Of a stretch of DNA of 64,000 nucleotides, positions 1 to 64,000 are shown in pieces. A program made the translations under genes and the position numbers. The DNA lies in contig NZ_CP101466.1 of NCBI RefSeq assembly GCF_024362385.1, positions 2,542,001-2,606,000 on the forward strand. Direction: 5' to 3'. The stretch comes from Arthrobacter sp. DNA4 (GTDB lineage Bacteria; Actinomycetota; Actinomycetes; Actinomycetales; Micrococcaceae). Each line of letters begins with the position of its first letter. Within the stretch, counting starts at the first letter, position 1. The notes below the pieces were generated by a model. The model worked only from the letters and a program-made list of their open reading frames with translations. It was not told where the DNA came from and did no database searches.

Positions 1-327
1 GGACTGCAGGACCTGGGCTTCCACGAAGTGGCCGATCCGGGCCTTGGCCATCACAGGGATGGACACGGCGTCAATGATCTGGTCGATCATGTCGGGATCG
101 GACATGCGGGACACGCCGCCCTGGGCGCGGATATCGGCCGGAACACGCTCCAGCGCCATGACTGCCACGGCACCGGCGTCTTCGGCGATGCGGGCCTGCT
201 CGACGTTGACGACGTCCATGATGACGCCGCCCTTGAGCATCTCGGCCATGCCACGCTTCACGCGGTTGCTGCCCGTGACGCTGTTCGCGGACGAACCGGC
301 CTCGTTGCTTACATCAGGTGTAGACAC
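1..327 (-). CDS. pdxS: PdxS, pyridoxal 5'-phosphate synthase lyase subunit (N-terminal part)
   Basis: The first 109 residues are present and the gene runs off the left edge of the window. PdxS builds PLP from ribose 5-phosphate, glyceraldehyde 3-phosphate and ammonia supplied by PdxT. The visible part holds the start of the TIM barrel, with the conserved Asp in VIMDVVN (about residue 38) and the substrate-binding Lys in MAKARIGH (about residue 95). I chose the GTG start at 327 because an AGGGG Shine-Dalgarno lies just upstream and the reading begins in the right register for the family. It is co-directional with the pgsA-HIT-thrS genes upstream of it, but 137 bp separate it from pgsA, so it probably has its own promoter. 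Confidence 0.95.
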
Positions 328-420
328 AAAAACCCCTATGGGTAGACAGATGATCTTCGCCGGGCATGCGGCGGCAGCTGCCGGAGGTGCACGCACGGGT
401 TGCCGGGTCGCTTGACCGGG

Positions 421-470
421 CACTTATATACTAGTCCCCCGCCGCGCGGCCAGCTTAATCATGCTTAATC
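421..470 (-). promoter_or_regulatory. candidate pdxS promoter with tandem GATTAAGC repeat
   Basis: Read on the minus strand, a TATATA hexamer lies at 430-425. Upstream of it are two exact copies of GATTAAGC (470-463 and 460-453) spaced 10 bp start to start, i.e. one helical turn. The repeat overlaps the pgsA stop codon. The arrangement suggests a -10 element with an activator or repressor site upstream. No regulator is identified. Confidence 0.35.
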
Positions 471-1088
471 AGCGGGCGTGGGTTCCGCCAGTGCCTGCCG
501 GCGCACGGAAACCACGCGTTGCACGACGGTGACGAGGCTCGCCGCGGCCAGGAGGACCAGGGTGACCAGGAGCACCACGGTTGGCAGTCCCAAACCGGTC
601 AGACCGGTGACCACCAGCACGGAGACCAGGCGTTCGGCCCGTTCTGCGATCCCGACATTGGCGGTGAACCCGAGCGACTCGGCCTTGGCCCTGGCGTAGG
701 AGACAACCATGCCCAGGACCAGGCACAGCAGCGCGCTGACGGCGATGGCGGTGTTGTTTCCGCCGGTGAAGAACCATACGGACACGCCGGCGAAGAGTGC
801 GCCGTCGGCGACCCGGTCCAGCGTGGAGTCGAGGAAGTTTCCCCATCGGCTCTTGATGTCCTGCATCCGCGCCATGATGCCGTCCAGGACGTCGGAGAAG
901 ATGAACGCGGTGATGAAGACGGTCCCCCAAAAGAGTTGACCCAGGGGGTAGAAGATGAGGGCTCCTGCGGCAACACCCGCGGTTCCGAGGATGGTGACCG
1001 CGTCCGGGGAGACGCCAATTTTCAGGAGCCAGCGGGCCAGTGGGGTAAACAGCGCGGTGAAGAAGCCGCGGGCATGCCTATTCAGCAT
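465..1088 (-). CDS. pgsA: CDP-alcohol phosphatidyltransferase, phosphatidylinositol-phosphate synthase type
   Basis: A 207-residue integral membrane enzyme with the complete CDP-alcohol phosphotransferase signature: D66xxDG, then AR at 73-74, G83, D87 and D91. In actinobacteria the homologue next to a HIT protein and thrS transfers inositol phosphate to CDP-diacylglycerol, the first step toward phosphatidylinositol and its mannosides. Several hydrophobic membrane spans follow the motif. I chose ATG 1088 because it overlaps the HIT stop codon by 11 bp (translational coupling); a longer open frame to 1241 would overlap HIT extensively. Substrate assignment is by family and context rather than proven. 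Confidence 0.88.
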   Translation of the reverse strand: MLNRHARGFFTALFTPLARWLLKIGVSPDAVTILGTAGVAAGALIFYPLGQLFWGTVFITAFIFSDVLDGIMARMQDIKSRWGNFLDSTLDRVADGALFAGVSVWFFTGGNNTAIAVSALLCLVLGMVVSYARAKAESLGFTANVGIAERAERLVSVLVVTGLTGLGLPTVVLLVTLVLLAAASLVTVVQRVVSVRRQALAEPTPAD

Positions 1089-1665
1089 CCGACTCCCCGG
1101 GCCAGGCCTCAGCCACCTGTTGCCGGACCTCATCAAGGGTCTGGGTGATGGCTTTGGTCTGGGCGATGATGGGGAAGAAATTACCGTCGCCACCCCAGCG
1201 CGGAACAATGTGCTGGTGCAGGTGCGCGGAGATACCTGCACCGCCCACCACGCCCTGGTTCATGCCCAGGTTGAAGCCGCCGGGATTGGATACTTTCCGC
1301 AGGACCCGCATGGCCGTCTGGGTCAGCTCGGCGAACTCCGCTGTTTCTTCAACCGTGAGGTCCGTGTAGTCCGGAATGTGCCGGTAGGGGCAGACCAGCA
1401 GGTGGCCCGGATTGTAGGGGAACAGGTTCAGCACCACATAGCAGGTCCGACCGCGGTAGACGATGAGCGCCTCTTCGTCAGTGCGGCCGGGGCCTACGCA
1501 GAACGGGCAGTCGTTCTCGTTCTTGAACTGGTGCTGGCCGCCTTTGATGTAGGCCATACGGTGCGGAGTCCACAGGCGCTGGAAGGCGTCCGGGACACCG
1601 GCGAGGGCAAAGTCGTCGGTAACGCCGGCATCGCCTGGATATCCTGCGCCTGTGTTCTCCTGCAC
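1078..1665 (-). CDS. HIT-family protein (AP4A hydrolase/phosphorylase-like)
   Basis: A 195-residue histidine-triad protein. The triad HLHQH lies at residues 148-152, and a CPFC pair at 53-56 may bind metal. The mycobacterial homologue in the same position beside thrS (Rv2613c) is described as an AP4A phosphorylase, so a role in clearing dinucleoside polyphosphates made by aminoacyl-tRNA synthetases is plausible. It starts with GTG at 1665, 18 bp after thrS, and overlaps the pgsA start, so thrS-HIT-pgsA reads as one operon. Confidence 0.9.
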   Translation of the reverse strand: MQENTGAGYPGDAGVTDDFALAGVPDAFQRLWTPHRMAYIKGGQHQFKNENDCPFCVGPGRTDEEALIVYRGRTCYVVLNLFPYNPGHLLVCPYRHIPDYTDLTVEETAEFAELTQTAMRVLRKVSNPGGFNLGMNQGVVGGAGISAHLHQHIVPRWGGDGNFFPIIAQTKAITQTLDEVRQQVAEAWPGESDAE

Positions 1666-1683
1666 TGTGCTGTTTCCGTTCGG

Positions 1684-3693
1684 CTAGCTGGTCCGGTTGC
1701 GGACGGCTTCGGTGATTCGCTTGACCGCTTCCGCGACGGGCACACCGTTGTCCTGGCTACCGTCCCGGAAGCGGAACGAAACAGCGCCCGCCTCTGCGTC
1801 GTCGCCGCCCGCGATCAGCACGAACGGGATCTTGTCCTTGCTGGCGGTGCGGATCTTCTTGGGGAAGCGGTCCGAGGACGTATCCACCTCGGCGCGGATG
1901 CCCGCCGCCTTGAGCTGGCCGACGACGTCGAACATGTAATCGTTGAACGCCTCCGCCACGGGGATGCCTACCACCTGGACCGGAGCCAGCCACGCGGGGA
2001 ACGCCCCGGCGTAGTGCTCGGTGAGGACGCCCATGAAGCGCTCCACCGATCCGAAGAGCGCGCGGTGGATCATGACGGGACGCTGGCGGCTGCCGTCGGC
2101 TGCCTGGAATTCCAGCTCGAAGCGTTCGGGCAGGTTGAAGTCCAGCTGGATGGTGGACATCTGCCAGGTACGCCCCAGGGCGTCCTTGGCCTGCACGGAA
2201 ATCTTGGGACCGTAGAAGGCTGCTCCGCCTGGATCGGGCACCAGCTCCAGTCCGGACTCCTGGGCTACCTCGGCGAGGGTCCTGGTGGCTTCCTCCCAGG
2301 TGGCGTCGTCGCCGACGTACTTCTCGGGGTCCTTGGTGGACAGCTCGAGGTAGAAGTCGTTCAGCCCGTAGTCCTTGAGCAGGTCCAGGACGAAGGTGAG
2401 GGTCTTGGTGAGTTCGTCCTTCATCTGCTCGCGGGTGCAGTAGATGTGGGCGTCGTCCTGTGTCATGCCCCGGACACGGGTGAGGCCGTGGACCACACCG
2501 GACTTCTCGTACCGGTACACGGAGCCGAATTCGAACAGCCGCAGCGGCAGCTCGCGGTAGGACCGGCCGCGGGAGCGGAAGATGAGGTTGTGCATGGGGC
2601 AGTTCATCGGCTTCAGGTAGTAATCCTGCGCCGGCTTTCGAATGCTGCCGTCGGCGTTGAGTTCCTCATCCACCCGCATGGCGGGGAACATGCCGTCCTT
2701 GTACCAGTCCAGGTGCCCGGAGACCTCGTACAGGTGGCCCTTGGTGATGTGCGGGGTGTAGACGAACTCGTAGCCGGCTTCGACGTGCCGCTGGCGCGAG
2801 TAGTCCTCCATCTCCTTGCGGATGATGCCGCCCTTGGGGTGGAAGACCGGCAGGCCGGAGCCCAGCTCGTCCGGGAAGGAGAAGAGGTCCAGCTCCGAAC
2901 CGAGCTTGCGGTGGTCGCGGCGCTCGGCCTCGGCAATGCGCTCCTGGTAGGCCTTCAGGGCGTCCTTGGTGGGCCAGGCGGTGCCGTAGATACGCTGCAG
3001 CTGCTGGTTCTTCTGGTTGCCCAGCCAGTAGGCCGACGACGAACGGGTCAGCGCGAAGGCGTTGGAGATCATCTTGGTGTTGGGCAGGTGGGGGCCGCGG
3101 CAGAGGTCGCACCAGACGGTGGTGCCTTCCTTGCGTTCCACGTTGTCGTAGATGGTGATGTCCCCGGCGCCGACTTCAACGTTCACGCCTTCCCCGGCTT
3201 CGGCGGCTTCGTTCTTTTTGCCCAGGAGCTCGAGCTTGTAGGGCTCGTTCTTCATGGCTTCGCGGGCCTCGTCCTCATTGACCACGCGACGGACAAACTT
3301 CTGGTTCTGGTTGATGATCTTCTGCATCATCTTTTCGAGGGTCTTGAGGTCCTCGGGAGTGAACGGCTCGGCAACATCGAAGTCGAAGTAGAAGCCGTCG
3401 GTGATGTAGGGGCCGATGCCGAGCTTGGCATCGGGACGCAGCTGCTGCACGGCCTGGGCCATGACGTGGGCAGTGGAGTGCCGCAGGACGTTCAGGCCGT
3501 CGGGGGAATCAATGGTGACGCCTTCCACCTCGGCGCCTTCCGGAAGTTCCTGGTCCAGGTCCTTCAGCTCGCCGTTGACGCGGGCAACAACAACGTCACG
3601 GCGCTCAAAGAAGAGTTCCGCACCGGTTGTCCCGGTAGTCACCTTGGTCTCTTCGCCATCGACGAGAAGGGTGATCTGCTGGGCATCTGACAC
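1684..3693 (-). CDS. thrS: threonyl-tRNA synthetase
   Basis: A 669-residue class II synthetase of normal length. The order is an N-terminal TGS domain, an editing domain with the HxxxH motif (HSTAHVMAQ, near residue 72), a catalytic core with KPMNCPMHN (zinc ligand Cys near residue 363), motif 2 around [11 protein letters not shown], motif 3 around [10 protein letters not shown], and a C-terminal anticodon-binding domain. It charges tRNA-Thr in the cytoplasm. The GTG start at 3693 has an AGGAGA site seven bases upstream. The 128-bp leader up to dnaE2 shows no T-box that I can recognise. Confidence 0.98.
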
Positions 3694-3821
3694 GGGTGTC
3701 TCCTATTCAAAGTTGAGGCTTCATAGCTTGTGGCATACGGGGACCACAGCCAGCCACCGTCAATGCTATCGGTTCCGGTATGGGCCGACCAACGCGGCAC
3801 ACGGGGGGTGCGGAACCGCGG

Positions 3822-6800
3822 TCACCCATTGAACCCGGTGATCGCCAACGTCCTGCTGATGCCATCGAGGGGATGCGGCCCATCGGCGAAGGCCTCCGGG
3901 CTGGACACCCCGGCGTACCCGCCGATCGACTCCGGCAAGGGCAAACTGTCCGTCTTGCCCAGGTCCCAGGCCATGCTCGCACTGATGCTGATGCCCCGCG
4001 GACCGGTCCTTCGGGTGGTCCCGCGGATCAGCAGCAGGCGGGTTCCAAACAGAAGCGGGCCAGCGTTTTCCTGGGCCTCGTGGAAGAAGACCGAATCCAC
4101 GCAGCCGGTGCCGTCGTCGATGCTGATGAACACCACCCGCCTGCCGCCGCGCATGGGAGGAGTCTGGGTGGCCACCCGCACCCCTGCCACCAGCACTTCG
4201 GTCCCGTTGCGCAGGCTGAGGAGTTTATCGGCAGTGGTGACACCCAGCCTTTCCAGCAGGGGCCTGTGGCTGTCCATCAGATGGGAACTGACATCGACGG
4301 ACATCAGATCCAGTTCCGCCCTGACGTTGTCCACCACCGTGGGGGCTGGAAGTCCAGGTTTGATGTTGCGCAGTTCGACGTCGCCCAGGGGAAGGGACAA
4401 CTGTCCCTCCAGCACCTCCACGCCTTTCCGCGCGCCATTGGCTGATTGAAGCTGCTGCAAATGGTGCACCAGGTCCGCTCGGTTGGCGGTGCCTCCGGCT
4501 TCACGGTGGAGGGAATCAAAGGCCCCAAGCTGCGCAAGGCGCCGGATGCTTGGCTTGCTGAGCCGCGAGCGCGCCCGGAGATCCGCCAGTGAGTCATAGG
4601 GCTGGCTTACGACAACCCGCTTCAGTTCAGCAGCAGACAGACCGTAAATCCCGTTCAGGCTGAGCCTGATTCCCAGCCTGCCGGCGTCCCTGCCTGTCCC
4701 GATCCGCTCCACCCGGTACTCGGCTTTGCTGCGGTTTATGTCCAGGGGAAGGATGGGAATGCCCAGCCGGCGGGCTTCTGCCACCAGCAGCCGTTTGGGG
4801 TACATGCCGGGGTCGTGCTCCCATAAGCCTGCAAGGAAGGCTTCGGGGTGGTGTGTCTTGAGCCAGGCGGACTGGTAGGTGGGGACGGCGAAAGCAGCCC
4901 CGTGGGCTTTGCAGAATCCGAAGCTGGCAAAGGACTTCAACGTCCCCCACACCTTGTCCACCACCTCGGGGGTGTACCTCTTGGCTTTGGCGTGGCGCCG
5001 GAAGTACTCCTCCACCTGCGCTTCTCCGGCCTCGCTGCTGAGTGCCCGGCGGAATTCGTCGGCTTTTGCCAGGCCGCAGCCGGTCATGACGTGGAGAGTT
5101 TTCAGGATCTGCTCGTGGAAGACGGTGACCCCGTGGGTTTCCTGCAGCACCGGCTTGAGGTCAGGGTGCGGGTAGACCTCAGGGGCGAACCCGTGCCGGT
5201 GTTCCAGGAAGGGCCGCACCATGTCCGATTTCATCGGTCCCGGGCGGAACAGTGAAATATCGATGATGAGGTCGTTGAACTCCCGCGGCGCCATTTTGCC
5301 GATCAGCTCCCGCTGACCGGGTGATTCGATCTGGAAGCAGCCAAGGGTATGCGTGCTCCTGATCAGCTCATAGGTGGCTTCGTCGTCGAGGGGGACGGCG
5401 TTGAGGTCTATCCGGCCGTTGGCGGCAATGTAGTCGGGGCCGGAACCTTCCGGCCCCGCAGGGTGGTTCCCTGCCTTGACCACTTCCTCCTTGGAGGGAT
5501 GGATCCTGATGATCTCCCGGACCGCGAACGCCATGGCGCTTTGCATGCGGACACCGAGGACATCGAGTTTGAGCATGCCCATGGGGTCCATGTCATGTTT
5601 ATCGAACTGGCTCATGGGCAGTCCAAGACCGCTTGGCTGTACCGGGGTACGGTCCAGGAGGGTTGCATCACCCAGGATGACGCCGCACGGGTGCATGGAG
5701 ATGTGGCGGGGCAGCCGGTCGAGCCGTTCGGTCAGGTCCACCAGCAGGTCCAGTTGCTGGTTTCCATGGGCGTCGCGTTGTTCCACCCGGCCGGCAAACT
5801 CACGCAGTTCCGGTTTTTCCTGCAGTGCTTCCCGGAATTTTCGTGCAGAGAACCGCCACAACTGCTTGGCGATCTCCCCCACCTCGTCGTCGTCCATGCC
5901 CAGCGCCAGACCGGCGTCGCGCACGGCACCCCGGGCGCGGTATCCGTTCTGCATGCTCATCAGGGTTACCCGTTCAGAGCCGAAGCGTTCGAAGATCCGG
6001 TGGTAGACGTTGTGGCGTTCAGCGCTTTCGACGTCGATGTCGATGTCCGGAAGGGTGGCGCGGTCGTTGGAGAGGAAACGTTCAAATATCAGGTCGTGCT
6101 GGAGGGGATTCACATGGCTGACGTCGATCAGGTAATTGACCAGGCTGGATGCTCCCGACCCTCTTGCTGCCGCCCTGACCCCCATGTCCTGGATCATCCG
6201 GGACACCTCGGCAACAGTCAGGAAGTATGAGGAGAAGCCCAGGTTGTGGATGATCCCCAGCTCATGGTCCAGGCGGGCCAGGATCTCCTTCTCCGCGTTG
6301 CCAGTGGCTCCCGGGAACCGCCGGCCGATTCCTGCATGGCAGCGCTGGATGAGTTCAGCGTGCGGATCCTGGCTGATGCCAATAACGGATGCTTCGGGCA
6401 CCACGGGCTGTTTCCATCCCATGTCCGAGGTGGGGTCGATCCGGCAGAGATCGGCGAGCGCCTCCGTTTGCGTCATCAGCTGCTTGAGGTCGGCGGCACC
6501 ATAACCGGCTGCTGAAATGATCTCCTTGCCTATCCCCAGCATCTGCGCCGGGGTTTTCAGCCACCCCTGGCCAGTGGGTTGCAGGAGGGGTTCCCCTGCC
6601 AGTTCGGGCAGGGACTTCAATGTCCGGGCAGAATCCAGGACGTCAGCGGTTGGTGCTCCGTCCGCAGCGCAGTACCTCACCGCATTGGCGAGTACTGCCG
6701 GCACCTGGTGTTCCTCGGCGAGCCTGAGCATGCGCACAGCGTGCGCCGTGCTCAACGGGGTACCAGGTGCGCTGAGTTGGGAGACTATTTCAGCCACCAC

Positions 6801-7376
6801 GGTTCCGGCGGGCATTGCGTCAAGCCACTGCTTGAAAAGGGTCCGGGGCCGCAGGTAGCGCCGTCCGCCCATGGCACGGCCCACATCCGAATCAGGGCCG
6901 AGCAATACGGTGAGCACCGGCTTAAGGGTTTGGGGGTCAAGGGTGCGGGAAGCCAGTTCGGCACGGGTGACAGCAGCGGGCACCGCTCCCCCGGCTTTCC
7001 CCGAGGTCCTTGCGTGGGCGTCGGAGACCAGCCGGCACAGCGCACGGTATCCGGCACCGTTGTTTTGGCCGCGGGCCAGCACCACCACCCTGCCTGCCAC
7101 CTGCGTTCGGTGATCACCGTCGTCGTCAAACACTGCAAGGTCCACCCCCACAATGGGGTCGATGCCCGCGGCCATGCAGGCCTTGAGGTGCTTGATGGTT
7201 CCGTAGAGGCCGTCCCGGTCTGTACAGGCAAGGGCTGTGGCGCCGTCGGCTGCGGCAGCCATGGCCAGTTCCTCCGGCCAGGAAACACCGTAATGGGCGC
7301 TGAACGCCGTGGAAACGTGAAGGTGGGTGAAGCTCATGCTGGACTGGTCAGGCTGTTCTGTGGCGGAGGGCGTCAT
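3822..7376 (-). CDS. dnaE2: error-prone DNA polymerase III alpha subunit DnaE2
   Basis: A 1184-residue C-family polymerase. It has an N-terminal PHP domain (THLHVS near residue 17), the catalytic aspartates in DIDIDVES (about residue 443) and KLDVLG (about residue 604), a helix-hairpin-helix region and a C-terminal OB fold. DnaE2 performs damage-induced mutagenic translesion synthesis, normally with ImuA' and ImuB. It overlaps the upstream DUF6504 gene by 29 bp if ATG 7376 is used. An internal ATG at 7337 (MSFTHLHV) gives the N-terminus seen more often in the family and is a real alternative. The pair lies behind a LexA-type box, so SOS induction is likely. No imuB lies next to it. Confidence 0.93.
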   Translation of the reverse strand: MTPSATEQPDQSSMSFTHLHVSTAFSAHYGVSWPEELAMAAAADGATALACTDRDGLYGTIKHLKACMAAGIDPIVGVDLAVFDDDGDHRTQVAGRVVVLARGQNNGAGYRALCRLVSDAHARTSGKAGGAVPAAVTRAELASRTLDPQTLKPVLTVLLGPDSDVGRAMGGRRYLRPRTLFKQWLDAMPAGTVVAEIVSQLSAPGTPLSTAHAVRMLRLAEEHQVPAVLANAVRYCAADGAPTADVLDSARTLKSLPELAGEPLLQPTGQGWLKTPAQMLGIGKEIISAAGYGAADLKQLMTQTEALADLCRIDPTSDMGWKQPVVPEASVIGISQDPHAELIQRCHAGIGRRFPGATGNAEKEILARLDHELGIIHNLGFSSYFLTVAEVSRMIQDMGVRAAARGSGASSLVNYLIDVSHVNPLQHDLIFERFLSNDRATLPDIDIDVESAERHNVYHRIFERFGSERVTLMSMQNGYRARGAVRDAGLALGMDDDEVGEIAKQLWRFSARKFREALQEKPELREFAGRVEQRDAHGNQQLDLLVDLTERLDRLPRHISMHPCGVILGDATLLDRTPVQPSGLGLPMSQFDKHDMDPMGMLKLDVLGVRMQSAMAFAVREIIRIHPSKEEVVKAGNHPAGPEGSGPDYIAANGRIDLNAVPLDDEATYELIRSTHTLGCFQIESPGQRELIGKMAPREFNDLIIDISLFRPGPMKSDMVRPFLEHRHGFAPEVYPHPDLKPVLQETHGVTVFHEQILKTLHVMTGCGLAKADEFRRALSSEAGEAQVEEYFRRHAKAKRYTPEVVDKVWGTLKSFASFGFCKAHGAAFAVPTYQSAWLKTHHPEAFLAGLWEHDPGMYPKRLLVAEARRLGIPILPLDINRSKAEYRVERIGTGRDAGRLGIRLSLNGIYGLSAAELKRVVVSQPYDSLADLRARSRLSKPSIRRLAQLGAFDSLHREAGGTANRADLVHHLQQLQSANGARKGVEVLEGQLSLPLGDVELRNIKPGLPAPTVVDNVRAELDLMSVDVSSHLMDSHRPLLERLGVTTADKLLSLRNGTEVLVAGVRVATQTPPMRGGRRVVFISIDDGTGCVDSVFFHEAQENAGPLLFGTRLLLIRGTTRRTGPRGISISASMAWDLGKTDSLPLPESIGGYAGVSSPEAFADGPHPLDGISRTLAITGFNG

Positions 7377-7698
7377 GGATCCGCAGCAGCCGCCAGCGGT
7401 TGCTGCGGATATGGCGGGTCAGGTCAAGAGTGAGGGGTTCTGCGCCGGCCGCATCTTCCGGCGCTGAGGGACTGGAGGCCACCCGGGCAGGCAGCACCTG
7501 CACGCGCCAGATTTCGTGATCCACCACGCCCGGTCCGCTTCCCAGCGGGGCCCTGCTGTCTTCCGCCCACCATTGCCGGCGTTCGTACCACCGGAGGGGT
7601 TCGGCGCAGACGGTGTAGGAAGCACCGGCCCAGGTCAACGTTTCCGGTTGTCCGGCTTCGGTGCACACCACGTCAACAGACTCGCTGAACATGCCCAT
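7348..7698 (-). CDS. DUF6504 family protein, dnaE2-associated
   Basis: A 116-residue protein of the DUF6504 type, rich in Trp/Arg (LRWYERRQWW near the middle, HEIWRVQVLP later). In actinobacteria this small family usually lies between imuB and dnaE2. Its function is unknown; association with the mutasome is inferred from context only. The start at ATG 7698 has a strong GGGGAGG site six bases upstream; an open frame to 7725 lacks one. The end overlaps the dnaE2 start, so the two are translationally coupled and share the LexA box at 7734-7749. Confidence 0.75.
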   Translation of the reverse strand: MGMFSESVDVVCTEAGQPETLTWAGASYTVCAEPLRWYERRQWWAEDSRAPLGSGPGVVDHEIWRVQVLPARVASSPSAPEDAAGAEPLTLDLTRHIRSNRWRLLRIHDALRHRTA

Positions 7699-7733
7699 GT
7701 GCACCTCCCCGACGATTTTCCCCAAACAGGTAT

Positions 7734-7749
7734 TCGAATATGTATTCGA
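7734..7749. promoter_or_regulatory. LexA (SOS) box
   Basis: TCGAATATGTATTCGA is a perfect inverted repeat with 6-bp arms and a 4-bp centre. It matches the actinobacterial/Bacillus-type LexA operator (TCGAAC-N4-GTTCGA) except for the innermost base of each arm. It ends 36 bp upstream of the DUF6504 start codon, a good position to repress the DUF6504-dnaE2 unit. It could also affect the rightward gene starting at 7830. Confidence 0.85.
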
Positions 7750-7829
7750 ATAAAACCAGTCTACGCCGGGATGGCATCAAAACATAGGCGGGGGTGGACG
7801 GGGCGTGCGGCAGGGAGCAGGATGTTGGC

Positions 7830-8219
7830 ATGAGTACCGATGACGCACTCCTGAAGCAGGCCAGCATCAAGACCGAGGACTCCACCCTGGTCGCCACGTT
7901 CGATATCGACGGCACCATTCCGGTATCCGGTGCCTACGTGGTGGGGTTGATGGGAGCCTCGCCGGATTATTCGGCTCAGCGCCGGCTGTGCATTGAGTTC
8001 ATGAACGGGGAGGCCATCGCCTGCTACGCGTTCAACCGGGACCAGGGGATCGAGGAGGATTACGACCTGTCCGGAGTCACCCACTCACAGAGCAGCATCA
8101 CCGGCAGCTTTCCCCTGACGGCGTTGAACGGGCTCGGGCAGGGGCACGTCCTGTCCGCCTTCAGCGAGGCGGACGGACGGGAGTTCCAGCACGGGGTGCC
8201 GGTGGAGGAAGCGCCCTAA
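7830..8219 (+). CDS. conserved hypothetical protein
   Basis: A 129-residue soluble acidic protein with no signal peptide or membrane span that I do not recognise. I chose ATG 7830 (MSTDDALLKQ) because an AGGA lies upstream; the in-frame ATG at 7794 lacks one. It is divergent from the LexA-controlled DUF6504-dnaE2 unit, about 80 bp from the LexA box. Codon use looks native. Confidence 0.6.
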   Translation: MSTDDALLKQASIKTEDSTLVATFDIDGTIPVSGAYVVGLMGASPDYSAQRRLCIEFMNGEAIACYAFNRDQGIEEDYDLSGVTHSQSSITGSFPLTALNGLGQGHVLSAFSEADGREFQHGVPVEEAP

Positions 8220-8225
8220 GCTTCC

Positions 8226-8549
8226 TCAGCTGTTTTCTTTATGGATCCGCAGTTCAAGTTCAATGAACGCGGAGATCATGGCCCGGTAGGTTGACTCCAC
8301 GATGTCCGGGTCAATGTCTTTTTTCTCGGCAGCAGCCCGCACGTGTTCTATGATCCGCTCCACCCGGCCCGGGGCGCGCACCTCGGCGTCATCACCCTTC
8401 AGCGTGCCGGCGATCCTGATCAGCCGTTCGCGGCGGGCGATGAGGGTGACAATCTGCTCATCCACCTCGTCAACAGCAACCCGGACGGCAGCGAGCTGTT
8501 CCCTGTCGGCCCGGGCATCCCTATCGTTTCCTTGAATTGTCGCCATCAT
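8226..8549 (-). CDS. chorismate mutase (AroQ class)
   Basis: A 107-residue all-helical protein with the AroQ pattern: an N-terminal helix AAVRVAVDEVDEQIVTLIARR, with Arg and Asp/Glu positions for chorismate binding, then LKGDDAEVRAPGRVERII and an ERxx...YRAMI C-terminal helix. It converts chorismate to prephenate for Phe/Tyr synthesis. A start at 8567 would run into the divergent VOC gene, so I use ATG 8549 (8546 is equally possible). The gene ends 6 bp from the convergent hypothetical gene. Confidence 0.85.
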   Translation of the reverse strand: MMATIQGNDRDARADREQLAAVRVAVDEVDEQIVTLIARRERLIRIAGTLKGDDAEVRAPGRVERIIEHVRAAAEKKDIDPDIVESTYRAMISAFIELELRIHKENS

Positions 8550-8565
8550 CTGACAGTATCGAAGC

Positions 8566-8988
8566 ATGGAGCCCAGAGTCGACTTTATCTCCCTCGGTGT
8601 CCGCAGCGTCGAGGCCTCGCGCGCCTTCTACGTTGACGGCCTTGGCTGGCCCGTCCACCGCGAGGTTGCCGGGGAAGTCCTGTTCATCCAGGTGAACCAT
8701 GGGCTGGTGCTCTCCCTCTGGGACAGCACCCAGATGCAGGCCGAAGCCGCCACCAGTCCTTCCGCCGGCGTCCCCGGCATCACGCTCAGCCACAACCTGG
8801 CAAGCCCGCAGGAAGTGGACAGCGTCATGGAACAGGCCGCGGCTGCCGGTGCTGCCATCGTTGCCGAGCCCGTCACCAAGGCATGGGGAGGCTACGCAGG
8901 ATATTTTGCCGACCCTGACGGGTTCCGCTGGGAAGTGGCGTACAACCCCACCTGGACAGTGGACGACGCCGGCACGGTCACCGTCTGA
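8566..8988 (+). CDS. VOC-family (glyoxalase/bleomycin resistance-like) protein
   Basis: A 140-residue protein with the two beta-alpha-beta-beta-beta modules of the vicinal oxygen chelate fold. It begins RVDFISLGVRSVEASRAFY and ends YFADPDGFRWEVAYNP, both typical of the family. Metal ligands are probable, but the substrate is not predictable. It is divergent from chorismate mutase with start codons about 16 bp apart. Confidence 0.85.
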   Translation: MEPRVDFISLGVRSVEASRAFYVDGLGWPVHREVAGEVLFIQVNHGLVLSLWDSTQMQAEAATSPSAGVPGITLSHNLASPQEVDSVMEQAAAAGAAIVAEPVTKAWGGYAGYFADPDGFRWEVAYNPTWTVDDAGTVTV

Positions 8989-9013
8989 CGGGTACCGGCC
9001 CAGGCGGAGGCTG

Positions 9014-9775
9014 CTAGAACAGGGCTTCCACCGGGCGGATCAGTTCCGGGCCGTTGTTGCGGACATTGCCCACTTCCTTGCCCACGGATTCCACGTGCCA
9101 GTCGGCTGCCGCGTCCTTGACCCCCGACCGCACCAGGTCAACCAATGCGGCGGCATCATCAGCCTCCGGGTCCAGCCAGGCCTCCATCGTGGCCTTGTCC
9201 ATGGGCAGCGGCACTCTGTCATGCAGCTCGGTCAGTTTCCCGAAGATGGTGGATTCAGTCCCCGGCGGCGGGGTGTCAGCCGTGAGGATCGACGTGGACA
9301 GCAGCCAGCGTCCGGGCTCCCCCTCCGGCACTGACGGGTCCTTCCACCACTCATAGAGACCGGCGAAAACCAGCCCGCGTTCCCCGCCCGGGTGCACGTA
9401 GTAGGGCTGCTTCGACTTTCCCGGGCCCTGCTTCCATTCGTAGTAGCCGTCGGCGGGCACGGCACAGCGGCGGGACTGCACAGCCTTCCGGAAGGCCGGC
9501 TTCTCCAGCACGGATTCGCTCCGTGCATTGATCATGCGGGAGCCGATCCCGGGATCCTTTGCCCAGGACGGGACCAGGCCCCACCGCGCAACGTGCAGCT
9601 GGCGGACCTGCCGGGGCGCAGCGCCGTCTTCCACCAGCCGCTCCAGCACAATGGGGACGGCGTCAGTGGGTGCCACGTTCCAGGACGGCGGGATGGTGAC
9701 CTCGTCCTCCAGCTCGGCGTCGAACTCGGCCAGGAGATCCCCCACGGCCCGTGCCATTACGTAGCGTCCACACAT
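9014..9775 (-). CDS. SRAP-domain protein (YedK/HMCES-like)
   Basis: A 253-residue SOS-response-associated peptidase. Translation begins MCGRY at ATG 9775, which places the catalytic Cys at position 2, where it forms a thiazolidine crosslink to abasic sites in single-stranded DNA after Met removal. Further motifs are NARSE and CAVPADGYYEW (the active-site Glu and His lie in this half). It protects abasic sites from error-prone processing. I see no LexA box in its promoter although dnaE2 nearby has one. Confidence 0.92.
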   Translation of the reverse strand: MCGRYVMARAVGDLLAEFDAELEDEVTIPPSWNVAPTDAVPIVLERLVEDGAAPRQVRQLHVARWGLVPSWAKDPGIGSRMINARSESVLEKPAFRKAVQSRRCAVPADGYYEWKQGPGKSKQPYYVHPGGERGLVFAGLYEWWKDPSVPEGEPGRWLLSTSILTADTPPPGTESTIFGKLTELHDRVPLPMDKATMEAWLDPEADDAAALVDLVRSGVKDAAADWHVESVGKEVGNVRNNGPELIRPVEALF

Positions 9776-9907
9776 GGCACCAGCTTGCCACCGCCCGCCA
9801 CAAACTGTCATCCAGGCACCGCAGCAGCGCCCGGGACCGGGGAATACCGGCGGCCACGCTACGGTTGACAGTAAGGAAACCTTTCAAGCGACGTATAGGA
9901 GATCCCT

Positions 9908-10165
9908 GTGGACTTCACTCCCGAATCAGGCACCATCACCATGTTTTCCACCACCTGGTGCGGCTACTGCAACCGGCTCAAGAAGCAGCTGGATGCACAG
10001 GGCATCGGCTACACCGAAATCAACATCGAAGAGGTGGACGGCACGGCTGAACTCGTGGAGCAGCTGAACGGTGGCAACCGCACCGTCCCAACGGTCCTCT
10101 TCCCGGACGGCACCGCCGCCACCAACCCGTCCGCCGCCGAGGTCAAGAGCCGCCTGGCCGCCTGA
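9908..10165 (+). CDS. mrx1: mycoredoxin (glutaredoxin-like)
   Basis: An 85-residue thioredoxin-fold protein with a CGYC active site (WCGYCNRLKKQL) and the cis-Pro motif TVPTVLFPDG. Actinobacterial mycoredoxins reduce mycothiol-protein mixed disulfides. The GTG start at 9908 is preceded by an AGGAG seven to nine bases upstream. It stands alone between the convergent lipoate ligase gene and the divergent SRAP gene. Confidence 0.9.
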   Translation: MDFTPESGTITMFSTTWCGYCNRLKKQLDAQGIGYTEINIEEVDGTAELVEQLNGGNRTVPTVLFPDGTAATNPSAAEVKSRLAA

Positions 10166-10193
10166 CCGGCCGCCGCGCCACAACTGATGCGGG

Positions 10194-10982
10194 TCATGCC
10201 CCCAGGCTGCTGAAGGAAGCAGCTTCCAGGGTGGCATGGCCCGCATACGTCTTAAGGATGGCCTGCTCGACGGCGGCGACGTCCAGGCCGGGCACCAGAT
10301 CGTTGGCGGCGCCGGCGGTGGCAGGATTCCAGTCCAGGCCGAGCGCGGCATAGCTGTCGGTAAGGACCTTCCGGATCGGGGCGGAGTCCTCCACCACGAT
10401 CACCGAGCTGAAGAGCCAGCCGCCGGAAACAACCCGCTGGGCAGTGCCCACCAGTTTCACTCTCCGGGAGCTGTCTGCCGGGTCGGTGCCGTAGACACTG
10501 AATTCGCCCGGACAGTATTCGCCGGGAATCTCACCCACGGCAGCCTGTACGCCCACGCTTCGCAGCGCCTCCGCAAACAGCTCCCCGAAGTAGCCGAACC
10601 GGGCCTTGGATCCGGCGACGGCGTCCGTATCCGGTTCAATGTGGTCCACCACCAGGGTGCCCCGGTGGTAGGCCGCAGCGCGTCCGCCCGCCCGCCTGAC
10701 CAGAGGTTCGAAGCCGTTGTCCCGGCAGGCCTGGGCGGCGGCGTCGAATCCCGGCAGCCGGGTATCCCGCTGCCCGAACGCCACGGTGGGCGCGGGCCGG
10801 TACAGCCGCAGGGTGGGACCAATGGCGCCGCTCCGTGCCCTTGCCAGCAGCTCCAGGCCGAATTCGAGGTCCCGGCCCGCGCCGAGTGACACGTCCTGCC
10901 GCACCACGGTGAGCGTGCTGGATCCGGTACCGGTGTGGTGCATTGTTGCGAAGCTCCCATGGTGTGGCGGCGACATTTTCAA
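10194..10982 (-). CDS. lipoate/octanoate-protein ligase family protein (BPL/LPL domain)
   Basis: A protein of up to 262 residues with the biotin/lipoate ligase fold: VAFGQRDTRLPG, RRAGGRAAAYHRGTL (the RRxxGGG nucleotide-binding region, here RRAGGRA) and VGTAQRV (substrate Lys/Gly loop). It should attach or transfer lipoyl/octanoyl groups to E2 and GcvH domains. The GGG element is altered to GGR, so activity may differ from classical LplA. The start is uncertain: ATG 10982 or ATG 10943 (MHHTGTG) are both open and neither has a clear ribosome site. Confidence 0.75.
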   Translation of the reverse strand: MKMSPPHHGSFATMHHTGTGSSTLTVVRQDVSLGAGRDLEFGLELLARARSGAIGPTLRLYRPAPTVAFGQRDTRLPGFDAAAQACRDNGFEPLVRRAGGRAAAYHRGTLVVDHIEPDTDAVAGSKARFGYFGELFAEALRSVGVQAAVGEIPGEYCPGEFSVYGTDPADSSRRVKLVGTAQRVVSGGWLFSSVIVVEDSAPIRKVLTDSYAALGLDWNPATAGAANDLVPGLDVAAVEQAILKTYAGHATLEAASFSSLGA

Positions 10983-11065
10983 CGTCGACGGGTTTTAGTG
11001 GCGGCGGTTCACAGCCCGCGGACGGGCAGGCCACCCCTAGGTTACGCCCGACGGCGGCGGCCGCC

Positions 11066-12774
11066 TTAACGTCCCCGGCGCCCCACCCACAGCGCGTGCA
11101 GCAGCGGAAGGGCCGACGCCGTCATCAGCACATTGCCCAGCGCAAGGTCGTCAGGGCGGACAATGGCTCCCGCGAGCAGCAGTGCCCCGAAGACCAGGGC
11201 GGAGGCTGAGCGGCGCACAGCCCGGTCCAGCCGCGCAGCCTGGCGCTCCAGGCGGGGGACGGCAACCTGCAGCGATCCTTCCTCCAGTCTCCCGGCCAGG
11301 GCGTCCAGGCGGCCCGGGAGCCGGAAGGCAACACCGGCGGCGTCGAGGGCCTGCCGGGCCACGTCCTGCACCACGTTGCCCCGTTCGTTCCGCAGCAGCC
11401 GGGCGGCGTAGGGCTCCACCGAATCCCAGAGGTTGAAACGCTCATCCAGGGCACTGCATACCCCGGAGGTCAGGGACATGGCCCGGATGATCAGCAGGAA
11501 GTTCTCCGGCAGCTGGAACGGCAGCGACCGGACCACGTCACCGAACTCCACGGCAAAGTCACGGAACTCCCTCGGGTCAACCTCGCGCAGTTCGGCGAAG
11601 CCCATGCCGCCGAAGCGGGCGAAGAGCTGCGTCATGGCGCGTTCCAGGGCCACGCTGTCGGCTGACGGCATCAGGACGCCCACATCATTGATGGCCGCCA
11701 CGAGTCCCTTGCCGTCCCGGGCGGCGGCTGCGATCAGCAGCTTCCGCAGTCCGCTGCGCGTGGAAGCCGTGACTTCGCCCATCATCCCGAAGTCGATGAA
11801 CGTCAGTTTCCAGGGAAGCCCTGCACCTGGAGGGACTGGGGTGACGAAGATGTTCCCCGGATGAGGGTCGGCGTGGAAGAAGCCGTTGGTGAACAGTTGG
11901 TCGAACATGATGGACGCGAACACCGGCGCGACCGCGGCGGGATCGATGCGGCGGCACGGAGCGCCCCGACGTCCGTGATCTTGATGGCAGTGACGTCCTC
12001 CAGGGTGAGCACACGGCGGGTGGTCCGCTCCCACACCACGCCCGGGACTTCCACGCGGTCGTCCCCGGCGAAATCCGCGGCGAACCGCTCCGCGTTGACG
12101 GCCTCGTGCAGGTAGTCGATCTCCAGCAGGCTGGTCTGGGCGAATTCCTCCACCAGCGCCGGCATGTCGGCGCGGCGGGAAACGAGCCGGATGTGGCTGA
12201 GCCAGCCGGCAACCTTGCGCAGGGCGGCAAGGTCGACGTCGACAATGGCGCCGATGCCCGGGCGCTGCACTTTCAGCACCACGGCATCGAGTCCGGTGTC
12301 CCCGGCGTCGGCAGGATTCAAGCGGCCGCGGTGGGCCTGGCCCAGGGAGGCAGCGGCTATGGGCGTTGGGTCCACGGAGGCATAAACCCTGTCCAGCGGC
12401 GTCCCCAGTTCCCGGGCGGCCAGGGCGGAGATGGCAGGGAAGGCGACCGGCGGCACCTCGTCCTGCAACCCCTCCAGTTCTTTGGTGATCTCCGGCGGAA
12501 GGACGTCGAGCCGGGAGGACAGGAACTGGCCCACCTTGATCATGAGGCCACCGAGGTCCACGGCCAGGTCATGGAACCGCTGGGCAAAGCGCCGCATCCG
12601 CCGTGACCGCGTCCTGGCGGCCACCCGGCTAAGTCCAATCCGCGGCAGGAACAGCTCGAACCACCACGTGGCGGCGAGGTTCCATGCAGCGAAGCGCAGA
12701 ATCCGCCGGTAGCGGCCGCGGTGCTCCCGCAGGGGCAACTGGGCGTCGGCCCTCTCCTGGACGGTGGACGCCAC
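11066..12774 (-). pseudogene. ABC1/UbiB-family atypical kinase, broken by a frameshift near 11952
   Basis: Two overlapping frames together give one complete ABC1 kinase of about 569 residues. The N-terminal frame (12774 down to about 11952) carries the KxGQ motif (IKVGQFLSS), the Ala-rich nucleotide loop (AAASLGQAHRG) and the ATP-binding Lys (VVLKVQRPG). The C-terminal frame carries HADPHPGN and the metal-binding DFG (FIDFGMMG). The join falls in GALRAA(G)IDPAAVAP, where restoring one base in a GC-rich GCCGCC run rejoins the frames. The GTG start at 12774 lies 6 bp after the PadR gene, so the two form an operon. The family acts in quinone/lipid homeostasis at the membrane. As written, the product would lack the catalytic loop. 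Confidence 0.85.
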
Positions 12775-12779
12775 CCGCG

Positions 12780-13319
12780 TCAGTCCTGGGCGAGGATGGC
12801 GTACAGACGGCGGCGGGCCTCGTCCAGCACCGCCACCGCCTGGTGCACCTGCTCCTGGGTGCCGGTACGGCCAACCTGGGCTGCGGCCTGGGCCAGTTCG
12901 ATCCCGGCCTTGGGCAGGGAAGCAACGCCGCCGGCCATCGGGCCGGCCGGATCCCATGGCGCAGCCCCGTGGTGGGTTGCCACTTCCTCGCGGCCGGCTT
13001 CGGTCAACGAGTAGATTTTTCGGCCGTTCGTTTCCTCGGCTGTAATTGATCCTTCATCCGCCAGCAGCTGCAGGGTGGGATAGACGGAGCCTGCGCTCGG
13101 TTTCCAGCTGCCCCCGCTGCGTTCCTCGATCTCGCGGATGATCTGGTAGCCGTGCATGGGCCGCTCGGCCAGCAGGGCCAGCACCGCCGTCCGCACCTCA
13201 CCTTTCCCGGCGCGGGTTCCGGCCCGCTTTTCAAACCGGGAGCGCAGTTCCTCGACGGCCTGCCACATACCGTCCAGATTGTTCCCGCCGAATCCGCCAG
13301 CAGGGTTTGAAGCACGCAT
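12780..13319 (-). CDS. PadR-family transcriptional regulator
   Basis: A 179-residue protein with an N-terminal PadR winged helix (KGEVRTAVLALLAERPMHGYQII, GSVYPTLQLLADEG, GRKIYSLTEAG) and a C-terminal helical dimerisation arm. PadR proteins repress neighbouring genes and often themselves, releasing on ligand binding. AGGAG lies upstream of tandem ATG codons at 13322 and 13319; the second gives better spacing. It is followed at 6 bp by the ABC1 kinase gene. A set of 10-bp-spaced repeats directly upstream is the likely operator. Confidence 0.9.
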   Translation of the reverse strand: MRASNPAGGFGGNNLDGMWQAVEELRSRFEKRAGTRAGKGEVRTAVLALLAERPMHGYQIIREIEERSGGSWKPSAGSVYPTLQLLADEGSITAEETNGRKIYSLTEAGREEVATHHGAAPWDPAGPMAGGVASLPKAGIELAQAAAQVGRTGTQEQVHQAVAVLDEARRRLYAILAQD

Positions 13320-13336
13320 CATGAACTCCTTTGTCA

Positions 13337-13369
13337 ATCGTGAACGATATACAACGATACTCAGCGATA
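13337..13369. promoter_or_regulatory. candidate PadR operator: palindrome plus three 10-bp-spaced CGATA repeats
   Basis: Directly upstream of the PadR start is the inverted repeat ATCGT-GA-ACGAT (13337-13348). It overlaps a run of three direct repeats, ACGATA (13344-13349), ACGATA (13354-13359) and GCGATA (13364-13369), exactly 10 bp apart. Repeats on one face of the helix within 50 bp of the start codon suggest cooperative binding and autoregulation of the padR-ABC1 operon. Confidence 0.55.
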
Positions 13370-13438
13370 CATGCCCGCACCATAGGTCAGGACCCAGGCG
13401 CGGCAAGGACCAGTCGCAGGGTCAGGACGAACCCTTTA

Positions 13439-14241
13439 TCAGGATTTGCGCAGGGTGAGGATCTGTTCAGCGCGGCCGAACGGCCCCTGCCGGTCGTGCA
13501 GCACGGTGGAGGTCAGCCCGATCCCGTCGCTGCCGAACGACACCGCATTGTCCAGTCCCAGCCATTCCCCCCGGGGCCGGCGGTACATGTGGATCTGCAG
13601 GTCCAGGTTGGGGAACGCGTAGCTGCCCTTCCCCGGCGGAACCCTGGCCGCGATGCCGTTGGCCGTGTCCACCAAGCCCATGAGCCGGGCCAGGTCGCCG
13701 CTGTCGGCGCGGTCGGTCAGGGGGTGGTCGGTGCGGAGCCACACCTTGCCGGCTCCGGGACGGTGGCCCTCGGCCACCCTCATTTCGAGGAGCGGATGTA
13801 GCCGCCGGGCCAGACGGCGGCGCCGTCGTACGGCTTGCATTCGTCGGGGCCGGGGATCGCTGCGTCCTCGACGGCGGCGACTTCAGCGGTGTCACTGGTC
13901 AGCATGCGCCACCCGGCGGCGCGGATGGCGGTGCGGCCGCCGGCCACGAGTTCCGCCTGCACCAGTTCGATGGTCCTGCCGGGACGCAGCGTGGTGGTCT
14001 CGATCCGGAACTCGCCGCCCGGGATCAATCCAAGGATCTCGTAGCTGAGGCGGGCCATCCGCATGTCTTCCCGCGGCTGGTGCCGTTCAAGGACATCGGC
14101 CATGAGGCCCGATGCCGGGGCCATGTGCTGTTCGTGGACGTTCCAGGCACCCTGCGCGTGGATGGTGGAGCGGAACCGCCCGCCGCCCAGGTCCTGGTAG
14201 TAGAAATTGCCTTCGGCGAGTTCAGGCAGGTCTGCAGTCAA
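13439..14241 (-). pseudogene. acyl-CoA thioesterase-like (hotdog) protein, broken by a frameshift near 13790
   Basis: The N-terminal frame (14241 down to about 13790; about 150 residues, from LTADLPELAEGNFYYQDLGG to WPGGYIRS) and the C-terminal frame (about 13790 to 13439, from LEMRVAEGHRPGAGKVWLR to AEQILTLRKS) together resemble the two-hotdog TesB-like thioesterases of about 265 residues. The frames meet where TCCTCGAAATGAGG would need one extra C (TCCCTC). The TTG start at 14241 has AAGGGG upstream. If the shift is real, the protein is cut after its first hotdog domain. Substrate unknown. Confidence 0.75.
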
Positions 14242-14402
14242 GGCTGGCCCCTTACGGAAATTCAGTGAATTGCCACTAACTCTATCCCCCGCGGACAGCG
14301 CACGGCGCGCCAACGCGGGCAACGAAATGTTGGAGGGTGCGGGTGGCAATCGGACTAGAGTAAGGAACTGGTCCTGTCAGCAACCCTCAAAAGAGGTGTT
14401 TC

Positions 14403-15080
14403 ATGCGCGTCATCAGCTACAACCTCCGCAAGCACAAGGCCAGCGGCGAACTTCTCGCCCTGGCCCGCAACCATGACATCGATGCGCTGTGCCTTCAGGA
14501 AGTGGATGCCAGCGACCTCCCGGAGACCCTGGGCCCGCTGCACCTGGCGGATGCCACCAAGGGCAACCGGCTGGGTCTGGCCATCTACTACCGCACCAGC
14601 CGCTTCACCGCACTGGATACGCAGTCCTTCGCGTTGAAGAAATCAATGCATGACAGGGTGCTGGCTCCGGCCCATGAACGGCTCATCGGCACCAGGGTGA
14701 TGGACACCGAAACGCAGCATGAGCTGGTGATCGGATCCTTCCATGCAGCCCCGCTGACGGCGTCGAACTCTTTGCGGCGCAAGCAGATCCACGCAGCCCA
14801 CGCTGAACTGCTGAGCATGGGCAAAGGCCTGATGACCCTGATGGTGGGTGACTTCAACTACCCGTTCTTCACCAAGAACCTGGACATGCACATGAAGAAC
14901 TCCGGGTATGCCCTCTCCCTGAGCAACCGGCGAACGTACACCCGGTACAAGGTGTTCAAGGGCCACTTCGACTTCGCCACCTCGCTGGGCCTGGACATTG
15001 CCAGCGTGGAGACGCTCCCGCGCGGAAATTCAGACCACCTGCCCATCCTGGTGACCGCCGACTACGGCGAAGGCTACTAG
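14403..15080 (+). CDS. endonuclease/exonuclease/phosphatase-family protein
   Basis: A 225-residue protein with the EEP fold: NLRK near the start, CLQEVDAS (metal-binding Glu), GDFNYPFF (Asp/Asn pair) and GNSDHLPILV (catalytic Asp-His at the C-terminus). The family includes DNA repair nucleases and phosphoesterases; the exact substrate is not predictable. ATG 14403 follows an AGAGGTG ribosome site. Confidence 0.85.
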   Translation: MRVISYNLRKHKASGELLALARNHDIDALCLQEVDASDLPETLGPLHLADATKGNRLGLAIYYRTSRFTALDTQSFALKKSMHDRVLAPAHERLIGTRVMDTETQHELVIGSFHAAPLTASNSLRRKQIHAAHAELLSMGKGLMTLMVGDFNYPFFTKNLDMHMKNSGYALSLSNRRTYTRYKVFKGHFDFATSLGLDIASVETLPRGNSDHLPILVTADYGEGY

Positions 15081-15113
15081 CCGGAGGCTCACCGGGAGGA
15101 GTCCGGGGCCGGC

Positions 15114-15629
15114 CTACCAGGGTTCGCCGGTGTCCAGCTGCGCCAGCAGCTCCGGCCACGCGGCCGCGAAACCGGGGTGCAGGTCCAGGGCCTCCACCTC
15201 TGCCACCGGGATCCAGAGCAGGGCAATGCTCTCGGGGTCGCTGATCACCGGCTCGAAGGATTCCCGCACCCTCACCACCACCGTGGTGTAGGACCAGTAG
15301 CCATGGTCCAGCACGGACGTGAACAGCACTTCCACGCTCTCCGACGGGACCGCGGCTTCCTCATACGCCTCGCGGAGGGCGCCGTCAACGGGTTCTTCGC
15401 CCTGGTGCAGGGCGCCGCCGGGCAGCCCCCAGGTTCCACCGTTATGACTCCAGACCGCACGGTGCTGCAGGAGCACGCCTTTGGCGGGGTCCCAGGCAAG
15501 GACGCCCGCCGCGCCGAAACGGCCCCAGTACCTGCCGCGGTCCCCTTCCACCCAGGCGTCGCCCGGGTCGCGGGGACCTGTGCGCTGCGGTGGGGTGGAG
15601 GACATGCCTGCGGACGGAAAATGATCCAT
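15114..15629 (-). CDS. NUDIX hydrolase
   Basis: A 171-residue protein with a full Nudix box, G(x5)E(x7)REAYEEAA, within GGALHQGEEPVDGALREAYEEAA. It hydrolyses a nucleoside diphosphate linked to an unknown moiety. The start could be ATG 15629 or the ninth codon (MSSTPPQ), both in frame. It is convergent with the EEP protein gene. Confidence 0.88.
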   Translation of the reverse strand: MDHFPSAGMSSTPPQRTGPRDPGDAWVEGDRGRYWGRFGAAGVLAWDPAKGVLLQHRAVWSHNGGTWGLPGGALHQGEEPVDGALREAYEEAAVPSESVEVLFTSVLDHGYWSYTTVVVRVRESFEPVISDPESIALLWIPVAEVEALDLHPGFAAAWPELLAQLDTGEPW

Positions 15630-15677
15630 TGCTCCAGTCTGACAGGTGAAGCGGCCGGGTGCAGTCCCGCAGGAGCG

Positions 15678-15869
15678 TCAGGCGTTGTGTCCGTGCTCGA
15701 CGGCGAAATCGCCACCGGGATACATGACGGTTTCGTGCCCGTCGTCGAAGCGGACGACATACGGCGGGCTTCCACCCTCGCCACGGACCTCCAGAATCAC
15801 CCCGTGCCGGTCCGAAGACCCCACCGTCCTCCCGTGCACAACGATGCGGTCGCCTTGGGCTGCCTCCAT
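15678..15869 (-). CDS. DUF1918-family small protein
   Basis: A 63-residue protein of the DUF1918 type: GDRIVVHGRTVGSSDRHGVILEV followed by PYVVRFDDGHETVMYPG, a compact SH3-like beta fold common in actinobacteria and of unknown function. ATG 15869 is chosen because GGAGG lies seven bases upstream; an in-frame ATG at 15884 would place it inside the gene. Confidence 0.85.
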   Translation of the reverse strand: MEAAQGDRIVVHGRTVGSSDRHGVILEVRGEGGSPPYVVRFDDGHETVMYPGGDFAVEHGHNA

Positions 15870-15943
15870 GGCAATCACCTCCAAGCCCCCAGATTACGAC
15901 TCCACGCGGCATGGGAACAGGGCCCTATGGCAGGATGCCGGGT

Positions 15944-16450
15944 ATGCCGTTGAACCTTGTCCTGCTTGCCGATACCCATGTGCCCAAGCGCGCCAGGCAC
16001 CTGCCGGAGCAGGTGTGGTCCGCAGTGGAACTCGCCGACGCGGTTTTCCACGCCGGTGATTGGGTGGAGGCGGAACTGCTGGACGAATTCGAACGCCGGA
16101 GCAAGCGCCTGCTGGGCGTTTTCGGGAACAATGACGGCCCCCAACTTCGCCGCCGGCTGCCAGAAACGGCCACTGCCACCATTGGCGGGGTTCGCTTTGC
16201 GGTGGTCCACGAAACCGGCCAGGCGAAGGGCCGTGAACAGCGGTGCGAGGCGCTGTACCCCGATGCCGACGTCCTGGTGTTCGGGCATAGCCACATCCCC
16301 TGGGACACGGTGTCGCCGAACGGGCTGCGGCTGTTGAATCCGGGCTCGCCAACCGACCGACGCCGCCAGCCGGCATGCACCTTCATGGAGGCCGTGGTGG
16401 ACAGCGGGCGGCTGGCGGAGGTCAGGCTGGTGGAGGTCCGCCGCGACTGA
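15944..16450 (+). CDS. metallophosphoesterase (YfcE/MJ0936-like)
   Basis: A 168-residue calcineurin-like phosphoesterase. The metal-binding motifs are DTHVPK (D-x-H), GDW, GNND, and FGHSHIPWD (GHxH), in the usual spacing. It hydrolyses phosphodiesters, probably with Mn. ATG 15944 follows CAGGATG; an earlier ATG at 15911 has no such site. Divergent from the DUF1918 gene. Confidence 0.9.
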   Translation: MPLNLVLLADTHVPKRARHLPEQVWSAVELADAVFHAGDWVEAELLDEFERRSKRLLGVFGNNDGPQLRRRLPETATATIGGVRFAVVHETGQAKGREQRCEALYPDADVLVFGHSHIPWDTVSPNGLRLLNPGSPTDRRRQPACTFMEAVVDSGRLAEVRLVEVRRD

Positions 16451-16604
16451 GCCCGCGGAGCGGCTTGGCAGGGCAGGGGGCTTCTGCCTAGGGTAGGAAA
16501 CGTAAGCATGCTTAGTTTCCAGTGGTTGCCCTCGGCAGCCCCAGGCTGCTTCACCATCCCGGGCGATGAACCAGCCCGCGTCCCGCACGAACAGGAGTAC
16601 CACC

Positions 16605-17498
16605 ATGACTGACCAGTACACCTTCCGTAATCCCGTGACTGCCTACGAAAAGATCTCCCCGCCCAAGCAACACCAGCCTGAGCCCGGGCTTGATGCGGAA
16701 CTGGCGCCCAAGGCCGACCTCGGGGAAGAGACCTATCGGGGCACCGGGCGGCTGGAAGGCCGCCGGGCGATCGTGACCGGCGCGGACTCAGGCATCGGGG
16801 CAGCGACGGCGATCGCCTTTGCACGGGAGGGCGCCGACGTCGTGCTTTCCTACCTGCCGCAGGAAGAGGAGGACGCCTCCCGCATTGCCGGAATCATTGA
16901 GGCCGCCGGTCGCAAGGCCGTCAAGGTCCCCGGCGACCTGAAGGACTCCGCCGTGTGCCGGGACCTGGTGGACACGGCGGTGGCCGTCCTGGGCGGGGTT
17001 GACATCCTGGTCAACAATGCCGGGAAACAGGTTGCGCAGGAGGACCTGCAGGACATCAGCGACGAGCAGTTCGACCACACCCTGAAGACCAACGTCTATG
17101 CCATGTTCTGGGTGACCAAGGCCGCCGTGCCGCACATGCCGGCGGGCTCAACCATCATCAACACCACGTCGATCCAGGCCTACAACCCGTCCCCCACGCT
17201 GGTGGACTACGCCACCACCAAGGCCAGCATCAACAACTTCACCAAGGGCCTGGCCCAGCAGCTGGCGCCCAAGGGGATCCGGGTGAATGCGGTGGCCCCG
17301 GGGCCCATCTGGACGCCCCTGCAGGTCAGCAGCGGACAGCCCAAGGAGGAACTGCCGGAGTTTGGCCAGTCCACTCCCCTGGGCCGCGCGGGCCAGCCCG
17401 CCGAGCTCGCCCCCGCCTATGTCTTCCTGGCCTCGCCCGAGTCCAGCTACGTGGTGGGCGAGACGCTCAATGTCAACGGCGGCAGCCCCACGCCTTAG
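16605..17498 (+). CDS. short-chain dehydrogenase/reductase (general-stress-protein 39-like)
   Basis: A 297-residue SDR with a 40-residue N-terminal extension typical of the YdaD/YhdF group. The NAD(P)-binding motif TGADSGIG, the NNAG motif (LVNNAGKQ), the catalytic Ser region (NTTSIQAYN) and YATTK (Tyr-x3-Lys) are all present. It reduces or oxidises an unidentified alcohol/aldehyde. ACAGGAG precedes the chosen ATG. Confidence 0.92.
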   Translation: MTDQYTFRNPVTAYEKISPPKQHQPEPGLDAELAPKADLGEETYRGTGRLEGRRAIVTGADSGIGAATAIAFAREGADVVLSYLPQEEEDASRIAGIIEAAGRKAVKVPGDLKDSAVCRDLVDTAVAVLGGVDILVNNAGKQVAQEDLQDISDEQFDHTLKTNVYAMFWVTKAAVPHMPAGSTIINTTSIQAYNPSPTLVDYATTKASINNFTKGLAQQLAPKGIRVNAVAPGPIWTPLQVSSGQPKEELPEFGQSTPLGRAGQPAELAPAYVFLASPESSYVVGETLNVNGGSPTP

Positions 17499-17554
17499 CG
17501 CGCCCTGGGCTCCCCGTACCCCCCCCCGCGCAGCAGCGGGACAGAAGCCGGGTT

Positions 17555-17998
17555 TCAGCGGCCGCGTCCTGGTACCAGGAGCTCGTCCGTGGCCGGGTCC
17601 GGTTCCCCGTTGAAGAACTGGGCCAGGACGGTCTTGAACACTGTTTCTCCGGGCGCCGCCCGGAGGAACAGTGTCATGCTGGAGCGGAGCTTCCTGGCGT
17701 CGATACCGCCGAAAATGTCTTCGGCGGACTGGTCGGCGTGGTTTGCCAGGACCAGCGCGCACTCCAGGAGCCGCGGGCCCAGCACCTCGTGGTCCAGGTA
17801 GGCGCGGGCCTCCGCCAGCGAGGAAATGGCGTACTTGCGGGAGGTGGCGCTCTGTCCCAGCCCGGCAATCTGCGGGAAGACAAACCACATCCAGTGCCCG
17901 GACTTCCGGCCGACCTGCAGTTCGCCCAGCGCCTGCTCATAGGTTCCGCCGGTGTTTTGCGCGGCAACAAAACGCTCAAGGTCAAACGGCTCATTCAT
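17555..17998 (-). CDS. DUF1810-family protein
   Basis: A 147-residue protein of the DUF1810 family: DLERFVAAQN, ALGELQVGRKSGHWMWFVFPQ and GLGQSATSRKYAI are the family hallmarks. The family is helical, roughly 140 residues long and of unknown function. GAGGAG stands seven bases before ATG 17998. Confidence 0.88.
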   Translation of the reverse strand: MNEPFDLERFVAAQNTGGTYEQALGELQVGRKSGHWMWFVFPQIAGLGQSATSRKYAISSLAEARAYLDHEVLGPRLLECALVLANHADQSAEDIFGGIDARKLRSSMTLFLRAAPGETVFKTVLAQFFNGEPDPATDELLVPGRGR

Positions 17999-18018
17999 GG
18001 GGATCTCCTCGGTACGTT

Positions 18019-18549
18019 TCAAATGGTCAAGTCTTTTTCAAGGGCGTCGGCCGCCGCCCGCAGCTGGGGGTCCGGGTCTTCCCGCCACCGCGCCACGACA
18101 ACGCCTGCCCGCTGCCGTTCGCGCTCCCCCAGCCCCGCCAGCAACGGGACCAGGACGTCGGCGAGAAGGGGCCCGGTCAGGTCCGCTGCCTGCGCGGAGC
18201 GAAGGAAACCCTCCAGCCGGGTCAGGTCAGAGTGACGGAGCAGCCGCACCCGTGACTGCAGCAGGACCACCGCTGCCAGGCGGCGCTCGAACACCGGCCG
18301 GGAACCGGGCCGCGGCTGGCCCCACAGGGCGGAGGCCAGCATGACCGTGCCGTCATGGTCCAGGTCCTTGAACTTCCGCAGCGCATCGCGCACGGTCCCG
18401 CGAACGGCCCCCACAGAGGAACCATAAGAGGCAAGCACCCCGCCCAGCCGTGCCCCGACGTCGTCCGCCCGGTACCAGGCGCCCTCGTTCTGCAGGGTCC
18501 GGTCCACGAAATCCGCCGCCGCGGACACAACGTCCGCCGTACCGGTCAT
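18019..18549 (-). CDS. HEAT-repeat protein, possible AlkD-like DNA alkylation repair relative
   Basis: A 176-residue helical protein. The middle (ASALWGQPRPGSRPVFERRLAAVVLLQSRVRLLRHSDLTRLEGFL) recalls AlkD-type HEAT-like repeats, and the C-terminal RWREDPDPQLRAAADAL fits the same repeat type. It is shorter than usual AlkD proteins (about 220-240), and the catalytic residues cannot be assigned. ATG 18549 overlaps the stop codon of the DksA-like gene in ATGA, so the two are translationally coupled. Confidence 0.5.
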   Translation of the reverse strand: MTGTADVVSAAADFVDRTLQNEGAWYRADDVGARLGGVLASYGSSVGAVRGTVRDALRKFKDLDHDGTVMLASALWGQPRPGSRPVFERRLAAVVLLQSRVRLLRHSDLTRLEGFLRSAQAADLTGPLLADVLVPLLAGLGERERQRAGVVVARWREDPDPQLRAAADALEKDLTI

Positions 18550-18905
18550 CGCCCGCGCCCGGACGCCGCGTGGTGGATGCAGTACGGGGTCCACGGGCGG
18601 GCTTCCAGCCTGCCCTCGGCGATGGGCTCCCCGCATACGGCGCAGGTTCCATAGGTCCCCGCCGCCAGCCGGGCAAGCGCCGCTTCAATCTGGTCCAGGC
18701 TCGCCGAACTCTGTTTCAGGAGCGCAGAGGCCTGTGAGAGTTCGAAGGCGATGGTGGCACCCTCGGGATCGTGCTCGTCGTCGACATTGGAACCCTGGCG
18801 CGCCGAGTTTGCTGCCTCGATGTCCGCCCGCAGCGCCGGCAACAGTGCCAGGCGCCGCGCCCGCTCCTCTTCGAGCAGCGCACGGAACCGTTCGAAATCT
18901 GGCAT
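18546..18905 (-). CDS. TraR/DksA-type C4 zinc finger protein
   Basis: A 119-residue protein with an N-terminal coiled-coil (RFRALLEEERARRLALL), a central acidic segment and a C-terminal CxxC...CxxH finger (CAVCGEPI then YCIHH). DksA-like proteins bind the RNA polymerase secondary channel; in actinobacteria their role is less clear. The last Cys of the second pair is replaced by His (CIHH), common in the group. Overlaps the following HEAT-protein gene by 4 bp. Confidence 0.85.
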   Translation of the reverse strand: MPDFERFRALLEEERARRLALLPALRADIEAANSARQGSNVDDEHDPEGATIAFELSQASALLKQSSASLDQIEAALARLAAGTYGTCAVCGEPIAEGRLEARPWTPYCIHHAASGRGR

Positions 18906-18926
18906 GGAGACAGCCTAACGCGTCAG

Positions 18927-19796
18927 TCAGTACCAGTTCAGGGTTACGGAGTGGTTCCAGGCCGCGCACGGTGAACCGTAGCGGTCACGGATGTAGCCCA
19001 GGCCCCATTCGATCTGGGTGCGATAGCTGGTGAGCCAGTCGCCGCCGGCGCTGGCGTACTTCCCCGGGGGCAGGGCCTGGGGAATTCCATAGGCTCCGGA
19101 GTAGGCGTTGGTGGCGGTGGTCAACCAGTTGGACTCCTTGGTCCACAGCTGGGCCAGGCACAGGAACTGGCCCTGGCCCCACCCGTAGGCGGGCAGGCGT
19201 CCGGACGCGTAGCTTTTCGCCCCGGCGGGATCATTGACCGCGCCGGGGGCCGGACCGGGTTGGGCCGGATTGGCCTGGGCAGGGTCGGCACGGGGTGCGG
19301 GCTCCTGGGGCTGCCGGGCTGCCGCTGCGGCACCCTTGGCTGCGGCCTCCGCCTGTCCGCGGGCCTGCTCCTCAGCGGCGGCGCGCTTGGCCGCCTGGGC
19401 CGCCTCATAGGCAGCCAGTGCAGCCCAGCCCTGCCGGTACCCACCCTCCATGGCCGCCGTCGTACCTTTCAGCGTGGCGAGCTGGGCGGTCAGCTCAGTG
19501 CCGTGCCGCTGCTCCTCCGCGACCTGCCCGGCCAGCGAAGCCTGGGCAGAACGTGCGGCGTCCAGTTTTGCTTTCGCTTCCCCGGACAGGCGTTCCCGCT
19601 CGCCCTTGGCGGCCTTTTCCTGTGCGGTGAGCGCGGTGGCCGTCTTTTCGGCGGCCGCAGCATTGCTGACCAGGGTGGCCAGGGCAACCGCCATGAGGCC
19701 CCCGTCAAGGGGGAGCCTCCCCAAGGTCACGAACGGGCGCATCGTCCCGAAGCTTACCGTCGGGATTGGGCGCAGGGCAGGGGCCTGTTTCCACAT
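18927..19796 (-). CDS. secreted coiled-coil transglycosylase-like protein
   Basis: A protein of up to 289 residues. A hydrophobic segment near residues 34-50 ending in Ala (VALATLVSNAAAA) looks like a signal peptide. A long Ala/Glu/Lys coiled coil (about 50-165) and a Pro/Ala linker follow. The C-terminal domain (about 205-289: LWTKESNWLTTATNAYSGAYGIPQ...WGLGYIRDRYG) is the SLT/lysozyme-like fold of actinobacterial wall hydrolases, with a catalytic Glu in TKESNW. It presumably cleaves peptidoglycan. ATG 19796 is the longest start; ATG 19742 (MRPFVTLGR) fits the signal peptide better. Confidence 0.75.
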   Translation of the reverse strand: MWKQAPALRPIPTVSFGTMRPFVTLGRLPLDGGLMAVALATLVSNAAAAEKTATALTAQEKAAKGERERLSGEAKAKLDAARSAQASLAGQVAEEQRHGTELTAQLATLKGTTAAMEGGYRQGWAALAAYEAAQAAKRAAAEEQARGQAEAAAKGAAAAARQPQEPAPRADPAQANPAQPGPAPGAVNDPAGAKSYASGRLPAYGWGQGQFLCLAQLWTKESNWLTTATNAYSGAYGIPQALPPGKYASAGGDWLTSYRTQIEWGLGYIRDRYGSPCAAWNHSVTLNWY

Positions 19797-20006
19797 TGTT
19801 ACCGTGCTTCACGGGCAAAGTATCACCTGAGGTCAGGCCCTGGCTCGCGGTGTATGTCCAGACGTTTGCCCAATGCGAGAGAACAACCTCGTATGTTATC
19901 CAAATGTGACAATCACGCCGCACGTGGGTTATGGTCTTTTGGTGTCCCTCTCAGACGGGACATTCCCGTCAGCATGCCGAGCCCTGCCGCTGATCATGGG
20001 ATTCAA

Positions 20007-20159
20007 CCGCTCCAGTTGGCAGGGACGGGGGAACCAAGTTTCCGCGGCCACTTGTGGCCTTGGGGTTAAGTCGATAGCGCCTCCGCACGTCGCGGGGTTG
20101 CTTCCGGCCGGGTATCTCCAGCCCGAACCCGACAGCTCACCCCGCAGGCATGGGAGAGG
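20007..20159 (+). ncRNA. ydaO-yuaA (c-di-AMP) riboswitch
   Basis: The 372-bp intergenic region before the NlpC/P60 gene contains the conserved blocks of this class in order: GGGACGGGGGAACCAAG, then GGGGTTAAGTC, then CCCGAACCCGACAGCTCACC with GCAGGCA, and finally GGGAGAGG. A closing P1 helix can form between CCGCTCC (20007-20013) and GGAGAGG (20153-20159) with one mismatch. In actinobacteria this class is known upstream of wall-hydrolase and rpf genes, where c-di-AMP turns expression off. Here the 3' P1 strand also looks like the Shine-Dalgarno. Confidence 0.88.
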
Positions 20160-20168
20160 CGATCAACC

Positions 20169-21014
20169 GTGTCAAAAATTTCAACCACTGCCCGTCACCG
20201 CGCGACCCCGGCCCGCTCCATTGTGCTCGAGGGCCTCGCAGTAACAGCCAAGTCCCAGGCCCGCTCCCTGGGCCGTCCCGCGCTCGCCGTTGCTGCGGCA
20301 TCCGGCATTGCCTTCGGAGTCGGCGCCCCGGCCCATGCAGGTGTATCCGCCCCGGACACCACTGAGCAGACCAGCGTCCAGGCCACCTCGGCTCCTGCCG
20401 CCCCGGCCGCAGCCCCCGCCGCAGCAGCAGGGAACGTCCACACGGTCGTTTCCGGCGACACCCTCGGCGCCATTGCAGCAGCCTACGGCGTCAGCCTCAA
20501 CGGCGTGCTGTCCGCCAACGGCCTGGGACTGTCCTCGGTCATCTACCCGGGCGACCAGATCCAGATTCCCGGCGCAGGCTACACCGCCGCCCCGGCGCCC
20601 GCCCCTGCAGCAGCACCCGTGCAGGCCGCAGCCGCCACCGCACCGGCGAACACCGGCATGAACATGTCCTACGCCTCGGCCACCCCGGTGGCATCCACCA
20701 CCGGCACGGGCACCGGCGCTGCGATCCTCGCCTCGGCCTACAGCCAGCTGGGCTTCAAGCAGGATTGCACCGCCATGGTCGAGAAGGCTCTGCGCTCCGT
20801 CGGCAAGTCCGTGGGCGATCTGGCCCCCACCCAGTTCTTCCAGTACGGCACCGTCGTAGGCGCTCCCGCCCCCGGTGACCTGATCATCACCTCCGGCCAC
20901 GTGGGCGTTTACGCAGGCAACGGCCAGGTTGTCAGCGGCGGCGTCAACGGCTTCGACACGCAGGTGCACTCCATCAGCTGGCTCGGCGGCTACTCCGCTG
21001 TGCGCGTAGCCTAG
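20169..21014 (+). CDS. LysM and NlpC/P60 peptidoglycan hydrolase
   Basis: A 281-residue secreted protein. The N-terminal export signal spans about 1-58 (ending APAHA). One LysM domain follows (about 90-136, HTVVSGDTLGAIAAAYGV), then an Ala/Pro linker, and a C-terminal NlpC/P60 domain (about 180-281) with catalytic Cys in QDCTAMV and His in SGHVGVYAG. It cleaves peptide stems of peptidoglycan outside the cell. The GTG start at 20169 stands nine bases after GGAGAGG, which belongs to the riboswitch upstream. It ends in front of two strong hairpins. Confidence 0.93.
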   Translation: MSKISTTARHRATPARSIVLEGLAVTAKSQARSLGRPALAVAAASGIAFGVGAPAHAGVSAPDTTEQTSVQATSAPAAPAAAPAAAAGNVHTVVSGDTLGAIAAAYGVSLNGVLSANGLGLSSVIYPGDQIQIPGAGYTAAPAPAPAAAPVQAAAATAPANTGMNMSYASATPVASTTGTGTGAAILASAYSQLGFKQDCTAMVEKALRSVGKSVGDLAPTQFFQYGTVVGAPAPGDLIITSGHVGVYAGNGQVVSGGVNGFDTQVHSISWLGGYSAVRVA

Positions 21015-21024
21015 TCTTCGCACT

Positions 21025-21050
21025 GTCCGGCGCCGTTGGCGGCGCCGGAC
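21025..21050 (+). terminator. GC-rich hairpin after the NlpC/P60 gene
   Basis: GTCCGGCGCCG (21025-21035) pairs perfectly with CGGCGCCGGAC (21040-21050) around a 4-base loop, 10 bp after the stop codon. There is no T run directly after it, so alone it may act as an RNA 3'-end stabiliser. Confidence 0.5.
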
Positions 21051-21055
21051 GAAGC

Positions 21056-21102
21056 AGGAGGGTGGCAGCCGGGAATACCGGCTGTCACCCTCCTCTCGTT
21101 TT
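21056..21102. terminator. strong rho-independent terminator, possibly bidirectional
   Basis: A 17-bp stem (21056-21072 with 21078-21094, one G-T pair) closes a GAATA loop and is followed by CTCGTTTT. It lies between the convergent NlpC/P60 and selO genes, 20 bp from the selO stop codon, and would stop transcription from the left. Confidence 0.8.
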
Positions 21103-21121
21103 ACCCCGCGGGCCGCCTCGG

Positions 21122-22585
21122 TCAGGTCCCGCAGAAGGTCATGTAGCTGCCGAAGTCGTCGGGCGCCCCCTGCAGGTAACGTTCCAGCCCGGGCCGCTCG
21201 GTGAAGGGTTCACTGACCGCCTCCAGCAGCTGCTGCAGCGGAGCCAGGTTTCCGCCGGTGGCAGCGGACAGCGCCTCCTCCACAAGGTGGTTCCGCGGAA
21301 TGTAGGCCGGGTTCACGCTGTCCATCAGCTCCGCGTCAGGCTGCAGCGCCTGCCACCGCTCCAGCCAGGCATCGAGGGCGGCCAGGTCAAGGACCATGCC
21401 GCGCACGGGACGGAGGTCCCCGCGAGCCGCTTTGCCCAGGTTGCGGAAGAACAAGGTGTAGTCCACGGGTCCGTCCTTCAGGATGTCGAGGACATCATCC
21501 ACAAGGGCCCCGGCGGCGCCGCTTTCATCGACGCCGCCCAGGCCCAGCTTGCCCGTCATCCCGCGGGTCCATGCCTCGCTGTACTGACCGCGGAAGCCGC
21601 CGAGTACCTCCACCGCCGGGGCCACGGCTTTTTCCTGGTCCTGGTCAATCAGCGGCAGCATGGCCTCGGCGAGCCGGGCCAGGTTCCATTCGGCAAGGAC
21701 CGGCTGGTTGGCGTAGGCATAGCGTCCGCCGACGTCGATGGAACTGTAGACGGCGGCCGGGTTGAAGGCGTCCATGAACGCGCACGGGCCGTAGTCGATG
21801 GTTTCCCCGGAGATGGTCATGTTGTCCGTGTTCATGACCCCGTGCACGAAGCCCACCAGCATCCACCGGGCCACCAGCTCCGCCTGGGCGGAGACGACCG
21901 CCGCGAACAGAGCGAGGTAGGGGTTGGCGGCATCAGCGGCGTGCTGGTAGTGCCTGCTGATGGCGTGGTCCGCCAGCCGTTTCAGGAGGTCCATATTTTC
22001 GGTTGCGCGCGCGTACTGGAAGCTGCCTACGCGCAGGTGGCTGCTTGCCACCCGCGCCAGGACGGCGCCGGGCAGCATGTCATCGCGCCGGACCTGCCGC
22101 CCGGTGGCCACGACGGCGAGCGACCGGGTGGTGGGAATGTGCAGTGCGTGCATGGCCTCGCTGACAATGTATTCACGCAGCATGGGCCCGACGACGGCAC
22201 GGCCGTCCCCGGCGCGGGCGAAGGGCGTTCGCCCCGAACCTTTGAGATGGACGTCCAGGAGGCGGCCGGCCCGGTCAGTGACCTCGCCCAGCAGGAGGGC
22301 CCGTCCGTCGCCGAGCAGGGGCGAGTATCCGCCAAACTGGTGTCCGGCGTACGCCTGCGCCACGGGTGTGGCACCGGCCGGCACGTGGTTTCCCACCAGG
22401 AGCCGCACACCCTCGGGGCTGCGCAGGTATTGCGGGTCGAGGCCCAGGTCCGCTGCCAGCTTCTCGTTCAGGACGAGGAGCTCAGGGCTGGGCGCTTCCT
22501 CGGCCTGCCAGGGCACGGCGAGTTCCGCCAGTTCCCGGGCGAAACGGCCATCGAAAGTGACCGTGGATTCAGCTGCTGCTGTCAT
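21122..22585 (-). CDS. selO: SelO/YdiU protein adenylyltransferase
   Basis: A 487-residue pseudokinase-fold enzyme of normal length. Characteristic segments are [37 protein letters not shown] (ATP-binding), [19 protein letters not shown] and [20 protein letters not shown] (metal-binding Asn/Asp). SelO transfers AMP to Ser/Thr/Tyr of target proteins, including those linked to redox homeostasis. The C-terminus ends CGT, so it keeps a Cys at the selenocysteine-equivalent position three residues from the end. Its start overlaps the rnz stop by 17 bp. Confidence 0.93.
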
Positions 22586-23516
22586 GGTTTAACCCTATCG
22601 CCGTTGTTGGGCCCGCTGCTTCTCCCGCTGGTTGCCGCCGCCGCGGAACAGGGATGCGGTCAAGGTCGTTGGCGGCGATCACGGTAACCCCTGGGGCCCG
22701 TGCCTGCGCCTGTTGTTCCAGCACGGAGACGTCGTCACCGTACCGTGCGGAGAAATGGGTGAGCACCAGGGTGCGGACCCCGCCGGACGCCGCCAACTCC
22801 CCGGCCTGCCCGGCAGTAAGGTGCAGGTACTGCCGTGCCAGGACGCCGTCGTCGTCGCTGAACGTTGACTCGGTGACCAGCAGGTCAGCGCCGTCCGCCA
22901 GGTCGTCGGCGCCGGGGCACGGCGCGGTGTCCATGATGAAGGCGAAGCGCTGGCCCGGCCTGGGTACGCTCACGTCCTCCAGCCTGACTGCCCCAAGGAC
23001 GCCGTCGCGTTGCAGCCGGCCCACGTCCGGGCCTCCGATTCCTGCCGCCTGGAGCCGCTCCGGCAGGAAGGTGCGTCCGTCAGGCTCCGTCATCAGGTAG
23101 CCGTATGTCTCGATGCGGTGCCTCAGTGGCCGCACCTCCAGGCAGTCCGCCACGGGCCCGGCCCCCGAATGCGGATGGAGCCGCAGGTCGATGCCGGGCG
23201 AACCCACGGCCACCAAGGCCTGGACCACCGGGTCACCCGACGCCGGATAGTGCAGGTGGACCGGGTGTGCCACACCGTCGAGGGCCATCCGGGACAGGAC
23301 TCCCGGCAGCCCGTAGCAGTGGTCTCCGTGCACATGCGTGAGGCAGATCCTGTTGATGTGGCTGGCCGCGACGCCGGCGTGGATCATCTGGCGCTGGGTT
23401 CCCTCGCCGGGGTCGAAAAGCAGCCCTTCGCCGTCCCAGCGCAGAAAGTAGCCGTTGTGGTTCCGGGTCCTGGTGGGGACCTGTGAGGCGGTGCCCAATA
23501 CCACCAGTTCACGCAC
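22569..23516 (-). CDS. rnz: ribonuclease Z
   Basis: A 315-residue metallo-beta-lactamase-fold nuclease with the zinc motif HVHGDH (residues 61-66), the substrate-exclusion/exosite region in the middle, and the C-terminal zinc His in [10 protein letters not shown]. It matures tRNA 3' ends. The GTG start at 23516 overlaps the end of the upstream DinB gene by 8 bp; with selO downstream this forms a tightly packed three-gene operon. Confidence 0.92.
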
Positions 23517-24033
23517 CGCCGGCGCCTGCCGTCCCGGCGTGCAGCCCCTTGGCGTAGGCGGCCTGGCCGAGGTGCTGAAGGCAGTCCCCCAGGATGCTGA
23601 CCAGCCGCACTCCGAGGGTCACAGGCGGATTCCAGTGCCTGTCAACCACGCGGTCCAGGTCCGGATCAGCAATGTCTTCCAGGACCTTGGCGGTCTGCCG
23701 GTGGACGGCATCGTAGTACTCCAGCAACAGCTCCCGCGGCGCCCTGACGGCGTCCACCTGTTTACTGGAGTGGCCGTAGCCCGTGTCGCGTTCCCCCAGG
23801 GGAAGGCCGAAGCGCTTCACGAAACCTTCCGCCGTCCACACCTGTTCCAGGCCCGCAGACGAGGCTACCTGCGCATCCTCCACCCGGCCCGAGTGCCAGA
23901 TCAACCACGCGATGGAATTGCCGTTGCCACCCGGACGGCGCTGCAGCTGCGCCGCGTCAAGCCCGTCGAGGGCTTCCCGGACCAGGACCGGGAGGCGATC
24001 GAAGGCCTCCAGCAGCAGTTCTTTGGATTGCAT
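23509..24033 (-). CDS. DinB-family protein (mycothiol-dependent enzyme type)
   Basis: A 174-residue four-helix protein of the DinB/DUF664 type. The three metal-ligand positions appear as WLIWHSGR (first His), ERDTGYGHS (middle) and [14 protein letters not shown] (last His). Members use mycothiol for thiol transfer in actinobacteria; the acceptor is not known here. First gene of the DinB-rnz-selO operon. Confidence 0.85.
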
Positions 24034-24084
24034 GGGACTCCCTCCACTGCGGGCCGGGCCACGCCGGCCCGGCCCGCGGGGTTG

Positions 24085-24516
24085 CTAGCGTTCCAGGTCG
24101 TCGGGCTCAAACTCACTGAGCGGCGAGCCGCCAAAATTCTCCTCGTCGTCGCTGCCGTCAGCTTCGAGGCCGGTGGGGGCTTCCCCAAAATCAACATCCG
24201 CTGCGGCCTCCCCCAGGGTGGGGGTGTCAGGCGATACCTGCTCATCGCCTGAACGGTAACGCGCCCTGGCGCTTTCATCCCGCAGCGTCTGGTCGCTCAG
24301 GAAGTCCTCCTCTTCACCGGAGACGGCCTCGTCCTGCAGCAAGGGGTCCTCCTGCCAGCGGTCGGGGTTGTTTTCGGCAGCACCGGGGTAGTTGTCCGGC
24401 TCCCCCGATACTGGGTCCAGTTCCAGGGACGACGCCGCGCCGGGAGTTTCGTCGAGAAGCACATCGTCCTGCTCCACGACTTCCAGCTCATCGTCCGGGA
24501 CGTTCTGTTCAGTCAT
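24085..24516 (-). CDS. acidic low-complexity hypothetical protein
   Basis: A 143-residue protein very rich in Asp, Glu, Pro and Gly, with no membrane span and little predicted structure. It recalls the disordered acidic stress proteins seen in Arthrobacter. ATG 24516 (MTEQNVPDDE) has AAAGG upstream; an open frame continues to 25077 but antisense to the AI-2E gene, so it is not used. Function unknown. Confidence 0.7.
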   Translation of the reverse strand: MTEQNVPDDELEVVEQDDVLLDETPGAASSLELDPVSGEPDNYPGAAENNPDRWQEDPLLQDEAVSGEEEDFLSDQTLRDESARARYRSGDEQVSPDTPTLGEAAADVDFGEAPTGLEADGSDDEENFGGSPLSEFEPDDLER

Positions 24517-24736
24517 GATGGTGCCTTTCTCGTTGCGTTGGGCCGTCAATAGTAAGCATACTGACCACCGCGTGCGGATGGGAACCGTCGATGCCATGCC
24601 ACCCGTCCCGGCTCCCCGGCAGTCGCGGAATCCACCAGTAAAAACCCGGAAGGTCAGCACCGAACATAAGGGGTAACAGCAACAGTAACGACGTACTGTT
24701 TGGAGCCGGACAACAACGGCAGCAAGGAGAAAGCCA

Positions 24737-25882
24737 ATGCAAGGCAATGAGCCCCTGGACGGGGACGCGGCAGATCCGTCCCATCCCCGGTCTTTTACCG
24801 GCAGGATGTCTGTACTGTGGACCGACGGCCTGGGCCGGGCAAGCATACGGGCAATCCAGACGCTCTCCGTGCTGGCGCTCGCCTGGGCAGTGGTGACGGC
24901 CGCAACCCGTGTTCCACTGGTCACCATCCCGGTTATGGTGGCCTTGATCCTGGCCTCGGCCATGGCTCCCGCGGTCCGCTGGCTTGCCGCCCGCGGATGG
25001 CCCCGCGCCCTGGCCGTCCTGTCGTCCTTCCTGGTGATCCTGGCAGTGGCAGCCGGCGTGGTGGGAGGCATCACCACACTGGTCAGGCAGCAGGCCTCCG
25101 TCCTGGCAGCCCGGGCAGAAGCAGGAATAGGCCAGCTTCAGCAGTTCATTACCACCGGCCCCGTGGCGCTGACGAACGACCAGATCAACGCCGCCCGCGG
25201 GGAGTTCCAGAAGTTCCTTGCCGGCGGCAGCCTGGGGGCCGACGCGTTGACGGGGCTGAGGACTGCCGGTGAGATCGCGGCCGGTACGGTCCTGACGGCA
25301 GTCATCCTGTTCTTCTTCCTCAAGGACGGCGAGAAGATCCGCTCGTTCCTGATCGGTTTTCTCCCGGCAACCCGCCAGGGCAAGGCACATCTGGCGGCCG
25401 GGCGAAGCATCGTGGTGCTGGGCGGCTACGTCCGCGGGACACTCATCATCGCTGCGATTGACGCCGTGATGGTCCTGATCGGGCTCCTGGTCCTGCGGGT
25501 TCCCCTGGCAGTGCCGCTGGCCGCGGTGGTCTTCCTGGGCGGTTTCATTCCGATCATCGGAGCAACCGCCGCCGGCAGCCTCGCGGTGCTGGTGGCCCTG
25601 GTGGAAAACGGGCCGGTTACCGCTCTCATTGTCCTGGTGATCCTGGTGGCCGCCAACCAGTTCGAGCACCATATCCTCCAGCCCCTTTTCATGGGCCGGG
25701 TACTGCGGATCCACGGGCTGGTAATCATCCTCGCCCTGGCCGCCGGGGCCACCCTGGCCGGCGTCATCGGGGCGCTGCTGGCAGTGCCGCTCACCGCCGT
25801 CGCCTGGACCATTTTCAAGACCCTCGCAGAAACGGACACTCCGGGCCCGGAGCCGGTCGCTCCGGCAGAACCCGGAGCGTAG
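24737..25882 (+). CDS. AI-2E family transporter (PerM/TqsA-like)
   Basis: A 381-residue membrane protein with about eight hydrophobic spans. The centre contains the family features VILFFFLKDGEKIRSFLI, a large re-entrant hydrophobic region (LAVPLAAVVFLGGFIPIIGA) and NQFEHHILQPLFMGR. Family members export autoinducer-2 or small ions/solutes. AAGGAG precedes ATG 24737. It is the first gene of the stress island but has no box of the repeated type upstream. Confidence 0.88.
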   Translation: MQGNEPLDGDAADPSHPRSFTGRMSVLWTDGLGRASIRAIQTLSVLALAWAVVTAATRVPLVTIPVMVALILASAMAPAVRWLAARGWPRALAVLSSFLVILAVAAGVVGGITTLVRQQASVLAARAEAGIGQLQQFITTGPVALTNDQINAARGEFQKFLAGGSLGADALTGLRTAGEIAAGTVLTAVILFFFLKDGEKIRSFLIGFLPATRQGKAHLAAGRSIVVLGGYVRGTLIIAAIDAVMVLIGLLVLRVPLAVPLAAVVFLGGFIPIIGATAAGSLAVLVALVENGPVTALIVLVILVAANQFEHHILQPLFMGRVLRIHGLVIILALAAGATLAGVIGALLAVPLTAVAWTIFKTLAETDTPGPEPVAPAEPGA

Positions 25883-25903
25883 AAGCGCCTGAGCAGCGCT
25901 TCC

Positions 25904-25920
25904 GTGACTTTTGGCCCTAC
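25904..25920 (+). promoter_or_regulatory. DosR-like box 1
   Basis: GTGACTTTTGGCCCTAC, core TGACT-TTT-GGCCC, lies in the gap between the AI-2E gene and the universal stress protein gene, about 71 bp before the latter's ATG. It matches the island consensus GGGACC-TTT-GGCCCT at most positions. Confidence 0.8.
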
Positions 25921-25991
25921 AGCGCCGCCAAGGCCGGGGCCAGTCTTGAAAAGCAGGAAACCCCAGTTCACGACGAGCAGGAAGTGCGGCC

Positions 25992-26858
25992 ATGACATCG
26001 CAAAAACCCATAGCTGCGGGCACCAACGACTCAGCCCAAAGCCAGGCCGCGGTCCTGTGGGCAGCCCGCCGGGCGCACCGGGCAGGCCTGCCGCTGGTGG
26101 TCCTCCACGTGGTGGACGACCGCTGGGTTGCCGAACCCTATCCGTGGTTCGGAACCCTCCAGCAGGCTGGCGAGGAACTCCTCAAGACCGCCGCCGGCCG
26201 CCTGGAAGGAGCGGTTCCCATCACCCCCGCCACGGAACTGCTCACCGGAAGCGTGGGCGGCTCCCTGGCCAAGTACTCCAAGAAAACTTCGATGATGGTC
26301 ATTGGGTCCGGCAGCGGCCACCTCGGCGGCGCCCTTGCCGACCGCGCCCTCCAGGTCGCCACCGCTGCCAAGGTCCCCGTTGCCGTCGTCGGAACCCAGG
26401 ACCTCGAGGGCAGGTCGGGAGTGGTGGTAGGCGTTGACGGCTCACCAGAGGCCACCCAGGCCGTTGCCTTCGCAGCCGCTGAAGCAGACCGCGAAGGAGA
26501 CGAACTCACAGTCGTGTACGCCGTCAGCGTGCCGGATCCCATCATCGATGCCGGCCTGACGCCGGGTGCCCTCGCGGACCTCATCGTGGACGAGGACCGG
26601 GTTGTCCTCTCCGAAACCGTCGCCGGACTGAAGGAAGACTACCCCGACCTCACCGTGCACCAGCGGCTGGAAACCGACAAAGGCCCCGTGGACGCCCTCG
26701 TCGACGCCGCAGCAGGAGCCCGGCTCCTGGTGGTGGGCAGCCGCGGCCGGGGCGCCTTCAAACGCCTCCTGCTCGGTTCCACCGCCCATGGGGTCCTGAA
26801 GCACCTGCCCTGCCCCACCATCATCACCCGGACCCAGGCAGCAACGAACGCCATCTAG
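25992..26858 (+). CDS. universal stress protein, two Usp domains
   Basis: A 288-residue tandem Usp protein. The first domain (about 1-140) begins KPIAAGTNDSAQS; the second (about 145-288) begins GVVVGVDGSPEATQAV. Only the second has the complete ATP-binding pattern G-x2-G-x9-GS (GSRGRGAFKRLLLGS). It has the same architecture as the 38234 gene. ATP-binding Usps act in the cytoplasm in stress survival and growth arrest. The gene is preceded by a DosR-like box and followed by the DUF4389 gene 63 bp on. Confidence 0.93.
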   Translation: MTSQKPIAAGTNDSAQSQAAVLWAARRAHRAGLPLVVLHVVDDRWVAEPYPWFGTLQQAGEELLKTAAGRLEGAVPITPATELLTGSVGGSLAKYSKKTSMMVIGSGSGHLGGALADRALQVATAAKVPVAVVGTQDLEGRSGVVVGVDGSPEATQAVAFAAAEADREGDELTVVYAVSVPDPIIDAGLTPGALADLIVDEDRVVLSETVAGLKEDYPDLTVHQRLETDKGPVDALVDAAAGARLLVVGSRGRGAFKRLLLGSTAHGVLKHLPCPTIITRTQAATNAI

Positions 26859-26921
26859 GCAGCACCGCCCGCTGATCCTCCCACCGCCCTGCCCGCATAC
26901 CCAACGCGGAAGGTTCACCCC

Positions 26922-28547
26922 ATGAAGAAGCCCGCAGCCATCATCATGCTGATCCTCGGGATCCTGATAACGCTTCCGGGCCTGGCCGCGCTGGCGGGCG
27001 GGGCCGTGGCGTCAGCAGTGGGAACGATCCAGGGTGACGGATACCTGACATCCGGCACATCACGGTTCTCCGTGAGTTCATTCGCCCTGACCTCGCCGCG
27101 GGCGGACGCCATTGGAGACGATGTTCCCGGCAGGCTGCCCTTCGACGTCGGCACCCTGCGGCTGCGCGTTGAATCAGTGACCCCGGATAAACCGGTGTTC
27201 GTTGGCATCGCCCCGCAGGCCGACGTCGAACAATACCTGTCAGGGGTGCACCACTCGGAGCTGCTCAACATCCGCCAGCGGCCGTTCCGCGCCGAATACC
27301 GCGATGTACCGGGCGGCAACCCGGCATCACCGCCCGCGGACCAGCGCATCTGGACCGCCTCCGCGTCGGGAACGGGACAGCAGGAGCTGACCTGGAACAT
27401 CACGCCGGGCGCGTGGGAAGTCGTGGTGATGAACGCCGATGCCTCCCCCGTGGTTGATGTCCAGGCGCAGGCCGGCTTCCGGTCCGACCTGATCCGGCCG
27501 TCAGCCACGGGCCTGCTGGTGGGCGGGATCATCGCCCTGCTGATTGGCGTTCCCCTCATCATCTTTGGAGCCGCGGGTCTGGGCCGGCATGCCGCACGCC
27601 CTGACGGCGGGCGCCCCATGGGTGGTCCGGACACGGGTGGGCCGGGCATGGGTGGGCCGGTTTACCGGGAACCGTCAATGAATGGTCCGGCCGCGGCCGG
27701 GCCGCCCTACCCTTCTACAACCCCGGCATCATGGAACCAGCCGGGAGCGCCGGGGACGGCCGGAACGCCGGGGGCCGTCCCGCCACCACCGCCCCAGCAG
27801 TACAGCCCGGTAGCTGCCGCCCCCACCCCCTACCCCTCCAGCCTCTTTGGTGAACTCGATCCCGGCCTTTCACGCTGGATGTGGCTGGTCAAATGGTTCC
27901 TGGCCATACCGCATTTCATCCTCCTCTTCTTCCTCTGGTTCGCGTTCGCCATCACCACCATCGTGGCCGGGTTCGCCATCCTCTTCACCGGCCGCTATCC
28001 GCGGGCACTGTTCGACTTCAACGTGGGCGTCCTGCGGTGGAACTGGCGTGTGGCCTTCTACGCCTACGCCGCCGTGGGCACCGATCTTTACCCGCCGTTT
28101 ACGCTCAAGCGCGCCAATTACCCGGCCGATTTCGACGTGGAGTACCCGCAGCGGCTCTCGCGCGGACTGGTCCTGGTGAAATGGTGGCTCCTGTCCATTC
28201 CGCACCTGCTCCTGGTGGCCGCCTTCGCAGGCACCACGGGAACCATCTGGCGGTCGCAGGCAGAAGACAACGTCCTCGGCGCCACCTATGAACGGGCATC
28301 CGGACCGTCCCTGCTGGGGCTGCTGGTCCTGATTGCTGCAGTGATCCTGCTGTTCACCGGCCGCTACCAGCGCCCGCTGTTCGATTTCATCCTGGGCATC
28401 AACCGCTGGATCTACCGCGTTCTGGTGTACACCGCGCTGATGCGCGACGAATATCCCCCCTTCCGGCTGGACCAGGGCGCCGCCGAACCGGAGGGGCCCG
28501 GAGAGGTGGTTCCCACAGGGGGCGTGCCGCCTGCCGGTGCGCCATGA
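26922..28547 (+). CDS. DUF4389 membrane protein
   Basis: A 541-residue membrane protein. It begins with a signal/TM segment (MKKPAAIIMLILGILITLPGL split over about 30 residues), then an extracytoplasmic beta-rich domain (about 35-190), a second TM (about 193-220), a Gly/Pro-rich linker with repeated GGP motifs, and a C-terminal part with two copies of a TM-pair module, each ending in FTGRYPRALFDF or FTGRYQRPLFDF, which is the DUF4389 signature. Function unknown; its place behind a box-controlled Usp gene suggests an envelope role during stress. Confidence 0.85.
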   Translation: MKKPAAIIMLILGILITLPGLAALAGGAVASAVGTIQGDGYLTSGTSRFSVSSFALTSPRADAIGDDVPGRLPFDVGTLRLRVESVTPDKPVFVGIAPQADVEQYLSGVHHSELLNIRQRPFRAEYRDVPGGNPASPPADQRIWTASASGTGQQELTWNITPGAWEVVVMNADASPVVDVQAQAGFRSDLIRPSATGLLVGGIIALLIGVPLIIFGAAGLGRHAARPDGGRPMGGPDTGGPGMGGPVYREPSMNGPAAAGPPYPSTTPASWNQPGAPGTAGTPGAVPPPPPQQYSPVAAAPTPYPSSLFGELDPGLSRWMWLVKWFLAIPHFILLFFLWFAFAITTIVAGFAILFTGRYPRALFDFNVGVLRWNWRVAFYAYAAVGTDLYPPFTLKRANYPADFDVEYPQRLSRGLVLVKWWLLSIPHLLLVAAFAGTTGTIWRSQAEDNVLGATYERASGPSLLGLLVLIAAVILLFTGRYQRPLFDFILGINRWIYRVLVYTALMRDEYPPFRLDQGAAEPEGPGEVVPTGGVPPAGAP

Positions 28548-28560
28548 CCTTCGGCCCTAG
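28544..28560 (+). promoter_or_regulatory. DosR-like box 2
   Basis: ATGACCTTCGGCCCTAG overlaps the DUF4389 stop codon and lies 62 bp before the next Usp start. Core TGACC-TTC-GGCCC fits the consensus. Confidence 0.8.
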
Positions 28561-28622
28561 CCCCGCCCCACGTACGCAGGCATGATGGGCCCTGACAACG
28601 CGGGTCCGACGAGGGAGCAGAG

Positions 28623-29090
28623 ATGAGCATTGCCGGGGCACCAATAGCCAGGATCGTGGTGGGCGTCGACGGGTCGGAGGCGTCCGTGGAGGCACTTCGG
28701 CAGGCCCAGCGGATGGCCACCCCCCTTGGCGCCAAGGTCCAGGCGGTTGCCTGCTGGGAGTACCCGCAAATGTACAGCGGCTACGTGATGATGGGCGTCG
28801 AGGGCTTCGAGGAGGGTGCCCGCAAGGTCCTGGACGATGCTGTGGCGCAGGCCTTCGGAGCCGAAATGCTTACCAACGTCAGCTCGACCCTTGTGCGCAG
28901 CCATCCCCGGGAAGCCCTGATAGATGCCAGCCGGGACGCGGACATGATCGTGGTGGGCCGCCGGGGACACGGCGGGTTCGGCGGCCTGCTCCTGGGCTCG
29001 GTCAGCTCCGCCGTCGTGGCGCACGCCCATTGCCCCGTCCTGGTGGTCCACACACCGGAGACCGAATCCGACGGTTCCAAGGGCTCCTGA
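28623..29090 (+). CDS. universal stress protein, single domain
   Basis: A 155-residue Usp with the full ATP-binding signature: VVGVDGSEAS at the start and GRRGHGGFGGLLLGS near residue 115. Close in type to the proteins at 34358 and 47143. GGGAGC precedes the ATG. It heads a likely unit with the deacetylase and the P-type ATPase downstream. Confidence 0.93.
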   Translation: MSIAGAPIARIVVGVDGSEASVEALRQAQRMATPLGAKVQAVACWEYPQMYSGYVMMGVEGFEEGARKVLDDAVAQAFGAEMLTNVSSTLVRSHPREALIDASRDADMIVVGRRGHGGFGGLLLGSVSSAVVAHAHCPVLVVHTPETESDGSKGS

Positions 29091-29133
29091 ACGGAATATC
29101 GGCGGCAGGGACGGCTGACTTTCAAGGCAGGTG

Positions 29134-30120
29134 ATGGTGGTGCTTACCAGTGAGGCACGACGACGGGCGCCCGCCATAGCGCTCGCCGCCGCCCTGGCGG
29201 TCCTCGCCATCATCCTGGCCCTGTTGCTTCCGGCACCCACGGCCGGGCCGCCGTCGGCCGCCTCTCCGTCCCCAACACCGGCGCTCCCATCGCCGCTGCC
29301 GGGATCAACCAGTACGTCAGCCCCGGGCAGTTCCGCGCCGGCGCAGGAGCCGCAGGAAACCGACACCCCCGAGGCAGGCCAGGCTCCGGTCGAGCCACCG
29401 GTGACCGTGCCGCCGGTTCCCGAACCAGAGCCGCCCGAAGCGCCGGCCCAGCCTCCGGAACCGCCCCAGCCGGCGCCGTTTCCGGTGTCCCTTCGCGGCC
29501 AGGACCTGACCGTTATTCCGGGGGCCGGCCGCGTCGTGGCCCTGACCTTCGATGCTGGAGCCAACGCTGCAGGGCTGCCGAAAATCCTCTCCGCCCTTGC
29601 CGCCCGGGGCGTTGCCGGGACTTTTTTCCTGACCGGCAACTGGGCCGCGAACAACCCACCGGCCGTGGCGCAAATTGTGGCCGCCGGGCACCGTGTGGCA
29701 AACCATTCGATGACCCATCCGGGGTTCACGGGCCTAAGCGACGACCTTATAACGCAGCAGGTGCGCGGTGCCGAGCAGACCATCCTCGCTGCCGGGGCCG
29801 ATCCCAGGCCGCTGTTCCGGTTCCCCTACGGTGAACGCGACACCCGCACCATCGCGGCCGTCAACGCCCTGGGGTACGTGGCCGTGAGATGGACCGTGGA
29901 CACCCTCGGCTGGAAAGGCACCAGCGGGGGCGCCAGCATCCAATCGGTGGCCGACCGCGTCCTGGCCGGGCTGCAGCCCGGCGAAATCGTGCTCATGCAT
30001 ATCGGGTCCAACCCCGACGACGGGACGACGCTGGACGCCGACGCCCTCCCACAGGTCATGGACCGCATCACGGCAGCGGGGTACGGTTTCGCCACCCTCG
30101 ACGCCCTGCTGGGACACTGA
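29134..30120 (+). CDS. polysaccharide deacetylase (NodB domain)
   Basis: A 328-residue membrane-anchored protein with one TM segment near residues 10-32, a long Pro/Ser/Glu linker to about 125, then a NodB domain. The motifs are TFDAG (catalytic Asp), HSMTH (metal-binding His pair), RFPYGERD and WTVDTLGW, with a final LMHIG. It removes acetyl groups from a wall or surface glycan outside the membrane. GTG 29131 and ATG 29134 are adjacent; AAGGCAG suits the ATG. Confidence 0.9.
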   Translation: MVVLTSEARRRAPAIALAAALAVLAIILALLLPAPTAGPPSAASPSPTPALPSPLPGSTSTSAPGSSAPAQEPQETDTPEAGQAPVEPPVTVPPVPEPEPPEAPAQPPEPPQPAPFPVSLRGQDLTVIPGAGRVVALTFDAGANAAGLPKILSALAARGVAGTFFLTGNWAANNPPAVAQIVAAGHRVANHSMTHPGFTGLSDDLITQQVRGAEQTILAAGADPRPLFRFPYGERDTRTIAAVNALGYVAVRWTVDTLGWKGTSGGASIQSVADRVLAGLQPGEIVLMHIGSNPDDGTTLDADALPQVMDRITAAGYGFATLDALLGH

Positions 30121-30137
30121 TCCGGGCAGCCGCACCC

Positions 30138-32765
30138 ATGGCGAAGAGCAAGCACTCCCGGAACAGTCACATGAAGACGAGGCAGCCGGGCCCGTCCGGC
30201 ATTGGCACCGGGCGCGCATACACCGGGGATCCGGCCCATCACGGACTGCCCGTCCACGAGGTGGTGCTGCTGCTTGAGACGGATGCCGCCAGGGGCCTTG
30301 GCCAGGAAGAAGTGGTGCGCCGGCGTGCCCAGTTCGGCGTCAACGAGCTGCCACGGTCACAGCGCGCCGGTATCGTGCGCAAACTCGGACGCCAATTCAA
30401 CAACCCGCTGGTCTATGTCCTGTTGGCCGCCGCCATGGTCACCGTCTTCCTGGGTGAATTCCTTGACTCCGCCGTGATCCTCGCAGTGGTCCTGGTCAAC
30501 ACGCTGATCGGATTCATCCAGGAGGTACGGGCAGAGGCGGCCCTGGATGCCCTCCATTCATTGGTCCGCACGCATGCCGCCGTGATGCGCGGCGGCGAAC
30601 GGAAGCACGTCCCGTCCGAGGACCTGGTCCCCGGCGACCTGGTCCTGCTGGAAGCCGGCGACAAGGTACCGGCCGACCTTCGCCTGGTACGCCTGTCCGC
30701 CCTGCGGGTGGACGAATCCGCACTGACCGGCGAATCAGACCCCGTCGCCAAGGACGAGGTGGTGCTGCCCCAGGTCACACCCGTGGCGGACCGGAGGAAC
30801 ATGCTGTACAGCGGCACCCTGGTGACCGCCGGCACCGGCGCGGGAATCGTCGTGGCCACCGGCGGCGAAACGGAACTCGGCGAAATCCACCGGCTCATGG
30901 GTGCCGTCAGGCCCGTGGCCACGCCGCTGACCCTGAAACTGGCACGGTTCAGCACCACCCTCACCGTCGCCATCCTGGCCCTCGCCGCCGTGGCGTTCCT
31001 CGCCGGACTGGCACACGGCGAACGGCCGGGGCAAATGTTCACGGCCGCCGTCGCCCTGGCCGTGGGGGCCATCCCTGAGGGACTTCCCGCCGCCGTGACG
31101 GTCACGCTTGCCATCGGCGTCCGGCGCATGGCCCGGCGCCGTGCCGTGGTGCGCCGGCTGCCCGTGGTCGAAACGCTGGGCAGCACCACCGTGATTTGCT
31201 CGGACAAGACGGGAACCTTCACCGAGAACCAAATGACAATCCGTGCGCTGTGGACACCCTCCGGGTGGTACGACGTGACAGGCTCCGGGTACGGTCCGGA
31301 AGGACACATCACCCCGTCCGGCGGACAGCAACCGGACGGCCGGAACGTGCCCGCCGGTGCGACACGTCCCGGAGGTGCTGCACTGCCTGGGGACGCCCTG
31401 CTGCCCGGGGATGCTGCCCTGCAGTGGTCCCTGTTGGGCGGAGCAGCCTGCAATGACGCCAGCATCCGCAGGGAGGGGTCCGGCTGGCAGGTGCGCGGTG
31501 ATCCCACGGAGGCCGCGATGCTCGTGGCGGCAGGGAAGGGCGGCATCAAAGTGCAGGACTTCCTGGCTGCCAATCCGCGGCAGTCAGAGCTGCCCTTCAC
31601 GTCCGAGCGGCAGTTCATGGCCACGCTCCACGCCTCCACGCTCCCGCAGGACGGCGGCACCGTGTTCGTAAAAGGCGCCGTGGAGCGTGTCCTGGAACTC
31701 TGCGCCCACGAAATGGACGGCCAGGGCACCGGCAGCCCCGTGCGCAGGCACGCCGTGCTCGGTGCGGCCCATGCGCTCGCGGACAAGGGGCTCCGGGTCC
31801 TTGCCACGGCCATGATGAGCCTTCCGGCCGTCTCGGGTCCCCTCTCGGCCACGGCGTTGCGCGGCCGGATGACCCTGACCGGCCTTCACGCCATGCACGA
31901 CCCACCGCGGGAAGCAGCCGCAGCATCGGTGAAGGCCTGCCAGCGCGCCGGCGTGGGCGTGAAGATGATCACCGGGGACCACGTGCGCACCGCCGTGACG
32001 GTGGCGGCGGCCGTGGGGCTGGCGGCTGACAGCGCCGCAGGGACGGCCCTGACCGGGGCGGACCTGGATGCCATCCCGGCGGACCGGCTGCCGGAGGCCG
32101 TCGAACGGGCCACGGTGTTCGCCCGGGTTTCACCGGAACAGAAGCTTCGGCTCATCGATGCCCTGCAGTCCCGCGGGCACGTGGCCGCCATGACCGGGGA
32201 CGGCGTCAACGATGCACCTGCCCTTCGCCAGGCAAACGTGGGCATCTCCATGGGACGCAGCGGAACGGAAGTGGCCAAGGAAGCATCGGACATCGTCCTG
32301 ACCGACGATGACTTTGCCACCATCGAGGCAGCTGTTGAAGAAGGCCGGAACGTCTTTGACAACCTGACCAAATTCATTGTCTGGACCCTCCCCACCAACA
32401 TGGCCGAGGGCCTGGTGATCCTCGTGGCCATCCTGCTGGGGGCGACGCTGCCCATCCTGCCCACCCAGATCCTCTGGATCAACATGACCACCGCCGTCGC
32501 CCTCGGCCTGATGCTCGCCTTCGAGCCGAAGGAACCGGGACTGATGTCCCGTCCGCCTCGCCCACCGGACCGTCCCCTGCTGACGTGGGCGCTCACCGTG
32601 CGGGTCCTGCTCGTGTCAGCCCTCCTGGTGGCCGGCACGTGGTGGCTCTTTGAACACGAGGTGGCCACCGGCGCCTCTGTTGCCCAGGCCCGCACTTCGG
32701 CCGTAAACCTGTTCGTGGCGGTGGAAGTCTTCTACCTATTCAGTTGCCGGTCCCTGACCCGGTAA
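30138..32765 (+). CDS. cation-transporting P-type ATPase (P2/CtpF-like), C-terminally truncated by a stop codon
   Basis: An 875-residue pump with an N-terminal cation ATPase domain (VHEVVLLLETDAARGL), the actuator TGES motif, phosphorylation Asp in SDKTGT (residue 356), the nucleotide domain, [12 protein letters not shown], and C-terminal membrane helices. Relatives move Ca, Na or other cations. A TAA at 32763-32765 ends translation after SCRSLTR, although homologous sequence continues in the same frame for another 71 codons, so the last membrane helices are missing. The start is uncertain: ATG 30138 or ATG 30171, neither with a clear ribosome site. Confidence 0.88.
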   Translation: MAKSKHSRNSHMKTRQPGPSGIGTGRAYTGDPAHHGLPVHEVVLLLETDAARGLGQEEVVRRRAQFGVNELPRSQRAGIVRKLGRQFNNPLVYVLLAAAMVTVFLGEFLDSAVILAVVLVNTLIGFIQEVRAEAALDALHSLVRTHAAVMRGGERKHVPSEDLVPGDLVLLEAGDKVPADLRLVRLSALRVDESALTGESDPVAKDEVVLPQVTPVADRRNMLYSGTLVTAGTGAGIVVATGGETELGEIHRLMGAVRPVATPLTLKLARFSTTLTVAILALAAVAFLAGLAHGERPGQMFTAAVALAVGAIPEGLPAAVTVTLAIGVRRMARRRAVVRRLPVVETLGSTTVICSDKTGTFTENQMTIRALWTPSGWYDVTGSGYGPEGHITPSGGQQPDGRNVPAGATRPGGAALPGDALLPGDAALQWSLLGGAACNDASIRREGSGWQVRGDPTEAAMLVAAGKGGIKVQDFLAANPRQSELPFTSERQFMATLHASTLPQDGGTVFVKGAVERVLELCAHEMDGQGTGSPVRRHAVLGAAHALADKGLRVLATAMMSLPAVSGPLSATALRGRMTLTGLHAMHDPPREAAAASVKACQRAGVGVKMITGDHVRTAVTVAAAVGLAADSAAGTALTGADLDAIPADRLPEAVERATVFARVSPEQKLRLIDALQSRGHVAAMTGDGVNDAPALRQANVGISMGRSGTEVAKEASDIVLTDDDFATIEAAVEEGRNVFDNLTKFIVWTLPTNMAEGLVILVAILLGATLPILPTQILWINMTTAVALGLMLAFEPKEPGLMSRPPRPPDRPLLTWALTVRVLLVSALLVAGTWWLFEHEVATGASVAQARTSAVNLFVAVEVFYLFSCRSLTR

Positions 32766-32981
32766 GCCTGGCGGATTCATCCTTTCGGCAACCGGTGGCT
32801 CCTCCTCGGCGTCCTGGTCCAGGCAGGCGGCCAACTGGCCCTCACCTACACACCGCTGATGAACGGGCTTTTCCACACCGCCCCCATCGGCGCCGACGCC
32901 TGGCTGCGGATCCTCGGGCTGGCCCTGCTCGCATCCCTGGCCGTCGCCGTGGACAAGCGGCTCCGGCGCCGCGGCTTCTAG
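32766..32981 (+). pseudogene. C-terminal remnant of the P-type ATPase, in frame after the stop
   Basis: Continuing in the same frame past the TAA gives AWRIHPFGNRWLLLGVLVQ, then AGGQLALTYTPLMNGLF and a final helix ending DKRLRRRGF before TAG at 32979. This is the usual last two-helix segment of P2-type ATPases. A single base change in one codon (for instance Ser TCA to TAA) explains the interruption. Confidence 0.85.
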
Positions 32982-33023
32982 CACGTGGTCCCACCGGAAG
33001 GCCCCGCAGCCACGGGCCGAAAC

Positions 33024-33040
33024 AGGACCAATGGCTCTCC
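33024..33040 (+). promoter_or_regulatory. DosR-like box 3
   Basis: AGGACCAATGGCTCTCC, core GGACC-AAT-GGCTC, lies between the ATPase remnant and the SHOCT gene, about 83 bp before its GTG. It is a weaker match than the others. Confidence 0.55.
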
Positions 33041-33122
33041 CCCGGACCCCTGCGGGAACCCAATACTGGAACGGAAAGCAGACGGCTGGCGTCCGCCTTT
33101 CAGTGGACCGGAGGTCGCGGAA

Positions 33123-33380
33123 GTGTACGGCTGGAACGACGGCATGGGCCTGTGGGGCTATGTCCTGATGAGCATCAGCATGGTGGTGGTCTGGGGAGCA
33201 ATCATCACCGGCATTGTCCTGCTGGCCCGTTCCCTGCGGGCGCCCTCCCCGTACGACGCCCACCCTCAACCCCCTCGGATGGCAGAAGACGTCCTGGCTG
33301 AGCGCTTCGCCCGCGGGGAGATCGACGCTGCCGAGTACCAGAACAGGCTGGCTGTCCTGCGCGGCCAGCCTGGTACCTGA
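33123..33380 (+). CDS. small SHOCT-domain membrane protein
   Basis: An 85-residue protein with one TM helix (about 10-33: YVLMSISMVVVWGAIITGIV) and a C-terminal SHOCT motif (LAERFARGEIDAAEYQNRL). The short helix-turn motif is usually attached to membrane or nucleic-acid-binding proteins and mediates oligomerisation. GTG 33123 has GGAGG eight bases upstream, better than any longer start. First gene of a SHOCT-DUF3040-hemerythrin unit. Confidence 0.8.
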   Translation: MYGWNDGMGLWGYVLMSISMVVVWGAIITGIVLLARSLRAPSPYDAHPQPPRMAEDVLAERFARGEIDAAEYQNRLAVLRGQPGT

Positions 33381-33420
33381 GTCCGTGGCTCCCGCAGGCA
33401 ATGGACAGTGGGGTGCTGCT

Positions 33421-33738
33421 ATGCCACTCTCTGAATTCGAAAAACGCGAACTCGACCTGATCAGCCACGGCCTGGAAGCGGAAGACCCCAAGCTGGCAGC
33501 ACTGCTCAACAAGGATGCCTTTGCGCTGTCACTCCGTACCCGCTTCCGGCGGGGGCTCGTCCTTGTCGCAGCGGGCGCCTGCGTCCTGCTTCTTGGGTTG
33601 GTGGTCCGGGTCCCCTTGCTGGGCATCGCAGGTTTTGCGGTGATGAACGGGGCGGCCTACTGGGCAATCAAAGACCTTCGGTGGTCCCTGCGCACCACGA
33701 ACCGGCATGTCACCCAACTGGAAGGCAACAGCGAATGA
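33421..33738 (+). CDS. DUF3040-family membrane protein
   Basis: A 105-residue protein: an N-terminal soluble helix starting MPLSEFEKRELDLI with a low-complexity acidic stretch, then two adjacent hydrophobic spans (about 45-80). This is the typical actinobacterial DUF3040 arrangement. Function unknown. Its TGA overlaps the ATG of the hemerythrin gene (ATGA). Confidence 0.85.
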   Translation: MPLSEFEKRELDLISHGLEAEDPKLAALLNKDAFALSLRTRFRRGLVLVAAGACVLLLGLVVRVPLLGIAGFAVMNGAAYWAIKDLRWSLRTTNRHVTQLEGNSE

Positions 33739-34265
33739 ACGCCGTAAACGAAACAGGCAAGGATGCTTCCGCCGAGGCCCACGCGCTGCAGGCAGTCGAG
33801 GCGCACCACGCCGACATGCTGCGCCACCTGAACGGACTGGTGGGCCTGCTCACGGAGGCCGTGGAGGCGGGCGATCCAGGCGCCGGGCAGGAAACGCAGG
33901 CCGCCCTGCTGGACTGGTGTGACAAGGAGCTGGTGCCGCACGCACTGGCAGAAGAAGGACCCCTTTACAGCGGACCGCACGGCATCCCGGAGGCCCGGCT
34001 GCTGGTGGACGGCATGCTGGCCGAGCATCAGGTCATCGTGGGCCTGGTCGATGAGCTCAGGACGGCCGATGGTGTTGCTGCCGCGGTGGCCGCCGGCGCC
34101 ATTCAGCGGATCTTCGCCCTCCACCTGGACAAGGAGAACCGGCTCCTGATGCCCTTCGTCGTCGAATCCCCCGGCCTGTCACTCGCCCAGGCGGTCGAAG
34201 GACTTCACGAACTGGTGGGAGAAGGCGCGGCCCACCGCCATGGGCAGGGCCACCACGGGCACTAG
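33735..34265 (+). CDS. hemerythrin (HHE cation-binding) domain protein
   Basis: A 176-residue four-helix protein with the hemerythrin ligand pattern: HH in EAHHADML, H with E in VPHALAEEGPLY, EH in LAEHQVIV, and HxxxE in LHLDKENRLL. It probably binds a di-iron centre and O2 or NO, with a role in sensing, storage or repair. The C-terminus is His/Gly-rich (HRHGQGHHGH). It is coupled to DUF3040 by a 4-bp overlap and lies next to the redox two-component genes. Confidence 0.88.
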   Translation: MNAVNETGKDASAEAHALQAVEAHHADMLRHLNGLVGLLTEAVEAGDPGAGQETQAALLDWCDKELVPHALAEEGPLYSGPHGIPEARLLVDGMLAEHQVIVGLVDELRTADGVAAAVAAGAIQRIFALHLDKENRLLMPFVVESPGLSLAQAVEGLHELVGEGAAHRHGQGHHGH

Positions 34266-34357
34266 GACCACCAGGCACACGGACGACGCCGGCGGGCCGG
34301 GTCCCGAAACCAGGGCCGCAGGCATGAGGCAACCGCGGGCGTCAGGTCACCGCAGCG

Positions 34358-34858
34358 TCAGGGCACCACAGCAGGCTGGGGCTGGGCAGCATCGTCCCCG
34401 GCTCCGGTGTCCGGGGCGTGCACCACCAGCACGGGGCAGTGTGCGTGGCTCACACACGCGGAACTGACAGACCCTGGCACAAAGTTCCCATGGCCCCTCC
34501 GGCCGACAACCAGCAGCGACGCGTTGCGGCTCGCGTCGATCAGCGCGGGTCCGGGCCTGCCGCGCACCAAGCGTGGGTGCACAAAGGCCGGCACTTCCTC
34601 GAAAGCATCCGCCAGCGCCTGCTCCAGCACCTGGTGGGCGGCATACTTGAAGCCCTCAATCCCCACGGCCAGGTACACGCCGTAACCGGCTGGAACGTCC
34701 CAGCAGGCCCAGGCCTCCACCGGTGCGGACAGCGGCTCCGCCAAGGCCCTGGCAACCCGCAGCGCCGCGATGGAAGGCTCGGAGCCGTCCACCCCCACAA
34801 TGATCCTGGAGCGCCGATCGGAAGGAGGCACCGCTGCCCCGTTCCCTGCTGTTGCCAC
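34358..34858 (-). CDS. universal stress protein, single domain
   Basis: A 166-residue Usp starting IIVGVDGSEPSI after a 20-residue tail. The ATP-binding loop reads GRRGHGNFVPGS, shorter by about three residues than the G-x2-G-x9-GS pattern, so nucleotide binding may be altered. GGAGG precedes GTG 34858. It is divergent from the response regulator gene and shares the promoter region holding boxes 4-6. Confidence 0.9.
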   Translation of the reverse strand: MATAGNGAAVPPSDRRSRIIVGVDGSEPSIAALRVARALAEPLSAPVEAWACWDVPAGYGVYLAVGIEGFKYAAHQVLEQALADAFEEVPAFVHPRLVRGRPGPALIDASRNASLLVVGRRGHGNFVPGSVSSACVSHAHCPVLVVHAPDTGAGDDAAQPQPAVVP

Positions 34859-34912
34859 ATTGCCTCCTGTTGCCGTCCCACCCCAGCGTGGACCCGAACC
34901 TCTGCCCGGAAC

Positions 34913-34927
34913 AGGGCCAAAGGTCAT
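34913..34927 (-). promoter_or_regulatory. DosR-like box 4
   Basis: Minus-strand ATGACCTTTGGCCCT, core TGACC-TTT-GGCCC, ends about 54 bp before the Usp start at 34858. Confidence 0.8.
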
Positions 34928-34988
34928 CACGGGTGCACCAGTGCCATCGTGCGATGCGCAACACCGGCAGCGACTTGCGCTGCCCGGC

Positions 34989-35002
34989 GGACTTTGGTCC
35001 CT
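34989..35002 (+). promoter_or_regulatory. DosR-like box 5
   Basis: GGACTTTGGTCCCT has the tighter 2-bp centre (GGACT-TT-GGTCC), the same type as at 52159. It lies about 98 bp before the response-regulator start and fits autoregulation. Confidence 0.8.
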
Positions 35003-35021
35003 TCCGGCACAGCGCCCGGCA

Positions 35022-35036
35022 GGGAACAATGGGACC
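35022..35036 (+). promoter_or_regulatory. DosR-like box 6 (weak)
   Basis: GGGAACAATGGGACC lies 20 bp after box 5, two helical turns away. It is a poor match to the consensus in its right arm but is well placed for a second dimer. Confidence 0.4.
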
Positions 35037-35100
35037 AGGCCCTTCCCGGGGCCTGGCCCGCGCAGGCGGGACTGGGTCGTGAAGATTTTGGGAGCGTTCG

Positions 35101-35781
35101 GTGCAGATGCATGAAACTGGGGCTGATGAAGCGGCAGGATCTTCCGGGCAGGTCCGCGTGTTCATCCTTGATGACCACGAACTTGTCCGGCAGGGGCTGA
35201 AAGACCTGCTGGAAGGCGAAGGGTTCCTGGTGGTCGGCGAAAGCGGATCCGCGGCCGAAGCCACGCGGCGCATCCCCGCCCTGCACCCGGACATCGCCAT
35301 ACTGGACGGCCGGCTTCCGGACGGCACCGGGATCGAAGTCTGCCGGGACGTGCGTTCACTCGATCCCCGCCTGCGCTGCCTGATCCTCACCAGCTACGAC
35401 GATGAACAGGCCCTCCGTGGGGCGGTCCTGGCCGTCGCCTCGGGGTACATCCTGAAGCAAATCAGGAGTGATGACCTCCTGGCGGGTATCCGCCGGGCCG
35501 CGGCGGGCGAGTCCCTGTTTGATCCGGGAGTCGAGCAGCAGATCATTGCAGGACTGTCCACGGCACCCACCGACCCCCGGCTGGACGGCCTGAGCGCGCA
35601 GGAGAAAAAGGTGCTGGCCCTGATCGGCCAGGGGTTGACCAACCGCCAGATCGGCGATGACCTGTTCCTGGCCGAGAAAACCGTCAAGAATTACGTGTCG
35701 TCCATCCTGGCCAAACTGGGCTTCGAGCGCCGGACGCAGGCCGCCGTGTACGTCACCAAGAGCTCCACGGACTCTGCCTGA
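35101..35781 (+). CDS. devR: NarL/LuxR-family response regulator, DosR/DevR-like
   Basis: A 226-residue regulator. The receiver domain (about 17-135) has the acidic pocket DDHE, phosphoacceptor Asp69 in AILDGRLPDG, Thr97 and Lys119. The C-terminal helix-turn-helix (about 160-226) carries FLAEKTVKNYVS and ERRTQAAV. The contact residues equivalent to DosR Lys179, Lys182 and Asn183 (here Lys193, Lys196, Asn197) are conserved. DosR and OsdR activate hypoxia/dormancy regulons from near-palindromic GGGACT-type boxes. GTG 35101 has GGAG six bases upstream. Convergent with the kinase, 18 bp apart. Confidence 0.93.
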   Translation: MQMHETGADEAAGSSGQVRVFILDDHELVRQGLKDLLEGEGFLVVGESGSAAEATRRIPALHPDIAILDGRLPDGTGIEVCRDVRSLDPRLRCLILTSYDDEQALRGAVLAVASGYILKQIRSDDLLAGIRRAAAGESLFDPGVEQQIIAGLSTAPTDPRLDGLSAQEKKVLALIGQGLTNRQIGDDLFLAEKTVKNYVSSILAKLGFERRTQAAVYVTKSSTDSA

Positions 35782-35799
35782 CCCGCACCCTGGCCGGGC

Positions 35800-37533
<1,734 letters not shown>

Positions 37534-37673
37534 CTAAGTGCATGAAACGGAAGTGCCTGCCTCCGCCCCCAATTCCGCCTTCACATGAGCATGAAGGCGC
37601 TTCGCCTCCCATTCTAGGAGAGGTGGGGAGAAAAAACCCTCAGTGAGCTTGTTAATTCGGGGCAGGCGCGCGC

Positions 37674-37689
37674 GGGACCTTCTTCCCTA
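37674..37689 (+). promoter_or_regulatory. DosR-like box 7
   Basis: GGGACCTTCTTCCCTA, core GGACC-TTC-TTCCC, ends 33 bp before the PNPOx-like ATG. Confidence 0.7.
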
Positions 37690-37722
37690 TCCGTGGCGGG
37701 TAAGCGGCCCTAGGCTACGGCC

Positions 37723-38181
37723 ATGAACAGCGCAGCGACAGAACCGGAAATCAAGGAACTCGGCGTCCACGATTGCTGGCGATACCTCAGGTCAACTTCC
37801 CTTTGCAGGATTGCCTTCACCGATGGCGTCACCGTGGAGAACTACCCGGTGAATTTTGTCCCCACCAACGGCACATTGCTCATCCGCACCGGCGAAGGAA
37901 CAAAGCTCGCTTCCCTGACCGACCGGAAGGCTGTAACCGTCGAGGCGGACGGAATGAACCAGTACGGCACCATCGCCTGGAGCGTCGTCCTGAAGGGCCA
38001 TGCCATGGTGGTGTCCGATGAGGAGGAGATCCGGGATGCCATGGAGGCAGGCCTCTCCCCCTGGCAGCCGGGTCAAAAAAACATCCTGATCCGGATCACG
38101 CCGGAGGAGATGACCGGCCGGAGGTTCGTGATCGCAGCTCCGACCCATTGGTGGCCGCCGCGCGAGCCCGCCGCAGACTAG
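37723..38181 (+). CDS. pyridoxamine 5'-phosphate oxidase-family flavin/F420-binding protein
   Basis: A 152-residue split-barrel protein. CWRYLRSTSLCRIAFTDG and NYPVNFVPTNGTLLIRTGEGTK are typical of this group, which includes several DosR-regulon members in mycobacteria. It probably binds FMN or F420 as a redox protein rather than making PLP. Preceded by box 7 and followed closely by Usp, ATPase and Hsp20 genes in the same direction. Confidence 0.88.
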   Translation: MNSAATEPEIKELGVHDCWRYLRSTSLCRIAFTDGVTVENYPVNFVPTNGTLLIRTGEGTKLASLTDRKAVTVEADGMNQYGTIAWSVVLKGHAMVVSDEEEIRDAMEAGLSPWQPGQKNILIRITPEEMTGRRFVIAAPTHWWPPREPAAD

Positions 38182-38233
38182 CCCACCAGCCCGACCTGAC
38201 ACCCCTCACCAGAACCCCAAAGGATGGTTTCCC

Positions 38234-39094
38234 ATGGCACCTGCCAAGCCAATCGCCGTCGGCATCTCTGACACTGCGGCGTCCAATGCCGCCCTGTTGT
38301 GGGCAGCAGCCCGGGCCAACCGGCTCAAGTGCCCCCTCGCCGTCGTGAACGTTGTCGACGACCGCTGGATGGCGGCAGAAGTGCTTCCCTACCTTGAAGT
38401 CCTGCGCGAATCAGGCCTGGGCCTGCTGAAGGAGGCCGGCGAAAAAGCCGTCGCCGCCGAACCCGGCCTGCAGATTTCGCTCCAGCTCCTCGAAGGAGGG
38501 GTGGGGGCGGCACTGGGCGACTATTCCAGGAACGCCTCCATGCTTGTCCTGGGCACCAGCGGGCACAACCGCGGTGCACTGACGGACCGCGCGCTGCAGG
38601 CGGCTGCCACGGCTGAGTGCCCCGTTGCTGTCATCAGTGAGGGCCAGGCGGAGGGCCGCGGCATCCTGGTTGGCGTGGATGGGTCGCGTGAGTCAACCCA
38701 GGCAGTGGCATTCGCGGCGGCCGAAGCTGACGCGCTCGGCGAGGAACTGACGATCCTCTACGCTTTCACCGGCCCCAACCGGTGGATCGCGGCCGGGCTC
38801 CCGCAGAGCAGCTTTGCCACCCATGTGGTCGAGGAAGAGCAGATCGTGCTCTCCGAAACAGAGGCGGGACTCCGGCAGGACTACCCGGACCTTGTGGTGC
38901 ACACCGTGATGGAAACCGTGCTGGAGCCGGCGGACGCCCTGCTCCGGACTGCCGCAGGCGCCCGGCTGCTGGTCCTGGGCAGCCGCGGAAAGGGCGGCTT
39001 CGAGAGACTCGTGCTGGGTTCCACGGCGCACGCGGTGCTGACCCAGCCACCGTGCCCCACCGTGATCACCCGCATGCACAAGCACAACGGCTGA
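38234..39094 (+). CDS. universal stress protein, two Usp domains
   Basis: A 286-residue tandem Usp closely similar in layout to the 25992 protein (KPIAVGISDTAASNAALLWA at the start). The second domain has GRGILVGVDGSRES and the full ATP loop GSRGKGGFERLVLGS. The two genes look like paralogues from a duplication within the island. No box of its own; it probably belongs to the unit that starts at box 7. Confidence 0.92.
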   Translation: MAPAKPIAVGISDTAASNAALLWAAARANRLKCPLAVVNVVDDRWMAAEVLPYLEVLRESGLGLLKEAGEKAVAAEPGLQISLQLLEGGVGAALGDYSRNASMLVLGTSGHNRGALTDRALQAAATAECPVAVISEGQAEGRGILVGVDGSRESTQAVAFAAAEADALGEELTILYAFTGPNRWIAAGLPQSSFATHVVEEEQIVLSETEAGLRQDYPDLVVHTVMETVLEPADALLRTAAGARLLVLGSRGKGGFERLVLGSTAHAVLTQPPCPTVITRMHKHNG

Positions 39095-39118
39095 CCGGGC
39101 CTGCTGCCTGGCCGCACC

Positions 39119-41566
39119 ATGTCACCAGCTGGGGAAAGCGGGACGCCGGTCCCGGGGGTGGACCTGCGCCATGCCCGGGACGGGCTTTCCACGGCCGAAG
39201 TACGCGAACGGACCGCTGCCGGTCGCATCAACAGCGTGCCCACGGCAACCAGCAGGAGCGTCGGTGAAATCGTCCAGGCCAACGTGTTCACCCTCTTCAA
39301 CGGCGTGGTGGGAGGGTGCTTCATCCTGCTCCTGGTCCTTGGCCAGTGGCGTGATGCGCTCTTCGGCCTGTCAGCCGTCAGCAATTCGCTGATCGGCATC
39401 ATCCAGGAGTACCGGGCCAAGCGGTCGCTCGACCAGCTGGCCATTTTGCAGGCTGCCCGGAGCACTGTGGTCAGGAACGGGGCCAGGGAAAGTATTTCTT
39501 CGGACGAACTGGTGCCGGACGACCTCGTTGTCCTCAACGCCGGAGACCAGGTCACGGCGGACCTGTTGCTGCTGGGCGAAAGCCCGCTTGAGGTGGACGA
39601 ATCCCTGCTGACCGGCGAATCCGAGCCCGTCCCCAAGCAGGACGGGGCCGTACTGCTGTCCGGTTCACTGATCCTGGCGGGAAACGGGCAAGCCAGCGTG
39701 CTCCGGGTTGGACCTGAAACCTCCGCTTACCGGCTGGCCGCCGAGGCACGGCGGTTCTCCCTGGTCACGTCGGAGATCCGCAGGAGCCTGGAAAAAGTCT
39801 TCACCGTCATCACCTGGCTGCTCCTGCCCGTCGCCTTGCTGCTCACGAATGCGCAGATGCAGGACCAGGGCGGTTGGGCCGGAGCGATGGGATCGGGACG
39901 GTGGGTACCTGCGGTCGTGGGAGCTGTCGCCGGCATCATGGCCATGATTCCGCTTGGCCTGCTGCTGATGACCAGTGTGGCATTTGCCGTCGGCGGCCTC
40001 CGCCTTGCCCGCCAGAAAGTCCTGATCCAGGAACTCGCCGCCGTGGAAGTACTGGCACGGGTGGACGTCCTCTGCCTGGATAAAACGGGCACACTGTCCT
40101 CCGGCTCCATGGTCTTCGATGCCGTCCACGACACCGGGGACGGCCGCGCAGGCGGGTGGCGGAGGGCGGTGGAGTGGTTTGGCGCCAGTCCGGACGCCAG
40201 CAGTACCGCTGCCGCGATCGGGGCAGCGTTTCCTGCCCAAATTCCGCTCACGGAGCAGGATTCAATCCCGTTTTCCTCCGCCCGGAAGTGGAGTTCGGTG
40301 ACGTTCGCGCCGGAATCCGCCGCTCCGGGCACGTGGGTCCTCGGAGCCCCCGACGCGGTGCTCGGCTCCCCTGGCTGCGGGAAAGCACACGGCAGGGCGG
40401 TGGCCCTGGCATCCACCGGGCTGAGGACGCTGGTACTGGCACATTTTCCGGGACCGCTGGCGCCGGACGCCGCAAAGGTGGACCTGCCGCCGGAGCTGGT
40501 GCCGGTCCTGCTGCTCACCTTCCGGGAAAGCATTCGCGCCGACGCAGCGAAAACGCTGGACTACTTCCGCCGGCAGGGGGTTACCGTCAAGATCATCTCC
40601 GGTGACGATCCCCGGACGGTGGCAGCACTGGCCCGCGGGGTGGGCTTTGGAACCGGGGCTGCCTATGACGCCCGCACACTGCCCCGGAACCCACTCCAAC
40701 TGGAGGAGACCGTGGAAGCCTGCAACCTCTTCGGAAGCGTGACGCCATCCCAGAAGCGTGACTTGGTCCAGGCCCTGAAGCGGCGGGGGCATACCGTGGC
40801 AATGACCGGGGACGGGGTGAACGACGTCCTGGCCCTCAAGGAGGCGGACCTGGGCATCGCCATGGACTCGGCGTCGCCTGCGACCAAGGCCGTGGCCCGC
40901 ATGGTCCTCCTGGACGGCCGCTTCGAAAGGCTGCCGGCGGTGGTGGACGAGGGGCGCCGCGCCATCAGCAACATTGAGCGCGTCTCCCTGGTCTTCCTGA
41001 GCAAGACCGTCTATGCAACGGTCATCTCCGTGGTCACCGGCATCCTGTTGCTGGCCTTTCCGTTCCTGCCGCGGCAGCTGTCCGCCCTGGACGGACTGAC
41101 CATCGGCCTGCCGGCGTTCTTCCTGGCCCTGCAGCCAGGCGGCCAGCGTTACGCCGCCGGGTTCCTGCGGCGTTCCCTCGCCTTCGCGGTCCCGGCAGGA
41201 ATCTGCACGGCCCTGTGCGTCCTGGCGGTCAGCGCGTATGGGCAGTTATGGGGCGGACACAGCCTTGCGTCCGCGCAGTCGGCGGCCACTGTGACCCTGG
41301 GCCTGGTGGCGGCGTGGATCCTGGTGATGGCATCGCGTCCCCTCAACTGGACCAAGGTGCTGATCCTCGCCGGAATGTACGCGGGCCTGGTCCTGCTGTT
41401 CACCGTGCCGTTGACGCAGGAATTCTTCCGCGTGGACTGGCCCCCGGCCGGCCTGCTGGTCCCCGCGGTTGCAGTGGCCGCGGCAGGATGCGCGGCCATC
41501 GAAATCATTGGCCGTCTGACACGCCGCCGGCCCGCGGCCGCCGATGGACCGGGCTGGGACCTTTGA
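39119..41566 (+). CDS. cation-translocating P-type ATPase (CtpE-like)
   Basis: An 815-residue pump with TGESEP in the actuator, phosphorylation Asp321 in LDKTGTL, a shortened nucleotide domain, [18 protein letters not shown] and a C-terminal bundle of about six hydrophobic helices. This overall form resembles mycobacterial CtpE-type Ca/unknown-cation ATPases. Gly/Asp motifs needed for turnover are all present. It follows the Usp gene by 24 bp. Its stop codon overlaps box 8 of the hsp20 gene. Confidence 0.9.
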   Translation: MSPAGESGTPVPGVDLRHARDGLSTAEVRERTAAGRINSVPTATSRSVGEIVQANVFTLFNGVVGGCFILLLVLGQWRDALFGLSAVSNSLIGIIQEYRAKRSLDQLAILQAARSTVVRNGARESISSDELVPDDLVVLNAGDQVTADLLLLGESPLEVDESLLTGESEPVPKQDGAVLLSGSLILAGNGQASVLRVGPETSAYRLAAEARRFSLVTSEIRRSLEKVFTVITWLLLPVALLLTNAQMQDQGGWAGAMGSGRWVPAVVGAVAGIMAMIPLGLLLMTSVAFAVGGLRLARQKVLIQELAAVEVLARVDVLCLDKTGTLSSGSMVFDAVHDTGDGRAGGWRRAVEWFGASPDASSTAAAIGAAFPAQIPLTEQDSIPFSSARKWSSVTFAPESAAPGTWVLGAPDAVLGSPGCGKAHGRAVALASTGLRTLVLAHFPGPLAPDAAKVDLPPELVPVLLLTFRESIRADAAKTLDYFRRQGVTVKIISGDDPRTVAALARGVGFGTGAAYDARTLPRNPLQLEETVEACNLFGSVTPSQKRDLVQALKRRGHTVAMTGDGVNDVLALKEADLGIAMDSASPATKAVARMVLLDGRFERLPAVVDEGRRAISNIERVSLVFLSKTVYATVISVVTGILLLAFPFLPRQLSALDGLTIGLPAFFLALQPGGQRYAAGFLRRSLAFAVPAGICTALCVLAVSAYGQLWGGHSLASAQSAATVTLGLVAAWILVMASRPLNWTKVLILAGMYAGLVLLFTVPLTQEFFRVDWPPAGLLVPAVAVAAAGCAAIEIIGRLTRRRPAAADGPGWDL

Positions 41567-41570
41567 CTCT
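41556..41570 (+). promoter_or_regulatory. DosR-like box 8
   Basis: GGGACCTTTGACTCT, core GGACC-TTT-GACTC, overlaps the end of the ATPase gene and lies about 81 bp before hsp20. Confidence 0.75.
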
Positions 41571-41651
41571 GGAACCGGCATCACGGGAAGGGGATGGTGG
41601 AAATGCCGGGCACCGCGATGGTCCGGTATCCAGATGAGCAGGAGGCAAAGA

Positions 41652-42074
41652 ATGACTGACCTGATGAAATGGTTCGAAAGCCGCCGTTCCCCGATGGATG
41701 TCATCGAGAGGCTTTTCGAAGGCGACGTGGGTTCCTCGGCCATTCGGGTTGAGGAGATGGTGGACGGCAACACGCTCGTGGTGCGCGCCGAACTGCCCGG
41801 CATCGATCCGGAGAAGGACGTCGACGTGACGGTTACGGACGGCGTGCTGTCCATCAAGGCGGAGCGGCAGGAGAAGACGGAGCAAAAGGACAAGGACAGC
41901 TACCGGTCCGAGTTCCGGTACGGATCCTTTGTCCGGCGGATTCCCCTTCCCAGCGGCGTCCAGCAGGGTGACGTCACCGCCTCCTACAAGGACGGCCTCC
42001 TTGAAGTCCGGGCACCCATGCCGGACCAGGGACAGGCGGCCGCGGCGTCGAAGATCCCCATCAGCAGGGGTTGA
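41652..42074 (+). CDS. Hsp20/alpha-crystallin small heat-shock protein
   Basis: A 140-residue sHsp. The alpha-crystallin domain spans about 30-125 (VRAELPGIDPEKDVDVTV; VLSIKAERQ; RRIPLPSGV; DGLLEVRAP) and the C-terminal IPI motif (SKIPISRG) serves oligomerisation. It holds unfolded proteins during stress; the mycobacterial counterpart HspX is a prime DosR target. GGAGG precedes ATG 41652. It has its own DosR-like box and a strong terminator after it. Confidence 0.93.
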   Translation: MTDLMKWFESRRSPMDVIERLFEGDVGSSAIRVEEMVDGNTLVVRAELPGIDPEKDVDVTVTDGVLSIKAERQEKTEQKDKDSYRSEFRYGSFVRRIPLPSGVQQGDVTASYKDGLLEVRAPMPDQGQAAAASKIPISRG

Positions 42075-42096
42075 GGACAGTCAGGGTACGACGCCG

Positions 42097-42130
42097 GTGC
42101 CTGGCCCTGTGACGGGCCAGGCACTTTATT
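42097..42130. terminator. convergent rho-independent terminator
   Basis: GTGCCTGGCCC (42097-42107) pairs with GGGCCAGGCAC (42114-42124) and is followed by TTTATT, 22 bp after the hsp20 stop. The T-run side overlaps the ppsA stop codon at 42126, so it may serve both convergent genes. Confidence 0.8.
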
Positions 42131-44543
42131 GCCCCTTGGCCAAGGCGGCCTCCGCCGCCGCAATGACGGGCAGCGTTTTTACGTACGTATCAGGGTTCAG
42201 GGACACCGAATCGATTCCCTGGCTGACCAGGAACTCCGCCAGGTCCGGATGGTTGCTGGGCCCCTGACCGCAGATGCCGATTTTGATGCCGGCGGCGTGG
42301 GCCTTGCTGATCGCCTGGGCAATCATGGACATCACCGCCGGGTCCCGCTCATCGAACAGTCCGGCAAGCTCCTCCGAGTCCCGGTCCACGCCAAGCACCA
42401 GCTGTGTGAGGTCGTTGGACCCGATGGAAAAGCCGTCAAAGCGCTTGGCGAATTCCTCCGCCAGAACCACGTTGGCAGGGATCTCGCACATCATGTACAG
42501 CTGCAGCCCGTCCACGCCGCGCACCAGGCCGTGCTCTTCCATGGCCTGGATGACCTTGTCCGCTTCACGCACCGTGCGGCAGAAGGGAACCATGACGATG
42601 ACGTTGGCGAACCCGGCCTGTTCCCGTACCCGTTTGAGGGCCTTGCACTCCAGGGCGAACCCCTCCCGGTAGTGGCTGCTGTAGTAGCGGGACGCCCCGC
42701 GGAACCCCAGCATGGGGTTCTCCTCCGGGCGCTCAAACGCGCTGCCGCCGATCAGGTGGCTGTATTCGTTGCTCTTGAAGTCGCTGAGCCGGACGATCAC
42801 CGGCTTGGGGTGGAACGGAGCGGCGATCTTGGCGATTCCGGTAGCCAGCACGTCAATGAAGTACTCCTGCGGGTCCTGGTAGCCGCGGGTGAGCTGCCGG
42901 ATCAGCGCCGCCTCATCCGGGTCAACCACCCTTTCAGGGTGGACCAGGGCCATGGGGTGGATGCGGACCAGGTTGTTGATGATGAACTCCATCCGGGCCA
43001 GGCCCACGCCTGCCGCGGGCAAACGCCACCATTTGAAGGCTGCCGCCGGGCTGGCGATGTTGATCATCACGTCCGTGCGGGTGGCCGGGAGGGCCTGCAT
43101 GTCCACGTCTTCCACGGAGAACTCCAACAGCCCCTCATAGACGCGTCCCTCCTCGCCTTCCGCGCACGATAATGTGACCTGGACGCCGTCGGCAACCACC
43201 TCGGTGGCGTTACGGGTCCCCACGACGGCGGGCACACCCAGTTCGCGGCTGACGATGGCGGCGTGGCTGGTTGGGCCGCCATGGTCGGTGATGATGCCCG
43301 CGGCCCGCTTCATGATGGGCACCCAGTCCGGGTCAGTCATCCGGGTGACCAGCACGGAGCCATCAACAAATGATTCGATGTCCTTCGCATCCTGGACCAC
43401 ACATGCCCGGCCCCTGGCGATGGAGTCGCCGATCGCGGCGCCGGTGACCAGGACCGGGCCCGGTTGCACAAGATGATAGGTGCGGAAGGTGGACGTGCTC
43501 CGGCGGGCCTGCACCGTCTCCGGCCTTGCCTGGACCATGAAAAGCTCTCCGGTCACCCCGTCCTTGGCCCACTCCATGTCCATCGGCCGCCCGTAATGGT
43601 CCTCCACCGCAACGGCCCAGCGGGCCAGCAGGACCACTTCCCGGTCATCCAGCACCAGCGAGCGCTGCTCCCGCTCGGTGGTTTCGACGGTCCTGGTCCG
43701 TGCATCCCCGCCCTGGCTGTAGACCATTTTTCGTTCCTTGGCCCCCAACTCCCGCTCGATGACGGGGCTGAAGCGCCGGTCTGCCAGGAGTGGCTTGAAC
43801 ACCTGGAATTTGTCGGGATTGATAGTCCCCTGGACCACCGTCTCCCCCAGTCCCCAGGCGGCGCTGATGACCACCACGCCGGGAAAACCGGACTCGGTGT
43901 CGATCGAGAACATCACCCCTGATGCGCCAAGGTCCGAGCGGACCATCCGCTGCACGCCCACCGAGAGGGCAACGTCCAAGTGCCCGTAACCCTTCATTTC
44001 CCGGTAGCTGATGGCCCGGTCCGTGAACAGGGAAGCGTAGCAGCGCCGGCACGCGTCGAGGACCCCGCGCTCCCCGGCCACATTGAGGAAAGTTTCCTGC
44101 TGCCCGGCGAAGCTGGCATCCGGCAGGTCCTCGGCCGTGGCGCTGCTGCGGACCGCAACGGAAGCCTGGGCCTGCCCGGCGCGGCGGCAGAGGGTCCGGT
44201 AGTGCTCCTGGATGTCAGCCGCGATGCTTTGGGGGAAGGTTGCCTGCAGGAACAGTTCACGGATCGCTGCCCCCGCCTGGCGCAGCGTAATGGTCCCCGC
44301 GCGCTGTTCCTCCATGTACTGCTTGATCCGGGGCTCCAGGTTATTGGCAGCAAGGAAGGCGCGGTAGGCGGCGGCCGTGGTGGCGAAGCCTTCGGGAACC
44401 CTGACGCCGGCGGATTTCAGTGCCCGGCTCAGCTCCCCAAGGGACGCATTCTTGCCTCCCACGGAGGGGATGTCCGCGATTCCTGTATCTTCGATCCACT
44501 TGACGCTGATGTCGGCCAGGAAGGTTTCTGCGGCGGCAGTCAT
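42126..44543 (-). CDS. ppsA: phosphoenolpyruvate synthase
   Basis: An 805-residue enzyme with an N-terminal ATP-grasp domain (GGKNASLGEL; SSATAEDLPDASFAGQQ), the phospho-histidine swivelling domain with GGPTSHAAI (His427), and a C-terminal PEP/pyruvate barrel ending with EIPANVV, GSNDLTQLVLG and GICGQGPS. It makes PEP, AMP and phosphate from pyruvate and ATP, feeding gluconeogenesis. Streptomyces OsdR controls a related PPDK gene. I use ATG 44543; a TTG at 44567 is also open. Box 9 lies 35 bp upstream. Confidence 0.93.
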   Translation of the reverse strand: MTAAAETFLADISVKWIEDTGIADIPSVGGKNASLGELSRALKSAGVRVPEGFATTAAAYRAFLAANNLEPRIKQYMEEQRAGTITLRQAGAAIRELFLQATFPQSIAADIQEHYRTLCRRAGQAQASVAVRSSATAEDLPDASFAGQQETFLNVAGERGVLDACRRCYASLFTDRAISYREMKGYGHLDVALSVGVQRMVRSDLGASGVMFSIDTESGFPGVVVISAAWGLGETVVQGTINPDKFQVFKPLLADRRFSPVIERELGAKERKMVYSQGGDARTRTVETTEREQRSLVLDDREVVLLARWAVAVEDHYGRPMDMEWAKDGVTGELFMVQARPETVQARRSTSTFRTYHLVQPGPVLVTGAAIGDSIARGRACVVQDAKDIESFVDGSVLVTRMTDPDWVPIMKRAAGIITDHGGPTSHAAIVSRELGVPAVVGTRNATEVVADGVQVTLSCAEGEEGRVYEGLLEFSVEDVDMQALPATRTDVMINIASPAAAFKWWRLPAAGVGLARMEFIINNLVRIHPMALVHPERVVDPDEAALIRQLTRGYQDPQEYFIDVLATGIAKIAAPFHPKPVIVRLSDFKSNEYSHLIGGSAFERPEENPMLGFRGASRYYSSHYREGFALECKALKRVREQAGFANVIVMVPFCRTVREADKVIQAMEEHGLVRGVDGLQLYMMCEIPANVVLAEEFAKRFDGFSIGSNDLTQLVLGVDRDSEELAGLFDERDPAVMSMIAQAISKAHAAGIKIGICGQGPSNHPDLAEFLVSQGIDSVSLNPDTYVKTLPVIAAAEAALAKGQ

Positions 44544-44577
44544 GGCTCGATTGTGGCCTCCGGCCAACGGGCCAGGC

Positions 44578-44594
44578 AGAGTCTTTGGTCCTAG
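44578..44594 (-). promoter_or_regulatory. DosR-like box 9
   Basis: AGAGTCTTTGGTCCTAG on the plus strand (minus: CTAGGACCAAAGACTCT), core GAGTC-TTT-GGTCC, ends 35 bp before ppsA and overlaps the stop codon of the ATPase gene. Confidence 0.75.
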
Positions 44595-47146
44595 CTCCGC
44601 CGCAGCCGCCTCCGGGCCGCTTTGTGGATCCAGTCAGCGACGAGAACGGCCGGGACCGCGAGGAGTGCGATCTGGAATCCTATCGGGGCAGGTGGTGCCT
44701 GGCCCAGCAATTCGGCGAGGTAGGGCACGAACAGGCACACCGCCAGGATGGCCAGTTCAGCCAGCACGGCCCACACCAGGAGCTTGTTGGTGCCCCACCC
44801 CAGTGTCCAGGGCGGCAGGCTGGCACTGCGGCAGGCAAAAGCGTTGGCGAGCTGCCCCAGGACGACGGCGGTGAAGGCGGCACCGGAGGCAGCCATCAGG
44901 AGCCCTGTGTCCGGGACCTGTCCCCGGCTCCAGCCACCCGCAAAAAGGACGGCCGAAAATGCTGACATCTCCATAAACGCCTCCACGGGACCGAGGACGG
45001 CGAATACCCGGATCATCAGTTGCCGGTCCATCAGGTGGCGGCGCTCGGGGGCCCTGGCCAGGATGCGTTGCCCTGGCCGTTCGGCTCCGAGGGCCAGCGC
45101 CGGCAGCAGGTCCGTCCCGATGTCCAGGGCCAGGATCTGCAGGACGCCCAGGGCAAGGGGGAACTGGCCGGTGGAAAGCGCCCAAATCACAAAGGGAGTA
45201 AGTTCCGCCACATTGTCGGTGAGGTGGTAAGTGAGGAACCGGTGGATATTCGCATAGGTTGCCCTGCCTTGTTCGATGGCCGCCACGATGGTGGCGAAAT
45301 GGTCGTCCAGCAGGACCAGGTCGGATGCCTCCCGCGCGACGTCGGTTCCGCTCAGGCCCATGGCCACGCCGATATCGGCCTCACGAAGGGCGGGGCCGTC
45401 ATTGACGCCGTCGCCGGTCATAGCCACGACATGGCCCCGGGCCTGCAGCGCCTTCGCCACCCGAAGCTTCTGTTCCGGCGATACCCTGCTGACCACGATG
45501 CCGTCGCGGTCCAGGAGCGCTCCAAGCATCTGCCCGTCATCCGGAAGGTCCGCGCCCTCCACCACGCATTCGGGAGCTCCGATCAGACCGATCTGCCGGG
45601 CAATTGCGGCCGCCGTGGCGGGATGGTCGCCGGTGATCATGGCGATTTTCAGGCCCGCCCGGCGGGCCGTTCGGATGACTTCGCTGACGTCCGGCCGCGG
45701 CGGGTCATGGAGTCCGATCAAGCCCAACAGCTCCATGCCCGATTCAAGGTCAGCGGCGGGAGCGGTCTGCCATGGACGGGGTGGACCGTCGAGCCCCCGC
45801 CGCGCCACCGCGATCACCCGTAGTCCCCGGGAAGCCATCTCCTCCACTTGGTCCTTGACCGCCGGGGGCACAAACTCGCAGAGGGGAAGCACGGTTTCCG
45901 GGGCGCCTTTGCAGAACAGGTGCGGCCCGGCGATCACGGATTCGCGCCGGCGCACGGGGTCGAACGGCAACCGGCGCGTAAGGGCCGGTTCGGTCCCGGT
46001 GCCAGTCAGCCTCCGCGCGAGGACGTCCAGTGCGGCTTCCATCGGGTCGCCGCGGGCACGCCATTGTCCGCCGTGCAGTTCAGCCCGGCCCTGCGACGCG
46101 GCACGCGCCGCCAGCGCCGCGTCAGCAGCCCTTAGCAGCCCCTGCCCCTTGATTTCCGCTTCCGGGGCATAGCCCTCACCTGTCACCAGGACGGACCCTT
46201 CGGTGGTATAGACCTCGACGGCGTTCATCCGGTTCTGCGTCAGGGTCCCGGTCTTGTCCGTGCAAATGAAGGTCGTGGAGCCCAGGGTTTCCACGGCCTC
46301 CAGGTTGCGGATCAGGGCATTGCGGGAGGCCATCCGCTGCGCCCCCATGGCCAAGGACAACGTAACGGTGGGCAGAAGGCCTTCCGGGACCAGGGCAACC
46401 GCAACTCCAATGGCGAACAGGAACGAATCGCGCCACTGAAACCCCACCAACAGCGATACCAGGAAAAAGAGAGCGGCAATGCCAAGCGCCACCACGGCGA
46501 TGACCCGCACTATCCTGCGCAGCTCCAGCGACAGCGGAGTGGGTGGAGGAATAGCACCGCTGGTCAGGGCCGCTATCCCCGCCAGGCGGGTGTCACCGCC
46601 GGTTGCGGAGACCGCTGCCTCGGCGTCGCCATTGACCAGGAAGGTTCCGCCCCACGCGGAGTCGCCGCCGGCTTTCGGGACCGGCTCGCTCTCCCCGGTC
46701 AACATGGACTCATCCACGGCGCAGGCGGATGCTGAGAGAAGGACGACGTCGGCGGGAACCCGGTCACCGGCGTTGAGCAGCACCACGTCGCCGGTCACCA
46801 GCTCGCTCGCGTGGACTTTGCGCGCCCTGCCATCGCGCCGGACCATCACGTCGGCGGGCAGCAATCCGCGCAGCTTGGCCGCCGCATGCTGGGCACGTTC
46901 CTGCTGGATGTGGGCGAACACTCCGTTGACTATCACGACGACGACGATCGCCACCGCGAGCTGCGGCATGTCCGCGATGAAGGCCAGGCCGGCAGCGCAC
47001 CACAGCATGAGGGCGAAGAAGTGCGTCATCTCCCCCCACAGCTTCCGCCATTGCGGGACCGGTTTTTCCCCGGGCAGCTGGTTGGGGCCAGTCTGCTCCA
47101 GGAGCTGCGCGGCCCGTTCAGAGCTCAGGCCCTCAGCGGTCCTCAC
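44591..47146 (-). CDS. cation-transporting P-type ATPase (P2-type)
   Basis: An 851-residue pump with TGESEPVPK in the actuator, phosphorylation Asp297 in [27 protein letters not shown] and an intact C-terminal helix bundle ending [10 protein letters not shown]. It is related to the 30138 ATPase but is complete at the C-terminus. GTG 47146 overlaps the upstream Usp stop (GTGA), so the pump is translationally coupled to the Usp. Ion unknown; Ca, Mg, K or H are possible. Confidence 0.9.
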
Positions 47147-47604
47147 ACAGCGTCCGCCTCCTGCCCCACCAACAGCACCGGGCACTTGGAGTGGGCCGCG
47201 CAAGCCCTGCTGACCGAGCCCATCGACGACTTAAGCAGCCCGCCCTCGCCATGCCGTCCGACCACCAGCATCTGCGCCCGCCCGCTCTCCTCCACCAGCA
47301 CCTTCGCCGGCGGCCCGAACTTGACGGTCACATCGATGTTCTCCGGCCGCTCCCCCGAAAAGGCCCGGCCCAGGGCATCCTCGACCAGCCGCCCTGCAGC
47401 ATCCTCGAGCCTGGCGGTGAACTGCCGGTCCGCCCCTTCAAGGCGGGACATGACCAGGTAGTCCGGCATCCCGACGCATGAGATGACTTCGAGCCGGGTG
47501 CCCAGGCGGGCTGCCAGCGTGCCCGCGTAACGGAGGGCTGCGGAGGAGTATTCAGAACCGTCCACACCCACGATGACGGGCTTCGCCCCTGTTTCTGCGT
47601 TCAT
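47143..47604 (-). CDS. universal stress protein, single domain
   Basis: A 153-residue Usp with VIVGVDGSEYSS and a complete ATP loop GRHGEGGLLKSSMGS. ATG 47604 is used; an in-frame GTG at 47613 precedes it. It is translationally coupled to the downstream P-type ATPase and is preceded at 35 bp by box 10. Confidence 0.92.
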   Translation of the reverse strand: MNAETGAKPVIVGVDGSEYSSAALRYAGTLAARLGTRLEVISCVGMPDYLVMSRLEGADRQFTARLEDAAGRLVEDALGRAFSGERPENIDVTVKFGPPAKVLVEESGRAQMLVVGRHGEGGLLKSSMGSVSRACAAHSKCPVLLVGQEADAV

Positions 47605-47639
47605 GGACACCACGATCCCGGCCCCGGGTTGCGGAGGGA

Positions 47640-47654
47640 AGGGCCGAAAGTCAT
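47640..47654 (-). promoter_or_regulatory. DosR-like box 10
   Basis: Minus-strand ATGACTTTCGGCCCT, core TGACT-TTC-GGCCC, ends 35 bp before the Usp ATG at 47604. Confidence 0.8.
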
Positions 47655-47681
47655 GCCGGCCGGCCCCCGTCCCTGGCTGGC

Positions 47682-49670
47682 TCAGCCGGAAGCAACTGCC
47701 CTTGGCTGCGCTGCCGGTTTTCGGTCAACCCCGCTTTTCCGGTCAGCCCCATGCAATGCCCTCAGCCCGTTCAGGATGGTGGCCAGGTCCACGAGCTCCT
47801 GCAGGAGGGCGCCGGCGACGGCGGGAATGTATCCCGTCATGGCTATGGCCATCAGGACCAGGCTGAGTCCTATCCCGGTCCAGATACTCGCCAAAGCCAC
47901 CGCCACTGTCCGTTTTCCGATGGCCACGGCCTGGGCCACCTTGGACACGTCGTCGAGCATGATCACAACGTCCGCCGATTCACTGGCCGCGGTGGCACCC
48001 TTGGCGCCCATTGCGATTCCCACGTCTGCCGCTGCAAGGACGGGGGCATCATTGACGCCGTCGCCCACCATCAGGACGGGCCGTTCCTGGATGCCGGCCA
48101 CCGTGTTGACCTTGTCCTCGGGAAGGCATTCGGCCTGGACCCGGCCGATTCCCGCTTCCTCGGCGATGTGTGCAGCCGTAGCGTGGGCATCACCGGTCAG
48201 GAGCATGGTGTTCCGGACACCCAGGCTGTTCAGGCGGGCCAGGGTGTCCACGGCATTGCGGCGCAACGGGTCCTTCATGATCAGTGCACCGGCGTACTCG
48301 CCGTCCACCGCCACGTGGACAGCCAGCTGGCCGCTGCGCACGGCTGCCTCCCGGAATCCGGTTGATGAACTCCGCACCAGGCCTGCTTTCCCCACCACCA
48401 CCCGCTGCCCGTCGCAGACGGCGTCCACGCCGTGGGTAGCGCTCTCCGTCGCCTGTTGCACCGTCACCAGTCCAAGGCCGGCGGCCTTGGCGGCTTCAAT
48501 CACGGAGCCTGCGAGCACGTGCGAGGAGTACTGCTCAGCGGAGGCAGCCAACTGCAGGATCCTTCGGCTCCCCAGGGCTTCGCCGTAGCCCGGCGCCAGC
48601 TGGATCTCGTCCAGGACGGGGCGCCCTGACGTGAGCGTGCCGGTCTTGTCGAAGACCGCTGTTTGTGCCTTTGCAAGTTGCTCGAGGGTCCGGGTGTTCT
48701 TGATGATGATGCCTTTGTGGGCGGCCTGGCTCGTGCCGGCAAGAAAGGCCACCGGAGCGGCGATGAGGAGCGGGCAGGGCGTTGCCACCACCAGGACCTG
48801 GGCGAAACGGAGCGGCTCGCCGGACAGGAACCAGGCTGTTCCGGCCATCGCCAGCGCCAGGACGGTGAAGGGAACGGCGTAGCGGTCCGCCAGGCGGACC
48901 ACCGGCGCGCGGCTGTTGGACGCCTTCTCCACCAAGGCGATGATCCGGCTGTATTGGGAATCGGCCGCGCTCGCCGTTGCACGCATGCGGATGGCGGCTA
49001 CTCCGTTCACCGCGCCACTGAGCAGCGTTTGCCCCCTAGTGTGTTCCACCGGCAGGCTTTCGCCGGTGAGCGATGATTCGTCGAGGCTGGCGGAATCGGA
49101 CAGCAGTTCGCCGTCAACAGGTACCAGCTCCGAAGGCCGGACCACCAGAACGTCGCCCGGGGCCACATCACCGATTGGCGTCTCCTCGAGTACAGCACCA
49201 GCCCCTTCACGGTGGGCAAAACGCGGGGCCCGGTCCAGCAGAGACCGCAGTTCACGCGCCGCACGTCCCTGGGCAAAGTTTTCCAGCGCTTCGCCGCCCG
49301 TGAGCATCAGGATCACCACCAGCGCGGCGAGATACTCGCCCACCACCACCGTGCTGGCGATCGCCATCAGGGCCAGGAGGTCGATCCCCCAGCGCCCCTC
49401 CCGCAACGACCGGACCATTCCGGCCGCCCGTACCACCACAATGACGGCCGCGTAGGCGGACGCGAGCACGCGGACCTGAAGTCCCAGATTGAACTGCAGC
49501 AGCACCAAACTGGCCACGAGCACCAGGAAGGTCAGGGCGACGACGGGATACCGCCTGACGAAGCCCCGGGCCTTTTCGACGGGCGAGCCGGCAGGTTCCT
49601 CGTCGTCAAAGCTGCCGGCACTCCCACCGGTTCCCGCAGACGGGGCGGCCTGCTTCCTCATCCGTGACAC
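47682..49670 (-). CDS. heavy-metal P1B-type ATPase with TPC motif
   Basis: A 662-residue P1B pump. About eight hydrophobic helices; the metal-selectivity motif in the membrane is TPCPLL (about 297) in place of the usual CPC/SPC; TGESLP in the actuator; phosphorylation Asp341 in FDKTGT; MVGDGVNDAPVLAAADVG. It has no N-terminal metal-binding domain of the CxxC type. TPC pumps are poorly characterised; Ni, Fe or Co export is possible. GTG 49670 and ATG 49661 are both candidate starts. Boxes 11 and 12 lie in the divergent promoter. Confidence 0.88.
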   Translation of the reverse strand: MSRMRKQAAPSAGTGGSAGSFDDEEPAGSPVEKARGFVRRYPVVALTFLVLVASLVLLQFNLGLQVRVLASAYAAVIVVVRAAGMVRSLREGRWGIDLLALMAIASTVVVGEYLAALVVILMLTGGEALENFAQGRAARELRSLLDRAPRFAHREGAGAVLEETPIGDVAPGDVLVVRPSELVPVDGELLSDSASLDESSLTGESLPVEHTRGQTLLSGAVNGVAAIRMRATASAADSQYSRIIALVEKASNSRAPVVRLADRYAVPFTVLALAMAGTAWFLSGEPLRFAQVLVVATPCPLLIAAPVAFLAGTSQAAHKGIIIKNTRTLEQLAKAQTAVFDKTGTLTSGRPVLDEIQLAPGYGEALGSRRILQLAASAEQYSSHVLAGSVIEAAKAAGLGLVTVQQATESATHGVDAVCDGQRVVVGKAGLVRSSSTGFREAAVRSGQLAVHVAVDGEYAGALIMKDPLRRNAVDTLARLNSLGVRNTMLLTGDAHATAAHIAEEAGIGRVQAECLPEDKVNTVAGIQERPVLMVGDGVNDAPVLAAADVGIAMGAKGATAASESADVVIMLDDVSKVAQAVAIGKRTVAVALASIWTGIGLSLVLMAIAMTGYIPAVAGALLQELVDLATILNGLRALHGADRKSGVDRKPAAQPRAVASG

Positions 49671-49737
49671 TTCGACACGGGATGGAAACGGTCATCGCAC
49701 ATAGAGCCGAACCTACCCTGATCCTGTCAACCGGGGT

Positions 49738-49752
49738 AGGGCATTTGGCCCC
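49738..49752 (-). promoter_or_regulatory. DosR-like box 11
   Basis: AGGGCATTTGGCCCC, core GGGCA-TTT-GGCCC, lies in the divergent region, 67 bp from the TPC-ATPase start. Confidence 0.65.
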
Positions 49753-49767
49753 GCCCACCCCTACGGC

Positions 49768-49785
49768 ATGACTTTTGGCACTCCC
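49768..49785 (+). promoter_or_regulatory. DosR-like box 12
   Basis: ATGACTTTTGGCACTCCC, core TGACT-TTT-GGCAC, lies 64 bp before the DUF5655 start, 30 bp (three helical turns) from box 11. Confidence 0.75.
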
Positions 49786-49849
49786 CCGGTGCCGGGTCCC
49801 GGGAGAGAGTTGAAGGCACCCTGATCCTTACGCACACCCGGAGCCCACC

Positions 49850-50218
49850 ATGAATGCTGCGCCTTGGACGGTGGAGCGGTTTTTCGACGGCGACCCGGCG
49901 GCCCTGGGGCTTTACCAGGCTGCGGAACGGATGGCATCGGAACTGGGTCCCCATGAGGTCCGGGTCAGCAAGAGCCAGGTCTCTTTTCGCCGGCGCCGCG
50001 GGTACGCCTACCTCTGGCGGCCGGGGGTCTACGTCAAATCCGCGGTTCCACTGGTGCTGTCCCTTGCCTTGCCCCGCACCTTGGACTCACCGCGCTTCAA
50101 GCAGGTCGTCCAACCGGCACCCGGAACCTGGATGCACCACCTGGAGCTCACAGACGGCAGGCAGCTCGATCCCGAGGTCCGCGGCTGGATGCTTGAAGCG
50201 TACGAGGCGGCCGGCTGA
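49850..50218 (+). CDS. DUF5655-family protein
   Basis: A 122-residue protein (WTVERFFDGDPAALGLYQ; VRVSKSQVSFRRRRGYAYLWRP; MHHLELTDGRQLDPEV) of the DUF5655 type. No membrane span. Unknown function. Box 12 upstream places it in the island regulon, and it is divergent from the TPC-ATPase. Confidence 0.75.
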   Translation: MNAAPWTVERFFDGDPAALGLYQAAERMASELGPHEVRVSKSQVSFRRRRGYAYLWRPGVYVKSAVPLVLSLALPRTLDSPRFKQVVQPAPGTWMHHLELTDGRQLDPEVRGWMLEAYEAAG

Positions 50219-50233
50219 TCAGGGGTGGGCCCC

Positions 50234-50249
50234 AGGGCCCTATGGCCCT
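50234..50249 (+). promoter_or_regulatory. DosR-like box 13
   Basis: AGGGCCCTATGGCCCT, core GGCCC-TAT-GGCCC, ends 34 bp before the GyrI-like ATG. Confidence 0.65.
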
Positions 50250-50283
50250 GTCACTTCCCAGCGCGGATGGCAAGGCTGATGGC

Positions 50284-50754
50284 ATGACTGAAAATGGCCA
50301 GCAGCCGCAAAAGATCCACATCACCGAACAACCCGTCGCCGTGGTCCGCGAACGTGTTCCCATGGACGCACTGACCGGTTTCTTCGGCCGGGCCTTTGGT
50401 GCCGTCATGGCCGCGGTCCAGATGCAGGGCGCCAGCCCGGCCGGCCCGCCGTTTGCGCTGTACCACGGCATGCCGGGCGAAACGGTGGACGTTGAAGCCG
50501 GGTTCCCCGTCGCCGGAAATTTCCACGGCACCGGTGAGGTGGCCAGCAGCACGCTTCCCGATACGGATGCCTTCGAAGCCATCCACACCGGCCCCTACGA
50601 CACCCTGGGCACCACGTACGATGCGATCAGGAAGAGCATTGAAGCCGACGGCGCTTCCCCTGCGGACTCCATGTGGGAGTACTACCTGACCGATCCGGAA
50701 CAGCAACCGGACCCTGCCACCTGGCAAACAAGGGTGGTCTGGCCGGTCGCCTGA
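50284..50754 (+). CDS. GyrI-like small-molecule-binding domain protein
   Basis: A 156-residue protein with the GyrI/SBM fold: IHITEQPVAVVRERVPMDALTGFF at the start and EYYLTDPEQQPDPATWQTRVVWPV at the end, with the family Glu in MWEYYL. It probably binds a hydrophobic ligand; a DNA-binding domain is absent. ATG 50284 rather than an upstream ATG at 50242. Confidence 0.85.
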   Translation: MTENGQQPQKIHITEQPVAVVRERVPMDALTGFFGRAFGAVMAAVQMQGASPAGPPFALYHGMPGETVDVEAGFPVAGNFHGTGEVASSTLPDTDAFEAIHTGPYDTLGTTYDAIRKSIEADGASPADSMWEYYLTDPEQQPDPATWQTRVVWPVA

Positions 50755-50811
50755 GGCCCGGATCAGGCGAACCAGAACCGGCCCGGATCAGGCGAACCAG
50801 AACCGGCCGGA
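50755..50811. repeat. 25-bp tandem repeat, two full copies plus a partial third
   Basis: A 25-bp unit (50755-50779) is repeated exactly at 50780-50804 and then begins a third time (GGCCGGA). It lies just after the GyrI-like stop codon, in the gap before the convergent 50857 gene. Copy number could vary by slippage. Not a CRISPR array: there are no spacers. Confidence 0.85.
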
Positions 50812-50856
50812 ATCGTGGCTACCATGGAAACCCCCGGTTACCGCCAAGCACAGCGG

Positions 50857-51210
50857 TCAGGACCCCCGGCGACGGCTGTAGGTCACATCCCAAGGCTGCG
50901 TGCCGCGGCTGGTTTCCAACCATCCGTCCCGGACGATCTCCTGCCGCAGCCGGGTAAGGCTCGCCTCCAGGCCAGGTGCCCACGCCTCCTCGGGAGGCGT
51001 TCGGTTCAGGGGCGGCCCAGGGAACGTATCGCCGGTATAGAGCCGCCGGCCGTCCTCCGCCTTTCCCACGAACCGCAGCTGTGTCCGCCCGTACTGTGAG
51101 CCAAGTGTGTACAGGATCCGCGCCCACCATTTCACGGATGCAGCATCCTCCAGCTCTATTCGCAGCCGCTCCTCCGTGCCGTGGCCTGAATGGGGGCCAT
51201 TTGTCGCCAT
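50857..51210 (-). CDS. hypothetical protein
   Basis: A 117-residue Arg/Thr/Trp-containing protein (LEDAASVKWWARILYTLG; LRFVGKAEDGRRLYTGDTFP; LRQEIVRDGWLETSRGTQPWDVT) that I do not recognise. A strong AGGAGG precedes ATG 51210. It lies beside boxes 14-15 in the divergent region shared with the membrane protein at 51388. Confidence 0.65.
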   Translation of the reverse strand: MATNGPHSGHGTEERLRIELEDAASVKWWARILYTLGSQYGRTQLRFVGKAEDGRRLYTGDTFPGPPLNRTPPEEAWAPGLEASLTRLRQEIVRDGWLETSRGTQPWDVTYSRRRGS

Positions 51211-51268
51211 CTCTGCCTCCTGGTGCGGGACCATGGTTCAATTCAGCAAGCTTCCCAGACCCCGCTGC

Positions 51269-51282
51269 AGGGCCAAGGGTCC
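51269..51282 (-). promoter_or_regulatory. DosR-like box 14
   Basis: Minus-strand GGACCCTTGGCCCT, core GGACC-CTT-GGCCC, lies 58 bp from the 51210 start codon. An overlapping palindrome GGTCC-TT-GGTCA sits at 51278-51289, so the exact register is open. Confidence 0.7.
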
Positions 51283-51318
51283 TTGGTCACGGAACACGGA
51301 AGAACCTGAAGCCCGGTC

Positions 51319-51333
51319 GGGCCCAAAGGCACT
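51319..51333 (-). promoter_or_regulatory. DosR-like box 15
   Basis: Minus-strand AGTGCCTTTGGGCCC, core GTGCC-TTT-GGGCC, lies 54 bp before the membrane-protein start at 51388. Confidence 0.65.
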
Positions 51334-51387
51334 ATCCGGCCCGCGGGTCGGGTAGCAGAGTCGGGGCATGACCAGGAACCGTCCCTC

Positions 51388-52137
51388 ATGACTGGCAGTC
51401 CGGGCGTCCGGCGCACGCCAGGGGCCGCCGGTGCTGCCGTCCAGGCCGGCGACCACCACGGCTGGAAGCTCCTCTACCTTGTGGCGGGCGCGTCGTCCAT
51501 CCTGTTTGTGCTTCTGCTGATAGCGGCCCTGGTGCTCGACTTCATGGCTCCCCCTCCCGTTCACGGCGGAGCCGCCACCCTTGACTTCATTGCGTCGAAC
51601 AAGGCGGGCTATGTGGCCGAGCAAATCCTGTGGATCCTCCCGAACATCTTCCCGGTCCTTGTTTTTACTGCCCTCTTCGTTGCCCTCTCGGCCTTCCGGA
51701 AGAGCTTGCCCCTGATGGCGCTGGTCGTCGGCGCCCTCCCTTGGGCGCTGCTGCTTGCCGTTCCGGTCAGCAGCCGCGGCTCCCTCAACCTGGTCTATCT
51801 CAGCGACCGCTTCGTGGCCGCCGGGACCGAGGAGGAACGCAGGACCTATGCCACCGCCGCCGAAGCCATCATCGCCGAAAACAACACCCCGGCCATCGTC
51901 GGCGTCCTCTCCGCCCTTGGGATCCTGCTGATGGGACTGGCCATGCTCACGTCCGGCAAGGCAACCTTCCCGCGGTACCTGGCGTGGCTGGGCATTGCCA
52001 CTGGCGCACTGGGGGTGGTCAGCGAGCTCCTTCGCCACGCAGCTCCCGGCTTCTATTGGGGGTACGGCATTTTGCTGTGGGTGTGGTTCATTGCCACCGG
52101 AGTTGCGTTGATCCGTTTGTCGCGCGTAGCGGCCTGA
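51388..52137 (+). CDS. multi-pass membrane protein (DUF4386-like)
   Basis: A 249-residue protein with about six hydrophobic spans (28-50, 78-100, 106-128, 170-190, 195-213 and 220-242) and a short extracytoplasmic loop between spans 3 and 4. The layout resembles DUF4386 membrane proteins. No catalytic motif seen. Located between boxes 15 and 16. Confidence 0.65.
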   Translation: MTGSPGVRRTPGAAGAAVQAGDHHGWKLLYLVAGASSILFVLLLIAALVLDFMAPPPVHGGAATLDFIASNKAGYVAEQILWILPNIFPVLVFTALFVALSAFRKSLPLMALVVGALPWALLLAVPVSSRGSLNLVYLSDRFVAAGTEEERRTYATAAEAIIAENNTPAIVGVLSALGILLMGLAMLTSGKATFPRYLAWLGIATGALGVVSELLRHAAPGFYWGYGILLWVWFIATGVALIRLSRVAA

Positions 52138-52158
52138 CTCCCCCGGGCACCTGCGATC

Positions 52159-52174
52159 AGGGACCTTGGTCCCT
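52159..52174. promoter_or_regulatory. DosR-like box 16 (most symmetrical copy)
   Basis: AGGGACCTTGGTCCCT has 7-bp arms AGGGACC and GGTCCCT around a 2-bp centre. It is the most regular copy in the window. It lies 147 bp before the DUF1508 ATG, farther than the others. Confidence 0.8.
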
Positions 52175-52321
52175 AAAAGTGGGGAGGTGGCCTCTGAGAT
52201 GGTGGTTTAGGTCGAAAGGCGCACCACGATGGGGTAGTGCGCCCTGGGTTTTGCCGTGCCGTTTCCGGCATGGCATGCAGCCTCACCACTGGAGGCAGGA
52301 CGATTGAGGAGAACAAGGCTT

Positions 52322-52594
52322 ATGGCAGGTACGTTCGAACTGTTTGTCGATGATGATTCACAGATTCGGTTCCGGCTTGTGATGCCCGATGGACATGTGC
52401 TGGCGGTTTCCGGACAGTTCACGGACAAGCATGCGGCGGCCGCCGCCATCGAGGAGGTACGGGAATGTGCAGGCACCGGCCTGATCCAGGACGTAGCGCC
52501 GCCGCCGCCGAACGTTCTCCTCGCTCCCCCGCAGCACCCGCACTACACCGTCCGCCGCGGGACCCGCAGACTCAACTCCCTCGGCGCCGCCTAG
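52322..52594 (+). CDS. DUF1508 (YegP-like) protein
   Basis: A 90-residue protein with one YegP module: FELFVDDDSQIRFRLVMPDG, then a Gly-containing turn and TDKHAAAAAIEEVREC. E. coli YegP has two copies. Function unknown; the fold resembles small stress or nucleic-acid-associated proteins. GAGGAG lies upstream of ATG 52322. Confidence 0.85.
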   Translation: MAGTFELFVDDDSQIRFRLVMPDGHVLAVSGQFTDKHAAAAAIEEVRECAGTGLIQDVAPPPPNVLLAPPQHPHYTVRRGTRRLNSLGAA

Positions 52595-52612
52595 GTCCGG
52601 GCTGTAAAGGCC

Positions 52613-52631
52613 GACGGCGGAACCCGCCGTC
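52613..52631. terminator. hairpin after the DUF1508 gene
   Basis: GACGGCGG pairs with CCGCCGTC around a 3-base loop, 19 bp after the stop codon, with no T run. It could end the message or stabilise it. Confidence 0.35.
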
Positions 52632-52712
52632 CAGGCCATGCATTCAGCCAGTGGGGCACGTCCAACGACGGGCCCCACTGCTGTGTCCGCAGCGCCGTGT
52701 GCGCCCGCTGCG

Positions 52713-54170
52713 CTAGAAGCCTGATGAGCTGCCGGAGCCGGAAAAGCTGCCGCCGCTGCTGCCGTATCCGGTGGTGCTGCCGCCGCCCCTGGCGGAATTG
52801 ACGCTGCTGACCCCGGTATTGAAGCCGGAGTTGAACGTGGCCACGGAGAAGAACGTGTAGGACGGGTACACCGTGCCAAGGATGCTCGGTTCGTAAGTCC
52901 GCTGCCTGCGGTGGTCCGTGCCCTCATGGGCCGTCTCCATTTGTTCGCGCATCAGGCGTGCCTCGCGGTCATTCCTGGCAAATCCCTGGATGACCGTTTC
53001 GGCATGGTTCTCCAACAGCTCCGAGAGCCGGGAACGCGCCGCATAGAGACGGTCCAGGGCCTCTTCCGGGCTAATCCGCCGGTCGGCCAGTTCAGCGGTC
53101 CACCGCTCAATCTCCCGCAGGCTTTCGTCGCGGAAGGACCGCAGTGCCGCAGCCGTTGCCGAGTCCCCCTGCCCGTGGCGTTTGGCCAGGAGCTGCTCCA
53201 ATCCGGCCAGGTCCTTGCGGAACGGGGCCAACTGCCGGTCCCAGGCAGTGGGCCAGGTGTCGGCGCGGTTCAGGAAGGCGTTGCTGTCCGCGATGACGTC
53301 ATCCAGGGCATCCAGCTCGGCGGCACTGTCCGCGAACTGCCGGGCAAGCTTGAGGTTCTTCCGGCTGCTCAAGGCCCGCCTGCCCAGTGCGTGCACCTGG
53401 TTGGAAAGCTGCGTAACGGCGGCATAGCGGCTAAGGAACGTGCGGTGTTTCTCCAGGACCTGGCTGCCGTAGCGGGATGATTCGGGAATGGTGCCGGCAT
53501 TCAGTTCCGTGACGTCCAGGTCCATGCTGACGTTGGAGTAGCTGCGATCCCCGCGTTCAATCTGCTTTCGGCATCCGGTCCTGGTCACGGCACGGACAAT
53601 CAGCCATGCGGCCGCGCCCAGGGCCGCGGTTCCCGCGGTGACCCAGGCGGTAACCAGGAAGGCCGCGGAGCGGTACCAGGGCTGGTTGATGAGCTCTGCG
53701 CCGCGGCTGATGCCGGCCACGGTGCCGTCCGTCCACTGGGCGTCGCGGAAAAGTTCCTTGGACGCGTCCTGGATGTCGCTGCGCTGCTCGAGCGACACCT
53801 TCCGGTCCTCGCCCATGTACGTCCCCACATGCCGGCCCACGGGGTCGAGCGCGAAGATGAACAGTCCGTCAGCCCATTTTTGGCCGTCCGGGCTGATCCA
53901 CTCCGGATGCCTGGACCGCGCGAATTTCAGGACCTCTTCATTGAGGTTGTCCTCCGCCTTGCCGTTGTAAGTGAAGACGGCAACGCGGGTGGGCTCGTAG
54001 AACTGGATCCGTTCGACGGCGGGCACCAGGGTGTTCTGGTCGAGCACCCCTGCCGTGTCCTCCACAATGACGGCTGCCGGCACCACAGCGGTGCCCGGCG
54101 CCGCCGCCCCCACCAGCAGGGCAGCCAGGGCGAGCACCATCAACACGATCCGGCGCACCATGCTGCCCAT
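52713..54170 (-). CDS. membrane protein with N-terminal TPM-like and long helical region (DUF5129-like)
   Basis: A 485-residue protein: a signal peptide (about 1-28), an extracytoplasmic TPM-like domain (about 30-155), a TM helix near 170-195, and a long cytoplasmic coiled-coil-rich region with a low-complexity C-terminus rich in Ser/Gly (GGGSTTGYGSSGGSFSGSG). Related actinobacterial proteins are annotated DUF5129. Function unknown, probably envelope stress. ATG 54170 has GGGGAGG upstream. It is divergent from the Usp at 54274 with box 17 between them. Confidence 0.7.
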   Translation of the reverse strand: MGSMVRRIVLMVLALAALLVGAAAPGTAVVPAAVIVEDTAGVLDQNTLVPAVERIQFYEPTRVAVFTYNGKAEDNLNEEVLKFARSRHPEWISPDGQKWADGLFIFALDPVGRHVGTYMGEDRKVSLEQRSDIQDASKELFRDAQWTDGTVAGISRGAELINQPWYRSAAFLVTAWVTAGTAALGAAAWLIVRAVTRTGCRKQIERGDRSYSNVSMDLDVTELNAGTIPESSRYGSQVLEKHRTFLSRYAAVTQLSNQVHALGRRALSSRKNLKLARQFADSAAELDALDDVIADSNAFLNRADTWPTAWDRQLAPFRKDLAGLEQLLAKRHGQGDSATAAALRSFRDESLREIERWTAELADRRISPEEALDRLYAARSRLSELLENHAETVIQGFARNDREARLMREQMETAHEGTDHRRQRTYEPSILGTVYPSYTFFSVATFNSGFNTGVSSVNSARGGGSTTGYGSSGGSFSGSGSSSGF

Positions 54171-54222
54171 GTCCCTCCCCACTGCCTAGAATCAGGATGA
54201 AACCAAGGAGCAGGCCGGCCAA

Positions 54223-54237
54223 AGGGCCGAAGGTCCC
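54223..54237 (-). promoter_or_regulatory. DosR-like box 17
   Basis: Minus-strand GGGACCTTCGGCCCT (core GGACC-TTC-GGCCC) matches the consensus at every position but one. It lies 36 bp before the Usp GTG at 54274 and 52 bp before the DUF5129-like start. Confidence 0.85.
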
Positions 54238-54273
54238 GCCGGTGAAGATCATGGCGGTCAGGAGCGCTGAGAC

Positions 54274-55125
54274 GTGACGCAGGAGTCAGGGTCCATTGTG
54301 GCCGGTTATGACGGGTCGGATGAGGCTGCCGCCGCCGTCCGCTGGGCGGCGCGCTGCGCACACGCCACCAACCGCTCCCTCCGTGTGGTGCACTGTTCGC
54401 TGTGGCCGCTGCTGACCCGGCACCTCGGTCCGGTCCCTGGCGTGTCTGGTAGCGGCCTGGAACAGTCGGCCAGGTCCATCCTCGAGGACGGCGTGGCGGT
54501 GGCCACCGCGGAGGTACCCGGGCTTCAGGTCAGGAGCACCCTGCTGCACGGATTGCCGGCGCAGCATCTGGCCGAAATTTCCGCAGGTGAACGGATGCTC
54601 GTGGTGGGCAGCCGCGGCCTGGGCGGCTTCCTTGGCCTCCTGGTGGGCTCCGTGAGCCTGGAACTGGCAGCCACCGCCACCTGCCCTGTTGCCGTGATCC
54701 GGCCGGAGCTCCACCCGGACGGTCCCGTCGTCGTTGCCGTCGATGCCTCGGGTTCCCCGGGAGCACTGGATGATGCATGCGGCCTGGCGTCGGCATGGCA
54801 GGCACCCCTCAAGGTGGTCCACGTCCGGCACGAGCCCGCAGGCTATCAACTGCCTGAAGGACAGGGCGCCGCCGCTGAAGCCCAGGAAATCCTGGCGTCG
54901 GCAGTGAACCGCGCAACTGCCAAAGCGCCCCTTGTGCGGGTGGACGGTGAAGTGCTTGCGGACACCTCGGTCCCCCACGCCATCCTCAAAGCCGCAGGGG
55001 AAGCCAGGATGGTTGTGGTTGGTTCCCAGGGCCGCGGCATCCTCAGGGAGACCATCGGCTCAACTGCACACGCCGTTTTGCACCACGCCCGCGGACCTGT
55101 CCTCATTTCACGGCACGGCGGCTGA
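54274..55125 (+). CDS. universal stress protein, two Usp domains
   Basis: A 283-residue tandem Usp. The first domain starts SIVAGYDGSDEAAAAV and has the full ATP loop GSRGLGGFLGLLVGS; the second (VVVAVDASGSPG) has GSQGRGILRETIGS, one residue short. This is the reverse of the 25992 and 38234 proteins, where the second domain is the complete one. AGGAG precedes GTG 54274. Last clearly box-controlled gene of the island. Confidence 0.92.
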   Translation: MTQESGSIVAGYDGSDEAAAAVRWAARCAHATNRSLRVVHCSLWPLLTRHLGPVPGVSGSGLEQSARSILEDGVAVATAEVPGLQVRSTLLHGLPAQHLAEISAGERMLVVGSRGLGGFLGLLVGSVSLELAATATCPVAVIRPELHPDGPVVVAVDASGSPGALDDACGLASAWQAPLKVVHVRHEPAGYQLPEGQGAAAEAQEILASAVNRATAKAPLVRVDGEVLADTSVPHAILKAAGEARMVVVGSQGRGILRETIGSTAHAVLHHARGPVLISRHGG

Positions 55126-55184
55126 TGCAGCGGACTGCGGGTGTCGGCCCGGCTGCCGGCCGCGCTGCGGCCTAAGCTGGTCGG

Positions 55185-55715
55185 GTGACCCCTGTTCCCT
55201 CCCCCGGCCCGTTGGATGTCGTGGTCCATTCCGGCCCGGCGGACTGGTGGGTCATCCTGGCCGGCCTCGGACCCCTGGCGGTCCTCATCGCCGCGTTGCT
55301 GGCCTTTTACATCAACTGGCGCACGCTCAAGCAGCGCACGGCGGCCGACAAAACAGCGCTGGAGCAGAAGCGCGAGGCCGACGCCAACGCCCTTCAGCAA
55401 AAGACCGAGTCGGACAGCCGGGCCGAGTGGTGGCGACGGACCCAGTGGGCGCTGGACCGGGCACTCGATCCCGATGAAGGGACCAAGGCGCTGGGGCTGG
55501 CGACCCTGGAAGTCCTGGCCCGGAGCGAACTGGCCCGCAACGAGGAGCTCGAGCTGTTCGACATCGCCTGGAAGAGCGTGTCCGGAGACGAGAACGGCGA
55601 TGAGCCTGAGCCTGACGCCGGCTCCGGGCAGGAATCGGCCTTCGTGGACGACCGGGGCAACTTAGGCGAGAATGGAACGACGGATGAAGACAGTACCAAG
55701 GAGGTTGGACCATGA
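55185..55715 (+). CDS. membrane-anchored coiled-coil hypothetical protein
   Basis: A 176-residue protein: one TM helix (about 20-45: WVILAGLGPLAVLIAALLAFY), then a coiled coil with repeated KTALEQKREADANALQQKTE, a small helical domain and an acidic tail. Unknown function. GTG 55185. It overlaps the next gene by ATGA. Confidence 0.65.
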   Translation: MTPVPSPGPLDVVVHSGPADWWVILAGLGPLAVLIAALLAFYINWRTLKQRTAADKTALEQKREADANALQQKTESDSRAEWWRRTQWALDRALDPDEGTKALGLATLEVLARSELARNEELELFDIAWKSVSGDENGDEPEPDAGSGQESAFVDDRGNLGENGTTDEDSTKEVGP

Positions 55716-55906
55716 GCGCAACGTCGCCTGAACACCGGTTTGTCCACGCTCCCCGGAACAGCGCTGCCAAGCCCGCCACGAAAAAGGCCTCACCTGCCGA
55801 GCACCGTGTCCAGGTTGCCGCCGCACGGCTGCGCGTCACCCTGGATGAACGCCTGGGGCGCGAGACGCCCGCAAAGACCAAGGCACTGGCCAAGGAACCG
55901 ATCTAA
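55712..55906 (+). CDS. small basic hypothetical protein
   Basis: A 64-residue Lys/Arg/Ala-rich protein without recognisable domain, translationally coupled to the upstream membrane protein (ATGA overlap). AGGAGG lies just upstream of the ATG, within the previous gene. Confidence 0.6.
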   Translation: MSATSPEHRFVHAPRNSAAKPATKKASPAEHRVQVAAARLRVTLDERLGRETPAKTKALAKEPI

Positions 55907-55957
55907 CCCGCCTTCAGGGCTTGGGGGTCGACGACGCGTGGCGGGGTTTGATGGACA

Positions 55958-56827
55958 GTGGCTGCAGTAATTCTCCGCTGCGACGCCGACACGCTGCGTC
56001 GCTGGAACTACCGTGCCGCCGTCGCGCAGGTATCCGGGTCCGGAACCTTCCTGGACCGCTGGCACACCGGCTTCCGTCCTGACGTCAGTCCGGGAACCGA
56101 GGCCTGGCTCCTCCTGGAGGGAAGCAATGACGCCGCGAGCGGCCTGATCGGCCACGGGTTCGTGACGTCCGAGCCGTACCAGGCTGCCGCCGGTGTGGAG
56201 GCCGTCTCCCTTGGCTGGTTCTTCGCGCTGGCTTTGGATTCACTCCTGCCGCTCGGCGAGCAGATCCGTCCCGGCATCCTGGTCGGCGCCCTCCCCAACG
56301 GCCTGCGCGCCAGCCTGAAGGACCCGTCCGTGGTGACCCTGCCGCCGTCGTCCGTGCCTGTACTGCGCCGGCTGTGGCGGGACCACGGGCCGTCGACGGC
56401 GGACCCTGCGCAGGTGGCGGGCGGAACCTTCCCGCCGGACGCCGTCAGCACCATCCAGGTGAACCGCTACGAGCGGGATGCCGATGCGCGCCGGGCCTGC
56501 CTGGCCTTCCATGGCACGTCGTGCGCCTCCTGCGGCTTCTCATTCGAGTCCGTCTACGGCGGGGCGGGGACAGGGGTGATGGGCGTCCACCACCTGGCTC
56601 CCCCAGCGATGCTTGACGGCCCTTATCAGCTTGACCCCATTGCCGACCTCGTTCCGCTCTGCCACAACTGCCATGCCGTGGCGCACAGCGCAAGCCCGCC
56701 GCTGACCGTGACCGAACTCCGAAGCATCATCTCCGCGGTAAGCCATGTGAAGGGTGAGGTGGTCACGGAGGTGGCACTCCGGGCGCAGGAGGATGCACGG
56801 CGGATCCTCGATGGCGGCCAGGCGTAG
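55958..56827 (+). CDS. HNH endonuclease-domain protein
   Basis: A 289-residue protein whose C-terminal half holds an HNH zinc module: CASCGF, GVMGVHHLAP (catalytic His) and DLVPLCHNCHAVAH. The N-terminal 170 residues are unrecognised, possibly a recognition domain. Similar proteins belong to restriction or defence systems; no methylase or partner lies beside it. GTG 55958 start; ATG 55951 is in another frame. Confidence 0.82.
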   Translation: MAAVILRCDADTLRRWNYRAAVAQVSGSGTFLDRWHTGFRPDVSPGTEAWLLLEGSNDAASGLIGHGFVTSEPYQAAAGVEAVSLGWFFALALDSLLPLGEQIRPGILVGALPNGLRASLKDPSVVTLPPSSVPVLRRLWRDHGPSTADPAQVAGGTFPPDAVSTIQVNRYERDADARRACLAFHGTSCASCGFSFESVYGGAGTGVMGVHHLAPPAMLDGPYQLDPIADLVPLCHNCHAVAHSASPPLTVTELRSIISAVSHVKGEVVTEVALRAQEDARRILDGGQA

Positions 56828-56857
56828 GTTCCATGAGCTGGCGGTAAAATTGCAGGG

Positions 56858-57947
56858 ATGACGTTGGCCGCCCGTTCCGCCGGGGCGTTGCCCTTTGCGC
56901 GGAAAGCCCGCAGTGTAATGCGCCGCGTACCCGTGTGGGCGTGGCGCCTCTTGATGCGCTCGGTCAGCGCCCGCGAGCAGGCGCGGTTCAATACGGACCC
57001 AATCACTGCGGTGGCTTACACGCACGACATTGACTACGTGGGCGATGGCCTCCGTTCCCACCGCCTCGACATACTGGCGCCGCTAAACCCGGCACCCCGG
57101 TCTGCGGCGGAGGGGACGTGGTAGCCGAGGGGACGTGACCGGCCGACTGCTTCCCGTTTACGTGTACTTCCACGGCGGAGGCTGGACGTCCGGTGACAAG
57201 GCAGCGCTGACCAAGTACTGCGCCAACCAGGTGCTGGGCGGGATGGTGGTGGTCAACGTCAACTACCGGCACGCACCCAGGTTCCACATGGGACACGTGC
57301 TTGAGGATGCCAACGCCGCCGTCGCGTGGGTCGCCGCCAACATCGAGGGATACGGCGGGGATCCCGGGCGCCTGGTGCTGGGAGGGGACTCAGCCGGCGG
57401 CCAGATCGCTGCTTTGCTGACCGCTGCCAGCCTGCGCCCCGAATTGGCGGCGCACTACTCCCTGCGGCCCGCTGTTCCCGCCGCGCATCTGAAAGGGCTT
57501 GTTCAACACTGCAGTGCAGTGGATTTCTCGGTTTTCTTTGAGGCCGGGTTTGTCCTCAGCCTCAATTTCGTCCGTATGCTCCTCCCTGCCGCGGCGTCGG
57601 CAGCGGATCCGGAGGCAACGGCTCCGTCCGAAGGCGGCAGCCACGGGCCGTCGCCGACCCGCACGACCAGTGCGCCGCTAAGGGTTGCCGCCGGCTTCCT
57701 GTCCCCGATCGAATGGCTGGACGGGAGCCATCCCCCCGTGCTCGTCACCACCTCCGAGCGGGATTACTTCTACCAGGCGAACTTGAACTTCATCGACCGG
57801 CTTCAGCAGCACGGCATTCCCGTGGATACCCTGATCTACCCCTGGAACAGCGCTAACACTGAGCACACGTGGCAACAGGATTACCGCTACCCGGAATCCC
57901 AGGAGGTGTACCGGCGCCTGCACGCATTCGTCCGTGATGTTGCCTGA
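56858..57947 (+). pseudogene. alpha/beta hydrolase (lipase/HSL type), interrupted near 57087-57124
   Basis: The N-terminal frame (56858-57124, 88 residues, ending HRLDILAPLNP) and the C-terminal frame (from about 57087, with LPVYVYFHGGGWTSGDK (oxyanion HGGGW) and VLGGDSAGGQIAALL (nucleophile GDSAG)) together give an HSL-type hydrolase of about 360 residues. The frames differ by one base near a 17-bp tandem near-duplication of GAGGGGACGTG (57110-57120 and 57127-57137). As written, the N-terminal cap is separated from the catalytic core, though the core could start at a GTG at 57135. Confidence 0.72.
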
Positions 57948-58006
57948 CTGACCGCCGCTTCCTCCCGGTCCTGACGAAGGTCAACGGGCTGGACTATGTT
58001 TGGACC

Positions 58007-58954
58007 ATGCCGGAGCCGGATCAAGAAGACTGCGGGGTCAACCTTGACGAGTTTGGTTCCGCCCGCGTGGATGCCGCCGCGAGGCTGGATGCGGAGCTCG
58101 GTGACGTGGACTGGTTCGTGCCGCCTCCCGGCGCGGTCCACTGCAGCATCGACGTTCCCAGTGGCCAACTGGCCGCCATGGCGCTGGGCGACCCCGGTGA
58201 TCCCGGCGTTGTTCTGGTTCCCGGCGCCACGGGGTCCAAAGAGGATTTTTCACTCATGATGCCCGACCTCGCCAACGCCGGCTACTTCACCCTGAGCTAT
58301 GACCTGGCGGGCCAGTACCAGTCCGCAGCAGCGGGCCCGGAGAGGCTGGTGCCGCCCAGAAAGCACTATGACTACCGGCTCTTCGTGGACGACTTCCTGG
58401 CGGTCCTTGAAACGGCCACTGCCCCTGTCCATGTTGTGGCTTACTCCTTCGCGGGCATCATAGCCCAGCTGGCCTATGTGGAGCGGCCCGAGCTCTTCAG
58501 GTCCCTTACCCTGCTCAGCTGCCCGCCGGAGCCGGGCCACAGCTTCAGGGGCGTCAGCCGCATTGGCCGGTTCAGCACGTGGGTAAATGGCCGGGCCGTC
58601 GCTGCCCTGCTGATCTGGGGCATCCGCAGCGGCAGGGTGGCCCACGTACCAGCGGGAAGGCAACGGTTCGTGGACTACCGTTTCCGCTTCACGCGCCGCG
58701 AGTCCGTGCGCGACATCTACACACTGATGCAGAACGTTCCGGACCTTCGGCAACGACTCGCCGAGGCGCCCTTGACCAAGTTCGTGGCGGTCGGGGAACA
58801 CGACCTGTGGCCGCTCCAGCTTCACCGCCTGTTCGCGCAGTCCATCCGGGCCCGGATCGGGGTCTACAGGGGTGGGCACAGTCCATGCGAAACGTCGCCG
58901 CATGAGCTCAGCCGGGACCTCCTGGCCCTTTATGCCAAGGCAGAGGAAGGGTGA
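58007..58954 (+). CDS. alpha/beta hydrolase
   Basis: A 315-residue protein of the alpha/beta hydrolase fold: VLVPGATGSKEDF (oxyanion region), VVAYSFAGIIAQLAY (nucleophile Ser in A-Y-S-F-A, not the usual G-x-S-x-G), a Phe/Arg-rich cap, and a late VGEHDLWPL (Asp) and GGHSPCE (His). The triad seems intact. Substrate unknown. Confidence 0.85.
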   Translation: MPEPDQEDCGVNLDEFGSARVDAAARLDAELGDVDWFVPPPGAVHCSIDVPSGQLAAMALGDPGDPGVVLVPGATGSKEDFSLMMPDLANAGYFTLSYDLAGQYQSAAAGPERLVPPRKHYDYRLFVDDFLAVLETATAPVHVVAYSFAGIIAQLAYVERPELFRSLTLLSCPPEPGHSFRGVSRIGRFSTWVNGRAVAALLIWGIRSGRVAHVPAGRQRFVDYRFRFTRRESVRDIYTLMQNVPDLRQRLAEAPLTKFVAVGEHDLWPLQLHRLFAQSIRARIGVYRGGHSPCETSPHELSRDLLALYAKAEEG

Positions 58955-58977
58955 AAGATTACCCGCGGATGCTACCG

Positions 58978-59712
58978 CTACCGGCGGGAATGTTCGCGTC
59001 GGCGGCGCAGGGGTGGCTGGTACCGGAATTCGACGCGAAACGTGACCAGCGACATTACGAGCCGGCGTTTGAACGCGGACCAACTGGTGAAGGGGCGCGC
59101 GGATACGCCCACTCGAAGCGTGGGATCGTAAATGACATCCATCTCCGGCCGGAGCCGGTAGGAGATGTCCAAGTCGTCGTGGACCAGCGCGTTGTCCCGG
59201 ACAACTGTTGTCCGGATGCCGGCCCACAGTTCCCGGTGAAGCGCGAAGTTGGATCCATAGACGGGAGGATGGCCCAACAGAAAGCCAATCAGTCCGAAGT
59301 AACCGCCCAGGAGCAGGCACCGGCCGGTCAGGCGGGCCAAGAAGTTTCCACCATGGAAGTCGCCGGGCCCGGTAACGGCGGTGAGGGGTCCGGAAGCGAG
59401 GAGGATCTGTTCGATGCGCTCGAGCCAATCCGACGGCGGCCGCGAGTCAGTGTCCAGTCTGGCGATGATTGCGCCTGCCGCCGCATCAAAACCCGCCGCA
59501 GCCGTGGCCGGAATGCCCGGCAGATCCACAGGTAACCGCCGCACACCGGCGGCGGCACAAATGTTGGCAGTGTCATCGGTGCTGGCGTTGTCCACCACGA
59601 TGATCTCGTCCGCAGGCCTGGTCTGCACGGCCAGCAGGGCCAGGCAGGCCCTCAACTCACTGGCGTCATTGCGCGTCGGAATGACCACGGAGATGGGAAT
59701 GACGGCGTCCAT
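58978..59712 (-). CDS. family 2 glycosyltransferase
   Basis: A 244-residue GT-A transferase: SVVIPTRNDASELRACL at the start, IVVDNASTDDT, the metal-binding DTDS (ARLDTDSRPPS) and a later DDLDISYRL catalytic region. There is no membrane anchor; C-terminal residues are basic. It transfers a sugar to an unknown acceptor. Confidence 0.9.
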   Translation of the reverse strand: MDAVIPISVVIPTRNDASELRACLALLAVQTRPADEIIVVDNASTDDTANICAAAGVRRLPVDLPGIPATAAAGFDAAAGAIIARLDTDSRPPSDWLERIEQILLASGPLTAVTGPGDFHGGNFLARLTGRCLLLGGYFGLIGFLLGHPPVYGSNFALHRELWAGIRTTVVRDNALVHDDLDISYRLRPEMDVIYDPTLRVGVSARPFTSWSAFKRRLVMSLVTFRVEFRYQPPLRRRREHSRR

Positions 59713-59726
59713 GCCCGGCAGCCTAT

Positions 59727-60335
59727 CTAGGTTTGCGCCGTTCCGGCACGCTCGCGGATGTTCAGCAGCATCTTGCGCATCATCCAGATGTCACCGAACT
59801 CCACAAGCGCGGAGAAGGCCAGTGTCGGGGAGAGCCACCGGTATCGGGAGCGGATACGGCTGACAAGCCGGGTTGAGCCTTCCGTGAGGGGGTCAAGCTG
59901 CCACGTCCAGCTGGTGTCCCCGGGAGTGCCCCAGACCATGGACCGCGGAGGCTGCATCGCGCGGACCGGGATGCCGTGTTTGCCGTCGGGACTCATGGGC
60001 ACGATGTCGCCCACCGCCAGGTTCTGCAGTTCCGGGATGATGCGCCGTGCGCTCGGCCGCCCGAGGTTATCGAGGAGGTCGTAGCTGTACCAGCCGCCGC
60101 GGGTAACTCCGGCCTGCACCAGCCACGGCCAGACCCTCTCCGGCGGTGCGGCGATGGTGATGGCACGGGTGGCGTTGAAGGTCGGCTTGGGCACGAGGTC
60201 ATCGCCCGGCAGTGGCCTGGAAACCTCTTCCGGCGTGGCACCCCAGGTGAGCTGCCATTGGCGAACCCAGCGGACATAGACGACAGCCGCGGCCGCAGCC
60301 ACCAGGACAGGGACCAATCGCGTGCCGGATCGCAT
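59727..60335 (-). CDS. SRPBCC (START-like) domain protein with N-terminal membrane anchor
   Basis: A 202-residue protein: an N-terminal TM segment (LVPVLVAAAAAVVYV), then a START-like hydrophobic-ligand fold beginning TRAITIAAPPERVWPWLVQAGVTRGGWYSYD and ending with a helix. Members bind lipids or polyketides. ATG 60335 has GGGGA just upstream. Confidence 0.8.
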   Translation of the reverse strand: MRSGTRLVPVLVAAAAAVVYVRWVRQWQLTWGATPEEVSRPLPGDDLVPKPTFNATRAITIAAPPERVWPWLVQAGVTRGGWYSYDLLDNLGRPSARRIIPELQNLAVGDIVPMSPDGKHGIPVRAMQPPRSMVWGTPGDTSWTWQLDPLTEGSTRLVSRIRSRYRWLSPTLAFSALVEFGDIWMMRKMLLNIRERAGTAQT

Positions 60336-60542
60336 TCCCCAAGTCTGGCAACAACGGCCTGCCGGGTCCCAGTGCCGAATGTCCCTTCGGATCGAGCCGC
60401 TGCGGACAGGGCACCGGTACAGATCCACTGAACCGCGGCTTCCCGGGACCACGGCATCAGGGCTAGGATCTTTCGGCACACTCTAACACCTGGGCGTGAG
60501 TCAGCGGCAGAGGGGAAAACCGACGTGGCCGGAGGCACCGGA

Positions 60543-61043
60543 ATGAACGGCCCGCACTGGCGGCGGGTGCTGGCAACACTGGGCAATGCTGATGCGAGGA
60601 TTGCATACGCCCAGATAGTGCTGGGTGCGGCGGCCAAGGACGTCCTGCCTGAGCTGAAGGAACAGCGGCGGGTACGGGCCCTCGTAGCACTGACTGAGTC
60701 GGGGCTCGTTCAACAGCACGCATCGGGTGAGTTGGTGGCACAGGACTCGATATTCCGCGACTTGCTGGCCCAGCAGCCACGCCGGCAGCCGCGGACTGGG
60801 CTGGACAGATTCATGCGGCTGGGGCGGATCGAGCGATACCCCGCGAACGTTGCCGAGCGGCGGGCCCTGTTGGCAAAGATCGCCAACGAGATCATCGAAC
60901 CTGGCGAAACGCTGACGGAGCGGCAAATCAACGAGCGGCTGCTCAGCTATACCGACGACATCGTCCTGCTCCGCCGCTACTTGGTCGACTTCGGCCTTTT
61001 GCAGCGCACGCCCACGGGCTCTTCATACTCCTTGGTGGAGTAG
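60543..61043 (+). CDS. DUF2087-domain protein
   Basis: A 166-residue protein. The C-terminal part (LDRFMRLGRIERYPANVAERRALL, ERQINERLLSYTDDIVLLRRYLVDFGLLQRT) is the DUF2087 helix-turn-helix-like module often linked to metalloregulators; the N-terminal half is helical. ATG 60543 is preceded by CGGAGG. Confidence 0.82.
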   Translation: MNGPHWRRVLATLGNADARIAYAQIVLGAAAKDVLPELKEQRRVRALVALTESGLVQQHASGELVAQDSIFRDLLAQQPRRQPRTGLDRFMRLGRIERYPANVAERRALLAKIANEIIEPGETLTERQINERLLSYTDDIVLLRRYLVDFGLLQRTPTGSSYSLVE

Positions 61044-61085
61044 CCAGCCCCGTGCCCTTTGACGGAGTGCAGTAGCTTGGAGCGC

Positions 61086-61571
61086 ATGAGCGACTCGTCA
61101 CGTGTGAAGCCGGGAGGCGCTATGAAGGGGGCCGTGGCTTTCGGCGCGGTCGCGCTGTTGTGCGTTGTGGCAGGCGGGTTGGTTGCGGCAGTCACCGGTC
61201 CGCTCCATCTTGAACATGGGTCGTGGGCAGCTGCGTACCTGGTGCTCGTCGGAGGAGTGGCACAGGGGGCTTTGGGCATTGCCCAGTACTTCCTGGCGCC
61301 GAAACGCCTTACCGGCTGGAAAAGCGTTGCGGAGCTGGTGGCATGGAACGGCGCCTCCGCTGCAGTCATCGGGGGGACATTAATCGGCAACCCATGGGTT
61401 GTCGATGCCGGCGGGGCGCTGCTGGTTGTTGCGCTGGCATTGATGTTCCGGACCGTGCAAGGTCGGGGCGCAACGTCCGGTTGGCCTCTTTGGGGATACC
61501 GGGCCCTGCTGGTAGTGATCGCCGTCAGCATACCTATCGGGCTGGTGCTGGCTCATTTGCGTGCTCCGTGA
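61086..61571 (+). CDS. multi-pass membrane hypothetical protein
   Basis: A 161-residue protein with four hydrophobic spans (about 14-36, 45-68, 80-105 and 125-150). No recognised family. Follows the DUF2087 gene in the same direction. Confidence 0.6.
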   Translation: MSDSSRVKPGGAMKGAVAFGAVALLCVVAGGLVAAVTGPLHLEHGSWAAAYLVLVGGVAQGALGIAQYFLAPKRLTGWKSVAELVAWNGASAAVIGGTLIGNPWVVDAGGALLVVALALMFRTVQGRGATSGWPLWGYRALLVVIAVSIPIGLVLAHLRAP

Positions 61572-61627
61572 ACTCCCCTGCGGCAGGGCAGACCCACCGC
61601 GGACCTTGTCTCCCCTAAAATACTCAC

Positions 61628-62182
61628 ATGCCTACACTTGTTCACGAGTTTGCCTGGCCGGATCGGGTCGTCATCGGCACCATCGGAGCTCCGGGTGCGC
61701 GCACGTTCTACCTGCAGGTACGCGCCGGTGCGCAGCTCGTGAGCATCGCCATGGAGAAGCAGCAATCGGCCCTGCTCGCCGAGAAGGTCGACGAAATACT
61801 CGACCAACTCATCACCCTCGAGGGGAACCCCTTCAGCGTTCCCACCGGCACGCCCATCGAGCTGGTTGACAACGATCCGCTTGAAACTGTTGAGGAGCAG
61901 TTCCGCACCGGCGCCATGGGCCTGGGCTGGGACCCAGCGACGGCGCAGGTGGTGATTGAGGCCTACCCCCTCACCGACGCCGATGCTGATGCGGACGACG
62001 AATCCCTGAACCAGGACGGGGCCGAGGCATCCGAGATGCTGTTGGTGCGGATGCCGGTGGGCACGGCCCGCGCCTTCACCAAGCGCACGCGTGAGGTAGT
62101 GGGCGCCGGGCGACCCCTCTGCCCGCTCTGCGGATACCCGATCGACGCCGAGGGGCACGTCTGCACTCCTCCGGAGATGTGA
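61628..62182 (+). CDS. DUF3090-family protein
   Basis: A 184-residue protein matching DUF3090: TFYLQVRAGAQLVSIAMEKQQ in the first half and a C-terminal zinc-like CPLCGYPIDAEGHVC. In actinobacteria the family often clusters with a phosphatase and a kinase-like gene, absent here. Function unknown. Confidence 0.85.
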   Translation: MPTLVHEFAWPDRVVIGTIGAPGARTFYLQVRAGAQLVSIAMEKQQSALLAEKVDEILDQLITLEGNPFSVPTGTPIELVDNDPLETVEEQFRTGAMGLGWDPATAQVVIEAYPLTDADADADDESLNQDGAEASEMLLVRMPVGTARAFTKRTREVVGAGRPLCPLCGYPIDAEGHVCTPPEM

Positions 62183-62206
62183 TTCCGGCGATCTGCCAGC
62201 CAAAGG

Positions 62207-62752
62207 CTACGGGGACGGGGACTGGGCGGCGTGCTGGATTTTCTGGAGGGTAGCCGGGCCGGCTGCAATTTGAATGACGCCGCCGTCTGAGTCCAGGGTG
62301 AGGATCCGGAAGTCCGACGGCACGTCCTGTTGATTGTCGTGGCGGTTAGCTTTCCGCACCGGGACGCCTGTTGTTCCAAGCCCGGTGAAAGCCTTGCTGC
62401 GGCCAGTGGGGATCAGCGTGTCGTCGACGATCGGCTGGAAATCGATCCGCTTATCGCCCGGCCTGGCAATCCCCATCTGCCAAATGCTGCTCAACGAGCC
62501 CGCCGATGAATCGGGGAATCGCAGGAAGACGACCAGGTTGCCGCGTTCATCAAGCTTCTCCGCCGTCGTCGGGAACCGTTTCGTCAGGAAGAACACCCCG
62601 CCACCGATCATCAGCGCGTAGAAAACGGCGTTGGAGATGGCGTCGTCGAGGCTTCCCCCGGCGATAAGTCCTGCCGCCAGAATGACGGCGCAGGCGACTG
62701 CACCAACCAGAGCGGCACGGAGCGCGGGATGCATCTCGCCCCACTTCCTCAT
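62207..62752 (-). CDS. membrane hypothetical protein
   Basis: A 181-residue protein with two N-terminal hydrophobic spans (about 12-30, 38-58) and a soluble C-terminal domain of unknown type (KRIDFQPIVDDTLIPTGRSK). Located between DUF3090 (convergent) and the PspA-like gene (co-directional, 46 bp). Confidence 0.6.
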   Translation of the reverse strand: MRKWGEMHPALRAALVGAVACAVILAAGLIAGGSLDDAISNAVFYALMIGGGVFFLTKRFPTTAEKLDERGNLVVFLRFPDSSAGSLSSIWQMGIARPGDKRIDFQPIVDDTLIPTGRSKAFTGLGTTGVPVRKANRHDNQQDVPSDFRILTLDSDGGVIQIAAGPATLQKIQHAAQSPSP

Positions 62753-62798
62753 GGCGCCATCCTAGGGGCAGAATCTTCCCGCAGCTACGGCTCTGTCC

Positions 62799-63536
62799 TC
62801 ACTCTTCCCGTGAGCCGAGGGCCTTACGGTCGCCCGCTTTGAGGGCCGCCAGCCGGGCTTCCACTTCGGTCTGCTCTCCGAGGTTTTCCAGGGAGGCGAA
62901 CTGGGCTTCAAGGGAGGAGGCAGCAAGTTCCTGCTGGCCGAGGACGGTGGCTTCCTGGCGGCGGACACTGTCCTCGTAACGGCCGATCGCCGATGCCGGG
63001 TCTCCGCCGCCCAGGGCTTTGAGGGCGTCGTTGACCTGGGACTGGGTGGCGGCGACCCGGGCACGGTTGACCAGCTCGTTGCGCTTTACGGTCAGTTCCC
63101 GGAGCTTGGCCCGCATCATGTCCAGGCCATTCTTCAGCTGGTCGACGACCTGGTTTTGCGCGGCCAATGTGGGCGCCTGGGACTTGGCGGTGGATTCGGC
63201 GGTCATTTGCCGGCCGAGGGCGAGCCTGGCCAGGGCGTCAAACTTGTCGGCGTCCGCGTTGTTGCCTGCGGCGCGGAACTCGTCGGCCTTGCGCGAGGCG
63301 GCTGCGGCCTTGCTGCCCCAGGTATTCGCGTCGTTCACTGCCCGCTTATAGTCATCTTCGGCCATCCGGAGGTTGCCGATCGTCTGCGCCGCGGCGGCCT
63401 CGGCTTCGCGGATGTTCTCCGAGTAATCCCGGATCATCTGGTCCAACATCTTCTGCGGATTTTCGGCTGAGTCCAGGAGGGTGTTCAGGTTGGCCTTGGC
63501 GAGCTGGGCAACGCGGGCGAAAATACTCTGCTTCAC
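62799..63536 (-). CDS. pspA: PspA/IM30 family protein
   Basis: A 245-residue coiled-coil protein of the IM30/Vipp1 type: N-terminal amphipathic helix (FARVAQLAKANLNTLLDSAENPQKMLDQMIRDYSE), then long helices over the whole length. It binds membranes and maintains them under stress (ESCRT-III-like assemblies). ATG 63536. Confidence 0.92.
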   Translation of the reverse strand: MKQSIFARVAQLAKANLNTLLDSAENPQKMLDQMIRDYSENIREAEAAAAQTIGNLRMAEDDYKRAVNDANTWGSKAAAASRKADEFRAAGNNADADKFDALARLALGRQMTAESTAKSQAPTLAAQNQVVDQLKNGLDMMRAKLRELTVKRNELVNRARVAATQSQVNDALKALGGGDPASAIGRYEDSVRRQEATVLGQQELAASSLEAQFASLENLGEQTEVEARLAALKAGDRKALGSREE

Positions 63537-63838
63537 GGGGTCTTTCTATCGTCGGTGGAATTCGCATCCTATCTGACCACCGTCATGCGGAAACCAGCGG
63601 TGTTGCCAGAGCCACTCTTGAGCGAACCTTGTGCCCATCGTGGGTTGCCGTTCAGTGACGGGCCCTATCGTTGAGGTCAAGATCCTGCCGCTGGGGCAGC
63701 GTCTGCACAGCGAGCCAGGGCCGGCGGCCGGAGCATCCCGAGACCGGATGCAGCCCCCCAATCCGCCGCCGGCCCCGTGCCCCTCGGCTGCGGGCCTGCA
63801 GGCGTTCCTCGCGGGAGTTGCCTGGATGGGAACGGCGA
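63537..63838. other. intergenic region of about 300 bp
   Basis: No gene, repeat or terminator that I can support. It contains the pspA upstream region and the downstream region of the partial gene at the right edge. Confidence 0.5.
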
Positions 63839-64000
63839 TCAGTCGGTGTCGCCCGGTCCCGTGGCTTCCTCCTCTGAGTCCTCAAGCAGCCACGCCATTG
63901 CCTTGTCCCGGGACGAGAAATACCTGACCGGGAATCCGGTCGGCGCCAGGGGGAGGCGGAACATGGCGATGACGCGATCAACGGGAGAGGAACCCAGCAA
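63839..64000 (-). CDS. C-terminal part of an unrecognised protein (STAS/SEC14-like?)
   Basis: The last 53 residues of a protein entering from the right edge. The end reads VRYFSSRDKAMAWLLEDSEE, which resembles the C-terminal helix of small STAS-like or DUF7793-type proteins. The stop is at 63839-63841. Confidence 0.5.
   Translation of the reverse strand: MLGSSPVDRVIAMFRLPLAPTGFPVRYFSSRDKAMAWLLEDSEEEATGPGDTD

Follow-up and report, generated by a model that had tools for sequence, protein, structure and literature searches.

The window analyzed here, a 64,000-nucleotide stretch of the Arthrobacter sp. DNA4 genome, raises the question of whether a near-palindromic box, recurring in front of stress genes in an island of about 29 kb, marks a regulon controlled by the DosR-like regulator encoded among them. 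The original prediction was that about seventeen copies of one box make up such a regulon. Judging by sequence, we consider it about 90% probable that the cluster is a DosR/DevR (OsdR)-type regulon of Arthrobacter-group Micrococcaceae, for which we propose a mechanism below.

A shared box in front of stress genes

Aligned as 16-mers, the 17 predicted sites gave roughly NRKGACYTTNGGCCCT. Each was scored with a matrix built from the remaining sites (leave-one-out), the background being 400 kb drawn from 20 stretches of the same genome, and expectations are given per 29 kb. The motif itself is real, with 12 of the 17 sites far above chance at an expectation of 0.00–0.22 (25903, 28543, 33023, 34913, 37673, 41555, 47640, 49767, 50234, 51269, 52159, and 54223). 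Two further sites are weak as boxes (34987, expectation 1.45; 44578, 2.83), two are near chance on the box alone (51318, 5.95; 49738, 13.2), and 35022 is not a copy at all (898). The boxes, their -10 elements (an offset of +40 is marked), and the genes that they face are as follows.

25903–25918, +: box CGTGACTTTTGGCCCT, -10 CAGTCT, for usp 25992
25992–26858, +: universal stress protein with two Usp domains (Pfam), followed by a DUF4389 protein (26922–28547)
28543–28558, +: box CATGACCTTCGGCCCT, -10 CATGAT, for usp 28623 and perhaps also the later genes 29131 (deacetylase) and 29889 (P-type ATPase)
33023–33038, +: box CAGGACCAATGGCTCT, -10 AATACT (+40), for SHOCT-like ORF (assigned from sequence, not by Pfam), DUF3040, and hemerythrin genes
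34913–34928, −: box GATGACCTTTGGCCCT, -10 CACGCT, for usp 34358 (−), start moved to about 34858
34987–35002, +: box GCGGACTTTGGTCCCT, -10 AACAAT, for dosR itself (predicted autoregulation); weak, supported once the -10 is included
37673–37688, +: box CGGGACCTTCTTCCCT, -10 TAGGCT, for PNPOx-like 37723, predicted to be leaderless, its ATG coinciding with the predicted start point; further downstream come usp 38234 and P-type ATPase 39119
41555–41570, +: box TGGGACCTTTGACTCT, -10 GATGGT, for hsp20, start moved to about 41652
44578–44593, −: box TAGGACCAAAGACTCT, -10 CACAAT, for ppsA-like gene 42126, ATG 44543 at the predicted start point; weak, supported once -10 and start are included
47640–47655, −: box CATGACTTTCGGCCCT, -10 GATCGT, for usp 47143, ATG 47604 one base off the predicted start point; P-type ATPase 44591 follows
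49738–49753, −: possible box CGGGGCCAAATGCCCT, TAGGTT with ANNNT in the right place, for P-type ATPase 47682 (−)
49767–49782, +: box CATGACTTTTGGCACT, -10 GAGAGT, for DUF5655 49850
50234–50249, +: box AGGGCCCTATGGCCCT, -10 AAGGCT, for GyrI-like gene, ATG 50284 at the predicted start point
51269–51291, −: two overlapping boxes, 51269 AAGGACCCTTGGCCCT and 51276 CGTGACCAAGGACCCT, ANNNT in place only for the latter, for ORF 50857–51234 (−)
51318–51333, +: possible box CGGGCCCAAAGGCACT, CAGAGT, for DUF4386 51388; promoter score 13.5 in this orientation, the box alone scoring better in the opposite one
52159–52174, +: symmetric box AGGGACCTTGGTCCCT, -10 GATGGT (+40), for DUF1508
54223–54238, −: box CGGGACCTTCGGCCCT, -10 CATCCT (+40), for DUF5129 52713–54182 (−)
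60371–60386, −: box AGGGACATTCGGCACT, -10 CAGACT (+40), ATG 60335 at the predicted start point of ORF 59727–60335 (−)

For hsp20, ppsA, usp 47143, and the GyrI-like gene, the listed ORF start lies upstream of the predicted transcription start. The 54223 box had been assigned to a usp promoter, but it is oriented toward the DUF5129 gene, not usp 54274. The other 36 kb, said to hold no convincing copy, contain the plausible 60371 box, which lies outside the island as first drawn. As predicted, the boxes are mostly intergenic: 14 of 17 overlap no coding region in a segment where 2,489 of 29,001 bp are intergenic, by a hand-made gene list with reset starts that omits the SHOCT-like ORF (about 33124–33380), and the other three (28543, 41555, and 44578) each extend into the 3′ end of an adjacent gene.

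Genome-wide, all five exact matches to RKGACYTTNGGCCCT, a pattern written from the island sites themselves, fall inside the island, as do 8 of the 21 with up to one mismatch, for which the reversed-letter control gave 37. Because of this origin, and because the control is the larger, the clustering is informative and the total count is not. At two mismatches there were at least 202 matches versus 515 for the control, a surplus that we attribute to the altered composition of the reversed pattern. A combined box and -10 pattern with three mismatches was also rarer than its control (144 versus 325), and the exact pattern GGGACCNTNNGGCCC had no match anywhere in the genome. The published OsdR consensus is only modestly denser here (3.45 versus 1.75 per 10 kb). 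A search with a literal 16-letter consensus whose central positions were left free showed no excess (12 versus 14.9 expected); its spacing model was wrong, and the matrices were used instead. Neither the whole-genome pattern scan nor the matrix on the 400-kb sample found the motif equally frequent elsewhere or inside genes, the outcome named in the original prediction as speaking against it.

Spacing and direction of the box

The boxes were picked without looking downstream, and the -10 played no part in choosing them. An unplanned check then showed that 98 of 106 boxes from the window and Micrococcaceae loci, none counted twice, and 57 of 91 boxes from other actinobacteria (L042–L100) have ANNNT at a constant spacing, while other offsets averaged only about 2–4 boxes. 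Within the window, 14 of 17 sites carry ANNNT at +39/+40 in their better-scoring orientation, where base composition predicts about 6% per site; the exceptions are 35022, 51269, and 51318. This unplanned spacing supports box function. Since the distance is fixed, the box has a direction and sits near −42.5, so that it overlaps the −35 region of promoters whose start points are predicted. Such an arrangement has precedents, as M. smegmatis has an ANNNT -10 according to PMC6448022, and the DevR proximal box overlaps the −35 according to PMC3029386.

We combined box and -10 in a promoter model, its seed matrix taken from the window and its training restricted to relatives' hits having ANNNT. At a score of at least 16, it recovers 14 island sites versus 0.29 expected. 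Background matrix hits in the same genome carry ANNNT too often as well (11 of 40 versus about 2 expected), which may reflect true targets or bias. At the predicted start point, ATG codons pile up in 15 of 67 Micrococcaceae, 10 of 37 genus, and 16 of 80 L042–L100 promoters. A second ATG peak, at +42, overlaps the -10 and is probably a by-product of the T of that element.

In 5 of the 17 window boxes, the distal half reads RTGAC instead of GGGAC. This half-site is a lineage-specific feature: with G6 and C8 kept, it occurs in 49 of 106 Micrococcaceae boxes (window included) versus 4 of 91 elsewhere. ANNNT lies at +39 in 42 and at +40 in 5 of the 49 RTGAC boxes, and at +39 in 30 and +40 in 21 of the 57 others; when the 14 window boxes are left out, it is present in 42 of 44 and 43 of 48, respectively. 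Among the boxes assigned to a gene, those with RTGAC precede usp more often (21 of 27 versus 7 of 22 others). For OsdR of S. coelicolor, PMC5069765 gives about half the in vitro binding once the G at position 3 is replaced by T, a comparison that holds if that source numbers along the 16-mer. One tentative reading is that the DosR box became polarized in the Arthrobacter lineage, its distal half changing from GGGAC to RTGAC with a preference for usp. Because the regulator has kept its DNA-contact residues, half-site asymmetry within the rigid -10 spacing might then determine in which direction and how strongly the hypoxic response runs, a second DosR–DosS pair (see below) supplying another input.

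The regulator and the ownership of the boxes

The island encodes a convergent two-component pair.

35101–35781, +: DosR/DevR-like response regulator, receiver PF00072 and GerE/LuxR PF00196 (Pfam)
35800–37482, −: DosS/DevS-like sensor histidine kinase with GAF, HisKA_3, and HATPase_c

The closest solved structure to the regulator is DevR (3c3w, E = 3.7e-64), followed by VraR (2.5e-34), and its best named relatives are 65–75% identical and mostly from Arthrobacter and kin. Its residues D69, K193, K196, N197, and T212 align with DevR D54, K179, K182, N183, and T198, of which we take Asp54 to be the phospho-acceptor and K179, K182, and N183 to be DNA contacts. For the kinase, the closest structure is the DevS GAF domain (2y8h, E = 5.9e-54); H137 and Y159 align with H149 and Y171, presumably the heme-pocket residues in DevS numbering, and H377 lies within the HisKA_3 stretch. 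The kinase probably binds heme. Neither the leave-one-out matrix scan nor the box and -10 model scan found a scoring box facing the kinase gene.

We propose that the kinase would sense low oxygen, NO, CO, or redox state and phosphorylate the regulator, a dimer of which would bind the 16-bp box. With its center about 42.5–43.5 bp before the predicted transcription start, and 23–24 bp upstream of the A of a poor ANNNT element, the box would replace the −35 element, and the bound regulator would recruit RNA polymerase (class II activation), switching on the usp, hsp20, PNPOx-like, ppsA-like, hemerythrin, and P-type ATPase genes as well as its own gene. A box of the GGGAC-N4-GKCCC type indeed precedes many transcription units, including usp and the regulator, whose own copy is weak without its -10.

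The shared box is very probably the binding site of the island's DosR-like regulator, in line with the dormancy response of mycobacteria and Streptomyces. Among 37 genus genomes, exact boxes are present in all 25 with a regulator (E ≤ 1e-50) versus 1 of 12 without (G035), one of the latter (G026) being only 68% complete (Fisher p = 1.4e-8, kinship ignored). Together with DevR and DevS as best solved relatives, this co-occurrence supports the predicted DosR-like regulon. Exact boxes in G018, G020, G010, and G030, and in the draft G024, are scattered and all on one strand within each genome; ANNNT accompanies 12 of 13 examined from the first four. When run at threshold 14 on relatives' dosR neighborhoods, the window matrix gave more hits than its reversed control, 58 to 9 (L021–L041), 33 to 7 (L042–L063), and 58 to 2 (L064–L100), versus 9 to 12 in the 400-kb sample of the window's own genome. 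Because L028 and L135 are 90–95% identical over most of their length and the genus genomes are related, these counts are not independent events.

Homologues of island genes lie within 850 nt on the same strand for 54 of 67 Micrococcaceae and 29 of 37 genus promoters as oriented by the model, which was trained on those same loci. They are mainly usp and PNPOx, plus dosR in the Micrococcaceae set, and no promoter in either set has a homologue in antisense only. In L042–L100, only 19 of 80 promoters have a homologue downstream. For 68 boxes taken without the -10, the direction is less clear (homologue downstream only in 32, on the other side only in 7, on both in 17). Crude ORF calling gave mixed directions: of 46 RTGAC boxes, 21 had a gene on the downstream side alone, 10 on the opposite side alone, 12 on both sides, and 3 on neither, and the 35 others split into 17, 1, 7, and 10 in that order. 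It was set aside in favor of -10 and homologue placement.

The regulon probably extends beyond the island. Many of the selected candidate sites elsewhere in the genome have a gene downstream, but some lie inside genes or lack family matches. A second DosR–DosS pair at 1.212 Mb, whose regulator shares 54% and whose kinase 61% identity with the island proteins, is also convergent and adjoins box and -10 sites at 1213745 (−) and 1213818 (+). The boxes might be bound mainly by this paralogue, or both regulators might compete, leaving the island regulator not their sole owner. We consider this unlikely because a box, albeit a weak one unless its -10 is counted, precedes the island regulator's gene too, and because 12 genus genomes with a single regulator match (E ≤ 1e-50; G005, G010, G013, G014, G015, G018, G021, G023, G024, G027, G030, and G031) still have exact boxes.

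Less likely still is that the boxes belong to a different regulator, of the NarL/LuxR family or unrelated, with DosR a bystander. Related sequences are numerous in the genome (51 candidates at first look), and DNA preference cannot be read from sequence alone, but such a regulator would have to account for the co-occurrence of box and DosR orthologue across the genus, for dosR lying downstream of 11 of 67 Micrococcaceae promoters, and for a consensus that keeps G6 and C8, called invariant for DosR boxes in PMC2947987. Finally, the notion that a palindrome-primed eye gathered chance matches, a compositional artifact, or a dispersed repeat can draw on the five weak or absent sites, the literal scan, and the reversed-letter counts, but is as good as dismissed by the leave-one-out scores, clustering, fixed -10 spacing, and conservation.

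Comparison with known systems

Reading the island as a DosR/DevR-type regulon would extend a dormancy-type system, studied mainly in mycobacteria and Streptomyces, to common soil Micrococcaceae, many of them harmless and cultivable. Our literature search, from which subscription journals were mostly absent, found no paper joining DosR with Micrococcaceae, and papers on DosR or DevR with Arthrobacter, judged by listings, included none about such a regulon. The promoter rule is precise (box, 23–24 bp, ANNNT, often a leaderless start) and predicts targets and starts in several actinobacterial families, while the box variants and box-free relatives form a natural series for probing the role of the half-site.

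Putative DosR boxes are reported in Rhodococcus equi (PMC2947987). PolS–PolR of Microlunatus phosphovorus, an actinobacterial two-component system discussed beside DevS/DosT in PMC6754071, is described there as binding direct repeats GTTCACnnnnnGTTCaC, unlike the box here. A close counterpart of the island is OsdR–OsdK of Streptomyces coelicolor. According to PMC5069765, its box also spans 16 bp, and its regulator gene lies in a stress island that includes usp, PNPOx, hemerythrin, and pyruvate phosphate dikinase. The OsdR site listed there at SCO5979, CGGGACCTTCGGCCCT, is letter-identical to the 54223 box. The OsdR consensus given in the same source, AGGGCCGATCGGCCCT, is symmetric, whereas the boxes here have a YTTN center and many of them an RTGAC distal half. 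No nitrate reductase or nitrate transport protein was found among the island proteins scanned with Pfam.

Mycobacterial DosR/DevR (DevR–DevS/DosT) provides the nearest solved relatives of the island regulator and GAF kinase, and the stringent M. smegmatis motif GGGACTTNNGNCCCT given in PMC6448022 resembles the GGGAC boxes. The mycobacterial system differs from the one described here, which has convergent kinase and regulator genes, an island rich in usp and P-type ATPase genes, a changed half-site, and a second pair. In M. tuberculosis, the kinase and regulator genes are co-directional.

The regulator and its probable box

We infer from sequence a DosR/OsdR-type regulon in this Arthrobacter-group bacterium, and likewise its function. 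The gene at 35101-35781 (+), taken in the original prediction as that of the regulator, matches DevR (E 3.7e-64, with VraR far behind), and in the alignment the residues that we take to act as phospho-acceptor and helix-turn-helix contacts are retained. For the convergent kinase gene 35800-37482 (-), the match is to the GAF domain of DevS (E 5.9e-54), and both haem-pocket residues are retained at what we take to be their DevS positions. A second DosR-DosS-like pair in the genome, consisting of a regulator (G000:C1:1211980-1212597, 54% identical) and a kinase (1210208-1211866, 61%), is convergent like the first (L141, G000:C1:1210208-1212597) and lies near divergent box and -10 sites at 1213745 (-) and 1213818 (+). 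In searches with the regulator only, a second match was found in twelve other genus genomes (best, 49-59% identical).

The original prediction counted 17 box copies in the island (25.9-54.2 kb), which, aligned as 16-mers, give a consensus of roughly NRKGACYTTNGGCCCT. With each site left out of the matrix used to score it, and 400 kb of own-genome sequence (20 stretches) as background, 12 of the 17 stood at an expectation of ≤0.22 per 29 kb, while 34987 and 44578 were weak, 49738 and 51318 were near chance, and 35022 proved to be no copy. The full matrix, which contains the scored sites themselves, reached a score of 12 at 16 positions in the island, 3 in the remaining window, and 21 in the 400-kb sample (1.5 per 29 kb). 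The consensus first proposed, NGGGACCTTTGGCCCT, with ≤2 mismatches, gave 7, 0, and 4 matches, respectively. The expected concentration in the island was borne out genome-wide, with all five exact RKGACYTTNGGCCCT matches in the 4.56-Mb chromosome falling inside its 28 kb, as did 8 of the 21 with ≤1 mismatch.

Direction and a fixed -10 element

The box is directional, with a -10 element at a fixed distance from it. This pattern was not sought beforehand but emerged when boxes with RTGAC instead of GGGAC in the promoter-distal half were aligned (window and relatives): 40/46 have A at +39 and 40/46 have T at +43, counted from the box. The first -10 base is T in 0/46 of these, but in 20/138 training promoters. 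We then counted ANNNT at offsets 30-49 and on the opposite side, each box once. In Micrococcaceae loci and the window, 42 of 49 RTGAC boxes (5 from the window) have it at +39 and 5 at +40; for 57 others (9 from the window), the counts are 30 and 21. Without window boxes, ANNNT is present in 42/44 and 43/48. In 59 further loci (L042-L100; by titles Nocardioides, Micromonospora, Actinoplanes, Kitasatospora, Streptomyces, Frankia, and others), 38 (+39) and 17 (+40) of 87 non-RTGAC boxes have it, as do 2/4 RTGAC boxes. All remaining offsets and the opposite side gave 0-5. Background matrix matches in the 400-kb own-genome sample carry ANNNT in 11/40 cases versus ~2 at other offsets; genuine targets may be among them. 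In the window, taking the better orientation, it is in place at 14/17 sites.

Given a start 7 nt past ANNNT, the box centre is predicted at about -42.5, in the place of a -35. Five genes have an ATG at or one base from this start, so that their messages are predicted to be leaderless and several gene starts shift accordingly. One of them contradicts the claim that the other 36 kb held no convincing copy, since 60371-60386, outside the island, has box, -10, and ATG.

Predicted start points coinciding with an ATG (window positions)
37723, PNPOx, ATG at or one base from the start point
44543, ppsA, ATG at or one base from the start point
47604, usp, ATG at or one base from the start point
50284, GyrI-like, ATG at or one base from the start point
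60371-60386 (-), box with -10; ATG at the start point of ORF 59727-60335

Promoters of relatives show an ATG pile-up at the equivalent offset, in 15/67 (Micrococcaceae), 10/37 (genus), and 16/80 (L042-L100), with a second peak at +42, overlapping the T of the -10.

Sites beyond the island and in relatives

Allowing ≤2 mismatches, the box and -10 pattern occurs at 38 genome places, 11 of them inside the island, which is thus probably a dense core and not the whole regulon. Outside places include a flavodoxin gene (4344973) and a divergent pair at 2953322/2953377 (L140 9350-9391, G000:C1:2953350-2953391), flanked on one side by a zinc alcohol dehydrogenase gene and on the other by an ORF labelled PNPOx-like from its letters alone. 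Downstream of box 348899, which has a poor -10, are a usp gene and a short ORF. The genome has 19 Usp domain matches, 9 in the window and 10 elsewhere. Four P-type ATPase genes lie within or beside regulon transcription units (29889-32765, 39119-41566, 44591-47203, and 47682-49670).

In relatives, the window matrix outscored its reversed form by 58 sites to 9 (L021-L041, 21 loci), 33 to 7 (L042-L063, 22 loci), and 58 to 2 (L064-L100, 37 loci). Island-gene homologues lie downstream of 54/67 (Micrococcaceae), 29/37 (genus), and 19/80 (L042-L100) oriented promoters. The regulator is present at ≥69% identity in 25/37 genus genomes, own included; at least one exact RTGACYTTNGGCCCT occurs in 25/25 of these and in 1/12 without it. 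That one (G035:C73:255032) is a single exact box in a genome with no DosR orthologue at E ≤1e-50. Exact-box spacing is near that of the window in several genomes (e.g., G001, G006, G011, and G028) and scattered in others. In G018, G020, G010, and G030, 2-5 exact RTGACYTTNGGCCCT each are scattered round the chromosome, on one strand only per genome.

The RTGAC half-site and known systems

The RTGAC distal half appears to be lineage-specific, being found in 49/106 Micrococcaceae boxes (window included) versus 4/91 elsewhere. Among 68 boxes, 19 of them without an assigned target, usp genes are the targets of 21/27 assigned RTGAC boxes versus 7/22 others (P = 0.0017, a value that ignores kinship). 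For Streptomyces coelicolor OsdR, PMC5069765 reports that binding drops by about half on a G-to-T change at position 3, which would be the place of the RTGAC change provided that its numbering follows the 16-mer. The G and C called invariant in DosR boxes in PMC2947987 are both retained in RTGAC here. Regulons of this type are already known; judged from sequence, this one stands out by its half-site and by promoter rules that are unusually clear.
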